The notes beneath the pieces were generated by a model. The model was not told the origin of the DNA. It did not search any database and saw nothing but the letters and a program-made list of their open reading frames with translations. From positions 59,179,966-59,243,965 of the forward strand of contig NC_067283.1 in NCBI RefSeq assembly GCF_020740795.1: a stretch of 64,000 bases of DNA. Reading direction: 5' to 3'. A program made the position numbers and the translations under genes. The stretch comes from Apus apus (Eukaryota > Chordata > Aves > Apodiformes > Apodidae). This document shows, piece by piece, positions 1 through 64,000 of the stretch (position 1 is the first letter of the stretch; each line of letters begins with the position of its first letter).

Positions 1-684
1 TCTTTTCATCTGCCACCTAATGTATTGAAGCTTTGGTCTGTATACTCTAGGTTTCTAGCTCTTGGTTTTCCATCAAGGACAAGCTAAGCTCCTAACACAC
101 ACTCAGGACACTTTGTTGCAGGGGAAAAATGAAAAGAGAAAGAAGAGGGAACCTTAACACAACTGACAAGAGTAATAAACTAGACTTCTCCATGTCTGCC
201 TAAAGAGTACCGACACAGTCAAGATTCCCTCTTAACAGGCACAAACTTAATTGTCTATCCACTACACATAACAGTTAACAATAAAGAAAAACTTGCCATT
301 TGATGATGGACAAACCACTGAGAGCCAAGAAAAACAACAAGCACAAAATCAGTCTGCTCTGCTCTGTCAGCACTTGAGATAAACACCCAGTCAGAATAAT
401 GGTCCTGAAACCTTAACAGGCTATGCGTACTCATCCTGTACCCACACATACAGGCCTTGTGTACTTAAAGACCATATTTATATTGGGGTATTTTACCAGT
501 AACATCCTCTCAATGTACACTTACTTTCACTACTATTTCAAAGGATTCCAAAAACCACACTACACTGCAATGAGAAATTCTTGCAGTACTTCTATGTACG
601 GGTGAATTGGGATGGGCTGGAGTGATGCAATCACTAAGGGATTTCTTGCTGCTGTTACTAAGTATTTTTTGTGGACTTGGGCAC
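1..684. other. Unassigned non-coding stretch
   Basis: No recognisable exon, repeat family or RNA gene is seen. Short open frames here have no family resemblance and overlap each other on both strands. Confidence 0.5.
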
Positions 685-1018
685 CTGAGGGAGACAGACA
701 ACTCTCTACAACTATCTGAAAGGAGGTTGTAGTGAGGTGGGTGTTGGCCTCTTCTCCCTAGTGATGAAAAGAGGAAATGGAGTCAGGTTGTGCCAGGGGA
801 AGTTCAGACTGGATATTAGAAAAAACTTTTTCACTGAAAGAGTGGTGAGGCATTGGAACAGGTTGCTCAGGAATGTGTAGAGGCACTGTCCCTAGAGGTG
901 TTAAAAAGCAGGTATACTTGGTGCTTTGGGAGATGATTTAGTGGTCATGGCAGTGTAGGGGCTGATGGTTGGACTTGACTATCTTGAAGGTCTTTTCCAA
1001 ACTTAATGATCCTATGAA
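685..1018 (+). mobile_element. CR1 LINE, 5'-truncated 3' end
   Basis: The segment matches the end of CR1 ORF2 and its 3'UTR. It has the characteristic run coding for '..YNYLKGGC..' followed by '[23 protein letters not shown]', then the tail GGTTGGACTTGACTATCTTGAAGGTCTTTTCC and ATGATCCTATGA. Frameshifts are present. CR1 is the dominant bird LINE and usually inserts 5'-truncated, as here. Confidence 0.85.
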
Positions 1019-3335
1019 ACAAGAGAGAGCTAAAATAGCTTATAAAAAGCACTAGGAAAAAGGCAAAGCAATATTTTTTTTTTCCTGTACAATGCTTTGA
1101 TTTTTTTTAATTAAAATTTTGTTTCAAAATTTAAAAAAATTACCTTAAACTTAAAGAACGGTAAAAATTTAGTAGCCTGAAGATAAAATGTTTCATATTG
1201 GGTTGATGTAGATTTTTCTTATTTTATTTCAACTTTCAGCATTTAGTCAAGTTAAATACATTTTTAAATTCCCTCAAAATCAAGCTGTTATTTACATGTC
1301 CCAAGAGTGGCCTTTGATGTCAGAACTTCCCTCAGAGAACTGTGTGAGTCTTACATTAAGTTCTACAATTTCCTTTGCTCTCCCCTATGAGAAAGAGAAA
1401 ATACATAGCTAAATAATACACACACATATATATATATATTCTTTTTAACAGCTGCATTCCCTTTTTCATATCACTTACAGTGCCTTGCTTTGTACTTTGG
1501 ATAATATTTTGGGGGCCAGGCCCAAGGTTTTGTTCCATGGCTATACTGCATCTAACACATCAGTTAAGGGCCCTGATTACAGGTCCCAGACACTATGGCA
1601 ACACAAACAGTAAGCAAAATATTTCTTTTCAACTAACTGGCAGAGGCACCTAAAAGCACTTAGTTCCATAGTAGTCATGCCAGTATGGCAAAGAAACACT
1701 AGAGGTGAAGATTATATAGATGCATTTAATTTCAAATACACAAGGCACAAGCATGTTTTTTGGAGGGAGGAAAACCTCCCAGTGTGTTGCTTGCTGAAGA
1801 GTCTATTTAATTTATGCAAGGGCTGCAAGCAATATGTATGCGCAAATAGAAATGACATTAAATCAGTGAGTGACTACACCACAGGAAATATGGTTCTTAC
1901 AAGCTTTTCTTCATACAGTGATACAGGCTTGTGAACATGGTCACGTCCTCACACTGAAGACTTACATAATCAAAGTATGAAAAGAAAAAAAAAAAAAAAA
2001 TTATTTTAATTTGCATCTTAGCCTACCATCTGAGAGCGAATTATCAAGTTCAAACATTGTATAGTTCTTTCTCAAAAGCATTTTAAACATAAATTGATGT
2101 AACTGCTGGCCTCCCTTCTTAAAAGAGCCTCTTTTTTTTCCAAATTATGCTTAAGGTACAAGAAGTAAGGTACAAGTTATTTTTTTTTTTCCATTTATAA
2201 AGAACTTTCCTTAAATTTATATGAGTCAAGTGCAAACACTGCAGGAGATTCCTATGTGAATTTGATGTACAATTTGATCCTTGCATTGCATGCTGTCTAA
2301 ACACTACTGGACACTAAAGTGGACATACACTTCAGCAGTTACAAATTATGAGCTATTTAAAAAGATATGACTGTGATCCAGAGAGGTACAAAAGCACTCA
2401 AAACCAGCATTTTGTTTAGGGAGGGATGAATTGGGGTAGGGCCTGTAGAAATCATAAATTGAAAAATAAGTGGCTCATCACTAAAGGATTAAAAAAATGG
2501 CCACTGCCATTTTAAAAATAAATGAACTGTATACATTCTATAAACAGTCATGCTATTTTAAGCCTGAGATTATGAAAGTATATAGGTATCTCTCCATTTT
2601 ACCCCCAAATTTTCACAGCACTACAGGAAAAAAAAAAAACAAAACACCAAAACAAACAAAGCATGCTACTTCATTATACCAGTTAATAAAACAGTGTGAA
2701 AGCTCAGCAAAAGTCAGTGAGAAGAACCCCATATCATGTGCTTCTCTTCAGGCTGGGGGTTGGTTTTGCCTCTCCCCTTCTTTTCTTTTTAAATAAAAAT
2801 AAGCAGTTACCCAATCCTCTGGAAAAGCTAAAATCATTTCTCCCCCTAAACCTGCTCATGTTAGACCCTGCAAAACATAATTAGGGAAACTGCTTGCCAA
2901 CAGCATCTACTGGAAGATTCAAAGCTGTCAACGTTTAAAATACACGTGACAAGTGTAGCACGCTCAGCTTCCCCAGGAAGAATTTCACCCAGGTACAAGA
3001 GCTTTTACCGAGAACTGAATAAATACTTGCAACCGCTGCTGATTTTGAGGGATGGGGAGAGTGTATTTGGGCGTATTTGCTTTCAAACCAGCTACCCGGT
3101 GTCGCAGATTAATTCACAGGACTTTGTCTCGTCCTGTTTTTCACTCTAGATCACTTACATGGCTTTTAAACCTGAGTGTTTAAAACTGCAGTTCGTCAAT
3201 AATTTCCCACAACTGATACTGGTTTTCACAGAGGACGCCATATAGGAACGGTTGTCGAAGACAAACCCCCTTCAGCTAACTTTTGGACGTTATTTTAAAA
3301 AAAGGCAAATCGTCTTTACCTATCAACCTCCATAA
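1019..3335. other. AT-rich unassigned stretch with simple repeats
   Basis: This 2.3-kb stretch holds a short CA/TA dinucleotide run (about 1417-1440) and poly-A/T runs (near 1072, 1985, 2185 and 2629). No exon or repeat family could be recognised. It abuts the CpG-rich segment that follows. Confidence 0.5.
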
Positions 3336-3339
3336 AAGG

Positions 3340-4480
3340 GGACCGCTTGCCCTGCACAGGAACGCGAAGAAGCAGCTGCAGCGGCTGAGGGTTTGTTACT
3401 GTATCTAGTTAACAGCAGAACACACGGTGTGTACGCAAGGTGGATTTCTCCTAGATCTTGCGGAAGACGCTCGCAGGCAGAGCCGGGCTTGCCAGCCGCC
3501 CACAGCCAGCCACCAGCATCGCCCATCCATCACTGCCGCTGCAGTGCCGCCAGCAGGCGAGAAACAGCCCCCTCGCCCCGCACAAGTTGCGGCGACGCAT
3601 CCTCTCCCCGATGGCGGGGGAGTTGCGGCTGCCGTGGCCTATCCGGATGGACAGACAAAGAAGAGTAGCTCTGCACCAAGCCCCTCTCCCTGCCTGTCCC
3701 CTCCCCGGGTCTCTCGCTGGAGCACAAGAGGGACGCAAAATGGAGAAGACACCAAGGGATTAACCCTGAGGAGGGAAGTCGCTGCTGCTGCCGCCTCGCC
3801 CGCAGCCTCCCGCAGACGTTACATAACTGGCAGCGCGCACCGCGGCACCAGAGGACGCCCGCCCTATCCCCTTGCGTCTTCGTTAACTGAATAGTAATCA
3901 ATTAGCCAGCGCTAAAAAAGGGGGAGAAGGCAAGAAACACACACCCCACCCTCCAAAAAAGAGGGGATTGTCTCGCCCGCCCCGCAAGAGATGCCCACTC
4001 ACCGCCGGTTCTCGAGGGGCGGCAGTTCCCACCAGCCCAACCTGACAGTCGCCTGCGCTCCACAGCTATCGGGAAACCCGTGTCAAGCCGGCTCGGCGGC
4101 TCCGGCAGGCACCGCCCACACTGCCCTGGCATTGGCGAACACCCGGCACCGCCTACCTGCTCCTCCGTCGCTCGCCTCCATAGGCCGGGCGGGCTGTCAG
4201 GCGGGCGGCCGCTCCCGCCCCCCGCGGAGCCTGAGCTAATGAATTACCGCAGGGGCAGCTGCTGCCTTCGCTGCCTTAAATGGGTGGTTACGGCCGGTAG
4301 TGCCTGTGCCCGCTCTCCTCTGTCTGCTGCTTGGCAGCAGGTGAGCTGGGGCAGGTGGAGGGGAGGCCGCGCACTCTGATTCTTATCAGGAGTTGGGAAC
4401 GACGCGGTGCGACGCGGGGCGAGCCAGTGGTTCCCCAGCCCTGGCTGGTGGGGCAGTCGAGGCCAGGTGCAGCAGCCTCT
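3340..4480. promoter_or_regulatory. CpG island, probable promoter of an unidentified gene
   Basis: Base composition changes abruptly from AT-rich to strongly GC- and CpG-rich, with many CG dinucleotides, and then reverts. All reading frames stay open for 60-155 codons, as expected from GC bias rather than coding. Candidate splice donors exist on both sides: CAG|gtgagc at 4340/4341 on the + strand, and ATAG|gtaaag near 3320 on the - strand. The region could therefore be a bidirectional promoter with non-coding first exons. No known first exon was recognised, and neither the BRD9 nor the TRIP13 N-terminus is encoded here. Confidence 0.7.
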
Positions 4481-5707
4481 GCCATCCTCAGGCATCACCT
4501 CTTTCCGACAAAGAAGCAGAAATGAAGGGGTGCGACAGTCCTCTGTGTTCTGGCAGGTTTGGGTCTGGATTGCTGCTTGACTGTGCTTTAAGTGGTGGTT
4601 GTTGGTATAAAGTAAATAAAAATAAAGTAAAAGACTGGGCTGTGCAATGCAGTAGGTGTTCCACGAAATCTCAAGTTCCCTCAGCTTGCCACTTGCCTAG
4701 GAGCAGAGGAGAGCAGCAGTCACTAACCTAATCTGAAGTAATTGCATCCAAAATCTTAGAGCACAGACACAGCTCAGGAGTCAGTGGAAATCTCATGAGC
4801 TGTTGTGCATCCTTGTTCACGAATTTATAATGACTCCAGTGACCTGGCTGAGCTTAGTGGACCGTAACTTGATATAGATGCTGTACTGGAATCTGCTGGC
4901 AGAGGTGAGGGAGAAAAGGAAAAAGATCTAGTTAATGTGCAGCAGAGACTCAGTTTTTCAAATGCAAGACAGGCATTAGAAGGACAGCCAACTTGCAAAA
5001 TAGTAATTTACTTATGCTTGTCTTAAGATGCACAATAGTAGTTTCTAAACTATGATAAAACTAGTTTATAAACTCTTATTTCGGTACCTTAAGGCAAGTA
5101 TTTAAATGACACAGAATGTCATAATGACAGAATGTCATAAAACCCCTTCATATTAGGGTTGAGTTTACACTACAGATGAAGCTTTTGTGGTAGAGTATGG
5201 CACATGCATTTATAATCACTTGTGAGAGCACAAACCAAAATCATATGGTACTTTTTTTCCAAGTTTTCTCCTTTACCATTCAGATACAAGAAGTCTAAAG
5301 GATGCTTGAGCTGGCTGAAGGGTTGAGAAGAGTACCTACCATACAGCTGAGAAACAGATTAAGACATGTACAGCTTTAAATCAGAGCCTAGTTTTGAAGG
5401 CAAAAATTAGTGAAACATAGATTAACATGAAACAAGGTATGGTAAATAGCCCAGTGGAAACTGTTCTCCTAATGTTTAATATGGGACTGGTTCTACATTA
5501 TTTCAATTATTGCCAGCATGCTAAACAGTTTAAAATATAATTTTCTGTTTCTCTAATAGACCTTCTGACACAAACCACACAATCAATATTGGAAAACATG
5601 CAAAATCAGAATTACCTAAGTTTGATTCTGTGATAGAATTCAGACAAATTTCACAATTTATTTGTACCTTTTTTTTTTTTTTTAAGAAAAAAGGAAGAAG
5701 CAGACTT
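4481..5707. other. Unassigned non-coding stretch
   Basis: AT-rich sequence downstream of the CpG island. No exon or repeat family was recognised. A poly-T run lies immediately before the CR1 copy. Confidence 0.5.
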
Positions 5708-6405
5708 CATAGAATCATAGAATGGTTTGGATTGACATTTCAAGGTCCTCTAGTCTGACACCTCCCTCCCCTTCAGCGAGCGGGGCATTGCTCAGAACCC
5801 CATCTAATCTGATCTTGAATATTTCCAGGGATGGGGCCTCCACCATTATTCTGGGCAACCTGTTCCAGTGTTTCACCACCCTCATTGTAAAACATTTCTT
5901 CCATATATCTGTTCTAAATCTACCCTCTTTTAGTTTAAAACCATTACTCTTTGTACTGTCTCAATAGGCCTTACTAAAAAGTCTGTTGCTGTCTTTCTTA
6001 TAAGACCTCTGAGTATTGAAAGGTCCAATAATGTCTCCCTGGAGCCTTCTCTCCTCCAGGCTGAACAAACCCAACTCTCTCAGCCTTTTCTTAAAGGAGA
6101 CATGTTCTATCCCTCTGATCATGTTGTGGCTCTCCTCTGGACCTGCTCCAACAGGACTATGTCTGTCCTGTGCTGAAGACTCCAGAGTCGAATGCAGAAC
6201 TCCAGGTGGAGTCTCATCAGAGCTGACTAGAGGGGCAGATTCAGCTACCTCAACCTTCTGGCTTTTTGTGCAGCTCAGGATATGGCTGATTTTCTGGGCT
6301 GTGAGTGCACATTACCAGCTTATGTCACGTTTTCATACATCAGTATCCCCAAGTACTTTTCTGCAGGGCTACTCCCTTCATCCCCCAGCCTGTACTGGTA
6401 ATAAA
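5708..6405 (-). mobile_element. CR1 LINE fragment (reverse orientation)
   Basis: It begins on the + strand with TCATAGAATCATAGAATGG, the reverse complement of a CR1 3' terminus, and continues through reverse-complemented CR1 ORF2 C-terminal sequence such as CTGAACAAACCCAACTCTCTCAGCC. It fades out near the motif CATCCCCCAGCCTGTACTGG. It is 5'-truncated and full of stops. Confidence 0.88.
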
Positions 6406-6748
6406 GGAGAAAGGATCCACACTGCAGTGGCTGGCTCTTGTTTTCACTCACTCCAGTCTCTCCAGTTGATGACACTGCTGATATGCAGGTCCCATTATCC
6501 ATGGTCTGGCTCCAGTTGCTGATACTTAGACCTCCATATGATCAAATCCACACAGAAGACAGAATCCTTTCATGCATGAAAATAGTTAAAAATGGAATTA
6601 AAGAAAGCAGGACAGCTGGTGATAAGCATGTGCAGGGCATGGCTGAGCAAGCATACTGACCAACAACCTGTTTATATGAGTGACCCCTTTTGTCTTCTTA
6701 GCCCTCTATTTATCCACACTTGTTCTCTGAGCCACCATTCAACTTCCC
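6406..6748. other. Unassigned stretch between two CR1 copies
   Basis: No feature recognised. It separates a - strand CR1 from a + strand CR1. Confidence 0.4.
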
Positions 6749-8140
6749 AGGTGTCTGCTGGAAATGCAACACAGCAGAGAGGGAACAATTCCAGAGGTTC
6801 CTGGAGTGTGTGTAAGACAACTTCCTGACACAGCTGGTGAAGGAGCCAACTAGGGAAAGTGCCCTGGTGGACCTGCTGCTTGTTAACAGGGAAGGCCTTG
6901 TGGGGGACGTTAAGGTTGGAAGTTGTCTGGGGCAGCGTGATCATGAAATGATAGAGTTCTCAATTCTTGGAGAAGCAAGAGAGGGAGCCAGCAGAACTGC
7001 CACCTTAGAATTCTGAAGGGCAGACTTTGGCCTGTTTCAGAGCATGGTTGACAGTGTCCCTTGGGAAACAGACTTGAAGGACAAAGGAGCCCAGGAATGC
7101 TTCAAGGAGGAACTCTTAAAGGCACAGGAGCAGGCCATCCCCAGGACCCAAAAGATGAGCTCACGGGGAAGAAGACCAGCCTGGCTTAAATAGAGAGCTT
7201 TGGCTGGACCTCAGGAACAAAAGGCACCTTTATGGCCTTTGGAAAAAGGGGTTGGCAATCTATGAGGAATATCAAGAGGTAGTGAAGCTATGCAGGGGGA
7301 AAATTAGAAGGGCCAAGGCTCAAGCAGAACTCAGCTTAGCCACTGCAGTTAAAGATAACAAGAAGAGGATTTTTCAGAATATCAATAGAAAAAGAAAGAC
7401 TATGTAGGCCTGCTGATGAATGAGGTGGGCACCCTAGTGATGGAAGACACATAGAAGACAAAAGTTACTGAATGCCTTCTTTGCTTTGATCTTTACTGCT
7501 AAAGCTGTCCCTGGTGAATCCCAGACCCTGGAGGCAAGGGGAAAGGTCTAGACAGAGGAAGACTTTCTTTCAGTAGAGGAGGACTGGGTTAAAGACCGCT
7601 TGGCCAGACTGGACATCTGTAAGTCCATCAGTCCTGATGGGATGCACCTGTGAGTCCTTATAGAGCTGGCAGATGTTATTGCTGGGCCACTCTCCATCAT
7701 CTTTGAGTGGTTCTGGACAACAGGAGTGGTGCCTGAGGGCTGGAGGAAGGCAAATATCACTCCAGTCTTCAAAAAGGGCAAGAAGAAGGACCCAAGGAAC
7801 TACAGGCTGGTTAGTTTCACCTCGGTCGCTGGGAAGGTGAGGGAGTGACTCCTTCTGGATGTCATGTCTAAATATGTTGAAGAACAGGAAGTTATTAGGA
7901 GTGGTCAACACGGATTTGCCAAGGGGAAATCATGCTTGACCAACCTGATTGCCTTCTGTGATGACATAACTGATTGGCTGGATGAAGGGAGAGCAGCAAG
8001 TGTCATCTACCATGACTTCAGAAGACTTTTGACACTGTCTCCCATACCATCCTCATTAGGAAACTGAGGTAGTGTGGGCTAGATGAGTGGACAGTGAGGT
8101 GGATTGAGAGCTGGCTGTGTGACAGAAAATTCAATTTAAC
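6749..8140 (+). mobile_element. CR1 LINE, endonuclease C-terminus to mid reverse transcriptase, degenerate
   Basis: Broken reading frames carry CR1 ORF2 landmarks in order. First comes the linker after the endonuclease ('LVKEPTRESALVDLLLVNRE' near 6830-6890). Then comes the pre-RT region, and then RT segments resembling 'SPDGMHL', 'GQHGFAKGKSCLTNLIAFCDDITDWLDEGRA' near 7895-8010. Several stops and frameshifts make it inactive. The 3' half of ORF2 and the CR1 tail are missing, which is unusual because CR1 normally loses its 5' end. A later deletion or replacement by the adjoining LTR is likely. Confidence 0.85.
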
Positions 8141-8199
8141 TAAATTTATTAAGCAGTGCTGCATCTCATCCCCCTCAGTCTGAGAACTAATGTTAACCA

Positions 8200-8869
8200 T
8201 AATGTTTTCCAACTCTAGTGGGACTGGCTTAGTGTAGCACCATGGAGGAGCAGATATCCACCTGCAGCCCGTGGAGTATCCCACAGTGGAGCAAGTGGAT
8301 CTGCCCCAAAGGAGGCTGACATGACTTGTGACTCCACGGGGGGACCCACACTAGAGCCATCTATTCCTGAAGGACTGCACTCCATGGAAAAGACCCATAC
8401 TGGAGCAGTTCTTGAAGAGCTGCAGCCCATGTGAAGGACTCACAATCGAGAAGTCTGTAAAGGACAGCCTTCCATGGGAGGGACCCCATGCTGGAGCAGG
8501 GGAAGAGTGTGAGGAGGAAGGAGTGGCAGAGGCAAAGCGTTATAAACTGACTGCAACCCCTGTTCCCTGTCCCCCTAAAGTGCGCAGGGGGAGGAGATAG
8601 AGAAGTTTGGAGTGAATTTGAGCCCAGGAAGAAGGGGTGAGTAGAGGGAAGGTGTTTAGATTGATTCTTATTTCTCACTACCCTACTGTGTTTAATTGGT
8701 AATAAATCAGTTTCCCCAAGTTAAATCTGTTTTGCCTGTGACAGTAATTGCTGAGTGATGACCCTGTACTTGTCTCGACCCCTGAGCCTTTTGTCATATA
8801 TCCTGTTGAGAAGGGGGATGTTAGAGTGACTTGGTGGACACCTGGCAGTGAGCCAAGTTCAACCCAGCA
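8200..8869 (+). mobile_element. Avian ERV LTR (solo-like), family with repeated 'tggagcag' modules
   Basis: The segment has the look of a common bird LTR: repeated short modules of the type 'gaagagctgcagcccatgtgaaggac', then GTAATAAATCAGTTTCCCCAAGTTAAATCTGTTTTGCC as polyadenylation/R-U5 region, ending near CCCAGCA. The left boundary is approximate. A related but divergent LTR lies at 9500-10140 in the same orientation. Confidence 0.7.
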
Positions 8870-9105
8870 TATTACCATACTGCCTTAATAATGTAATGTA
8901 ACTTTGGATTCATCTTAATCCTGTGTGCAAATTAACCCCTTTCATATTTTAAAGTGGGAGATTGGAAGCTGTTCTTTGTCTCCATCTATTTTAATTTCTG
9001 ACTTAAGAACACTATTATGTGCTTGGACACTTATTAAAAAATAAAATAATGTGAATGCCAACATACATGTGTGTCATGGATTTCTGCAGCACTCAATACA
9101 CTTAC

Positions 9106-9295
9106 TTTACATGATAGCAGTACACTGGTAGAATAAATTCCCCAGAGCTCCCAGAAGCTTTCTCTCATCCCAGCACAAAGAATGATTTTCCTCAGTCCAG
9201 AAAACAATCTCTTCAGTTTTACATTGATAAGACTGTAGTCCCCTGCCATAGAAAAGGATCTCACAGCAAATCCACACAACGGGGCGCAGCAAATC
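9106..9295 (-). other. Exon-like segment of unknown gene (two frames open)
   Basis: On the - strand an acceptor (TTTGTTTACTGTCAG|G at 9296/9295) and a strong donor (AAA|GTAAGT, exon end at 9106) bound 190 bp. One frame is open throughout (1 + 63 codons). A second frame is open until four bases before the donor. The predicted peptides match nothing I recognise. It lies between two LTRs, so it may be ERV-derived, a stray host exon or chance. Confidence 0.25.
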
Positions 9296-9499
9296 CTGAC
9301 AGTAAACAAACACTTACTTTGCTCAGTCTCTTCTAGAAGTCTACCTATTCTCTCACAAAAAACAAGGATCTGTGCCCATCCTTTCTGTCCCGGACCACAG
9401 CTGTTGTTTTGGGTTCAGTTGTCCTTGAGAAGCAAGTCTGTTTTAGTTCGTTAGCTGGGGATAATCAGGATAGGCCTTCACTGGCTTAAAAGGCATTTT

Positions 9500-10140
9500 A
9501 TTTAGACTTATGTGGGGAAGAAAAGAACAGTTTCCCACAGCAGTGGACTCTGATTTTCTGCCAGTGGACTCTGATTATGCAGCTTTGGAAGACCCCAGCA
9601 CCAAGGGAGTTGCAGCCCATGACTCTGTGGGAAGCCCAGGCTGGAGCAGCTCTGCACCTCATGGGAAGGACTCATGAAGGAGAGGTTGGTGGAGGACTCT
9701 CTCCCGTGGGAAGGACCCCGTGGGGAAGCAGGGCAGGACTGTAAGGAATCCTTCTTCCTGAGGAGGAAGGAGCAGCAGGAACCACCAGCCTGTGAAGTGA
9801 CTCTAAACCCCATCCCCATCCCCCTGTGCCGCTGGGGGGAAGGAGGGCGAGAAACCGGGAACAAAGGGATTTGGGTCCGGGAAGAAGAGAGAAGTGGGGT
9901 AACATATGCAAGCCCTGCTCCGTGTGTTGTCTGTGTCCTGTGTGTGTGTGATTAGTGTGAAATTATTTAATTTTCTTTATTCCCCAAGTTGAGTCTATTT
10001 TGCCCAGGATCTTAATTGGTGAAGAACCCTCCTTGTTTCAACCAATGAGCTTTGTCCTCATCCCACAGTGGGGAGGGGGGCAGGGAGTTGAGTGAGTAGC
10101 CGTTTGGCTGTTTCTTTGTTGTTGTGTTGGGCCCAAACCA
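9500..10140 (+). mobile_element. Avian ERV LTR (solo-like), related to the LTR at 8200-8869
   Basis: It shares modules with the preceding LTR (GGGAAGGACCCCGTG, CTGAGGAGGAAGGAGCAGC, CCCCAAGTTGAGTCTATTTTGCCC, TAATTGGTGA) but is too divergent to be the partner LTR of one provirus. Both ends are approximate, with the right end near GGGCCCAAACCACC. Confidence 0.65.
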
Positions 10141-13100
10141 CCTTCACCTTCTATTCTATTCTTAGCAGACAAAATGAGATATATCCTTACAATCCTGATA
10201 ATCTGCTAAGCAAGTGCCTGTTTTCAATGTGTCTAGAACAGACCTGTTAGTGCAGTTCCCTTCAGTGCAACTTGTTCTTCCTTGTGTAAACCACTATGAG
10301 CAAGATTCTCAAAAGCTTTTGGTCATTTTGCTATTATACATGAGAATTTCACATGTATATCCTAAATGTCTCTGGCCATCCAGAGACATGCTAAACATTA
10401 CAGAATAAAAACAGACACTGATACAAAATGTTCATGGGCTACTGAAAAATTCTCAGATTTAGTTCAGTCATTTCTGAGCATACAGAACTGCAATACTGTA
10501 TACACTCTACAGGAATTTCACTGCTTGGAAGTAACTGATACATTTACCCTCTTTCTAGCTGTGTATGGTTATCTGCAAATTATTTAGCAGAGTACTAAAA
10601 AATAAAACTGGTACACAGCTTTGCATGTGTATGCCTATGTTCTTCATCTAGTTCTTTTAATTAGTTATTACAGGCTCAGTTAAATTAGTCCCATTTTCCA
10701 GAAGACTAAACGCTAAAATTGTAGAAAGTTGAGTTGGATCAAAGAGTGTGCTTTTGCACAAAGATATTTCAGTTAAGACAACTTGAGGGCTTCAGAAGCT
10801 TGTATATGATCTATTCAGTTCTTTATATAGCATCAGTGGACATAGATAATTAAGTAGTTCTTGCAGAAGTCTGCATGCTCTCCCCAACCAGTCCTAGAAG
10901 GATGACCACGAATGGAAAAATCCTTTAAAGAAAAGCTGCAGGTGGGGGAGAAAAGAAAATTAATTTCTGTTTCAGGATTGTCAGATTTCCATCCGAAGAA
11001 GACAACAAAATAATGTGATATGCTCATTTTTCAACACAGTACAAACTGTAACCTTATTTAGTTAAATAAATGTTGATGTGAAGTAAGTCCCACTTCTTCC
11101 TCTTAAAATACAGATAGCTAAAGCTTTGGACATAATTTTAAGAAAGATGTCTTGCTTTTTTGCATGTTTTTTTAGAGCTGTGAGTTTTTTCTAAGATAAA
11201 GTACAGCAGCTCTGCTTTATCATTTTCTTGCTAGAAGTTAGGAAAAACATCAGGACAACCTTCATCTAAGAGGGGTTGCATAGTCCTAGAACAAGTTGCC
11301 AGAAACATTTGACATCTCCTGCCCTGAAAATTTTCAGCTCAGCTAGGCAAAGCTGCAGCTGACCAAGGCGATCAGACTATAAAATCTCCAGTGGTCAAGT
11401 ATTTCTGTGATCCTTTTCTAAACAGACAAATGTTACAAACAGCAATGAAACAAGGAAGAAAAAAAAAGCATTACAGGCATGAGAAGAGAAAATCTAACTG
11501 AAAAGAAATCAACAGGGAATTTAACACAACTCTCATGTTGGTACCTAGAAGTTCCAGGAATGGATTTAGATTTTCTCACATCTAGGGTTTAGCTAGTTTG
11601 ACAAACAAATTACTGACAAGACTAAGAATTAGTAACAACAGGTATTTTTGGCCACATCTGTTCAGATAAGAGGTACTTTGGAGTTGAACTTGGTAGTGTA
11701 ACACCTCTGTTACCACATGATTCGACACAGGACTGCTCATAAGCAATTGGACTATTTTAAGGCTAGAGATTTTAAGGAAACCATGGGAATGTAAATCTTC
11801 AGAACCCTTCTTGCAGAACTGCTTGTTTCTCATGGTGGTCCTTCCAATGTCTACTTTTTCATAAAATTTAAAAAAAAATAATAAATTTTTTTAGAGTCTT
11901 TATGGAACATTAGAAGTGGCTAGGGAATCTTTCTGGTAGAATACTCATCCTTGATACTCTTTGATTCCTGTCAAAACAGATAATGATTCTCCTGGACTAA
12001 TATTCTGCCTCCTTAGCACTGGTCATTTACACTTAAAATTTACCTTCATATTGCAGTATTGTAAAGACAAGTGAATATTTGAAGCCATATACAGACATTT
12101 TATGTTTATTTAAAACAGGAAGCTGATAAGTTACAGATAGCAGTAGAAGTTGGACCATGTACTCGTCCGTTAAAGACCTTTCCTTTCAAGTCCCTACATG
12201 AGGACTATGCTGGTTAGTCACTCAAATACAGGTCACATTAGGACTCAAGCCTAGTAATTCTGTAATTCTGCTTTTCAAATAGAAAAGTTGCCTAAGCAAA
12301 TGAAATAGATTAATAAGGATCAGTGGCCCTCTGAAATGTGCTCAGTATGACAGACACGTAACTACAAACTTTGTTAATAGTTTTATGCAAACTGCCCTTC
12401 ATACCAACCATACAGAGCAGCTTAGCTACATTACCTCAAGTGAAGAAAGTAATTTCCTGAGAGTAGGGCATGTGACCAGTTGCATCTTTATTTTTTATTC
12501 ATGTCTTTGTGCTTGTACATAAACAGAGGAAGAGAAAGCATTGCCAAGGATGTATAACAATAAAATTATTCCTAGCAACCATTTCCAGAACACTTACTAC
12601 TTATATAAAAACAAGAATAACCCTGAGATTGCTTTATTACAAAGCAGGATTTTGGGGCCAATATGCAATATGGGGCCCAGAAGGGAAGAGGCACGGCAAT
12701 GTAACCAAAAGGTGCTGGTTATAATCTCTTTTTAAGACAGTATACTCTTTCAAAGAAGGCTACTTGATTGATGAAAATTCTTTATCTTAATGCCAGTGCA
12801 CTAATGCAATGAAAAAATGGAGAAACACATAAAAACATTTTTAATCTGAATATCCTATCTAGCTTATTTTTAAAAGGCTTATTTCATGTATATTTCTCAG
12901 CTTTATAAAACCCACAGACTTGGCACTGTACTGTGCAGGTCACTACACTGCATGATTTTAACAAGCAAATGGACTTAGAGCCCAGACTAAGAGCAGCTAG
13001 ATTTCTTTGGGAGTTTGAAGACCTCTGAGCTGTTCTGGTCCTGACTATTGATAGAAAAAGAAGAGCATGTCAAATTCAACTAAGCAGCCACATAGCTTAG

Positions 13101-13384
13101 AATAACCTCTGCTTTCTTTTTGTCCACTCACAGATGTTAGTGTGGCTATTGCATTTGTTGTTTTGGTTTAGTTTTGTTTCAAGCACAGAGCATAGGGATT
13201 TTTAATGAAGAAATTCTTGCTTGCTTTCTTTATGCAGCTCCTAGGGCACACTTTGTCACTGGCTAATGAGTACCAAGGAGATGTTTGAGTTAACTGAGAA
13301 GGGGCAGTCTTGTACAATCTACAGCACAGTTGAGGGCAGTGAGATATATGATCTTGCTGCCATTTTAAGTTAGCTCCCAAAACA
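10141..13384. other. Unassigned 3.2-kb stretch
   Basis: AT-rich sequence with no recognisable exon, RNA gene or repeat family. Open frames of up to 83 codons look random. Confidence 0.5.
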
Positions 13385-13470
13385 CAGATGAGGAAAATAC
13401 ATCTTGGAAGGAGACATTGTTTATTTCAGGTTTGTGCAAAGCTGGGTCCTTGGTGGACTCCCACAAACTC
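13385..13470 (-). mobile_element. Fragment of ERV LTR family A
   Basis: The segment (GGAAGGAGACATTGTTTATT..GTGCAAAGCTGGGTCCTTGGTGGACTCCCACAAA) is clearly related to part of the LTR at 16205-16745 in the same orientation. It abuts ERV pol sequence directly, so integrase and env have been deleted between pol and this probable 3' LTR piece. Confidence 0.6.
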
Positions 13471-13624
13471 CTTGTGATTGTAGAAGTCCCCTTTTCTTCC
13501 AAATGGCTCCATGTGCATGTAGCACTCCAAATGCATATTTAGAGTCAACCAAATATTCGGTCTTTCCTTCAGCCAGCTCCAATGCCCAGATTAAGGCAAT
13601 AAATTATGTTTTTTGGGCTGACGT
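13471..13624 (-). pseudogene. pol: ERV pol remnant: C-terminal part of RNase H domain
   Basis: Read on the - strand, one frame gives the conserved gamma-type RNase H stretch with ALIWALELAEGKTEYL followed by VDSKYAFGVLHAHGAIWKKR. The D of VDS is the conserved acidic position and the rest is the classical 'SRYAF..HIHG.IW..RG' region. The fragment is cut on one side by the LTR at 13625-14265 and on the other by LTR A. It is a broken endogenous copy. Confidence 0.85.
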
Positions 13625-14265
13625 TGTTGTCAATTATTAGTTGAAATAAGTAATATTTTGGGGGAAAAAAATCACATTTTGGGAAATCAGACAAAAGAGA
13701 AAATAAGGAACACACAGAATAAAAACAAGGCATTGATAATGGTGAAACAGTCTAAATTGGACAAAAACAGATTCCAATTAGAGAAAAACACTCCCCAGGT
13801 AGTCAACAGCCTGGCCTTAAGACAGACACCTGCAAGACAGATGGAAGGGATGGAAAGGAGCACTCCCCACACCTTATCTTGGTTACAGCAGCATTGAGCA
13901 CTGGGGCAAAACACACTGAGTAAATGAAATCACACCCATAGGCTAGAGGGACCCCTACTAACAACAAGCCCCTTACTCTTTGAGCATGTGTAGTAAAATT
14001 CCTGAGCACTACCACTTTAAATGGAAGAGAGGAATTAGTTGACCAATTGTGTATGTCAGTGATAGAATAATGTTAGAGATGAAGTTCTTTCTCACATTTT
14101 GGGGTATGAAAGTAGCACTTGTGCTTTGGTAAACTAAGCTTGCTTTGCACAATACCCCTCTGCTCCCGTTTCTGCTCAGAACTGGATATTAAAGGGAATA
14201 TCTCGACTCTGTGCATGGATTGGGTTCTTGCACACCGAGTAATGGACTCCACTTTTGGGACAACA
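13625..14265 (+). mobile_element. Solo LTR (family C) inserted in ERV RNase H
   Basis: It starts TGTTGTC and ends GACAACA, a perfect 7-bp terminal inverted repeat with canonical TG..CA ends, 641 bp in all. The flanking sequences are two halves of one RNase H frame on the opposite strand, so this is an insertion. Four-base flanks (ACGT left, AAGT right) differ at one base and could be a decayed target duplication. The 3' part resembles the LTR at about 19679-20087. Confidence 0.75.
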
Positions 14266-14680
14266 AAGTGTTTGTCTGAAGAGGCTTAGCTTTCATCTCT
14301 GAGTCTACAATGGTATATCCTGCTTTTCAGTGTGCTTCTGGCATAAAGCTGTTGCCATCTACAAACAGCTCCATCTCGGCCCTTTCCAGGGGTGTATCCG
14401 GCAGATCTGGCTGACTGGAATATACCTGCTGGATGGTTTGCAAACCGTCATGAGTTAACTTTCAATTCAATATCTTCCTGTTCTATAAGGGCAGCTTGAT
14501 GCTGTATTTTTCTACTGGGTCACAGCCAGTGATGTCCTTTTTTTTCCAGCACAGCAGCTACTGCATGCGGCACATGCACAGATACATGTTGGCCCAAAGT
14601 TAGTTTTCTTGCTGCTTGTATTAGCAGCACTGTTGCTGCCACTACTGGCAAGCAAGCAGGCCATCCCTTACTCCATCTTT
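14266..14680 (-). pseudogene. pol: ERV pol remnant: RT-RNase H connection and RNase H N-terminus
   Basis: On the - strand the connection domain (a LTLGQ/PHAV-like segment near 14560-14620) runs into an RNase H start with ELFVDGNSF near 14345-14375, which carries the first catalytic D. Frameshifts and stops break the frame. The same domain resumes at 13624 beyond the inserted LTR. Confidence 0.75.
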
Positions 14681-15050
14681 TTGCTCACTTCCTAATCTTC
14701 TTTCTCCCTTTGTACTTTCAAACCTGGTTGCACAGCCTTTGCTCTCTCTGGTATAACAGTGGTTCATAAACAAGGGGGTTAACATCATTAATCATATATT
14801 TCGGGATAGGTTTCTGGTTCTCCTTTTGTTCCTGATTTAGTAAAATACTTGCGCCTCCAAGGCTTTTTCTTTAGGAATGCAAACACATATCTTTCCTTTA
14901 TGGAAGGTCATCTGAGCCCTTAATTTCGTCACTAGGTTCCTCCCTAAAGGAGGCAATGGCAGCCAGCTATGTATAAAAAGTCATGAATCAAGGTCCTTTT
15001 TCAGTTTTTGCACTTTGAACTTATTAGTTTCCCAGAATACATCCTAATGG
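14681..15050 (-). pseudogene. pol: ERV pol remnant: protease C-terminus; RT deleted
   Basis: Around 14885-14950 the - strand encodes PLGRNLVTKLRAQMTF, matching the 'LLGRDLLTKL.AQ' end of gamma-type retroviral proteases. Only about 200 bp separate this from the connection domain, so nearly all of reverse transcriptase is missing. The piece belongs to the same - strand provirus as the RNase H remnants. Confidence 0.7.
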
Positions 15051-15099
15051 TGAACATTCAGTAATGCCATCTCCTGAGGACAGATTACTCACTTTCGTA

Positions 15100-15770
15100 A
15101 TGATACATCACAGGATATTCATTAGTAAATTCAATAGAAATATAGCCTAATAAAAGTTTACTAAAATAATGAATTTGCTATACTAAGAGGGTTGCTTTTA
15201 AAACATGGTGCTTTGTGAAACTATCAGTCAGCTCTGTCAAGCATCCTGTAGGTTGTGATAACATCAAGTCTTCTAAGACCCTGTGACGCCTACAGACAAC
15301 ACTCATGTTGATTCTGACCCACCCGGGCAACCTACCAGCGGGAGACTGGAGACAGGACCAGGACTGGAGACAGGACCAGGACGAGAGACCAGGACAAAGA
15401 TGACAAAGGACTAGAATCAACAAAGACACCCACAAGAGACCTTTGAGCATGCATAATTACAAAGATAGCCAATTGCAGGAAATAAAATGACTATGTAAAA
15501 GAATTCTGGGGACTCATTGCCATGGAACTGAATATGCATGGTTTTGGTGTGTATTAGTCAGGGTGTTTCACTGACTTGTCAGAGCACTCATGGTGGAGAT
15601 ATCCCCAGTGCTGCCCAGTGCTGCAATAAAGAATGCCTGCTCAATAACAGCTTCTTTGTTGTTATTGGGTCTTGATCTCGGAATCCTTACCCAGCCGCAC
15701 CTAGCCTCCCACTTCTGTGAGGAGTGTTAGAAAGCAAGGGGCTTTGGAAGCTCTGAAATTTTTGTTTCAG
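15100..15770 (+). mobile_element. ERV LTR family B, copy 1 (left arm of an inverted pair)
   Basis: The copy contains GCAATAAAGAATGCCTGCTCAATAACAGC as polyadenylation/R region, followed by ..TTACCCAGCCGCACCTAGCC. It is matched in reverse complement at 16793-17380 and in part at 20250-20685. A short in-place duplication (GGAGACAGGACCAGGACT, about 15351-15380) is specific to this copy. Boundaries are taken from where the copies stop matching. Confidence 0.75.
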
Positions 15771-16204
15771 TAACACAAATGAACAAGTGAAACAAAACCA
15801 GACACAAATTAAACAAGGAGACTTTACTTTTAACAGTAACAGGCACAAGTAAAACAGTGAGACTTTTGTAACCATTCCTAAATTACCAAAGCTACTAAGA
15901 GAAGTGCTCTCAACCAGACTCCCCTTACTGCAGTCGACACTGTGCTAGTGTATGAGACTTCCAAAATCCCTCCTACATGTACCAAAGAACAATTATTATT
16001 TACTAAGGGGAAACAAGCCAAACTAACCAAATTAACTGATCACGGTGTCTTTGAGGGTCTTGGTCCACTACTTGCCCCCCGGTGGGGAGATCACAGAAGG
16101 AGTCCCTGGAAAAATCCTGTGGCACATGCTGCAGTACAGGCAGTGAGCGCTCCCTGCTCGGTGGTCGGTCCCAATCAGGGGTCCCATCTGGGTTGCCAGC
16201 AAAC
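15771..16204 (-). mobile_element. ERV leader region with putative primer-binding site
   Basis: Immediately 3' of LTR A on the - strand lies TGGCAACCCAGATGGGACC (16198 down to 16180), positioned like a retroviral primer-binding site. I could not assign the tRNA. GC-rich leader-like sequence follows down to about 16050. The remainder is unassigned AT-rich sequence up to LTR B. Confidence 0.45.
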
Positions 16205-16745
16205 TGTTACCGTTTCATGACAGCTCCCGAAATGCAGACAAGAAGGCCACGTTTAGGAAGGAGACGTTGTTTACTGCAGGTTTGGGCAAAACGGGATGCT
16301 TGGAGGATTCCCACAAACCAAGCTCACCCTTCTCGTAATACAGGGTTTCTTTTATACATCAAAAAATGCAAATTAATCTTATCCCTCAAGTCACATATAT
16401 TATCTCAACATACTTGTCTGGCGAGCTCTTTTGTAAGAAGGGGGTTCTTCCCCATAAGTTTGATTACTCATTGTTCTCTGCTACAGGTTATACCTATCCC
16501 CTGTGGCTACAGACATTCACACTAAGATAAACCCAGCAAGCACCCTGTTCCCTTAGTAATGCTGGGCCCTTTCTTCCACGATCAATCTGGTTGTCCAGGG
16601 ACTACATGGTCAAATGGCTGTTTTTTGTAACTGAAGGAGGAAGCCAGCAGCCAGCCTAGTTTTGAAATGTAAAATTTTCTTTTTACTGCAAAGACATCGT
16701 GCCTACAGTAGCAACTTATCACATTAAGGGACACGTTTCCCTACA
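16205..16745 (-). mobile_element. ERV LTR family A, probable 5' LTR of the - strand provirus
   Basis: On the - strand it begins TGTAGGGAAACG at 16745 and ends GGTAACA at 16205. A TATA box (TATAAAAG) lies at 16356-16349 and a TAAACAACGTCTCC R-like region lies downstream of it. The adjoining leader, protease and RNase H pieces in the same orientation and the LTR A fragment at 13385-13470 make it the likely 5' LTR of one heavily deleted provirus. Confidence 0.7.
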
Positions 16746-16792
16746 TTTTAGTCAATAAAATGAATGCAAGCAAAGCAGGTTTTCATGTCCAC

Positions 16793-17380
16793 CTGAAACA
16801 AATATTCAGAACTTCCAAAGCCCCTTGCTTTCTAACACTCCTCACAGAAGTAGGAGGCTAGGTGTGGCTGGGTAAAGATTCTGAGATAAAGACCCAGTAT
16901 TAATAAATAAGCTGTTATTAAGCAGACATTTTTTATTGCAGTGCTGGGCAGCAATGGGGATATCTCCAACATAAGTGCGCTGACGAGTTAGCAAAACACC
17001 CCAACTTATCTCTTGGAATTGACTATCTTCTTAATTATGCATGCTCGAGGGTCTCCTCTGGGGGTCTTTTTTGATTCTAGTCTTTTGTCTTCTTTGTCCT
17101 GTCTCTTGTCCAGATCCTGTCTCCCCCACGTAGATTGCCCAGGTGGGTTAGAATCAACATGAGTGTTGTCTGTAGGCATCACAGGTCTTAGAAGACTTGA
17201 TGGTATCACAACCTGCAGAATGCTTTGCTTAATTGACTGACAGTTTCACAAAGCACATTGTTTTAAAAGTAACCCATTCAGCTAACTTAATAGAGCAAAT
17301 TCATTATTTTAGTAAATTTTTATTAGGCTATATTTCTATTGAATCTACTAACAAGTATCCTATGACTTATCACACCTCTT
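16793..17380 (-). mobile_element. ERV LTR family B, copy 2 (right arm of an inverted pair)
   Basis: It is the reverse complement of copy 1. Shared sequence runs from TTTGTTTCAG / CTGAAACA at the inner ends out to the TTAGTAAATTTTTATTAGGCTATATTTCTATTGAAT region. Copies 1 and 2 have diverged visibly by scattered substitutions and small indels. Confidence 0.75.
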
Positions 17381-19678
17381 CAATGAGTCATTCACAGGTT
17401 TAACAGTTTGTTAATGAAATCCAGTGTCCTGATGGTTACATAAGACAGATAAGAATTTTTGTTCCCTTAGTATTAATTTTCTGAGACAGTTCTAATTAGA
17501 TAAGTGATAAGAGTATAGTCTTTAACCTCGTTGTCAAGAAAAGCAAAGATATGCAAACAGTAACCATGGGACAAGGTTATCCTCTGTGATATCAAGCACC
17601 CTAGCAACAGGGATCTACAAACACCAGCTGCAAAACACATTTTCCTTATTATTTGACTGAATTATTGTTTTTACACTGAACCTACTGCATTCATTTCCAG
17701 GGATTTTTTTTTTTTTCTCCTTCAATCCCCCATGTAAACAAGTCTCATTACAAAGCTCAAAAGACAAATATTTCAAATACAGATGAATAATTTGGACTTG
17801 GAGAGCTGCCCTGGTAACGATTCAACAGTACACAAGGCCTTATCTCTGTTGAATAAGGAATGATGTCAACAGTAGCTATGTTAACAAAGAGGTCAATAAT
17901 GACTAGTAAACATAACCCAAACAATTGAGTAAGTGAAGGGTAAACCACCAGGAGTTGGTGCATGAGAGAGGCTAACACTTTTACAAGGCCTTTAAAACAA
18001 ATCTTCATTGCTTTATATTGGGAACACACAAAGAAGGATCAAACTGTTAGTGGGACTCTTCTATTTAATCATCATAGAGATATTGTAATTCTGTATATAT
18101 ATTCCACATAAATCCACTTCCTGGGCATGGCTAACCCAAATCACTCAGCAGAACAGATGGTCAGACATCCTGGATATAAAAACTTCCTCAGTGGTATTTT
18201 GTGAGAGACAGTATGTGTGTGCTCAAGAGAAAGTTAGTATTTCTACTGAGCCAGCAAAGAAGAGCAGCTCTGCAGAAACATGTAATGATCTTAATAGGCC
18301 ACAATACAGTGCAACAGTAAATAGCTCAGTAAAAAAACCAAAAACACAACCCACAACAACAACAAAAACAAAACCACAACTTTTTCATTATTCTCTGATC
18401 TCAGACAATTCTTAACAAGCTTTGTCACCACACAAAGATGTTATGACATCCATGTGGTACATATCTTCAAACTCCCGAGCACACCTTCATTGAGCTAATC
18501 AAATTCTCCCCTAACTTCTCCAAAATCTAAATTTCGGTGCCTTCACATGTTGTTGTTTTTTTTTTTAATTCTGCTATAACCTTGTTTGCAGGCATTATTT
18601 CTGAAGGGCTTCTTTGCTTTTTACTTGGTGGAAAGTGTGTCCTATCAGCTAATAAACAGATGATTCGATGATGTATTTACTTCAGATACTGCCAGAATTC
18701 CACACCTTGTACTAACAAAACTGATTCAGGGCACACCATACTTGGAGGGGAAAAAATAATAATAAATAAAATCAAACAACAAAAGAAAATGCACCAAAAA
18801 GCCTCACCAAACAAGTTTCATCTAAATCCAACGTTGTAAAGAAAGACATTAGGAATTTCTATAAAAGTAATTAAAGGTAAACGATATTAGGAAACAAAGA
18901 AAGTTACACTGATTTGTTCTGGGGTTTGTTGTTGTTTTTATTTTGGTTTTTGTTTGTTTGGGTGTTTTTTTTTTAGAGAGGTCTTTCCAAAGTAAACTGT
19001 GTCCATCTCAGTAGATACTAAATGAAGTGCCACAGCTGCCCAATTTTCGTAGGTGTTGTAACAAATACAAATACTTACATAATTAAACGAGCATGGACAG
19101 CAGTTTTCAATTCAATGGATATTCCAGCCACTTAGACCTTGGCAGAAAGCTCTGTCAAAACAGATACAAAGAATAGTAGCTTTAGACTCTTAAGGTTATC
19201 TCATGACAAATAATTGTGTAAATATCTAAATAGACATCTAAGTATGAAGACTTTAGGTTCCCGACCCCTAGCCCATCATCAAAGCGGCTTGAACTGAGAA
19301 TGCACAAAGAAGCTTTTTACTGTCTGTAACCCGATGACAAATTCTTTGCATTTCAACAGCGGACAAAATGTGCAAGGGACTCCTGCACTATTTGCTCCTC
19401 AAAATAGCATATAACTAGGGTTAGTCAGGACTTGCATCACCTTGAAGATTTTACCAGCTTTAGAAATGCAGCTGAGCATCAAGGAATGAAATGTAAAGGA
19501 AAGACCCTGCCGACTAACCTGTCACTACTTTATTGTTAATTGGGTATCTCCAGATCTTTCTCACTGAAATCATCACCTTGCTCCACCCCATTCCACTGAG
19601 CCAGCAGTTTTTGTCCAGGTCTGTGGCAAAATGTGACTGATGGCAGGTAAAGTGCTGCAGAACCCACTAAAAAGTTTA
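17381..19678. other. Unassigned stretch with low-complexity tracts
   Basis: No exon or repeat family recognised. Contains a CAACAA/AAAC-rich tract near 18330-18380 and a T/G-rich tract near 18920-18975. Confidence 0.45.
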
Positions 19679-20087
19679 GTGTTACGAGCTCATTTCAAGC
19701 AAACAGTTGGACAGTCAAAGTGTTAAACAGGACTCAGAATGGCTGTGCTTAAGGTGATAATTGCTGGACTGATTGATTGGCCGGCCCCAGGACAGGACGC
19801 ATCGTTAACCATACAGATAACAACAGGAACTGGAATGCTCCGAGTCAGATAAGCCATTGCTCGAGTAAATCTTGAAATCAAACCCCTAAGACAAAACACC
19901 CCTTGTCATGGACAATGTACGTTCATGTGTAAATATTCTCTGTGCTGTTACTATGGTGTGCTAGTTTCACGGCATTGGCTTGCTAGCATCCGATCCTGCA
20001 ACAAGATTGTAACGAACTTGGTATCTCATCTCTGTGTGTGGACTGGACTTTGCACACTCGGAAAAGAATCAATTTTTGGGACGACAA
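19679..20087 (+). mobile_element. LTR-like element related to LTR family C
   Basis: The right half (ATCTCATCTCTGTGTGTGGACTGGACTTTGCACACTCGG..TTTTTGGGACGACA) parallels the end of the LTR at 13625-14265 (ATCTCGACTCTGTGCATGGATTGGGTTCTTGCACACCGAG..TTTTGGGACAACA). The left boundary TGTTACG is a guess. Confidence 0.5.
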
Positions 20088-20249
20088 ACAGAAGACAGTG
20101 GTCACTAGTAACTGATGATATTTTAGGGACATTAAGACAGCAAACTCAGCTGGTCACTTGCTGACAGTGTGGCTGCAGACTGAAACAAAGAAATTGAACT
20201 CAACAGCAAACAAGTCTCCGTTAAGTAGGTATTCTTCATTGACTGCGCC

Positions 20250-20685
20250 AGGGCAGCACTGTGGATATCTCCACCATAAGTGCTCCAATGAGTTAGCAGA
20301 ACACCCCAACTAATCTACAGCAAAAACATGCATATTCAGTTTTATGCCAGTGAGTTCCCAGAATTACTTTACATAGTCATCTTTGTAATTATGCATACTC
20401 GAGGGTCTCCTGTGGGGGTCTTTGTTGATTCTAGTCTTTTGTCTTCTTTGTCCCGTCTCCTGTCCTGGTCCTGTCTCCCCCAGGTAGATTGCCCAGGTGG
20501 GTCCAGAATCAACATGAATGTTATCGGTTGGCACCACAGGTCTTAGAAGACTTGATGTTATCAAAGCCTGCAGAATGCTTGGCATAACTGGCTGACAGTT
20601 TCACAAAGCACATTGTTTTAAAAGTAACCCATTCAGCTAACTTGGTAAAACAAAGTCATCATTTTAGCAAATTCCTACAACTATC
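20250..20685 (-). mobile_element. ERV LTR family B, copy 3 (truncated)
   Basis: Same orientation and sequence as copy 2 through GGATATCTCC, ATGCATACTCGAGGGTCTCCTGTGGGGGTC and ATCAACATGAATGTTATC. It lacks the segment beyond the LTR end that copies 1 and 2 share. Confidence 0.72.
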
Positions 20686-21885
20686 AAGACTTTGATACTG
20701 TGGGGGACTGAGGTGCAAATCCATTCCCTCATTCCCACAGCAGTTATTTCCCAAGTTAAAGATGCTGGAATGGATCACACATAGGTCCCTGTTAAAAGCA
20801 AGCAAACAAAAAACATCAACCTCCAGTCTCACCAACTTTTCACCAGCTTGGCAAGAAGGCCTGAAAGAGACTGAAATGGCTCTTCAGGTACTTAAAGTCA
20901 AGAAATCCAGTTTGCATTCTCATTACAGAAAATGTATCTCCTTGGTTCCATCACCATACCTATGTGGAGTAGAAAAAGTAGCAGAAAAAAAGTCAGACAA
21001 CTACAGGATCCTCTCAAAGGCACCTGATGTCTCTGGAAGAATTTTGTATTTGCAAGTTTTCAGTACTTGAACAAACACTTTTCTAAAGCAGTTTACACTT
21101 ATTCTGATTAAACTCTTAATTTATGCTCAAGACTGTGACCAGATGATCAGCAAAATTTCTGGTTCTTGTTCGTCAGCAGAAGAAGGAAGTATCAGCCAGA
21201 CTTAAGGAAGTGGACTAGTTGCTCCCTAGCCAGTTAGGCCTCCCTACTATTCAAATTGTTAATTAATGAAATGCGTTGATTTTGTTGTGTATTTGTACCT
21301 GCTCAAATCTCTTACCTATTAGGGATATTAGTGATTGAAGCTTACTTTCATCTTAGCACAGTCTAACATTCGTTTTTGGTGTGTGTGCACAAACACATAC
21401 CCACTGTGTATTACAATACCCTCCAGCCAAAAATGAAGAAGGATAAGACAGTTCTTATCTTTTGCAGCAACACAAGTTGCAGAAACAAGTTTGGCCACTT
21501 CTTTTCATAGGCATCTGTAATCTGCCAGAGGATCAATGTCTGCCTCCCCACAAGCTACCTGGAATTTCCAGGTGAACAAAAAAAATGATGAACCAGAATG
21601 AAGGCTATAAAAGGAAGGTATGACTACCTTTCCTCTCAGAATTTTGTTAGCACTCCAGGAAACACCTGTGCAAACACTCACTCCATCTTCAAAGTTAAGT
21701 AATATATCTTGAATGGAAGAGCATTTACAAAATGTTACGTTTGCAGTTTCCAGAATTAATATTTTTTCCTACATCAAGATTTTAATCTGCAATCAAAGAT
21801 CTGAAGATGAGTAAGTCCACCTGCTGCTTCAAAGCCATTTGTAAGAAGGACGTGCAGGATCCGTTCTAATTCCGCAGACTGGGGG

Positions 21886-21916
<31 letters not shown>

Positions 21917-22626
21917 TTTTTAAATACTAGCAAAAAACTACGGAGCTCAGCATCTGACATCTTCGTGTAGAGGGTGACAGCCCCTCCTATTCTCCCCGAC
22001 CTGTTCTTCCTAAAGAGCTTTTACCCATCCATTTCCCATGCTCCAGTCATAGAGTCACCCCACCGTATCCCAGTGATGCCAGTAACATCATGCACGCGTC
22101 TGTAACTCCTCACGTTTGTTCCCCATGACGTGTGCATTTGTGTAGAGGCATTTAAGTTCAAAACAGTTAAAGCCACCTGAAAAGGAAAACACCACTTTTC
22201 ATTAAATTGCCAGTCTTGGAGGGAAAAAAATAATCACAAGCTTTTTGCTTTTGTTTTGTTTTGTTGGGTTTTGTTTGGTTTGTTGGTTTTGGTTTGGTGG
22301 GGCTTTTTTGTTCGTTTGTTTTGGTTGGTTGGGGGTTTGTTGGTTGGTTGGTTTGGTTTTTAACCCTCTACCAGCGATAGTTCAAGTGAAAATCTGCTGG
22401 TAGTTGTGAAAAACAAGATTGCACATAGATTTACTTTTATTTGAAAAAGAAAAAAAATCATATCTTAAGGGCTTTAATTGCTTTTCTGAAGCAGCACAAA
22501 AGAGTAAAAGAACAAGGAAATTCTAGGTGTAACGCGGGATAGCTGGGGAAAACCATATTATAAGCTGAACAAATTTTTACGGAAATAAACATTTTCTGTT
22601 ATGTTTACATCTCGTATTCCTTCTAG
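20686..22626. other. Unassigned stretch upstream of BRD9 exons; simple-sequence tracts
   Basis: Holds a pure A run at 21886-21913 and a G/T-only-like tract at about 22240-22362. No BRD9 exon was recognised here, although the BRD9 exon at 22627 must have an upstream partner if the gene is intact. Confidence 0.5.
22240..22362 (+). repeat. G/T-rich low-complexity tract
   Basis: More than 100 bases composed almost wholly of T and G (TTTGTTTTGTTTTG.., GGTTGGTTGGGGG..). It lies 265 bp upstream of a BRD9 exon, on the sense strand. Confidence 0.85.
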
Positions 22627-22738
22627 TTTACAAGAATTTGTGAAGGACACTGGAAATTACAGCAAGAAAATAGTAGATGATCTTCTGGACCATATCACTA
22701 GTGGAGATCATTCCAAAACTACTTATCAGCTAAAGCAG
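22627..22738 (+). CDS. BRD9: BRD9 exon a
   Basis: 112 nt. The acceptor is CTTCTAG and the donor CAG|gtgtgt. It carries one base of a split codon plus 37 codons, ending in ..TYQLKQ at phase 0. Confidence 0.9.
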
Positions 22739-25700
22739 GTGTGTACTTGATGTACATAAATGTCCCAAGTTCATCAAATCAAGAATCGACCTGTTTGTTT
22801 TTCAGTGTTGGATGAGATACTTTGTTTTCCACTGTCAGTTTAGACAGTGCAGGCTTAGCATGTAACCATGCGGTGAACCAAATTAAAACCTGAATTAATC
22901 AGCGGACAAGTAATATTTTTCTTTTCTCCAGATACATCAGTTCTCCAAAGGGGTTTACTGTGTGACTGCAGAAAGGAGGAGGCAGGTGCAACATAGCAAG
23001 GGGAGGAAGGGACCAACCAACAACTGAAGGATGATTGGGCAGCCCTGTCACTCAGTGTCATGACTTATGCATCTGCTGAGTTATATTGCAGAACAGAGAG
23101 AACTGGAGAAAAGATTAATATTGCTGTACAGGTATCTATTACCCAACAGTGGTAATTTTTAAATTCACATAGTATGTCTGAAGGAAAAACTTGTAACTTC
23201 CTTCCAAAAGCAGTTTACCTAGGAAATATCGTACTAAGACTGGAGAAGATATTTTTCTCAAAAGTTTGTATAATTCTAGTGGGAATATTTGCATTCTCAA
23301 GAAAAAACATACTACCAGGAACTGCTATTTTTTTTTTTTTTTTTCATGGTATCTTCACTCTGAAAACCACTCTCAGTTTGAAATAATTGTCTGCTGTTTA
23401 AAATAGTGGCATTCTGAATGGTTCAAGAATAAAAACGGGTGGAGGGGGAAGAGGGTAGGAGAAATGAGGTTATGCTAAATCTCTGCAGACTTGTAAGTAG
23501 AATAGGATGAGTAATGTTTTGGGAAAAGGAGACAATAGAATGAAAAATACGGGGGATCCTTCAGAATTTTCTGGATACTTATTTTCCAGTCCGTACTGGA
23601 AAAAAAATAATGTATTAAAAAGGAAGAAATATAAAAGATTACTTACAAAAAATCTTGAAAGTTCAAAACCAGTATTTTGAGTATTATTCTACATCTAGAA
23701 ATGTGTGTACAACACACAGAGCTTAGCTTTAAAATTAACATGTGCCTTTCCCTTTTTGCTACCTTGGACTATGAGTATTGTTCCAAATGAGAATTTTTGA
23801 ATACCTTTCAAATGGTCAGTGTCTAGTTGCACCTAGAAATGCTGTGCAGTTGTTACATGTGGATATCAACAGATTTTGTGCTATAAAATGTTGTTTCATT
23901 GATGATGTGCTATGGTGTTTTCTGTATGAGTATTTTGTGCTGCTACATTTGAGTAAGAATTAATATATATGAAAGTGCAACCTTAAATTATTTGGAATCA
24001 GAAGTTACTAAAGTAATGACCAAGATGCTACGCTTGAATAGAAAGTCTGTGGACAGAAGAAATAGTTGAAGGGAACTTAAAGATGAGCTAAAATGCATAA
24101 TACTAAAAAAATTCAAATCGGTAGCTGTTACATTGTAATTTCATTTACAGGTACATGAAAAAGCTGTCTCTAGCTTCATTTTGTGTGCAAAATTCAAGTC
24201 TACTTGAAATTGTACAAGAGAGAGGTCTTTCTCTTATGTCGAATAAAAGTAATTGTTAGTATTCTTTCTTTCCAGAGGCGAAACATCCCAGTAAAAATGC
24301 TGGATGAAGTTAAAGTAAGTTATGCTCGTACTCAGCCTGTTGTTTGTTTTTTTACTGGAAAAAGTGTTTTGGCATTTAAAGTAGAGAAAGCTCTATTCTC
24401 TGGGCTTCCAATTTCCTGATTTTAGGTTGTCCTGGTTAGTTCTATGTTATTTTCGTGAATGGTCACCCATTAGAGAAGAGCTAGTCTTAATTTTTTATGA
24501 AGGATCTATGCAAACATCATGAAACGTAATAGCATTCTGTGGTGGCCTAAGATCTAGTCACGGTAACCCAGTAAAATACACAAACTGAGATTATTATTAT
24601 CGTCGCAGATGATACTAAGTGGGGCAGGAGTGTTGATCTGCTTGAGGGAAGGAAGGCTAAGCAGCAGGATCTGAACAGGCTGGACTAAGGGGCCAAGGCC
24701 AGTTGTATGCCAGGTTTTGCACTTCGGTCACGACAACCACATGCAGTGCTACAGGCTTGGGGGAGAATTGCTGGAAAGCTGCCTGGTAGAACAAGACTTG
24801 GAGGTGCTGGCTGACAGCCAGCTTAACGTGAGCCAGCAGCATGTCCAGGTGGCCAAAAAGGCCAACAGCATCCTGGCTTGTATCAGAAATAGTGTGGGCA
24901 GCAAAGTGATTGTCCCCCTCTACTCAGCACTAGTGAGGCTGCAGCTTGAGTACTGTGTTCAGTTTTGGGTCTCTCGCTACAAGAAGGAATTTGAGGTGCT
25001 GGAGCATGTCCAAAGGACAACAAATCTGGTGAAGGGTTTAGAACACAAGTCTTACAAGGAACAGCTGAGGGAGCTGGGGTTGTTCAGTCTGAAGAAAAGG
25101 AGGCTGAGGGGAGACTTTATCGCTCTCTATAACTACCTGAAAGGAGGTTGTGGTGAGGCCGGTTGGTCTCTCAAGTAATCTGCAATCGGACAAGAGGATA
25201 TGGCCTCAGGTTGCGCCAGGGGAGGTTTAGATTGGGTACTAGGAAAAACGTCTTTACTGAGAGAGTGGTCAAGCACTGGAACACGCTGCCCAGGGAAGTG
25301 GTGGAGTCACCTTCCCTGGAGGTGATCAAGATATGGGTAGATGTGTCGCTTCAGGACATGGTTTAGTTTGCGTGGTGGTGTTGGGTTGATGGTTGGACTC
25401 AATGATCTTAGAGGTCTTTTCCAACCTTTACGATTCTGTGATTCTATGATTATTCTTAGGGAACATAAGCTGCAAAATGCTAAAATCTAAAATATGGTTT
25501 GGTTCTTTAGGTTGTGCCAGTTGTCATAAAAGAAGAACACAAGTTGCATAATACCTGTCTGGATTCTTCCAAACAGACTATGGTAAAAAGATTTGTTTGT
25601 AAGAAAAAAAAAAAAAAAGACTGTTGAGACATTCATTTTGTTTCAGTAGATGGATATGCATGCTCTGAGGCAGATGGTTAAAATTACAGCATCTAGAATA

Positions 25701-28700
25701 AGCTTTCAGTACTTAAAATGGCATCTCTGTCACAGTCTGTTTTGGTTAGTGACTGTTTGTCCTGTTGTTCTGTATTCTATAGTTTAAGTCAGCGTGCTTA
25801 ACTAAATCTCAGAGGCAGAAAGACCACTGTCTTTCTGATGATGTCTGTTAGAAAGTAGGGGTAAATAATGCATATCTTTTGCTTTCACAGCTGCTAATCA
25901 AATCTTTAGGTGGTACAGGTTTTATCTTGCAAAGTATTTGTGACAACAGAAGATAATGCACTGTATTCCATTGCATTTTATGTAAAAATTGTATTAATTA
26001 CATTATAGCAACTAATAAGGGATATTTAGAAAAGCATACGTTTTATGTTTTGTGGAAAGGTTTGTATTTCTCTAGAAGGTGACTGGTTAATGCGTGATAG
26101 TGATACGTTTCATTTTCATATTTCTGGAAGATAATATCTGCTTGCTTATTTATCTGCATGTCTTACTCTTGCTGAAATAGGCAACAAAAGAGAACTCTGA
26201 TAGAATGTTTTTTGAAGGTAAATGAGTTTTACTTTGATCTCTTACTTTTTGCCATTACATAGCAGTATTGCAAGAGGTATGAAAACAATGAAATTGTTGT
26301 AGTGCAGGCTGTATTTCATTATCTATACGTATAGAAAAATACTTGAGAGACCAGCTCCATCTGATACTGTATATGGGGAGGCCCACCCTACTGGTTTTAT
26401 TAGTCACATACTAAAAATTTTAATAAATCCAGTGTTGCATTGAGGAGGTGAGGGAAAAGGTGATCTGGGAGTGCTTTGTTATGGAGGATACTGATGATGC
26501 TTCGCCATCTGCCACAGTTCTGCCATGGGGCAGGGATGGGTTGAGCATGTAATTGAGTTGCAGAGGGTTTGGTAATGTTGGTTTCAACAGTCTGGGATGA
26601 TGAGAAGCAAGATACTTAGACTACCCTGCAAATCCCTTGCCATTCATATGACTGGACTGTCCTGGAACCGTGTTTGAGCTACGTGTGAGTTGCGCGTTAG
26701 CCAAGATAGTTATGGATGCTCCAGTCTTAAGTGCTGTGGTGCGCACTTTCAAGAGTATGGATTCATGCATTTACCTTAAACATTAAAAAGTTCCTATGAC
26801 AAGCTTGTCACTATTGCTAGTCTTTGTTTCTTGTGTTTTAATAGGTTGGAGAATCTGCTGGAGACAGTAGCACTTCTGATTTGGACTTTCTCTCTATGAA
26901 ACCATATTCAGATGTATCTCTTGATATTTCTATGTTAACTTCGCTAGGTGAGTAATTAAATATACAAGCCATCAATTACTGTTTATTTGTACCATTTAGG
27001 CAAATAAAAGCTGGATTTGCTAAGAATAAAAAAGTTTTCAAAAAGTAGTAATAAATCTAGATTTGATGTAGGTAAAAGTCTAGGGCTGGTAGAAGATAAA
27101 TGAAACATTGCTCTGTTTTTCCTTTGAGACATCCATGTGCTAGCCAAGCTAACTTTTCTTGTACCACTGAAGAAACTAAAGTATTTGTACCTCACAATTT
27201 TGATAGCCTTCCTTTTTTTTCATGTGGTCACAGTAACACAGGTTTTAAGAATCAGCATGGAGCTTTGGCTCAGAAATATTATTGCTTCATATGTTGTCTT
27301 TTGAAATAACTTGGGAGGTAGGTAAGTATGTGAAGCTAAATCATTTTGGGACCGCTTGGCTTGTCCCAAAAAAATCAGAAGAAACTTCAGGTGTTGCAAA
27401 GAATTTTTAGAGTCAAATAAGGCAATTCTATAAAGGTATCAGGGTGTTGTTTCAAGTACACATCTTTGATAAGTATCCTTCTTTATATACTACAAGAAGT
27501 AACGTTCCCATTTCTGCAGGCTGCTCAAATGTCAAATGTATCAAAAATATCATCACCAAAAAAACCACAAAATACTGCTTTGTGATTTAATTCAGAATGT
27601 GAAAGGTGCCAAACAATCTGTTATAAAACATAACCTAGGTAAATGAAAGCTTAAAGAAAAAAAAAATTTCTACAGATTTGTCCTACAGATGTACTATTCT
27701 TTGAAAGCCTTCAGAGGAAAGAACAGCGAATGTTGGCACATACTTCCTGTTCTTTCCAGTTTTGCAGTTTTATGTGGCTTACTATAAAATCAGTGTAGCT
27801 GGAGAAGATAACTGTTAGGGATTTCTTCACCTCCGTAAATTACATATTCTGTTTGAACTGTGTTTTAAGTTAGATATTTAAGTAATCCTTCTACTGGATT
27901 CCTCTCCTTTTGCTGCAAAATAAATGCATTATTTCATGTCTGAAGTTTAACAGATGAGGAAGACAATTTAAGTTCAGATCTGCAGCTATTGCCTTTCAGA
28001 AGTGCAAAGGAAAATGCAAGGTTGAGGTCTTTTGTGTAGTAGACAGCACGTGTGTGAATTTATTTTAGAATTTTTTTATAGTGGCTTGATAATTCATTAA
28101 TCAATCTGCTAATTGCTAAGTATGGGGTTTGGTTGCTAACTGGTGGCCCTTAGGGAAAGTGAAGAAGGAGCTTGATCATGATGATAACGATTTACATCTG
28201 GATGAAACAACTAAGCTGCTGCAGGACCTTCATGAAGCTCAGGCTGACAGAGTGGGATCCCGGCCATCATCCAATCTGAGTTCCCTCTCCAATACCTCTG
28301 AAAGAGACCAACATCATCTTGGTAAAGTTACCTGTGTCGCTGAAGTTGCAGTACGGCTGCTCTAATTGAAAATAGTTAAAACTTAGTTTTTAATTTACAT
28401 AAATCTTTGTGTGAAACTGCTCTTATAAAACAGTGTACTGACTACAGGATCATGATTTAATTTTCAAACATGCATAGGAAAGGTAACTAAGATGATACAC
28501 TTTTGGCCTGTGGGATTATGGACACTAATTGTAGATACTTTTTTATTAGACGTAATTGTGAAGTAAATCGACACTGACTGGCACTGACTATATGCACTCA
28601 CATTTTATGCCCTTAGAAATACTAGGGAGCACACAATGTTTATTTTACTTTGCCATAGTTGTATGCAGCAAGTAGCAGGTGGGATTCTACAACAGCCTTC

Positions 28701-29139
28701 CATTGTCAACTGTGAAATTCAGTGATAAGACAGGATGATAGGTTACCATAACACTTAGCAGTTTGGTGCCATGTCTGAGAAGGTAGGAGATGCTGGTTGG
28801 GTGATACTCAATTACAGTTTATACAACTTTTCAACTCAGAGTAACAGAATAATGAGTTGCTTTTTCAAAAAGGATCTAAATTAGTGAAGAATCTTGTAAT
28901 TTCTTTTTTTACATATCCTGGTTAAATAGCTTGTAAATGTCTGTATTGCTTTAAAAGTCTGATACATAGGTATCTCTCTATTATTTTGCTATGCTTTTAA
29001 AGGCTTTGATTTTTATTTTTTTTTTCTATATTCTACAGGAAGCCCTTCTCATCTAAGTGTTGGAGAACAACAAGACATGGCTCACGATCCCTATGAATTT
29101 CTTCAGTCTCCAGAAACCTCAAATGCCACTACTAACTAA
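22627..29139 (+). CDS. BRD9: BRD9, 3' half (C-terminal coding exons)
   Basis: Five exons splice in frame with consensus AG/GT sites: 22627-22738, 24276-24314, 26845-26947, 28154-28321 and 29039-29139 (TAA at 29137-29139). The product segment begins [20 protein letters not shown]. It continues through the [11 protein letters not shown] junction and the [23 protein letters not shown] block, and ends [17 protein letters not shown]. This is the C-terminal region of vertebrate BRD9, the bromodomain subunit of the non-canonical BAF (SWI/SNF) chromatin remodeller. The order and spacing of blocks follow my memory of the human protein, with conservative substitutions. It is not BRD7, whose C-terminus differs. 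The bromodomain and everything N-terminal are not found in the 22.6 kb upstream. Either an intron extends beyond the window or this is a truncated copy. No stop or frameshift interrupts the exons present, so decay is not evident. Confidence 0.93.
24276..24314 (+). CDS. BRD9: BRD9 exon b (13-codon micro-exon)
   Basis: 39 nt, with acceptor TTTCCAG and donor AAA|gtaagt. It encodes [13 protein letters not shown] and is phase 0 at both ends. Confidence 0.9.
24602..25452 (+). mobile_element. CR1 LINE in BRD9 intron
   Basis: Sense-oriented, 5'-truncated CR1. It starts at the RT active-site region (..GCAGATGATACTAAG.., encoding ADDTK), retains a 153-codon open stretch of ORF2 at 24717-25178 and the C-terminal part at 25163-25366, and ends in CTTTTCCAACCTTTACGATTCTGTGATTCTATGAT. 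It sits between BRD9 exon b and the candidate cassette exon. Confidence 0.92.
25511..25582 (+). CDS. BRD9: Candidate BRD9 cassette exon
   Basis: 72 nt (24 codons) lie between TTCTTTAG and GTAAAAAG. They are open in the BRD9 frame and phase 0 at both ends, so inclusion or skipping both keep the frame between exons b and c. The peptide ([20 protein letters not shown], then KQTM) is absent from the human BRD9 I remember. It looks exon-like but has no transcript support here. Confidence 0.5.
26845..26947 (+). CDS. BRD9: BRD9 exon c
   Basis: 103 nt, with acceptor TTTTAATAG and donor CTAG|gtgagt. It encodes [20 protein letters not shown] through ..ISMLTSL plus the first base of a Gly codon (phase 1). 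Confidence 0.9.
28154..28321 (+). CDS. BRD9: BRD9 exon d
   Basis: 168 nt, with acceptor CCCTTAG and donor CTTG|gtaaag. It completes the Gly codon and encodes the most conserved block, [47 protein letters not shown], ending at phase 1. Confidence 0.93.
29039..29139 (+). CDS. BRD9: BRD9 terminal coding exon
   Basis: The acceptor is a long T tract followed by CTACAG. The exon encodes [20 protein letters not shown] and [13 protein letters not shown], then TAA. Confidence 0.93.
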
Positions 29140-29985
29140 TCTGTATATATTTTGTATTTAAATTGTAATATGTTTTTCTAAAGTTTTTGTCCATGGCAGA
29201 AACCTAAGTTTTTCCCCCTTTTCTGTGAGGTTGCCTATCTATTATTATCATATATGCTGGATTAAACAAAAGAAAAATACCTAGTTAGTACATCATTTTG
29301 TTAGCCATGTACCAAAACCTGCTCCTGATTTGTTTATTGAAGGAGGTTGCTGTATACTCGTCTGTAAATCTTGAGTGAAAAGCAACAAATTATGTGTTAA
29401 AAACCCCTGTTATTTTATAGAAACTAAACCTGATAATTTTCCCGGTGTCATGGCAGCAGTCATGAAATGTTTCTAGTAAAATTATCTACCAAACATCTTC
29501 ATGGAGGAATATTTCATTTCAGCACTGACAGAATTGCATGAATTGTCATCATTATTATGTTTCTCATCTCCTAACCCTAATTATCTGTAGGAGTTCAGTC
29601 CTAAATCCATATTGTTAAATCTTTTTTTTAATCACTCTAGAGAATACTTACTTTGAGAGTAACGGTATTCTGTACTTGCATTGAAGTGCTCATTGCAAGA
29701 ATTCTACCCTGGATCTAAAAAAGATTAATGTTTTTGTGATCCCTTGTGTCATGAAACACGAACAAAATACGATTCTTAATATTTTAAATTTGGCATATAT
29801 ATTTACTTGGGTGGGAAAAATACTGGATAAGGTGTGCTTTTCAGTAATTTTATAGTAAAACTTCTATAATTTAGTACTGATGTAACGGAGGGGTTTTATA
29901 CCATTGGTATGTGCAAGCTGGACAAATGTCATGAATTTACAGTATTTTGTAAATACTAATAAAAATACAAAAGCACTTTTGATGT
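29140..29985 (+). other. BRD9: BRD9 3' untranslated region
   Basis: AT-rich sequence contiguous with the stop codon, ending about 20 nt after an AATAAA signal. A second AATAAA at 30173-30178 offers an alternative, longer 3' end. Confidence 0.7.
29958..29963 (+). terminator. Polyadenylation signal AATAAA
   Basis: The first strong AATAAA after the BRD9 stop codon, in sense orientation and followed by a T/G-rich segment (GATGTTTGCAAATGTCTTGTTCTTG) as expected for a cleavage site. Confidence 0.65.
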
Positions 29986-30282
29986 TTGCAAATGTCTTGT
30001 TCTTGCTTCCTCATGGACACTCATTTCAGACACAAAGTCTGAAATACTAGATTTTTTTTGTCTGAATTTTTGTGTTGCTTCAAAAGATAAACTTCATCAT
30101 GCCATATGTAGCTGTAAACAAATTTCTAGGAAGCGACACAGAAGTCTGTCAGATAACTGCTATCAGAGTCTTAATAAAATCTAAATAGAGTGATCTGTTT
30201 GCACAAACTAGGTATTTGTGGTCTGGGCTGTTTCCTCTGCCTTCCCCCTCTGAGATGCCTGTTCCTGGCCCCTCTGATGTAT

Positions 30283-30605
30283 CACAGAATGGTAGAGGTT
30301 GGAAGGGACCTCTGGAGATGATCTAGTCCAAGCCAGTCCCCGCTAAAGCAGGTTCACTTAGAGCAGGTAGCACTTAGAGCAGGATCGTGTCCAAGCGAGT
30401 TTTGAACGTCTCCAGAGAAGGAGACTTCACAGTCTCCCTGGGCAGCTTGTTCCTGTGCTTTGTCACCCTCAGTAAAGAAGTTTTTCTTCATGTTTAGATT
30501 GAACACTTCCTGTGTTCCAGTTTGTGCCCATTGTTCCTTGTCCTGTCACTGGGCATCACTGGAAAAGTCTGGCCCCATCCTTCTGACCCTTGCCCTGTAG
30601 ATAAT
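30283..30605 (-). mobile_element. CR1 LINE 3' fragment
   Basis: Begins with the reverse complement of a CR1 tail (TCACAGAATGGTAGAGGTTGGAAGGGACC) and continues into ORF2 C-terminal sequence (GGGCAGCTTGTTCCTGTGC..TGTGTTCCAGTTTGTGCCCATTG). Confidence 0.88.
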
Positions 30606-30627
30606 TATAAGTACTAATTGCAGAATC

Positions 30628-32110
30628 ACACAGAATCACAGAATCGAACAATCATCATAGTTGGAAAATACCTCTAAGATCACCAAATCCAATCATCCAG
30701 GCATGGGAAAGAAAAAAAAAACCCAAACAACGAAACACCCCACAAAGCCAACAACGTAAGATTCCTTCTGTCTTCTGCATGCTAAACAGGCCCAGCCTTT
30801 CCTTACAAGAGAGATGCTCCGGTCCCCTTGTTTTCTTTGTAGCCCTCCGTTGGACTCTTTCCAGTAGTTCCTAGTCTTTCTTGAACTGAGGAGACCAGAG
30901 CCGGACACAGTACTTGAGATGTGACCTCCCCAGAGCTGAGCAGAGGGGGAGGATAACCTCCCTTGACCTGCTGGCCACCCTCTTAATGCACCCCAGGATG
31001 CCATTGGCTTTCTTGGCACACTGCTGGCCTGTAGTCATCCTGTTGTCCACCAGGACTCCCAGGTCCTTCTCCCACAGAGCTGCTTTCCAGCAGGAGAACC
31101 TCTAACCTGTACTGGTGCCTGGGGTTATTCCTACCCAGGTGCGGGACCCTACACTTGCCCTTGATGAACTTCATTAGGTTCCTCTCTGCCCAGCACTCTG
31201 GATGGCAGCACAGGCTTCTGGTATATCAACCACTCCTCCCAGTTGGGTATCACCAGCAAACCTGCTGAGGGTACACTCTCATCCTTCATCCAGGTCACTG
31301 ATTAGTATGTTGAACAGGATAGGACCCAGTACTGACTCCTGGGTGACACCACTAGTTAAAGGCCTCCAAATAGACTCCGTGCCACAGATCGCAACTGTCT
31401 GAGCTCTGCCTTCCAGCCAGTCCTCAGTCCACCTATCTAACCCATGCTTCTTAAGTTTCCCTATGAGGATTCTGTGGGAGACTGTGTCAAAAGCCATGCT
31501 GAAGTCAACGTAGACAACATCCACTGCTCTCCCCTCATCTACACAGCTACTCATGCCATCATAGAAGGCTAGCAGATTGGCCAAGCGTAATTTCCCCTTG
31601 GTGAATCCATGCTGACTACTCCTCATAATCTTCTTTTCCTCTACGTGTTTGGAGATGACGCCCAGAACTAGTCGTTCCATGACTCTACCAGGGATGGAGA
31701 TGAGGCTCGCTGCCTATCGTTTCCTGGGTCTTCCTTCTTACCCTTTTTGAAGACTGGGGTGACACTGGCTTTCCTCCAGTCTTCAGGCACCTCATCTGAT
31801 CTCCAGGACCTTTCAAAGATGATGGAGAGTGGCCCAGCAATGACTTCTGCCAGCTCCTTCAGCACTTGCAGGTGTATCCCATCCAGATCCATGGACTTGC
31901 CAATATTCAGTTTACTTAACTGATCTCTAACTTGATCCTTCTCAGTCAAGGGAAAGTCTTGCTTCGTATAGACCTTCTCTGCTACCTCCAAAGTCTGCGA
32001 CTCCTGAGGGCTGGCCTGAATGGTAAAGACTGAAGCACAGAAGGCATTCAGTAACTCCACCTTCTCTGCATCCTATGTCACCAGGGCACCTGCCTCATTC
32101 GACAGCACAC
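30628..32110 (-). mobile_element. CR1 LINE, ORF2 reverse-transcriptase part, long fragment
   Basis: A 1.5-kb reverse-oriented CR1. On the - strand, open stretches at 32060-31668 and 31680-31279 (130 and 133 codons) carry RT landmarks: [77 protein letters not shown] and [14 protein letters not shown]. The two frames are offset and the YADD region is degraded, so it is inactive. An A/C-rich tract (about 30710-30755) interrupts its 3' end. Confidence 0.9.
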
Positions 32111-33714
32111 CCTGCACAACATATGGACGATATGGATTTCACCACTTGTTGGGTACCAAACTGTCTCAGTGGTTACACTCAAAAGAGTTGTGTTCAACAG
32201 CTCGATGTCCAGATGGAGACCAGTGATAGATCATGAGACCTACGCTTCTCCACCCCCAAAAAAACCCAAAAAGAAACTCTGCAGCATGACCTTCACACTG
32301 CCAGTATATCATTCTTGTTTCTTGCCTAAATACAGAACCGAGTGAGTATCTTAGCTACATCAGCTGCCTTTGGTGTGTCTTGTTTTTGCTGCTCAGGTGA
32401 AAAGTTTTGGTCACGCAGAAAAATTTCTGGCTAATAGTGCTAATTATCTGTGACAACATTTAAAATGTTGGAGTGAATTTTTAATCCTGCAAGCTCTTTG
32501 ATTATCTAGTTTTTCAGGGTGCATACGTTGTATTGGTCCAGAAAAGCTAGGATGGTCCAGCCAGAATGGGCAGGATGAGAACAGGCTGAGGTCATAGCAG
32601 AGCCAAGATACTCATTGCTTGAATTATTGAGAGATTATTGTTATTTTTGAGTATATAGCAAACATATTCCAAAGCGCAAATGTGTAATTTTGTGTAATTT
32701 TTTGAACCTGGACCAGGTATTCCATGTAAAACAACTTCAGGGAAAATTTTGGAGGGTCAAATTAAATGTAAGTACTATGATATCATTGTTTTTTGTGTAG
32801 TAATAGAGGCTCAGGTTTAAAATTAACATTCAGGTTACCATTCAGATACCAGTCCCATCCTAAAGAAATGCCCAACCTTCACCGTTATGTTACTAGAAGT
32901 AACCTGTGCCTGCCTTAAAGTAACGTATTGATTCTAGGCTTGGTTTGTGAAAAAATGTTACAGCAACACATGAATCAAGGGAGAGATGAACTCCACAAAC
33001 AGCATCTTTTGAAACCAAGAGGACTGTGTTTTACAAGCAGATGAATTTGATCACATCTTCATGTTTCTATTTGGTATTTTAAAATTAATTCTTGGTTTGC
33101 AATAACCCCAGAGGAAAATATGTTAAGTAAAATAAACCCATTTATTCTGATATACATAATAAAAGCACTGTCAAGTGTGTAAACATACCCCGTCACTTCA
33201 GCCTCTGGATAGCTGAATATATCTAATCAAGTATTACAGTTTTGTTAGATTTTTCATACAAAATAAGAAAGTGTTTCAACTTTTTATTAGAAACCGTCTT
33301 GAGGACAATTCTTATTAAGTCTGATGATTAATAGGCTTACATAGACTCTCGTTTTTACCAATTCTACACAGTTTGTATAAGAGATTAAAATTAATTTCTG
33401 TTTTCTTGTATAGGGTTTCTTTTACCTGTGAAAAAGAGCACTGCAGGAGTTTCCAAAGCCAGAGAAACAATTCCTGCAGACAAAAGCAGTATCTGAACTG
33501 GGTAACTGGGTTCAGTGTTTTCTGTATAAGCCCAAATGCTTTCTATGACAGCACAATGTGAACTGAGCATAGCTTGAATGGACAGCTTAAAGGACAGGAT
33601 CCTGATCTGTTGCATGACCAGCACTAAAATATTTGGTGTAATAGCAGCATCACTACTTATTTTTAAAAAGCAATTACTGAACGGACCTGCAGTCCACGAA
33701 GGGTGCTAGTGTAT
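32111..33714. other. Unassigned 1.6-kb stretch
   Basis: No exon, repeat family or RNA gene recognised. Confidence 0.5.
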
Positions 33715-34405
33715 CTCTCTGCAGAGCTCCATTCTAGCCTGTGGGCTTCCAGTGCAGATCAAGACTTTGCATTTCCCCTTGTTGAACTTCACGTGGTTCC
33801 ACTCTGCCCAGTTATCCAGTCTGTCAAGGTCACTCTGAATGGCAGCACGTCCATCTGGTCTATCACTTACTCCTCACAGTTTTGTAACATTGGTCTCCGG
33901 CTTTCCTAACCCCATCCCTGCATGATCAGCCAGCATCTCTATGCTCCTCCTGGGTCATCTGCCCCTACTTCCGCCTCCTGTACATTTCTGTTTTTTCTGA
34001 ATACTTTCAGGAACTCCTTGCTCAGCTATGCAGGCCTTCTGCTACCTTTACTTGATGTTGTACTTGTCGGGATGGGCCATTCTTGACTTTGGAGGAGGTG
34101 ATCGTTGAATATCAGCCAGCTCTCCTGGATCTCCCTCCTCCCTTTTCTCTAGGGATTCTTTCAAGGTGATCTCTGAAGAGGCCTGTTCTCCTGAAATCCA
34201 GGCCTGTTGGTCCTGCTTTTTGCCCTGCTACCTCCTCTCAGTGTCTTGAACTCCACCATCTCATGCTCACAGCAGCCAAACTAACAGGTCCAGCAGAGCA
34301 CCTTTGCTTGATAGCCTCTTCAACACCTGTGTTAGGAAGCTGTTGTCAGTGCAGTGCAGGAATCTCCTAGGTTGCTTGTGCCCTGCTCTGTTGTTCTTCT
34401 AGTGC
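33715..34405 (-). mobile_element. CR1 LINE, RT fragment joined to endonuclease-linker fragment
   Basis: 33740-33905 matches reverse-complemented CR1 sequence (CTTGTTGAACTTCACGTGGTTCCACTCTGCCCAG). 33905-34405 matches the region between endonuclease and RT (GGTCCAGCAGAGCACCT.., GGTTGCTTGTGCCCTGCTCTGTTG). The middle of RT is absent between them, so an internal deletion or two adjacent copies is implied. Confidence 0.7.
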
Positions 34406-35069
34406 ACTGTAAGTGATGAAAATAAACTGTAGTATCTTTCAGATAATTTGCAATGTTTTAATTTTCAGATTAAAAACTATTCCTTCTCATCACAAAGCAT
34501 ACTGAAAGATACCCTTTGAACATACAAACGCATTACTATTTTGCTGTTCAGCTACCATAAATAATACCTTCGCAATAAGTGTGATACACAAGAATGTATT
34601 AAACAAGTGCATCCCTCCTGCAGTACTTGCTACTCCATCTCCTATTGCCTAGTCCAAAGATGTAACTGTGACAGCTTCTTCTTTTGAGACTGCAATAAAA
34701 AACTTGTACTGAAAGTTAAATTCCAAAGAAAATAATGTTACGCACACTAAGGACTCATGTCAACATAGATATTCAAGCTTGGTAACGTTCTTAATGAAGT
34801 GAGTAAAAATGGTGGCTCTGAGGACTGAAAGGTCTTCCTTCAGCAGAAAGCCACCAGACAGGTTCATCTTGTTTCTTTGGCAGTGAAACTGCCATGTAAC
34901 TTTTTGTCTGGTTTACTGGTCAGGGTGAACCAAAGACCAGAGAACAGAACTGCTGTCGGCTACTCCCCTCCAGCCTCCCACGGGAAGATATAGGGGGAAT
35001 AACAGAGACTGAAAGGTTGGAAGTTAAAACTAGAACAGGTTTAACTGGAACAGGGAAGGGACACTAACA
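34406..35069. other. Unassigned stretch beside an LTR
   Basis: Mostly unrecognised. 34920-35069 may be ERV leader sequence of the adjoining LTR, but no primer-binding site could be pinned down. Confidence 0.4.
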
Positions 35070-35514
35070 TGTGGGATGAGTGCCGGCGGCGAGGGAAGCA
35101 AGCAGTCCAAAATCAATGTGATTGATAAAGCAAGCTTCGATTTATTGAATACACAGTGTTACTTTTATACCCTTTTCCAAAACTACTTGTAGTGAATTCA
35201 TTGGATAGTAACTACTTGTAGTGATTTCATTGGATAATAACTACTTGTAGCGATTTCACTGGATGGTAACTACTTGCAGTGATTTTACTGGATAGTAACA
35301 TACACACTGAGTTCCAGGGTTCTTCCTTGTTTTCTATTATTCTACTTCTCTACCTTGTCCTTGAGTTAGTTTAAGCTAACAGAGAGATTGTTTATACTTG
35401 TGTTAGGCTAAAAAAAGAGATTGCTTGTACAGCTGCTATTTGTGTTAAACTCTCAAGGCCTCTCGAGGAGATAGCAAGGACCCATGGCCTTGCTGCTCAA
35501 GCCATTCTGCAACA
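35070..35514 (-). mobile_element. ERV LTR with tandem repeats in U3
   Basis: On the - strand the element runs TGTTGCAGAATGG (from 35514), U3 with four 29-bp repeats, TATA box GGGTATAAAAG at about 35172-35162, CAATAAATCGAAGC polyadenylation signal near 35147-35134, U5, and an end near CATCCCACA (35070). The core promoter spacing is that of a retroviral LTR. Outer ends are approximate and no convincing target duplication was found. Confidence 0.75.
35181..35296. repeat. Four tandem 29-bp repeats
   Basis: Units at 35181-35209, 35210-35238, 35239-35267 and 35268-35296 follow AACTACTTGTAGTGATTTCA + TTGGATAGT with one to four differences each. They lie directly upstream of the LTR TATA box on the - strand, where retroviral enhancer repeats sit. 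Each unit holds the short palindrome ACTACTTGTAGT. Confidence 0.93.
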
Positions 35515-36137
35515 ATGAGAAACAAATACATACAAATATATACAAAACCTGATCTCAATGATCAGTGTCTGAAGTGTCTGAAGGTCCCTTGCAGCAGGGC
35601 TGACTCTGCAAAGGGGTCCATGGCTCTTCCCAGCACCTGATGGTTTCAGATCCTTCAGAGATCTGATTAAAAATAGAAGCAGGGGCCTCTCTCCAAGACC
35701 TCCAAGTGCTGCAAAGCAGCAAGGAAGAAAGGAGCAGGAAGGCAGAGACTTCCTGTCCTCCTAGATTTATAGGGTGTGGCAGAAGATGGGAGGGAATCCT
35801 GACCCCTCCCTGTTCTGCCCCCGGATCCCTCAGGGTCCTAAACACCCTCTCTCTAGGTCCTCATATTGGTACCCTAAAGTTAGGCTGCCCCCCCCTCAAA
35901 CCAGAACATTCCACTCCTTATTCCATACCGTTTTTTGTCATATTCATTCACCAGGTTATGAACAATTTCTTGAGTCCAGGCTGCAAATCACGGCTTATTT
36001 TCACTTGTACTCCAGTTTTCCCTTACGTATTCCTAATGTAGAAAAAAATCCCTATAAATTTTTCACCCACCAGGCAAAAGATTTGCATAGATGTTTGTGT
36101 ATGGTGGTTCTTCCTCTTCATACATACACTTACTTGT
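35515..36137. other. Unassigned stretch, possibly ERV-derived
   Basis: No domain recognised. Composition (purine blocks, C-run at about 35890-35897) is unlike the AT-rich surroundings, and it directly adjoins the LTR. Confidence 0.35.
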
Positions 36138-37435
36138 AAATCATAGAATCATAGAATGGCTAGGGTTGGAAGGGACCTTAAAGATCATCTAGTTCCAATA
36201 CTCCTGCATGGGCAGGGACACTTTCTGCTAGACCATGTTTCTCAAAGCCCCATCCAACCTGCCCTTGAACGCTTGCAGGGAGGGGGCATCCATAACTTCT
36301 CTGTGCAACCTGTTCCCACTCTCACACTGAAGAATTTCTGCCTAATATCTAATCTAAATCTACCCTCTTTCAGCTTAAAACTGTTCACCCTCATCCTGTC
36401 ACTCCATGGCCTTGTAAAAAATTGCTCCCCAGCTTTCCTCTAGGCCCCCTTCAAGGTACTGGAAGGCCTCTGTAACATCTCTCCAGAGCCTTCTCCGCTC
36501 CAGGCTGAACAACCTCAACACTCTCAGCCTATCTTCAAGGAGAGGTGCTCCAGCCTCTGATCATCTTTGTGGCCCTCCTCTGAACTTGCCTTACTGAACT
36601 TCATGAAGTTGGCATGGGCTCGCCTCTCAAGCCTGTCAAGGTCCCTCTGGACATCATCCCTTCCTTCCAGTGTGTCAACCACACCACACAGCTTGGTGTC
36701 GTCAGCAAACTTGCTGGGGGTGCACTCAATTCCACTGCCCACGTTGCTGACAAACATGTTAAACAGCACCGATCCCAGTACACCCTTTGTCACTCACTGG
36801 TCTCCATTTGGACATCAAGCCATTGACCACAATTCTTGGAATGCAATTGTTCAGCCAATTCGCAATCCACCAAGTGGTCCATCCATCAAATCCATATCTC
36901 TCCAATTTAGAGACAAGGGTGTGGTGAAGGACAGCATTAAGTGCTTTGCACAAGTCCAGGTAGATGACATCAGTTGCTCTTCCCTTATCCACCAACACTG
37001 CAACCCTCTCATAGAAGGCCACCAACTTTGAGGGGCACTATTTGCCGTTGGTGAAGCCATGTTGGTTGTCACCACTCACCTCCTTATTTTCCATGTGCCT
37101 TAGCAGAGCCTTCAAGAGGATGCGCTCCATGAGTTTGCCCTGCACAGAAGTCAGACTGACTGGCTGGTAGTTCCCCAGGTCTTCCTTTTTTTCCCTCTTT
37201 GTGAATGGGGGTTGTGCTTTCAGTGGGAACTTCACCCAGACTGCCACAGCTTCTCAAATATGATGGACAGTGGCTTTGCAACTTCATCTACCAGTTTCCT
37301 CAGGACCTGTGGATGCATCTCATCAGCTCCCATGGTGTTGGGAGAGTTGGGCATTGATAACAACTTGCCTTGTGTCACAAAGCGACTCAGTTCTTTATGG
37401 AAGCAGATGAGTGGAGGGAGAGGAGGCAGGTTTTA
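36138..37435 (-). mobile_element. CR1 LINE fragment with RT remnants
   Basis: Begins TCATAGAATCATAGAATGGCTAGGGTTGGAAGGGACC, the reverse of the CR1 tail. - strand frames carry RT pieces: FADDTKLCGVVDTLEGRDDV (the active-site motif FADD is retained), GRATDVIYLDLCKALNAVLH and [18 protein letters not shown]. An internal deletion near 36585-36600 joins the ORF2 C-terminus to the pre-tail part. Frames are shifted, so it is inactive. Confidence 0.9.
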
Positions 37436-37599
37436 AATAAAATGGCAACTAGAAACAATTGCTGTTGAAATAAACCCCTTAAGAGAGTTCTTTGGATAAG
37501 AAACACCCAGGCACTTTCAGACTTGTACTTGTTCTCACTAGAACACAAGAATTAACTGGCACAAATTGCAACAACAGAATTTCTGACACTTTTCCTGAT

Positions 37600-37795
37600 A
37601 AGGAAAAAATTCTTCACCATGAGAGTGGTCAAGCATAAAAACAGGGTGCCCAGGGAGGTCATGGAATCTCTGTCCTTACAGATTTTAAGCATGCAACTGA
37701 GCAAGCTTGGAAACTAACTTTGACTGCAGCAGGAGGTTGGACCCCCAGAGGCCTCTTTCAGCCTAGCTTTTTTCCTAAGATTCTGTGATTTACCT
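37600..37795 (+). mobile_element. CR1 LINE 3' shard
   Basis: Degenerate match to the end of CR1 ORF2 and tail (AAAAATTCTTCACCATGAGAGTGGTCAAGCA.., GGAGGTTGGACCC.., AGATTCTGTGATT). Confidence 0.7.
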
Positions 37796-38689
37796 CTTAT
37801 AACCATGAGATCATCCTCCTGAAAGAACCTGATATTATAGCCTTCTGAAATAGCTTTCTATGAGAAATTACAAAAAATCTCTTGGAAATGCACGGAGAAA
37901 GTAGCTACGCTATCTTCAGTTATTTTTATTACATTGAGAAAGCAAGAACTCCAGTTACGAGTAGGACAGACTAAACGGATAAATCTGGTCTAAGCAATAA
38001 TTGTGCTGAGAACGTGTCTATTAACTGGTAAATGCTGTTGAGAAATATTTAATATTAAAAATTAAATTAAAGATTATATAAAGTAAGATTAGAGATTTCT
38101 CTTTAAATTTAAGCTGATTCTGTATGGTGCGCTTTTGGTAGGATGACTTCAATCAAGCACAGCTTTTCATACTCTACCTAGTTGAGTCCAGGGAAAGAGG
38201 ACTGGTTCCACTGGAATTTTATTTAAACCTTCATCTAGCCTGCTAGATTGTTTTCAGATATGGATGAGAATAACTCTAACACTACTAGAAATTGTCATTA
38301 TCATGGAAGACTTGAATTTTCCAGAAATACTTCTTTTTTTTTTTTTTCCCCCACTGAAGAATTGCTGAGCCAACTCAACTCTACAGATCGCTCTTTTAGG
38401 CTTGATCATGATGCATGATAGAAAAGTCTTATTCAGGAAAATTTTGGGTTGAAGAAGCATGCCTTGATTTAGCTTGAGTTGATACAGCAAGCCTTTCACA
38501 AGAGAGTTCTGTTCCCCAGGAGAATGGGAAGCAAATGTATCACATTTAACTATAATCCATCTACAATCAGACTGGGAAATTTACTGCTCTGTTTTGCAGG
38601 AAGACAGGATTTAAAATTATGAGCAAATGGAGCTTGTGGGTTGAGCTGAGTTTTGAAACATACATGTGCAGCTCAGCTGGAACCAAGAG
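37796..38689. other. Unassigned stretch
   Basis: No feature recognised. A poly-T run lies near 38333-38347. Confidence 0.5.
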
Positions 38690-39158
38690 AACAAGTCATA
38701 CAATTAGCAGCTGAGGGAACTAGGGATGTTTAGTTTGGAGAAGAGGAGGCTGAGGGGACACATCATTGCCCTCTACAGCTACCTGGAAGGAGATTGTAGA
38801 GAGGCGGGCGATGGCCTCTTCTCCCAAGTGAATAGTGACAGAACCAGAGGAAATGGTCTGAAGTTGCAGCAGGGGAGGTTTAAATTGGATATTAGGAGGA
38901 ATTTCTTTACTGAAAGAGTGATCAGGCACTGAAACAGCCTGCCCAGGGAGGTGGTTGAGTCACCATCCTTGGATGTATTCAAGAAATGTGTAGATGAGAA
39001 ACTTCAGGGCATGCTCTAGTGGCTGAGATTGTAGGCTGGGTGTTTGTGGGGTTTTCTGGGTGTTTGGGTTTTGGTTTTTTGTTTGGTTGGTTTTTTATAG
39101 TTGAACTCCGTGATCTCAGAGGTCCTTTCCAACCATGAATATTCTGTGATCCTGCCAC
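38690..39158 (+). mobile_element. CR1 LINE 3' end spanning the outer palindrome edge
   Basis: 5'-truncated CR1 with the ORF2 C-terminal stretch ([20 protein letters not shown].., [20 protein letters not shown]) and a G/T-rich expansion before GTTGAACTCCGTGATCTCAGAGGTCC. The mirror copy enters from the window's right edge (from 63922). The palindrome therefore extends at least into this CR1. Confidence 0.9.
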
Positions 39159-39165
39159 AACTTTG

Positions 39166-39330
39166 ATGCCAAAGGCAGACGAAAAGCCAAGAGAACGCCC
39201 TACTCGCTTTCGTGTGCATCAGCCTGTGCTACTTAAAATGCCTCAAATTGGAACTGAAGCAACGGTACTAGCAGCTCCAAAACACCTTTATGCTTGGGAA
39301 GCAAAAGAAACTCCACTGAATCAGTACTAG
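39166..39330 (+). pseudogene. Short ORF beside ERV env remnant, origin uncertain
   Basis: A 54-codon frame (ATG to TAG) with coding-like composition (starts MPKADEKPRE, ends KETPLNQY) lies directly after the CR1 tail and upstream of the env TM remnant. It may be an end of retroviral integrase or the start of env, but no motif proves this. It is mirrored at 63749-63913. Confidence 0.35.
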
Positions 39331-39624
39331 ATGAGTAGTAACTGCTTTTTAATCTAAGACCAGCCGGTTGCATGACAACTGAGCATCTCTCTTCGTTTTA
39401 TGTGCTCACAGATATTCCAGAAGCCTGAAAATTGCACCTGAGATCAAGGACTCACCTGTGCTGATCTTGAGTGCCTCTAGGAATATTGATTTTCTTGTGT
39501 TTCGTTTTCTTCTTTTTTATACATTCGACAAAATTTTAGTTAGTAGCATAACTTGTGTGTGTTTTGCTGGATAAGAATGTTTTACAGTAATAATGAATAA
39601 TCAATTGCATATAGAAAATTCAAC

Positions 39625-40207
39625 ATGGCAAGAGTAGAATCTCTAGCTAATTGGGCACAAACAGCTATTGAAGCTACAAACCTTCAGCTGCAGTCAACTT
39701 CACAGGGGACTCTGCAAAACCAATCTGCTTTGGGCGTTGTATCGCTGAAGGAGAACTATATTTATGGGTGGCTGAACGTTACATACCCTCATGAAACCTG
39801 CTGTGTGTCAATTCCAAATGTGTCTTCTTACCCTACAAGAAGCCATGGATGGAATGCCAAGAATTGCTGATGAGACCTGAGAACTTTGCGAGAAGTTGAA
39901 GCCCAGACACATTGGATGGATTTCAAAGATCTTTGATTCATTTGGACTAAATACTAGTGGATGGCTTCAGAATCTAATCCAGTATGCATTAATGTTTGCT
40001 GTTATGTTTGTTGTTGTTATTATTGGGTTGTCATGTGTGAAATCTATGATAACTAGAGCCCTAGCCATGCAGCTTAAAATGCTTCAGGTTTGTGATACTG
40101 AAGGCATCCCTTTAATGCCATCCCCCATCGATGAAAGGAAGGAGGAGGAAGATGGACCCCTCGACCCGCCTAAACCCAAAGTATATGATGTTCTTGATGA
40201 GTTGTGA
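39625..40207 (+). pseudogene. env: ERV envelope transmembrane-subunit remnant (left arm)
   Basis: Two offset frames form the 3' end of a retroviral env. The first (39625-39870, 81 codons) contains an LQNQSAL heptad-type segment followed by an ETCC cysteine pair, placed like the TM ectodomain. The second (39896-40207) contains a hydrophobic membrane span (LMFAVMFVVVIIGLSCV) and a charged cytoplasmic tail ending in a stop 21 bp before the LTR. A stop and a frameshift separate them and the surface subunit is missing, so no envelope protein can be made from this copy. The ERV genus is uncertain. Confidence 0.8.
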
Positions 40208-40228
40208 CTGAGGTGACGGGGTCGATAT

Positions 40229-40859
40229 TGTAGGACAACAGGACAATTGTTAAATTTAACAAAACAAATGCTGTCCTGCCAGTCTGCATAATCCCTCAGC
40301 CTTCCCCAACCCCCAAGAGGGACTGTCTTGCAAAAGGCAGCAGGCTAAATCACTGTGATAAGGAGTTGGGGGCAGAAGGAATAGACCATTGTGTCAGCCA
40401 ACGTATTGGCCAAGATAAAACTCTGGCACCAGGCATGGGCAACACCTTGGCTGCAAACTTGATGACTGGCAATTAGCATGACTTCTAGAGCAGGATGAAG
40501 ATTCTATAGCCTGGGGTGGTAGCAATAAGCCAAAACAATGGAAATTATGACACCTGAGAAATTTGTATCAAGAGCGACACTGGTCCTTTTCCCCTGCCCT
40601 CTCTTAATTGTGTAATATCAGCCTGCAAAGGTACCAGTCAGAAAACTAGGTGGGACCTACTCCCATCTCGTCAGTTAGTATAAATTAGTCTTAGAATCCT
40701 CTCTTTCTCTGGAGGAAGAGATCAACAGCTATCTGGAAAGGCCAATGGGCCCAAATCCTCCCTTCTCCTCCAAAAGGGGATGCCTTTTGGTAAGACTTGC
40801 ACCTCTGACTCTGTTAGATGTTCTTATTTTGTCTTTACTATCTTCACCTAAAATCTACA
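40229..40859 (+). mobile_element. 3' LTR of the env-bearing ERV (left arm)
   Basis: Starts TGTAGGACAACAGG and ends ATCTACA, with 5-bp terminal inverted repeats TGTAG/CTACA, 631 bp. A TATA-like GTATAAATTAG lies near 40678. It immediately follows the env remnant, which supports the 3' LTR assignment. No 5' LTR was found in the arm. Confidence 0.7.
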
Positions 40860-40939
40860 CAGCTAGTGAATTTGCCAACGGCCAAGCTGTCTCAGTTCTC
40901 TCTGGGACTCTGAGACGGGGAAAGGTTGCCTTTTTATGT

Positions 40940-41190
40940 GACACACCCTTGGGAGTTAGTCCTAAAGGGCAAAGGAGTCCAGAAAGGCTGTAAATTCTTC
41001 AAGAAGGGAATCTTAAAGATGTGGCAGCAGGTCTTCCCCATGTGCTGAGAAACAAGCCAGTGGGAAATAAAACCATCCTGGCTGAACAGAGATCTTTGGC
41101 TGAAACTCAGGGGAAAAGAGAGTTTATGGCCTTTGGAAGAAAGGGCAGGCAACTCAGAAGGACTACACAATTTGCAAAGCCCAAAGCAGC
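40940..41190 (+). mobile_element. CR1 ORF2 linker shard (left arm)
   Basis: Resembles the stretch between CR1 endonuclease and RT (GGGCAAAGGAGTCCAGAAAGGCTG.., TGGCTGAACAGAGATCTTTGGCTGAAACTCAGGG, TTTATGGCCTTTGGAAGAAAGGGCAGGCAACTCAG). The same module occurs in the 43065-45500 copy on the opposite strand. Mirrored at about 61889-62139. Confidence 0.75.
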
Positions 41191-43064
41191 TGGGTCTCCA
41201 GTGATACCTGAAGTAGACCGACAAGACTGAGTGATCTATCATTAGATACTACTGGGTGGAAAAAGGTCAGACACCAATCAACTTTTGTTGTGTTTGTAGT
41301 ATTCCCATTCCTGCCTCCACTTTATAAAAGGGTAAGAGCAGTCAACCCAGTCAGTGCTAAAGCCTGACTACAGAAGTACCAACACTGAGAGGAAAAAAGA
41401 AAAAGAGCTTCCCTTCAAGCATTGTATTAGTAACAACTCTAGCTTACTTACAGTTCTATCATACCCATAACATTGTACTGCTGGCTTCCTGTCAGAATGA
41501 TCCTAGCAACTGTTTAGTAGAAAACTGCAATCCACCACACTACTCACAAAAAAAAAAAAAAAAAAGAAAAAAAAAAAGTTGCTGAATATCTGGCAGAACT
41601 ATATATTGCAAATGAGATAAATCTGTGTTACCATAGTATTTTTTTCCACATCTGCTGCAGTTTTTACAATTTGTGCAGTTTTTTTAGGGCAATAACTGTT
41701 TGAGTGCATAACAGTGCAAAGCTATCTAGCTGTCTTAAGTTACTCTAGATGATGTTTAATTTTTAAAGGCGATTCACAGCAAATACTTCAAGAAAACATG
41801 ACTCAAGCTTATCAAGGTACTGCTAACTACATCTTAGTAGAAGTGGTTTTTAAGAAAAATGAAAAAACCCTCCCGGGTTTTTATTAGAAAATAAAATGTT
41901 TCTCTGGTGACTCTGTAAACCTTTACAAGAAAGTATGGCTATATTTTGCCATTAATGGAAATCATAAACATATCTAGTTTATTAAAAAAAAACACCACAA
42001 AACACAAAGATGAGAAGCAAAAGAACAACTTAATACAAATACGTTGCAATCATTCTCCATTTTTATTCTTCTGAAGTACACAGATGCATTACAAGTACTG
42101 ACAATAAGATCCAAATCCCTAAACACCTCTGTAGGGTTTCAGGTAACAGCACAACTCCATAGTGTTCTGTTAATTTAGGCTGCTAGAAAATTAGGTCTGC
42201 AGCACTATAATTTGGTACGAATACCAACAAGCACTTCTGTGTTCATCACAGCCACAGTGTTATAACTTTACCAATCCAGTTCATTCTGAAATCAAGTTGC
42301 AAGAACATCCTGAATTACTGAAGAACATCGTAAGTCACTGTAAGCCAGTTTGTTTAATAGTAAACTTCAACAGTGTTCTAGTCCCTGTACACCAGAATGG
42401 GCTAGAAGAGTGTTTGTTTGGAAGTCTTTCCTAGCATTTCTGGCAACAAAGTAACATGTAAGACCAGAATGCTAGAGGTAGCCACTGAGATAACATAGGA
42501 GGTAGAGTTATTGCTCAAGTCAGTTAACAATTCAAAGGCCAGTACATACATTTGCATTTTAATATTGCCCAAGTCCAAAGGCAAGGGAAACACCTTAAAA
42601 CACAGGGCCTAGAGGTGCAAATGATTTGAAAGAGAAGCTACACATTACTGGTTAAGAAAGCCTGTGCACACTAGTTAGACTGTTGATTTATTAATTGTCA
42701 TGATCCAGAGGTCATGTTTTGAAAGAAGCAATGAAATGTTAATCCTCAAAAAAATATGCACAAATATAATTAAACCAGAACAATGTTTCCAAGCTTTCTG
42801 TATGTCTTGTGTCAGAAGCAGGTTAACCCGTATTATGTTAATTAAATAGGACAGGTTTCATGCCATGATTCTTCTGGTCACTCAATTAGAATGTAAGAAA
42901 ACCAAACCCTTGGAACTCTGGCTCCAGAGGTGGCAGAAAAGTAACACCAAAGTGGAAGAAAACAACAAAATGAAACTTCCAAAAATGTGAAAAGCTTCAG
43001 ATTGTTCTCAAAGCACGAAAGAACAACCTTTGTTAGTTCTAAATTTGGTATATAATGATATTAA
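41191..43064. other. Unassigned stretch inside the left arm
   Basis: Contains the interrupted A-tract at 41548-41577 that carries the only inter-arm length difference noticed. No exon or repeat family recognised. Confidence 0.5.
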
Positions 43065-45500
43065 AATCACAGAATCACAGAATCATCATGGTTGCAAAAG
43101 ACCTCCGAGATCACCGAGTCCAACCTTCAACACAAAAAAACCCAAACCAAAACAAACACAAACAACCACACACACTCCACCAAAAAACACCCACAAAAAA
43201 GCCTACAACCTCAGCCACTAGAGCAGGCCCTAAAGTGCCACATCTACACGTTTCTTGCATACCTCCAAGGACGATGACTCAACCACTTCCCTGGGCAGGC
43301 TCTTCCAGTGCCTGACCACTCTTTCAGTATAGAAATTCTTACCAATATCCAATCTAAACCTCCCCTGCCACAACTTTAGGCCATTTCTTCTGGTCCTATC
43401 ATTATTTACTTGGGAGAAGAGGCCAACACCCACCTCCCTATAACCTCTTTTCAGGTAGCTGTAGAGGGAGATGAGGTCTCCCCTCAGCCTCTTTTTCTCC
43501 AGACTAAACAACCCCAGTTCCCTTAGCCTCTCCTCATATGGCTTGTTCTCTACACCCTTCACCAGCTTGGTTGCTCATCTCTGCACACAGTCCAGCACTT
43601 CAGTGTCCTTCTTATAGTGGGGGTACCAGAACTGAACACAGTACTCAAGGTGTGGCCTCACCAATGCTGAGTACAGGGGCACAATCACTTCCCTACTCCT
43701 GCTGGCCACACTATTCCTGATGCAGGCCAGGATGCTATTGGCCTTCTTGCCCACCTGGACACACTGCTGGCTCATGTTAAGCCAGCTGTCAACCAGCACC
43801 CCCAGGTCCTTTTCTGCTGGTCAGCTTTCCAGCCACCCTTCCTCTAGCCTGTAGAATGGCATGGGGCTGTTGTGACCCGGCACTTGACTTAGTTGAACCT
43901 CATACAATTGGCTTCAGCTCATTGATCCAGCCCATCCAGGTCCCTCTGCAGAGCCTTCCTACCTTCAAGCAGATCAACACTCCCACGCGATTCGGTGTTG
44001 TCTACAAACTTACTGAGGGTGCACTCGATCCCCTCATCCAGATCATTGTTAAAGATGTTGAACAAGACCGGCCACAAAACTGAGCCCTCAGGGACACCAC
44101 TTGTGACCGACCACCAACTAGATATGACTCTGTTTACCACAACTCTCTGGGCACGGCCATCCAGCCAGTTTTTTTACCCAGTGAAGAGTAACACTTGTCT
44201 ATGCCATGATTCACCAGCTTCTCCAGGAGAATGCTGTGGGAGACAGTGTCAAAGGCTTTAATAAAGTCCAGGTGTCCGCAGCCTTCTCCTCATCCAAAAG
44301 GCGGGTCATGTGGTGGCAGAAAGAGATCAAGTTGGTCAAGCAAGACCTCCCTTTCATAAACCCATGCTGGCAGTCCCTGATCCCCTGACTGTCCTGCACT
44401 TGCCATGTGAGATCACTCAAGATGAGCCTCTCCATGATCCTTCCCTGGTATCGAGGTCAGACTGACAGGCCTGTAGTTCCCTGGATCCTTCTTCTGGCCC
44501 TTCCTGTAGGTGGGCATCACATTAGCCAGCCTGCAGTCATATGGGACCTGCCCCATCGACTAGGATTGTTGATAAATTTTGGAAAGAGGTTTGGTGGGCT
44601 CTCCTGACAGCTCCATCAGTACTCTAGAGGGGAATCCATCTTGTGCATGTCTAAGTACAGAAGCAGATCGTTAACACTTCCTCCTGGATAAAAGGGGGGC
44701 TGTTCTGCTCTCCACCCTTATCTTCCAGCTCAGAAGGCTGAACACCCTTGGGGTAGCTGGTCTGACTAGTAAAGACAGAGGTGAAGAAGGCACTAAGTAT
44801 CTCAGCGTTTTCTTCCTTCTTGGTTGCAATTTTCACCCCCACATCCAGTAAATTGTGAAGATTCTCCCTGCCTCCTTCTTTATCGGGGATGTATTTGTGA
44901 AACCTTTTTTTGTTGTCCCTTATGTCAGTGGCCAAGTTGAGCTATAGTTGGGTTTTTGCAGTTCTAATTTTCTATATATATGACTTAAAAAAGATCTCTG
45001 TACTCTTCTTGAGTTGCCTGTCTTGTCTTCCAAAGGTGGTGAACCCTCGTTTTTTTCCTTAGTCTCAGCAAAAGTCCCTGTTTAGCCAGGCAGGCTGTCT
45101 TCCCTGCCAGTTCATTTTTATGACACATGCAGAGACAGCCTGCTTCTGGGCATTTAAGATTTCCTTCTTGAAGAAGGTCCAGACTTTCTGGACCCCTTTT
45201 GCCCTCTGGGACTGTCTCCCAAAGGACTTTTCAACAGGATATCCACCTTATTCACCTCTCCCTTCATCCTTACTCATAAACACTCAACTTTATCATCAGT
45301 CTATACATCCAAGCTCTATACATCCAAGAAAGTCCCTAACATGTAGAGCCACTCCACCACCTCTCCTTCCTTTCCTATCCCTTCTGAAGAGATTATATCC
45401 ATGTATTGCGATCCTGGGTTCTTTCTTCAGCAGCATTTTCCTCATTCATGATAGGAGCTAAAGAATCTTCATTGGGGTTGCTGGACCTGCCCAGCACCGT
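43065..45500 (-). mobile_element. CR1 LINE, longest copy in the window (left arm)
   Basis: It opens with AATCACAGAATCACAGAATCATCATGG (reverse CR1 tail). Read on the - strand it covers part of the endonuclease (GRRGGG-type segment near 45360), a gap, then linker, RT and C-terminal regions. Frames carry [40 protein letters not shown], and a degraded active site (KFVDN where CR1 has FADD). Stops and frameshifts are frequent. The mirror copy is 57580-60015 on the + strand. Confidence 0.92.
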
Positions 45501-45576
45501 GTCAACAGATGCTTCTGCCAGCCCCACATCCCATTCTTCTGCTGAGTTTTCAATCTCTTGTGTATTCACAAGTCTT

Positions 45577-45945
45577 TTCTGGTTTCACAGGAACAGAATC
45601 ACAGGCCAGCCATTAGTAGCCTTGGGTCAGCTGGGAGCTTACGTAAGGGCAGCTGACTAAAATTGACTAGTGTGTATATCCCAACACACTTTTGTGATGC
45701 TCATAAAAGGGGGAAGTCTGCTGGGAGTGGTGAGTTCCATTTTCTGGGGCTTCTCTCTTTTGGCTTGTTGCCCTTTCTAAGGGGATAGGCTGAGTATAAG
45801 CTTGTATACTTTAAGGTGCTGTTGACATTAAGTTTTGTTATTTCATTAAATCTGTTCTCATTTTCACCAATGGGGCTCCTTTCTTGTTCCAGTTTCCCCT
45901 TCTTGTCTGGGGAGCGGCCATCAGATACTTGGAATTCCTGCCCCA
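45577..45945 (+). mobile_element. ERVL-type LTR (left arm)
   Basis: Starts CTGGTTTCACAGGAACAGAATC and ends near the TGTCTGGGGAGCGGCC segment. The same family occurs in the spacer at 50945-51402 (reverse) and as the mirror copy at 57135-57503. The internal CATTAAATCTGTTCTCATTT resembles an LTR polyadenylation region. Confidence 0.65.
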
Positions 45946-47140
45946 GCTTCCAAAAAACAGAACTTGCTTGTGGCTGAAAAACGGTGTAGTGGTTGTTGTT
46001 GAGAGATTTCAAAACGCAACCCTATTCATTTGAAAATATATATTTATTTCTTTGTAGATGTTGCACTAGATCAGTTTTATCATCTAAGGAACCCTTATGC
46101 AGAAGGAATAGCTGTTTAGGGGGGCATTGCACACTCTTTGCCTGTATGCTGATGTCTCCATTAGGTTATGAAGATCACCCCTCTTGCTCCTCCATCCACA
46201 TGATACATGGGAAAAAACTAATGTTAGGAACAGTTGTTTAGCAAGGAGAGTCAAAGTCTCTCTGCTGTGCATACATTTTCCCACCAGTTGCAGCAATGCT
46301 GAAGAGAGGACACAGCTCAGCTTTTCCGACTGGTAGTTGGTAGAAAGGTGTGTAAGGCAATGTGTTGGAGTTCCTTTGTTGCTCATACATTCTGAGTTAT
46401 CATGACTTGTGAGTTCTGGGAGAAGTAATACCTATGTTCTGCTGCACTGTGACAATGCTGATAGTTCAAAAGTGTTTTCAGAGGCACACAGCTTTGTTTT
46501 GGTCTGCACCTCCTAAAAGAACTTTAATTGAAAACTAACTTAAAAAGTAACGTGGCTTTGGTCTCTAGTACAGTAGGTCTGATTTCTCATACTTAATATG
46601 TATGGTAAATATAAATTGATTTCTGTAATACACTCCAACTGTTAGTGGTGAGAAAATGTTTATTGAAACACTTACTGTTGAATTGCCTACCTTAGCTCTT
46701 TCATAAAATTCCACAGAAGAGTGCTTAAAATACTCTTCTAGAGGAATGTGCTGGTTTGTTTTGGTTTCTGCTTAAACTTCTGTGTATGCTACTGAAAACT
46801 GAAATAACTTGTAGTGTCTTACTTGAGATCTTCATCTTGAGTTTCAGGCAGAACACAATCAAAGTTTCTGAAAGTCCGTAAATCAGTTTTATAGGCTCCA
46901 TGGGTTAGAGGTATAAAAGGCTGTATATTCTTTGAATCATTGCCATTCTTTGTGCATGGGGAAGGTTTGCTTATATATTCAGCCTATCTGACCCTTAAGC
47001 AACATTGGTTATGCACAGCAACCTCTAACTGCAGCCCTGAGGGTACCAGACAATCCTTTTAATAAGCCTACTGCCTACATTCTCCAGGGAAAAAAAATGC
47101 TTTCAAGACAAAGCTTCTTCCAAGAAGCAAATATAAAAGA
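45946..47140. other. Unassigned inner part of the left arm
   Basis: No exon or repeat family recognised. Ends at the sharp palindrome/spacer boundary. Confidence 0.5.
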
Positions 47141-48127
47141 AAAATATATAAATCTACAATATCTCAAGGAAGTTTGAGGAACTGCCATTTTACTTCCAAG
47201 TGTCAAAATGGAGGGATCTTTTAATTAAGTTTTAGCTCAGCCATGGCAGAAAGGGGATATTAACCACTCACTGCTATTTTATCAGATTATTTATTTTTCT
47301 TCTTCTCTCTTTCCCTCCTTAACATTATCAATCACTTTCCACTGCCTTACTGACCTACAGAACTCATTGTTTATTTTTTTTAGTTTAATACTTTAAATAA
47401 TGTCCAACGTGCAGAGTTTTATTACTTTAGGCAACTGCTGCTCTCCTTAGATGGAGGCCAGGCAGCAAGAAAAAAATGTTATCTGGTTGCTCACAAGAAA
47501 AATTAGTCCTTCTTAATGTGACGACCAAGGCCCACTGTGCCCCATTTTCCGCTATTGCAGACTCCTAGTACATCTTGTCCTCCTCTCTCTTAGATAAGTT
47601 CAAATTCTTTTGACCTGCTTCCTCTTAGTGTTCATACTTTTGCAACAGATAGGACAAAAAAGAGAATTCTAGATATCTGCTGTAAATTTTGTGTCCACTT
47701 ACGCCAAATAACCTTCACTGTGGTCAGGATTTTGTCCACTGTGTTAGCAGAAAAAAAGATCAAGCAACACAGAATACTTAATATGCCATTTTCAACTGTT
47801 TTGCAATTCATACAAATCTTGGCAGACTCTTTATTGAACTAACATTCTTCAGTTGAGTGAAAAAACAAACTCAGATCTTCAAGAAAATATTTGGATAATA
47901 GATATAATAGATATTTCATTAGGCTTAACAATTTGAAGAATGAGCCGAATGCATATACATTTTTAGATCTGATATCATGCACACTAACAGAATTGAATTT
48001 AGAGTATTTTCCATTTTTTCTTTATGTAAACCAAATATATACATGCAATGACAAGCAGTTGGTTTTAGCTTTGCTATATTACATCCATTCAACACTCAGC
48101 TTACCTACACTTAGAAGTTCAAACTTC

Positions 48128-48585
48128 CAGAGCAAGTCCAGAGAAGGGCCACAAAGATGATCCGAGGGCTGGAGCACCTCTACTACAAAGATGGGTTGAA
48201 AGAGTTGGGGTTGCTCAGCCTAGAGAAGAGAAGGCTCCAGGGAGACCTCATAGAGGCCTTTCAGTACCTGAACTGGGCCTACAGGAAAGCTGGGAAGAGT
48301 CATAGCACAAGGGGTAATGGTTTTAAACTGAAAGAGGGGAGATTTAGGTTAGACATCAGGAGGAAATTCTTCATCATGAGGGTAGCCAAGTGCTGCAATA
48401 GATTGCCTAGGGAGGTTGTTGATGCCCTCTCCCAGCAGGTGTTTAAGGCCACATTGGATTAGGCAGCCTGGTCTTGTATGAGGCAGCCTGATCTAGCATG
48501 AGGTGTCCCTGTTCATAGCAGGGAGGCTGGAATCTGGTGATCTATAATGGTGAACCTTAACTATTCTATGATTCTGATTCTGTAT
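48128..48585 (+). mobile_element. CR1 LINE 3' end (spacer)
   Basis: ORF2 C-terminal stretch (MIRGLEHLYYKDGLKELGLL.., EGRFRLDIRRKFFIMRVAKC) followed by TATTCTATGATTCTGATTCTG. A different CR1 subfamily from the arm copies, judged by its tail. Confidence 0.9.
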
Positions 48586-50944
48586 TTCTTTTGCAACCAT
48601 ACTAATTATAAGATCTAAAGACATTCCAGAAAATAATACTTCAAGATTTTCGCACCTCCAGGAGTACTATTATTGTTGTTATTTTAATATTTTCATATAT
48701 ATTCCAGAAAATGAGACAGAGCAAGTATTCATGTAGTGTGAAAAAAATGGTCAAGTAGCGAAGGAGGTACATCTCATGCAGTAAGCCCCACTACCCTTCT
48801 CACTAGGATATGTGCAGAACTGGAGTAGGACAACTGAACTCCTGGAATGCAAATCCAGCATGGTTTGCTCTAGTCTATGTCTTTTCACATGGTACTGAGT
48901 TTTGCTTATCAGGGTAAACAAGCCTATTCCCATTTGCACAACTGGAGGAATCAAGGAAAGGACAAGGCTTTGCATTTGTAGCTTACCGAAGAGAAGCAAT
49001 TCCATCAGATCCCTTCTCTTGTGCCTCCAAGTCCATACAATTTATGTAGTCCTTGCTTTTCAGAACTATTAATTCCAGAACCTGACATTGAGTTACTCTA
49101 AAACAAACAGAAATCAAAGTAATTGGTACTTAACTTTGATATTTACACTTGAACAAGTAAGATAAAATATGGCTAAATTGGAGTAAGTTTCAAGGCAGAC
49201 AGAAAACATACATTCTTGATATTGCAATGGCCTAATTTGACATGTAAGACAAAGTGTGACAGACTGAAAGTTTATAGGGATCCATAACACACAGTGCTTT
49301 AATCAATTTTGTTCCTTGAAGCAGCAAAATTTTAAGAAAAGCACTTCTAAATATTTTAAAGCAGAATAACTTGTCTCTGCTTATGAACCTTAGAATTTTA
49401 ATAAAGGCATGGAATTTTAAATGTATGATGACAGTATATGTAGGAAAGATAAGCATGTCTTATTGCTATGACCAAGCCACCAAGAAAAAAACAAATCAGA
49501 AAAACTCATCCACTCCCCTCTAAAATCCATAACTTACTTGTTTTCTTAATCTAATACCTTACACATCAGCTTTTTATACGAACAAGGGTGACAATTCTTT
49601 TCAGTTTTTTTAATACTGACTGAAAACTAAATATTACTCTGCATCCTTCCTCGGATTTTAGATAGCACCAGTCATGTCACAGAATTGTGTGAATTAGAAA
49701 TCTAATTAATAGAGGAACTAATTAAACCCCCATTGCAATCTTTCTTTCACCTCTTTGAAACCTCCTTCCTTAAATCAGATCCAAATATGACAAGGTCAGT
49801 GTGCCTTCCTCAGAACAGGAAATAAATCTGCAGTCTAAGAAGAAACTCAAGCTCCATTTTCTTCCCCAAGTCAGTAGAATTTCATCCTAAGTAAGACAAT
49901 AATTTGCAATAAAATGTTCTCTAATATCCAGAAGTATATTAATTGCCTTCCTCAGAGTTGAATGTTACAGGATGATCTTTAGAATTCTTACAAGTTTTTA
50001 TTAGCTGGCACTGAGAAAGCAGAGAAAAAAAGGTTCATTACTATTAAATTGTTATTGCCGAAGCCTCCATTCTTCACAAAGGTGTTCCTTCCCTGCCATC
50101 TTATCTCACCTTCCTTCCCACTGTTTTCTTGACTATTTTGCTACAGTAATCAGAGAAACCTTTTTTTCCACAAATTGCAATGTGAGCACCACTTTCCTGT
50201 ATTAGTTTGGTTTTTTTTCTTCTCGTGCTGGGAATAAAAGGGCTAGGTTGTTTTTTGCCAAGGACCCTTGAATTTCAGTACCTACCCCATCCCAGTTAGT
50301 TAGAGATGTTCAGGGCTAATGCAAATAGCTACTAGGAACAAACTGATTGCTTTTCACTGGTTTGCTTGTCATTCCTCTTCCACCTCTAAAAATTAAGCTT
50401 CTACCCATCAGCCTACAAGAACTGCAAAAAGCCAAAGAATTCCACAAAAAACCCTCGTACCTGTTCAGAAAAAAAATGATCTGTCAATGTTAGATTGTCC
50501 TCATTAAAAGCTGAAGTGTTTTACAGTCAGAAGGGATATCACATGTGCAATGCTGAAAATAGTTGCTATACCATGATTTTGTTTTGTTACCATAACAATT
50601 ACCAATATTTTGAAGAGAATGACTGCTCATTGACACAGCAAAAGGACAATGGGAAGGTGTGTTTTCTTCATCAGTCCAGGAAGTCCCATTGTGTGCCCAA
50701 ATTCAATTATTTCCTGTTATGTTTATTCTTTATCAGAAGCACAACAGCAGCTAAACTGGTAAAAAAAAACCCTAATTCAGCAAGGTACACTGCAGAGATA
50801 CAGCATTTTTTGGACTTTACCTCTTCAAATATCTGTTAGAAGAGGAAAAAAAAGAAGGAAAATAAACAAGAAGCATATAAATATTTCTTGTATTTAAATT
50901 CTTTTGTCAGCTAGAACTTAAAAACAGTTTGCCAAATCAGTGAC

Positions 50945-51402
50945 GGTCTTTGTTTAGCCAGTATCCAGGGCTAAACTGCAGCAGTTTGCTCTCTCACCTG
51001 ATTGTCCCTCACCAGCCAAGAAGGGGAATCAGGAACAAGAGAGAAGCCCTGGGGGCAGAAATGAAAACATTAAATGAAATTACAGAACTAATACAAACAC
51101 CAACATAAAGTATATAAGCTTATATACTATATACTTACATAAGCTTAGGCTTCAGGAATAGCAGAAGGAACAGCAGGCCAAGAGAGGGAAATCCCAGGAA
51201 ACACAACTCTCTATTCTCATCATACCTTCCTGTTCTATAGTGAGTAGCACATAAGTGTTTTGGATATTCATGTTAGTCAGCTTGGGTCAGCTGCCCTGAC
51301 TTAAGGTGCCTGCCCCTACTTAAGGTCCTCCTACCATCAGGGCTACTGATGGTCTGCCTTCCCCTGCTGGCTTATGGTTCTGTTCCTGTGAAACCAGGAC
51401 AC
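50945..51402 (-). mobile_element. ERVL-type LTR (spacer)
   Basis: On the - strand it starts TGTCCTGGTTTCACAGGAACAG and shares the arm LTR's body (reverse of CAGCTGACCTAAG-type and ..CCTTCTTGGCTGG). It is clearly more divergent from the arm LTRs than those are from each other. The left end is approximate. Confidence 0.65.
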
Positions 51403-54400
51403 TATTCCACCCCTTATATCATACCATTTACCTTATGCTGAAGTCACTACTCTTCCTGTTTCCTAATATATTTACATATATATACATAGGTATTGATCCT
51501 TTAGTCCATGGATCATTTTTCACAAAGTTCACTGAATTAATTTTATTTAAGCTGTAGGTTCCACTTAGTCCTGGGCAATGAGTTCTATCTCATGAGAGTC
51601 CTTTGTTAGGACAAGATGGTATGATGCACATCAAAGCTCACATCTGGTATAGCTAATTCAGTCTATATACAATTCATGATCAAGATGCTGATACTGGTGA
51701 AGTCACTGGGTGCAGGGTGCTAAGATTCGTTCTTCATTGTTCTGGATGGTTCTTACTGTAATAAATAGCTGAAGAAGCTGTAGCAAGCAGTATCCTATGA
51801 CAATTAACATTATACAGTTAAATTCCTCCCTATTCTCACCCAAAATCATATCTCCTTGCGTAATGCATCTAACTTTCCCATCCTCCTGCATTACTCACCA
51901 AGTGCACCCAGGTCCTTGAAAGAATGGGTTGACCTTGGCTTGAGAAGACCTCTTAATGGACAATTTGATCTGCCATCTCATTCAAGAATTTTTGAGCAAG
52001 AAATGCAGCACACTGCTGCGTTTATACTTCTCCATCATCCTTTTCTAGATCTCTCCTGCATTGGAAATACAACTGTACTTGCACTAACATGTATGTTTTA
52101 CAGTCAAGTCATTCACATTTATCTTCATTTAGATTTTTGACATTTTCAAAATAAACCAGATATTAATATATCATTAATTTAACTTCTTTCACTTGAACTA
52201 GCTTAAAGCAAAGGTTATATGATAGATGGTATTGTGACTGTGGCTTCTTTCAAAATTAAAACTAATCAAATAGTTGTGGAACATGACATGGTTAAAGCAA
52301 AAGTCATCAACTTATAATACAGAGGATGTACATGACTGAAAAAGTAGGACTTCAGGCATATCAGAGCTTCAGCCAGGCTGTTAATTACCCAGATATAACG
52401 ACATGGTATTCATCAGCATCCTGTTTTTTCGAGTGTATGTTAAACTTCTCTTTCTTTTTCAAAAGAAAAAAAGGAACACAACAGAATATTTTTTAAAACA
52501 CATTGCAAAACAACCTTAGATACAAGACCTACACCTGTGCTGACTACTCAACCTCTGTTTCAACAGAATTAGTGCTATCATAAAAATGTCCCATTGATAC
52601 CCTAGCATTTCCTAGCAACAATCTGTGTTTTGTACTTAAAAAAAAAAAATAAATAAAAAAAAAAAAAAAAGTGGATTAAATACTGCCTATGAGGTTTAAT
52701 AGCATAATGAGAAAGAAAACACTTTTTTCCTTTTCCGTGTGAAAAGAAAAGACTCCAATCTGGACATAATACAGAACTTCAGACCATGCTCTCTAAAGTA
52801 CCAAATTACCAAAGAACAAGCAATCTGATTACAAGGTTTCATGTTACTCAAGTTGATCCTTCTAAAAATAAAGTAGGTATTCGTTCCTAAATTCACTACA
52901 GAATCACAGATTTTAATCATGCAATGCACAGAGTGCCCCATAAGATTTTCATAGGGCTGCTTCTGAGGGGGTTTTCCCTCAGAAAATAGTATCCAGTATT
53001 ATTCTAATTTTTGTGAGCCCTTTGAGAGCAAAAGGACTAAGGATAAAGAATGTTCCATGAAGTCTTCTATTTCCAATTAAAAAAATCCCTTGTAACAATG
53101 GCAATATAGCTGGATTGTCATACATTACTCCTAAAAAGCAGCACTGAAAGCATTCAAGCACATAACCACAGCCCATGATAAGCTTGTTTATGGTATTACT
53201 GTAAGATACCTTGTTGTCTGAGTAGGGAGACCTGGACCATGATGAGTAGTCATGAAGATGCATTGAGTTTTGCTTTGTCTGTTTCCTTTAATTAATATGT
53301 GGAGGGGGAACTTGACTCTCCCCTGGCCTCTTGTAGATTCTTGGTAAGCAACACAATGCCTCACCTGCAGTCAAGTGACGGGACAACAGCTTTAGAACTC
53401 ACTTCTTCCCTGCACCTCTAGCTAGGCAGCAGAAGTGTACATAGTGATGAATGGATAGTGAAGTATGTGCACAGTGGATCCAGGAGTGGTGATTTTCTAT
53501 TATTTATCTCTCTAAACTTTTCTTCTCCTACTCTCTCTCTCTCTCTTCCTTCTTAACATCATTCAGTAATGCAAGGCCTAACCACGATTTTTTCTCAGGT
53601 TGTGCAGCTTAAACGTATATGTATTGTACTCCTGTGATCTAATTGTCAGCCTTTATAATCGTGCAGCTTAAGATAATAAGTGAAGTATCTGTATTCGTTC
53701 TACAGTTTTAATTAAACCTAATATTCAAATACAGAACTTGAGTATCATTTCACCTTAATCTGATCAAGGGATATTGGACAGTCGAGCATCTCCTCAGACT
53801 GTGACATTTTGATCACTCTCCCTGGAAGGGCCAGATCTGAGACTAAGGTTGGATCCAGCCGCAATTAGGCTCTTCTCTGAGGATATTAGAAAGCAAGAGG
53901 GTCCAATCTGAATCTCCCTGAGTTGCCCTACTCAGGTGGTGACATATATGTAGCATTTATAATAAAGCATCTCAAACAGGACTGTAGAAGGTTAGAAAAA
54001 AAGATAGAGAAAACAGCATATTTTCATCCATGTGGCACTAACAGCACACAGATTCCAAATCCCATAGTAGCCAAGCAGATAAAAAACAGCAAAGCAACAA
54101 CCCTGCAAAGGAGTGGCATGATAAAGACCAGCCATTTACTCTGGAATATAGGTGTGGAGAATTCAGCTTTGTTCTTCTGGTCAGTTGTTCGGATCTTGAC
54201 TATCTTAATTTCATCATAGCAATTTATTTGCCAGAAAGAAAAGAACTATGTTCTTTTAAACGTTCAATTAAAAAATGTCCCTGTGATTTTCCTTTTCTTA
54301 ATAAAGCACAAAGGAGACACACTAGAAAGATTTTTTTCTTTATTCTTAATACTTTCATGTAAATTCTGTGCCTATGTTTGTGTATCTCAAAACACAGTGA

Positions 54401-54852
54401 AGGGAAGTTGCTTCACGCTGAATCCCTGTTTACAAAGATGTTCACCGACACGTGTAATATATTTTCAACATTCTCTTTGGTGCCACTGAAGATGGCTGTG
54501 CTAAAGCATGATATTGATAATAGGTATTTTTAAAAATATTCAAATTTATTTAGACATTTCTTCATTTTCTCTGACATATTGTTTCTGTCCTGTGGAAGGA
54601 CAAAACTAAGCCGATTTCTCTTACCATTGCTCCCATCCTTACTTCAACATAATTTTTATACAGCAATAGTTAGAGGAAAAATCAAATAAGTTTTGAGTGT
54701 TTCCTTGAAATCCTCTGCAGCATGTAGAACAGATGTATTTAATTTTCTCAATTTGTTATAAAAACTCTGAAGTGTTTTTAAAAACATCTTCAGAAATTCA
54801 ACTCTACTTCAACAGCAGCATCAGAAACATGAATTCAAATTGATGGTAACTC

Positions 54853-55140
54853 ACAGAATCAGAATCACAGAATATTAGGGGTTGGAAGGGACAATGGAGA
54901 TCATCAAGTCCACCCTCCCTGCCAGAGCAGGACCACCACAGAATCTAGGGCAGATCAAACAGAAATGCATTCAGAGGAGTCCTGAAAGTCTCCAGAGAAG
55001 AAAACTCCACAACCTCACTGGGCAGCTTGTTCCAGTGCTCTGTCTCCCTTACAGGAAAGAGGTTTTTCCTCTTGTTGAGTTGGAACTTCCTGTGTTCCAG
55101 TTTGCATCCATTGCCCCATGTCCTACCACAGGGCAGAACA
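54853..55140 (-). mobile_element. CR1 LINE 3' fragment (spacer)
   Basis: Begins CACAGAATCAGAATCACAGAATATTAGGGGTTGG (reverse tail) and continues GGGCAGCTTGTTCCAGTGCTCTGTC..TGTGTTCCAGTTTGCATCC. Confidence 0.9.
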
Positions 55141-57134
55141 GAAACTCACATAAAGTTTGGTGATATGCGTGACACCTAGCTAAAGGACTTTATGTCACAT
55201 ACTACATTTTTAAATGTTTTGCCATAAACATATAGTCTTTTTCTAAGTGAGCTAAAAATGGAAAGTCTACTAGATACACCAGAAAAGGGTGATTTTCCGA
55301 GTTTATCTGGAATTACAGTTAAATGGAAAAGAAAATATATGCTTAAAACTTAATTAGGACTGTGATTTTGTTTTTAATTCTTAATGTTTATATAAGACCG
55401 TAAGTTTACAGGCCTTTATTGATTATTTCAAGGCTTTTCAATTAATTTGAACATGAACTTAGAACCTCCATATACAAGAGCAAACAAGAGACAGCTTAGA
55501 AATGTTTTTCCCCTTCAAACAGGACAGGCAGAATTGCTTCCTAAAGCTTTTCTTGAAATAGAAACATTTGAAAAATGCAAAAGACAGGCACATATACACT
55601 GTCACAAGGAAAAGGAGCAAGAGATTCTCTTTCATCTTGAGAATCACTAAAAATTCACTGCTATAAACAAGCTGACCTAAAAGAAATAATTTCAACCACT
55701 TATTTTAAAACTTTAAGCATATATATATATATTTAAAATACATATAAATTTTAAAGAGGCTGCAAACTCTGAGTCCAGTCATTCTATAAAATATAGGAGA
55801 ATGAGATTTCTCAAATAAAAATGAAAGCTTTTCTTGAGGTATTTCATGTGCCCAGTCATGTGTATCAGTACATCCAGCAAACAGGTTACAAGTTAATGTC
55901 TGCCATTTATGGGAAGACACTACACCATGCAAACAAAAATCTTTTATATTTGCTTCTTGGAAGAAGCTTTGTCTTGAAAGCATTTTTTTTCCCTGGAGAA
56001 TGTAGGCAGTAGGCTTATTAAAAGGATTGTCTGGTACCCTCAGGGCTGCAGTTAGAGGTTGCTGTGCATAACCAATGTTGCTTAAGGGTCAGATAGGCTG
56101 AATATATAAGCAAACCTTCCCCATGCACAAAGAATGGCAATGATTCAAAGAATATACAGCCTTTTATACCTCTAACCCATGGAGCCTATAAAACTGATTT
56201 ACGGACTTTCAGAAACTTTGATTGTGTTCTGCCTGAAACTCAAGATGAAGATCTCAAGTAAGACACTACAAGTTATTTCAGTTTTCAGTAGCATACACAG
56301 AAGTTTAAGCAGAAACCAAAACAAACCAGCACATTCCTCTAGAAGAGTATTTTAAGCACTCTTCTGTGGAATTTTATGAAAGAGCTAAGGTAGGCAATTC
56401 AACAGTAAGTGTTTCAATAAACATTTTCTCACCACTAACAGTTGGAGTGTATTACAGAAATCAATTTATATTTACCATACATATTAAGTATGAGAAATCA
56501 GACCTACTGTACTAGAGACCAAAGCCACGTTACTTTTTAAGTTAGTTTTCAATTAAAGTTCTTTTAGGAGGTGCAGACCAAAACAAAGCTGTGTGCCTCT
56601 GAAAACACTTTTGAACTATCAGCATTGTCACAGTGCAGCAGAACATAGGTATTACTTCTCCCAGAACTCACAAGTCATGATAACTCAGAATGTATGAGCA
56701 ACAAAGGAACTCCAACACATTGCCTTACACACCTTTCTACCAACTACCAGTCGGAAAAGCTGAGCTGTGTCCTCTCTTCAGCATTGCTGCAACTGGTGGG
56801 AAAATGTATGCACAGCAGAGAGACTTTGACTCTCCTTGCTAAACAACTGTTCCTAACATTAGTTTTTTCCCATGTATCATGTGGATGGAGGAGCAAGAGG
56901 GGTGATCTTCATAACCTAATGGAGACATCAGCATACAGGCAAAGAGTGTGCAATGCCCCCCTAAACAGCTATTCCTTCTGCATAAGGGTTCCTTAGATGA
57001 TAAAACTGATCTAGTGCAACATCTACAAAGAAATAAATATATATTTTCAAATGAATAGGGTTGCGTTTTGAAATCTCTCAACAACAACCACTACACCGTT
57101 TTTCAGCCACAAGCAAGTTCTGTTTTTTGGAAGC

Positions 57135-57503
57135 TGGGGCAGGAATTCCAAGTATCTGATGGCCGCTCCCCAGACAAGAAGGGGAAACTGGAACAAGAAA
57201 GGAGCCCCATTGGTGAAAATGAGAACAGATTTAATGAAATAACAAAACTTAATATCAACAGCACCTTAAAGTATACAAGCTTATACTCAGCCTATCCCCT
57301 TAGAAAGGGCAACAAGCCAAAAGAGAGAAGCCCCAGAAAATGGAACTCACCACTCCCAGCAGACTTCCCCCTTTTATGAGCATCACAAAAGTGTGTTGGG
57401 ATATACACACTAGTCAATTTTAGTCAGCTGCCCTTACGTAAGCTCCCAGCTGACCCAAGGCTACTAATGGCTGGCCTGTGATTCTGTTCCTGTGAAACCA
57501 GAA
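57135..57503 (-). mobile_element. ERVL-type LTR (right arm, mirror of 45577-45945)
   Basis: Mirror copy. One substitution (57254 against 45826) lies inside it. Confidence 0.65.
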
Positions 57504-57579
57504 AAGACTTGTGAATACACAAGAGATTGAAAACTCAGCAGAAGAATGGGATGTGGGGCTGGCAGAAGCATCTGTTGAC

Positions 57580-60015
57580 ACGGTGCTGGGCAGGTCCAGC
57601 AACCCCAATGAAGATTCTTTAGCTCCTATCATGAATGAGGAAAATGCTGCTGAAGAAAGAACCCAGGATCGCAATACATGGATATAATCTCTTCAGAAGG
57701 GATAGGAAAGGAAGGAGAGGTGGTGGAGTGGCTCTACATGTTAGGGACTTTCTTGGATGTATAGAGCTTGGATGTATAGACTGATGATAAAGTTGAGTGT
57801 TTATGAGTAAGGATGAAGGGAGAGGTGAATAAGGTGGATATCCTGTTGAAAAGTCCTTTGGGAGACAGTCCCAGAGGGCAAAAGGGGTCCAGAAAGTCTG
57901 GACCTTCTTCAAGAAGGAAATCTTAAATGCCCAGAAGCAGGCTGTCTCTGCATGTGTCATAAAAATGAACTGGCAGGGAAGACAGCCTGCCTGGCTAAAC
58001 AGGGACTTTTGCTGAGACTAAGGAAAAAAACGAGGGTTCACCACCTTTGGAAGACAAGACAGGCAACTCAAGAAGAGTACAGAGATCTTTTTTAAGTCAT
58101 ATATATAGAAAATTAGAACTGCAAAAACCCAGCTATAGCTCAACTTGGCCACTGACATAAGGGACAACAAAAAAAGGTTTCACAAATACATCCCCGATAA
58201 AGAAGGAGGCAGGGAGAATCTTCACAATTTACTGGATGTGGGGGTGAAAATTGCAACCAAGAAGGAAGAAAACGCTGAGATACTTAGTGCCTTCTTCACC
58301 TCTGTCTTTACTAGTCAGACCAGCTACCCCAAGGGTGTTCAGCCTTCTGAGCTGGAAGATAAGGGTGGAGAGCAGAACAGCCCCCCTTTTATCCAGGAGG
58401 AAGTGTTAACGATCTGCTTCTGTACTTAGACATGCACAAGATGGATTCCCCTCTAGAGTACTGATGGAGCTGTCAGGAGAGCCCACCAAACCTCTTTCCA
58501 AAATTTATCAACAATCCTAGTCGATGGGGCAGGTCCCATATGACTGCAGGCTGGCTAATGTGATGCCCACCTACAGGAAGGGCCAGAAGAAGGATCCAGG
58601 GAACTACAGGCCTGTCAGTCTGACCTCGATACCAGGGAAGGATCATGGAGAGGCTCATCTTGAGTGATCTCACATGGCAAGTGCAGGACAGTCAGGGGAT
58701 CAGGGACTGCCAGCATGGGTTTATGAAAGGGAGGTCTTGCTTGACCAACTTGATCTCTTTCTGCCACCACATGACCCGCCTTTTGGATGAGGAGAAGGCT
58801 GCGGACACCTGGACTTTATTAAAGCCTTTGACACTGTCTCCCACAGCATTCTCCTGGAGAAGCTGGTGAATCATGGCATAGACAAGTGTTACTCTTCACT
58901 GGGTAAAAAAACTGGCTGGATGGCCGTGCCCAGAGAGTTGTGGTAAACAGAGTCATATCTAGTTGGTGGTCGGTCACAAGTGGTGTCCCTGAGGGCTCAG
59001 TTTTGTGGCCGGTCTTGTTCAACATCTTTAACAATGATCTGGATGAGGGGATCGAGTGCACCCTCAGTAAGTTTGTAGACAACACCGAATCGCGTGGGAG
59101 TGTTGATCTGCTTGAAGGTAGGAAGGCTCTGCAGAGGGACCTGGATGGGCTGGATCAATGAGCTGAAGCCAATTGTATGAGGTTCAACTAAGTCAAGTGC
59201 CGGGTCACAACAGCCCCATGCCATTCTACAGGCTAGAGGAAGGGTGGCTGGAAAGCTGACCAGCAGAAAAGGACCTGGGGGTGCTGGTTGACAGCTGGCT
59301 TAACATGAGCCAGCAGTGTGTCCAGGTGGGCAAGAAGGCCAATAGCATCCTGGCCTGCATCAGGAATAGTGTGGCCAGCAGGAGTAGGGAAGTGATTGTG
59401 CCCCTGTACTCAGCATTGGTGAGGCCACACCTTGAGTACTGTGTTCAGTTCTGGTACCCCCACTATAAGAAGGACACTGAAGTGCTGGACTGTGTGCAGA
59501 GATGAGCAACCAAGCTGGTGAAGGGTGTAGAGAACAAGCCATATGAGGAGAGGCTAAGGGAACTGGGGTTGTTTAGTCTGGAGAAAAAGAGGCTGAGGGG
59601 AGACCTCATCTCCCTCTACAGCTACCTGAAAAGAGGTTATAGGGAGGTGGGTGTTGGCCTCTTCTCCCAAGTAAATAATGATAGGACCAGAAGAAATGGC
59701 CTAAAGTTGTGGCAGGGGAGGTTTAGATTGGATATTGGTAAGAATTTCTATACTGAAAGAGTGGTCAGGCACTGGAAGAGCCTGCCCAGGGAAGTGGTTG
59801 AGTCATCGTCCTTGGAGGTATGCAAGAAACGTGTAGATGTGGCACTTTAGGGCCTGCTCTAGTGGCTGAGGTTGTAGGCTTTTTTGTGGGTGTTTTTTGG
59901 TGGAGTGTGTGTGGTTGTTTGTGTTTGTTTTGGTTTGGGTTTTTTTGTGTTGAAGGTTGGACTCGGTGATCTCGGAGGTCTTTTGCAACCATGATGATTC
60001 TGTGATTCTGTGATT
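57580..60015 (+). mobile_element. CR1 LINE (right arm, mirror of 43065-45500)
   Basis: Same degenerate ORF2 in + orientation. Open stretches at 58145-58429, 58645-58869, 58940-59161, 59281-59505 and 59518-59850 are successive RT and C-terminal pieces in shifting frames. The tail ends ATGATGATTCTGTGATTCTGTGATT and is preceded by an expanded G/T-rich segment (59877-59950). Confidence 0.92.
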
Positions 60016-61888
60016 TTAATATCATTATATACCAAATTTAGAACTAACAAAGGTTGTTCTTTCGTGCTTTGAGAACAATCTGAAGCTTTTCACATTTTTG
60101 GAAGTTTCATTTTGTTGTTTTCTTCCACTTTGGTGTTACTTTTCTGCCACCTCTGGAGCCAGAGTTCCAAGGGTTTGGTTTTCTTACATTCTAATTGAGT
60201 GACCAGAAGAATCATGGCATGAAACCTGTCCTATTTAATTAACATAATACGGGTTAACCTGCTTCTGACACAAGACATACAGAAAGCTTGGAAACATTGT
60301 TCTGGTTTAATTATATTTGTGCATATTTTTTTGAGGATTAACATTTCATTGCTTCTTTCAAAACATGACCTCTGGATCATGACAATTAATAAATCAACAG
60401 TCTAACTAGTGTGCACAGGCTTTCTTAACCAGTAATGTGTAGCTTCTCTTTCAAATCATTTGCACCTCTAGGCCCTGTGTTTTAAGGTGTTTCCCTTGCC
60501 TTTGGACTTGGGCAATATTAAAATGCAAATGTATGTACTGGCCTTTGAATTGTTAACTGACTTGAGCAATAACTCTACCTCCTATGTTATCTCAGTGGCT
60601 ACCTCTAGCATTCTGGTCTTACATGTTACTTTGTTGCCAGAAATGCTAGGAAAGACTTCCAAACAAACACTCTTCTAGCCCATTCTGGTGTACAGGGACT
60701 AGAACACTGTTGAAGTTTACTATTAAACAAACTGGCTTACAGTGACTTACGATGTTCTTCAGTAATTCAGGATGTTCTTGCAACTTGATTTCAGAATGAA
60801 CTGGATTGGTAAAGTTATAACACTGTGGCTGTGATGAACACAGAAGTGCTTGTTGGTATTCGTACCAAATTATAGTGCTGCAGACCTAATTTTCTAGCAG
60901 CCTAAATTAACAGAACACTATGGAGTTGTGCTGTTACCTGAAACCCTACAGAGGTGTTTAGGGATTTGGATCTTATTGTCAGTACTTGTAATGCATCTGT
61001 GTACTTCAGAAGAATAAAAATGGAGAATGATTGCAACGTATTTGTATTAAGTTGTTCTTTTGCTTCTCATCTTTGTGTTTTGTGGTTTTTTTTTTTAATA
61101 AACTAGATATGTTTATGATTTCCATTAATGGCAAAATATAGCCATACTTTCTTGTAAAGGTTTACAGAGTCACCAGAGAAACATTTTATTTTCTAATAAA
61201 AACCCGGGAGGGTTTTTTCATTTTTCTTAAAAACCACTTCTACTAAGATGTAGTTAGCAGTACCTTGATAAGCTTGAGTCATGTTTTCTTGAAGTATTTG
61301 CTGTGAATCGCCTTTAAAAATTAAACATCATCTAGAGTAACTTAAGACAGCTAGATAGCTTTGCACTGTTATGCACTCAAACAGTTATTGCCCTAAAAAA
61401 ACTGCACAAATTGTAAAAACTGCAGCAGATGTGGAAAAAAATACTATGGTAACACAGATTTATCTCATTTGCAATATATAGTTCTGCCAGATATTCAGCA
61501 ACTTTTTTTTTTCTTTTTTTTTTTTTTTTTTGTGAGTGGTGTGGTGGATTGCAGTTTTCTACTAAACAGTTGCTAGGATCATTCTGACAGGAAGCCAGCA
61601 GTACAATGTTATGGGTATGATAGAACTGTAAGTAAGCTAGAGTTGTTACTAATACAATGCTTGAAGGGAAGCTCTTTTTCTTTTTTCCTCTCAGTGTTGG
61701 TACTTCTGTAGTCAGGCTTTAGCACTGACTGGGTTGACTGCTCTTACCCTTTTATAAAGTGGAGGCAGGAATGGGAATACTACAAACACAACAAAAGTTG
61801 ATTGGTGTCTGACCTTTTTCCACCCAGTAGTATCTAATGATAGATCACTCAGTCTTGTCGGTCTACTTCAGGTATCACTGGAGACCCA
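60016..61888. other. Unassigned stretch inside the right arm
   Basis: Mirror of 41191-43064. The T-run at 61503-61512 is one base shorter than its partner. Confidence 0.5.
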
Positions 61889-62139
61889 GCTGCTTTGGGC
61901 TTTGCAAATTGTGTAGTCCTTCTGAGTTGCCTGCCCTTTCTTCCAAAGGCCATAAACTCTCTTTTCCCCTGAGTTTCAGCCAAAGATCTCTGTTCAGCCA
62001 GGATGGTTTTATTTCCCACTGTCTTGTTTCTCAGCACATGGGGAAGACCTGCTGCCACATCTTTAAGATTCCCTTCTTGAAGAATTTACAGCCTTTCTGG
62101 ACTCCTTTGCCCTTTAGGACTAACTCCCAAGGGTGTGTC
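61889..62139 (-). mobile_element. CR1 ORF2 linker shard (right arm)
   Basis: Mirror of 40940-41190. Carries the substitution partner of 41057. Confidence 0.75.
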
Positions 62140-62219
62140 ACATAAAAAGGCAACCTTTCCCCGTCTCAGAGTCCCAGAGAGAACTGAGACAGCTTGGCCG
62201 TTGGCAAATTCACTAGCTG

Positions 62220-62850
62220 TGTAGATTTTAGGTGAAGATAGTAAAGACAAAATAAGAACATCTAACAGAGTCAGAGGTGCAAGTCTTACCAAAAGGCATC
62301 CCCTTTTGGAGGAGAAGGGAGGATTTGGGCCCATTGGCCTTTCCAGATAGCTGTTGATCTCTTCCTCCAGAGAAAGAGAGGATTCTAAGACTAATTTATA
62401 CTAACTGACGAGATGGGAGTAGGTCCCACCTAGTTTTCTGACTGGTACCTTTGCAGGCTGATATTACACAATTAAGAGAGGGCAGGGGAAAAGGACCAGT
62501 GTCGCTCTTGATACAAATTTCTCAGGTGTCATAATTTCCATTGTTTTGGCTTATTGCTACCACCCCAGGCTATAGAATCTTCATCCTGCTCTAGAAGTCA
62601 TGCTAATTGCCAGTCATCAAGTTTGCAGCCAAGGTGTTGCCCATGCCTGGTGCCAGAGTTTTATCTTGGCCAATACGTTGGCTGACACAATGGTCTATTC
62701 CTTCTGCCCCCAACTCCTTATCACAGTGATTTAGCCTGCTGCCTTTTGCAAGACAGTCCCTCTTGGGGGTTGGGGAAGGCTGAGGGATTATGCAGACTGG
62801 CAGGACAGCATTTGTTTTGTTAAATTTAACAATTGTCCTGTTGTCCTACA
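62220..62850 (-). mobile_element. 3' LTR of the env-bearing ERV (right arm)
   Basis: Mirror of 40229-40859, with the same TGTAG..CTACA ends. Confidence 0.7.
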
Positions 62851-62871
62851 ATATCGACCCCGTCACCTCAG

Positions 62872-63454
62872 TCACAACTCATCAAGAACATCATATACTT
62901 TGGGTTTAGGCGGGTCGAGGGGTCCATCTTCCTCCTCCTTCCTTTCATCGATGGGGGATGGCATTAAAGGGATGCCTTCAGTATCACAAACCTGAAGCAT
63001 TTTAAGCTGCATGGCTAGGGCTCTAGTTATCATAGATTTCACACATGACAACCCAATAATAACAACAACAAACATAACAGCAAACATTAATGCATACTGG
63101 ATTAGATTCTGAAGCCATCCACTAGTATTTAGTCCAAATGAATCAAAGATCTTTGAAATCCATCCAATGTGTCTGGGCTTCAACTTCTCGCAAAGTTCTC
63201 AGGTCTCATCAGCAATTCTTGGCATTCCATCCATGGCTTCTTGTAGGGTAAGAAGACACATTTGGAATTGACACACAGCAGGTTTCATGAGGGTATGTAA
63301 CGTTCAGCCACCCATAAATATAGTTCTCCTTCAGCGATACAACGCCCAAAGCAGATTGGTTTTGCAGAGTCCCCTGTGAAGTTGACTGCAGCTGAAGGTT
63401 TGTAGCTTCAATAGCTGTTTGTGCCCAATTAGCTAGAGATTCTACTCTTGCCAT
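62872..63454 (-). pseudogene. env: ERV envelope transmembrane-subunit remnant (right arm)
   Basis: Mirror of 39625-40207 with identical predicted peptides in both open pieces (63454-63209 and 63183-62872). It has the same separating stop and frameshift, so the break predates the duplication or was homogenised with it. Confidence 0.8.
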
Positions 63455-63748
63455 GTTGAATTTTCTATATGCAATTGATTATTCATTATTACTGTAAAAC
63501 ATTCTTATCCAGCAAAACACACACAAGTTATGCTACTAACTAAAATTTTGTCGAATGTATAAAAAAGAAGAAAACGAAACACAAGAAAATCAATATTCCT
63601 AGAGGCACTCAAGATCAGCACAGGTGAGTCCTTGATCTCAGGTGCAATTTTCAGGCTTCTGGAATATCTGTGAGCACATAAAACGAAGAGAGATGCTCAG
63701 TTGTCATGCAACCGGCTGGTCTTAGATTAAAAAGCAGTTACTACTCAT

Positions 63749-63913
63749 CTAGTACTGATTCAGTGGAGTTTCTTTTGCTTCCCAAGCATAAAGGTGTTTT
63801 GGAGCTGCTAGTACCGTTGCTTCAGTTCCAATTTGAGGCATTTTAAGTAGCACAGGCTGATGCACACGAAAGCGAGTAGGGCGTTCTCTTGGCTTTTCGT
63901 CTGCCTTTGGCAT
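63749..63913 (-). pseudogene. Short ORF beside ERV env remnant (right arm)
   Basis: Mirror of 39166-39330, equally uncertain in origin. Confidence 0.35.
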
Positions 63914-63921
63914 CAAAGTTG

Positions 63922-64000
63922 TGGCAGGATCACAGAATATTCATGGTTGGAAAGGACCTCTGAGATCACGGAGTTCAACTATAAAAAACCAACCAAACAA
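63922..64000 (-). mobile_element. CR1 LINE 3' end, cut by window edge
   Basis: Mirror of the tail of the 38690-39158 CR1 (GAGTTCAACTATAAAAAACC AACC..), still matching at the last base. Confidence 0.85.

Follow-up and report, generated by a model that had tools for sequence, protein, structure and literature searches.

Large near-perfect inverted repeats tend to undergo inversion and gene conversion, and sex chromosomes supply the best-known cases. In birds, 38 palindromes are reported for the duck W in the section of PMC7787181 that deals with them, and a palindrome is described for the W of the white-throated sparrow in the corresponding part of PMC3403216. Among the human inversions that could be analysed and have inverted repeats, 11 of 16 had recurred, as summarised in PMC3961182. 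Inverted segmental duplications are thus a known kind of structure, and as a single structure the palindrome that we describe here from the swift Apus apus is not surprising. Yet a bird autosomal case, with a clear donor, a clear copy and a complete gene running into one arm, would serve to test conversion and recurrent inversion away from sex chromosomes. We studied a 64-kb window (the whole stretch of 64,000 nucleotides analysed here) and its neighbouring sequence, and we conclude with good confidence that the locus is a recent inverted segmental duplication of 28.3 kb on a swift autosome, with the right arm as its donor and the left arm as the copy.

Geometry and content of the palindrome

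Self-BLAST of the window aligned 39079-47140 with 64000-55940 in inverted orientation, over 8,062 columns at 99.926% identity, with five substitutions and one indel, the latter in an A-run. Chance cannot yield an inverted match of this length and identity, and the near-perfect palindrome with arms of at least 8.06 kb proposed in the initial annotation is borne out. The match ends at 47140 and 55940 as sharply as had been claimed, leaving a spacer of 8,799 bp (against the 8.8 kb given there). The proposed start of the region, 39079, does lie in matched sequence but is no arm end: it only mirrors the last base of the window, because the right-hand match stops merely where the window stops. The comparison was extended by 200 kb of neighbouring sequence (264 kb in all, window coordinates kept), and this look beyond the right end, a check suggested from the outset, carried the right arm to 84266 and placed the real outer end of the left arm at 18809. 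The full arms, 18809-47140 and 55940-84266, align in a single block of 28,335 columns, with 99.887% identity, 21 mismatches and five gap openings. A MAFFT alignment of the same arms has 23 substitutions, four of which fall in the 10 bp or so next to the outer breakpoint. Its gaps are one at the outer edge and four internal ones, each 1-4 bp long and in a run of A, T or TTG type; no transposon-size difference was seen anywhere along the full arms. None of the four arm ends carries an N, the sole N run in the 264 kb being a stretch of 74 N at 95968-96041, beyond the window, in a BRD9 intron next to an exon. The two arms are therefore what is called an inverted segmental duplication: two copies longer than 1 kb, more than 90% identical, in opposite orientation and not a transposable element.

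Gene content was tried as a reason for the arms and rejected, since Pfam searches of 39079-47140 and 47041-56040 returned only sub-threshold reverse-transcriptase and one chance match. A six-frame Pfam scan of 1-56040 found a single gene domain, DUF3512 at 22.6 kb, the rest being element scraps or sub-threshold matches; within 1-39078, DUF3512 was accompanied by reverse-transcriptase or RNase H scraps. In the window, nothing in Rfam reached its gathering score, and ARAGORN found no tRNA. Several minor features were also seen: a weak, sub-threshold RNase H match at about 13391-13639 on the minus strand (E 0.002), perhaps an old retroelement scrap; members of a small repeat family, 74-89% alike and in both inverted and direct orientation, at 15101-17372 and 20221-20673, on either side of the left arm's outer breakpoint; a tandem repeat with a 29-bp unit in 4.1 copies at 35181-35299, within the left arm; and CR1 tails of the avian form ATTCTRTG.

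Table 1. Features of the swift palindrome, in window coordinates
Feature	Position	Strand	Basis and remarks
Left arm, inverted copy, 28.3 kb	18809..47140	+	Self-alignment with neighbouring sequence; outer breakpoint ~18809-18820
BRD9 exon, human aa 424-461, left copy	22627..22738	+	Pfam DUF3512, tblastn, splice sites
Short BRD9 exon, ~human aa 462-474, left copy	24276..24314	+	Weak tblastn (E 0.21), splice sites, residues present in swift BRD9
BRD9 exon, left copy	26845..26947	+	tblastn, splice sites
BRD9 exon, left copy	28154..28321	+	tblastn, splice sites
Final BRD9 coding exon with stop codon, left copy	29039..29139	+	tblastn, splice sites
Spacer of 8,799 bp, taken to be native	47141..55939	.	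ZDHHC11 relic in expected place and orientation
Probable ZDHHC11 relic, human aa 14-93, frameshift and stop	53973..54190	-	tblastn E 4e-4, human query
1.28-kb stretch across right junction; the half inside the arm recurs at the end of the left arm	55312..56595	-	Found again at 186435-185154
Right arm, native copy, inner 8,061 bp	55940..64000	-	Self-alignment; continues to 84266 past the window

The BRD9 locus and the direction of copying

Exons of BRD9 were searched by tblastn with a human BRD9 query. The five last coding exons lie in the left arm with splice sites intact and the stop codon present (Table 1), and this search found no earlier BRD9 exon inside the 64-kb window. Across the 264-kb region, these last five exons are present in both arms, and the upstream exons (aa 1-423, with a few residues unmatched) are single-copy and lie past the right arm. 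The only exonic difference between the arms, A/G at 26904, we read as synonymous. The BRD9 protein deduced here finds its best match in Apus apus, at 100% identity across 99% of the part searched. BRD7 was considered as an identity and discarded: two PDB BRD7 chains match the exon at 22628-22738 poorly (E 0.64-0.65) and BRD9 matches exon by exon. After BRD9 comes TRIP13, in head-to-head arrangement, at 110.5-121.9 kb; on the other side, at about -9.0 to -9.3 kb, is a TPPP exon on the minus strand. Human 5p15.33 has the same TPPP/BRD9/TRIP13 order. For the swift, NCBI has entries of 182 and 169 aa named 'bromodomain-containing protein 9-like', placed on a contig as long as C3, whose first residues, MFTSRIPS, derive from former intron sequence. 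This model is probably the left copy, which suggests that the swift 'BRD9-like' protein model is only a truncated copy.

The direction of copying can be read from the ends of the arms. The outer end of the left copy is cut inside a BRD9 intron, and its inner end, at 47140, is cut inside the 1.28-kb stretch, which is whole both across the right junction and in a third copy. Thus, the right arm is the source, because the left copy is truncated at both ends within features that are whole on the right, namely BRD9, whose 5' exons are found there only, and the junction stretch. The second of the two initial readings, a very recent inverted duplication, finds its support in these truncations. Between the arms, the spacer holds a match to ZDHHC11 that is weak, and that has the expected orientation and lies where ZDHHC11 would be expected; the spacer is therefore probably native. 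Genome-wide, the best matches to the human ZDHHC11 query are 57-64% identical and lie on contig C12; these are probably the paralogue ZDHHC1. ZDHHC11 itself may have been lost in the swift.

To explain these results, we propose that a 28.3-kb piece, which begins inside a BRD9 intron and ends about 18 kb past the BRD9 stop codon, would have been copied, inverted, into the TPPP-BRD9 interval, at a point 8.8 kb from its source; the truncations give the direction and the event itself is our reconstruction. The right arm would then belong to the complete BRD9 gene, and the left arm would hold its tail only, without the gene's own start. The breakpoints are A/T-rich and no matching repeat pair was seen on them, so copying probably proceeded via template switching or end joining. 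Since then, divergence between the arms would have reached about 0.07%, accompanied by some gene conversion. Because human inverted repeats are the setting of recurrent inversion, as set out in the inversion data of PMC3961182, we predict that recombination between the arms flips the swift spacer. BRD9 would survive such a flip intact, because both arms carry the same BRD9 3' half and a crossover swaps equal halves.

Arm divergence, the third copy and other readings

How recent is the duplication? Excluding the four substitutions at the outer breakpoint leaves 19, which were used for both divergence and clustering and give d = 6.7e-4 (95% CI 4.0e-4 to 1.05e-3). Bird substitution rates are near 2e-9 per site per year, and the age would then be about 0.17 million years if no conversion took place. 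The differences appear clustered: the longest difference-free stretch, 9,983 bp, has P 0.0056 with 19 substitutions and 0.016 with 16, when three in or near A-runs are dropped (an earlier test on all 23 substitutions, with P 0.0011 for the longest gap, is superseded by the 19-substitution test). With such clustering, conversion may mask a greater age.

A third copy points the same way. The stretch at 55312-56595 occurs at three places in the genome, counting its left-arm part, which rules it out as a dispersed repeat; the third place, C3:59365119-59366400 (window 185154-186435), lies about 129 kb off and holds the stretch whole. Compared with this copy, a 0.9-kb tract at 55597-56498 differs by a 2-bp gap alone, and the adjoining 55312-55596 differs at 25 columns (20 substitutions and 5 gap columns). 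Collinear pieces past the tract are 86.5% and 75.8% alike. Judged from these alignments, the mosaic suggests gene conversion, or else another recent copying event, between sites about 129 kb apart. The arm-to-arm gene conversion invoked at the outset thus gains some support, from the clustering and from the mosaic, and is indicated rather than proved.

One could go further and envision an autosomal counterpart, in a bird, of the Y and W palindromes, with arms held alike by conversion, a third partner about 129 kb off and a spacer that flips repeatedly while BRD9 stays unharmed. This is a speculative and rather improbable reading; if it were true, the last five exons of a live gene would be common to two places. 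An old autosomal palindrome, its arms kept alike through frequent arm-to-arm conversion as in Y and W palindromes, is an unlikely explanation of the locus, even though the 9,983 bp without differences speak for it and the third-copy mosaic makes conversion across such a distance likely. The G+C content of the arms, expected to be raised in a palindrome kept by conversion, is 0.410 and not above that of the flanks (0.404 and 0.410; the spacer has 0.367). The outer half of the arms holds more than its share of the differences (14/19), but not significantly so (P 0.064), and the lack of transposon-size differences fits youth too.

Could the palindrome come from the assembly, through a haplotype copy or a chimaeric read folded into the contig? 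The divergence of 0.07% is within, or just below, the heterozygosity range of 0.1-1.1% given for VGP genomes in the relevant part of PMC8081667, where false duplications are called among the commonest errors, and of the five differences that are indels or adjoin runs, four fall in homopolymers or simple repeats. Yet a fold-back creates one false join, commonly where a contig ends or has a gap, and leaves little or no spacer; the left arm would need two, at 18809 and 47140, each free of N and with the expected neighbours on both sides. Moreover, the errors described in those passages of PMC8081667 take the form of haplotype contigs or of duplications, one read in length, at the ends of contigs; no inverted copy with a spacer is among them. 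A 2.8-kb mid-arm piece has two full-length genome matches, the other 40 listed matches being pieces at 85% or less, and no further full copy was found on a small contig when 40 of the 1,410 candidates were scored. We consider an artefact very unlikely, bearing in mind that the left-arm junctions come from one assembly.

The genome searched comprises 1.10 Gb in 110 contigs, and the locus lies on C3, a contig of 157,038,886 bases on which the window occupies 59179966-59243965, with TPPP, BRD9 and TRIP13 as neighbours. Many of the birds listed have BRD9 on a contig of about 148-175 Mb, and some on a shorter one (for example 44, 99, 118 and 135 Mb). The DMRT genes mark the Z, and the swift DMRT trio lies on contig C36. 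In PMC full text, we found no report of BRD9 with a germline-restricted chromosome and no mention of bApuApu; one paper combines BRD9, named once, with a bird W chromosome. The initial preference for ampliconic sex-chromosome or germline-restricted DNA, suggested by a shape and identity like those of the W palindromes described in parts of PMC3403216 (white-throated sparrow) and PMC7787181 (duck), is hardly credible given the autosomal gene order on a 157-Mb contig, which speaks against a germline-restricted chromosome as well, the similarly large BRD9 contigs of many birds, the DMRT trio on another contig, and a mid-arm piece in two full copies only among the candidates scored.

Comparison with known palindromes and duplications

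The recent duplication that we favour places the swift locus among several described systems. It resembles the W and Y palindromes (human P6, PMC3723533; the duck W, PMC7787181; the sparrow W, PMC3403216) in its long arms of about 99.9% identity and in possible conversion. Unlike them, it lies on a large autosome-type contig, is single and lacks a multicopy gene family, and a native gene runs out of one arm. Partial gene duplications, in which a truncated copy sits beside its parent, offer a second likeness, for the left copy consists of the last five exons, cut in an intron. Here, however, the copy is inverted and carries 18 kb of downstream sequence. Human inverted repeat pairs form the third group, and HsInv0389 among them is the FLNA-EMD case. 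Like the pairs treated in the inversion survey (PMC3961182; HsInv0389), the swift locus has two highly alike inverted copies round a spacer, and unlike them it is one pair in one assembly, with an inversion that is only predicted. Within the known class of inverted segmental duplications, the swift structure is a well-placed bird autosomal member.
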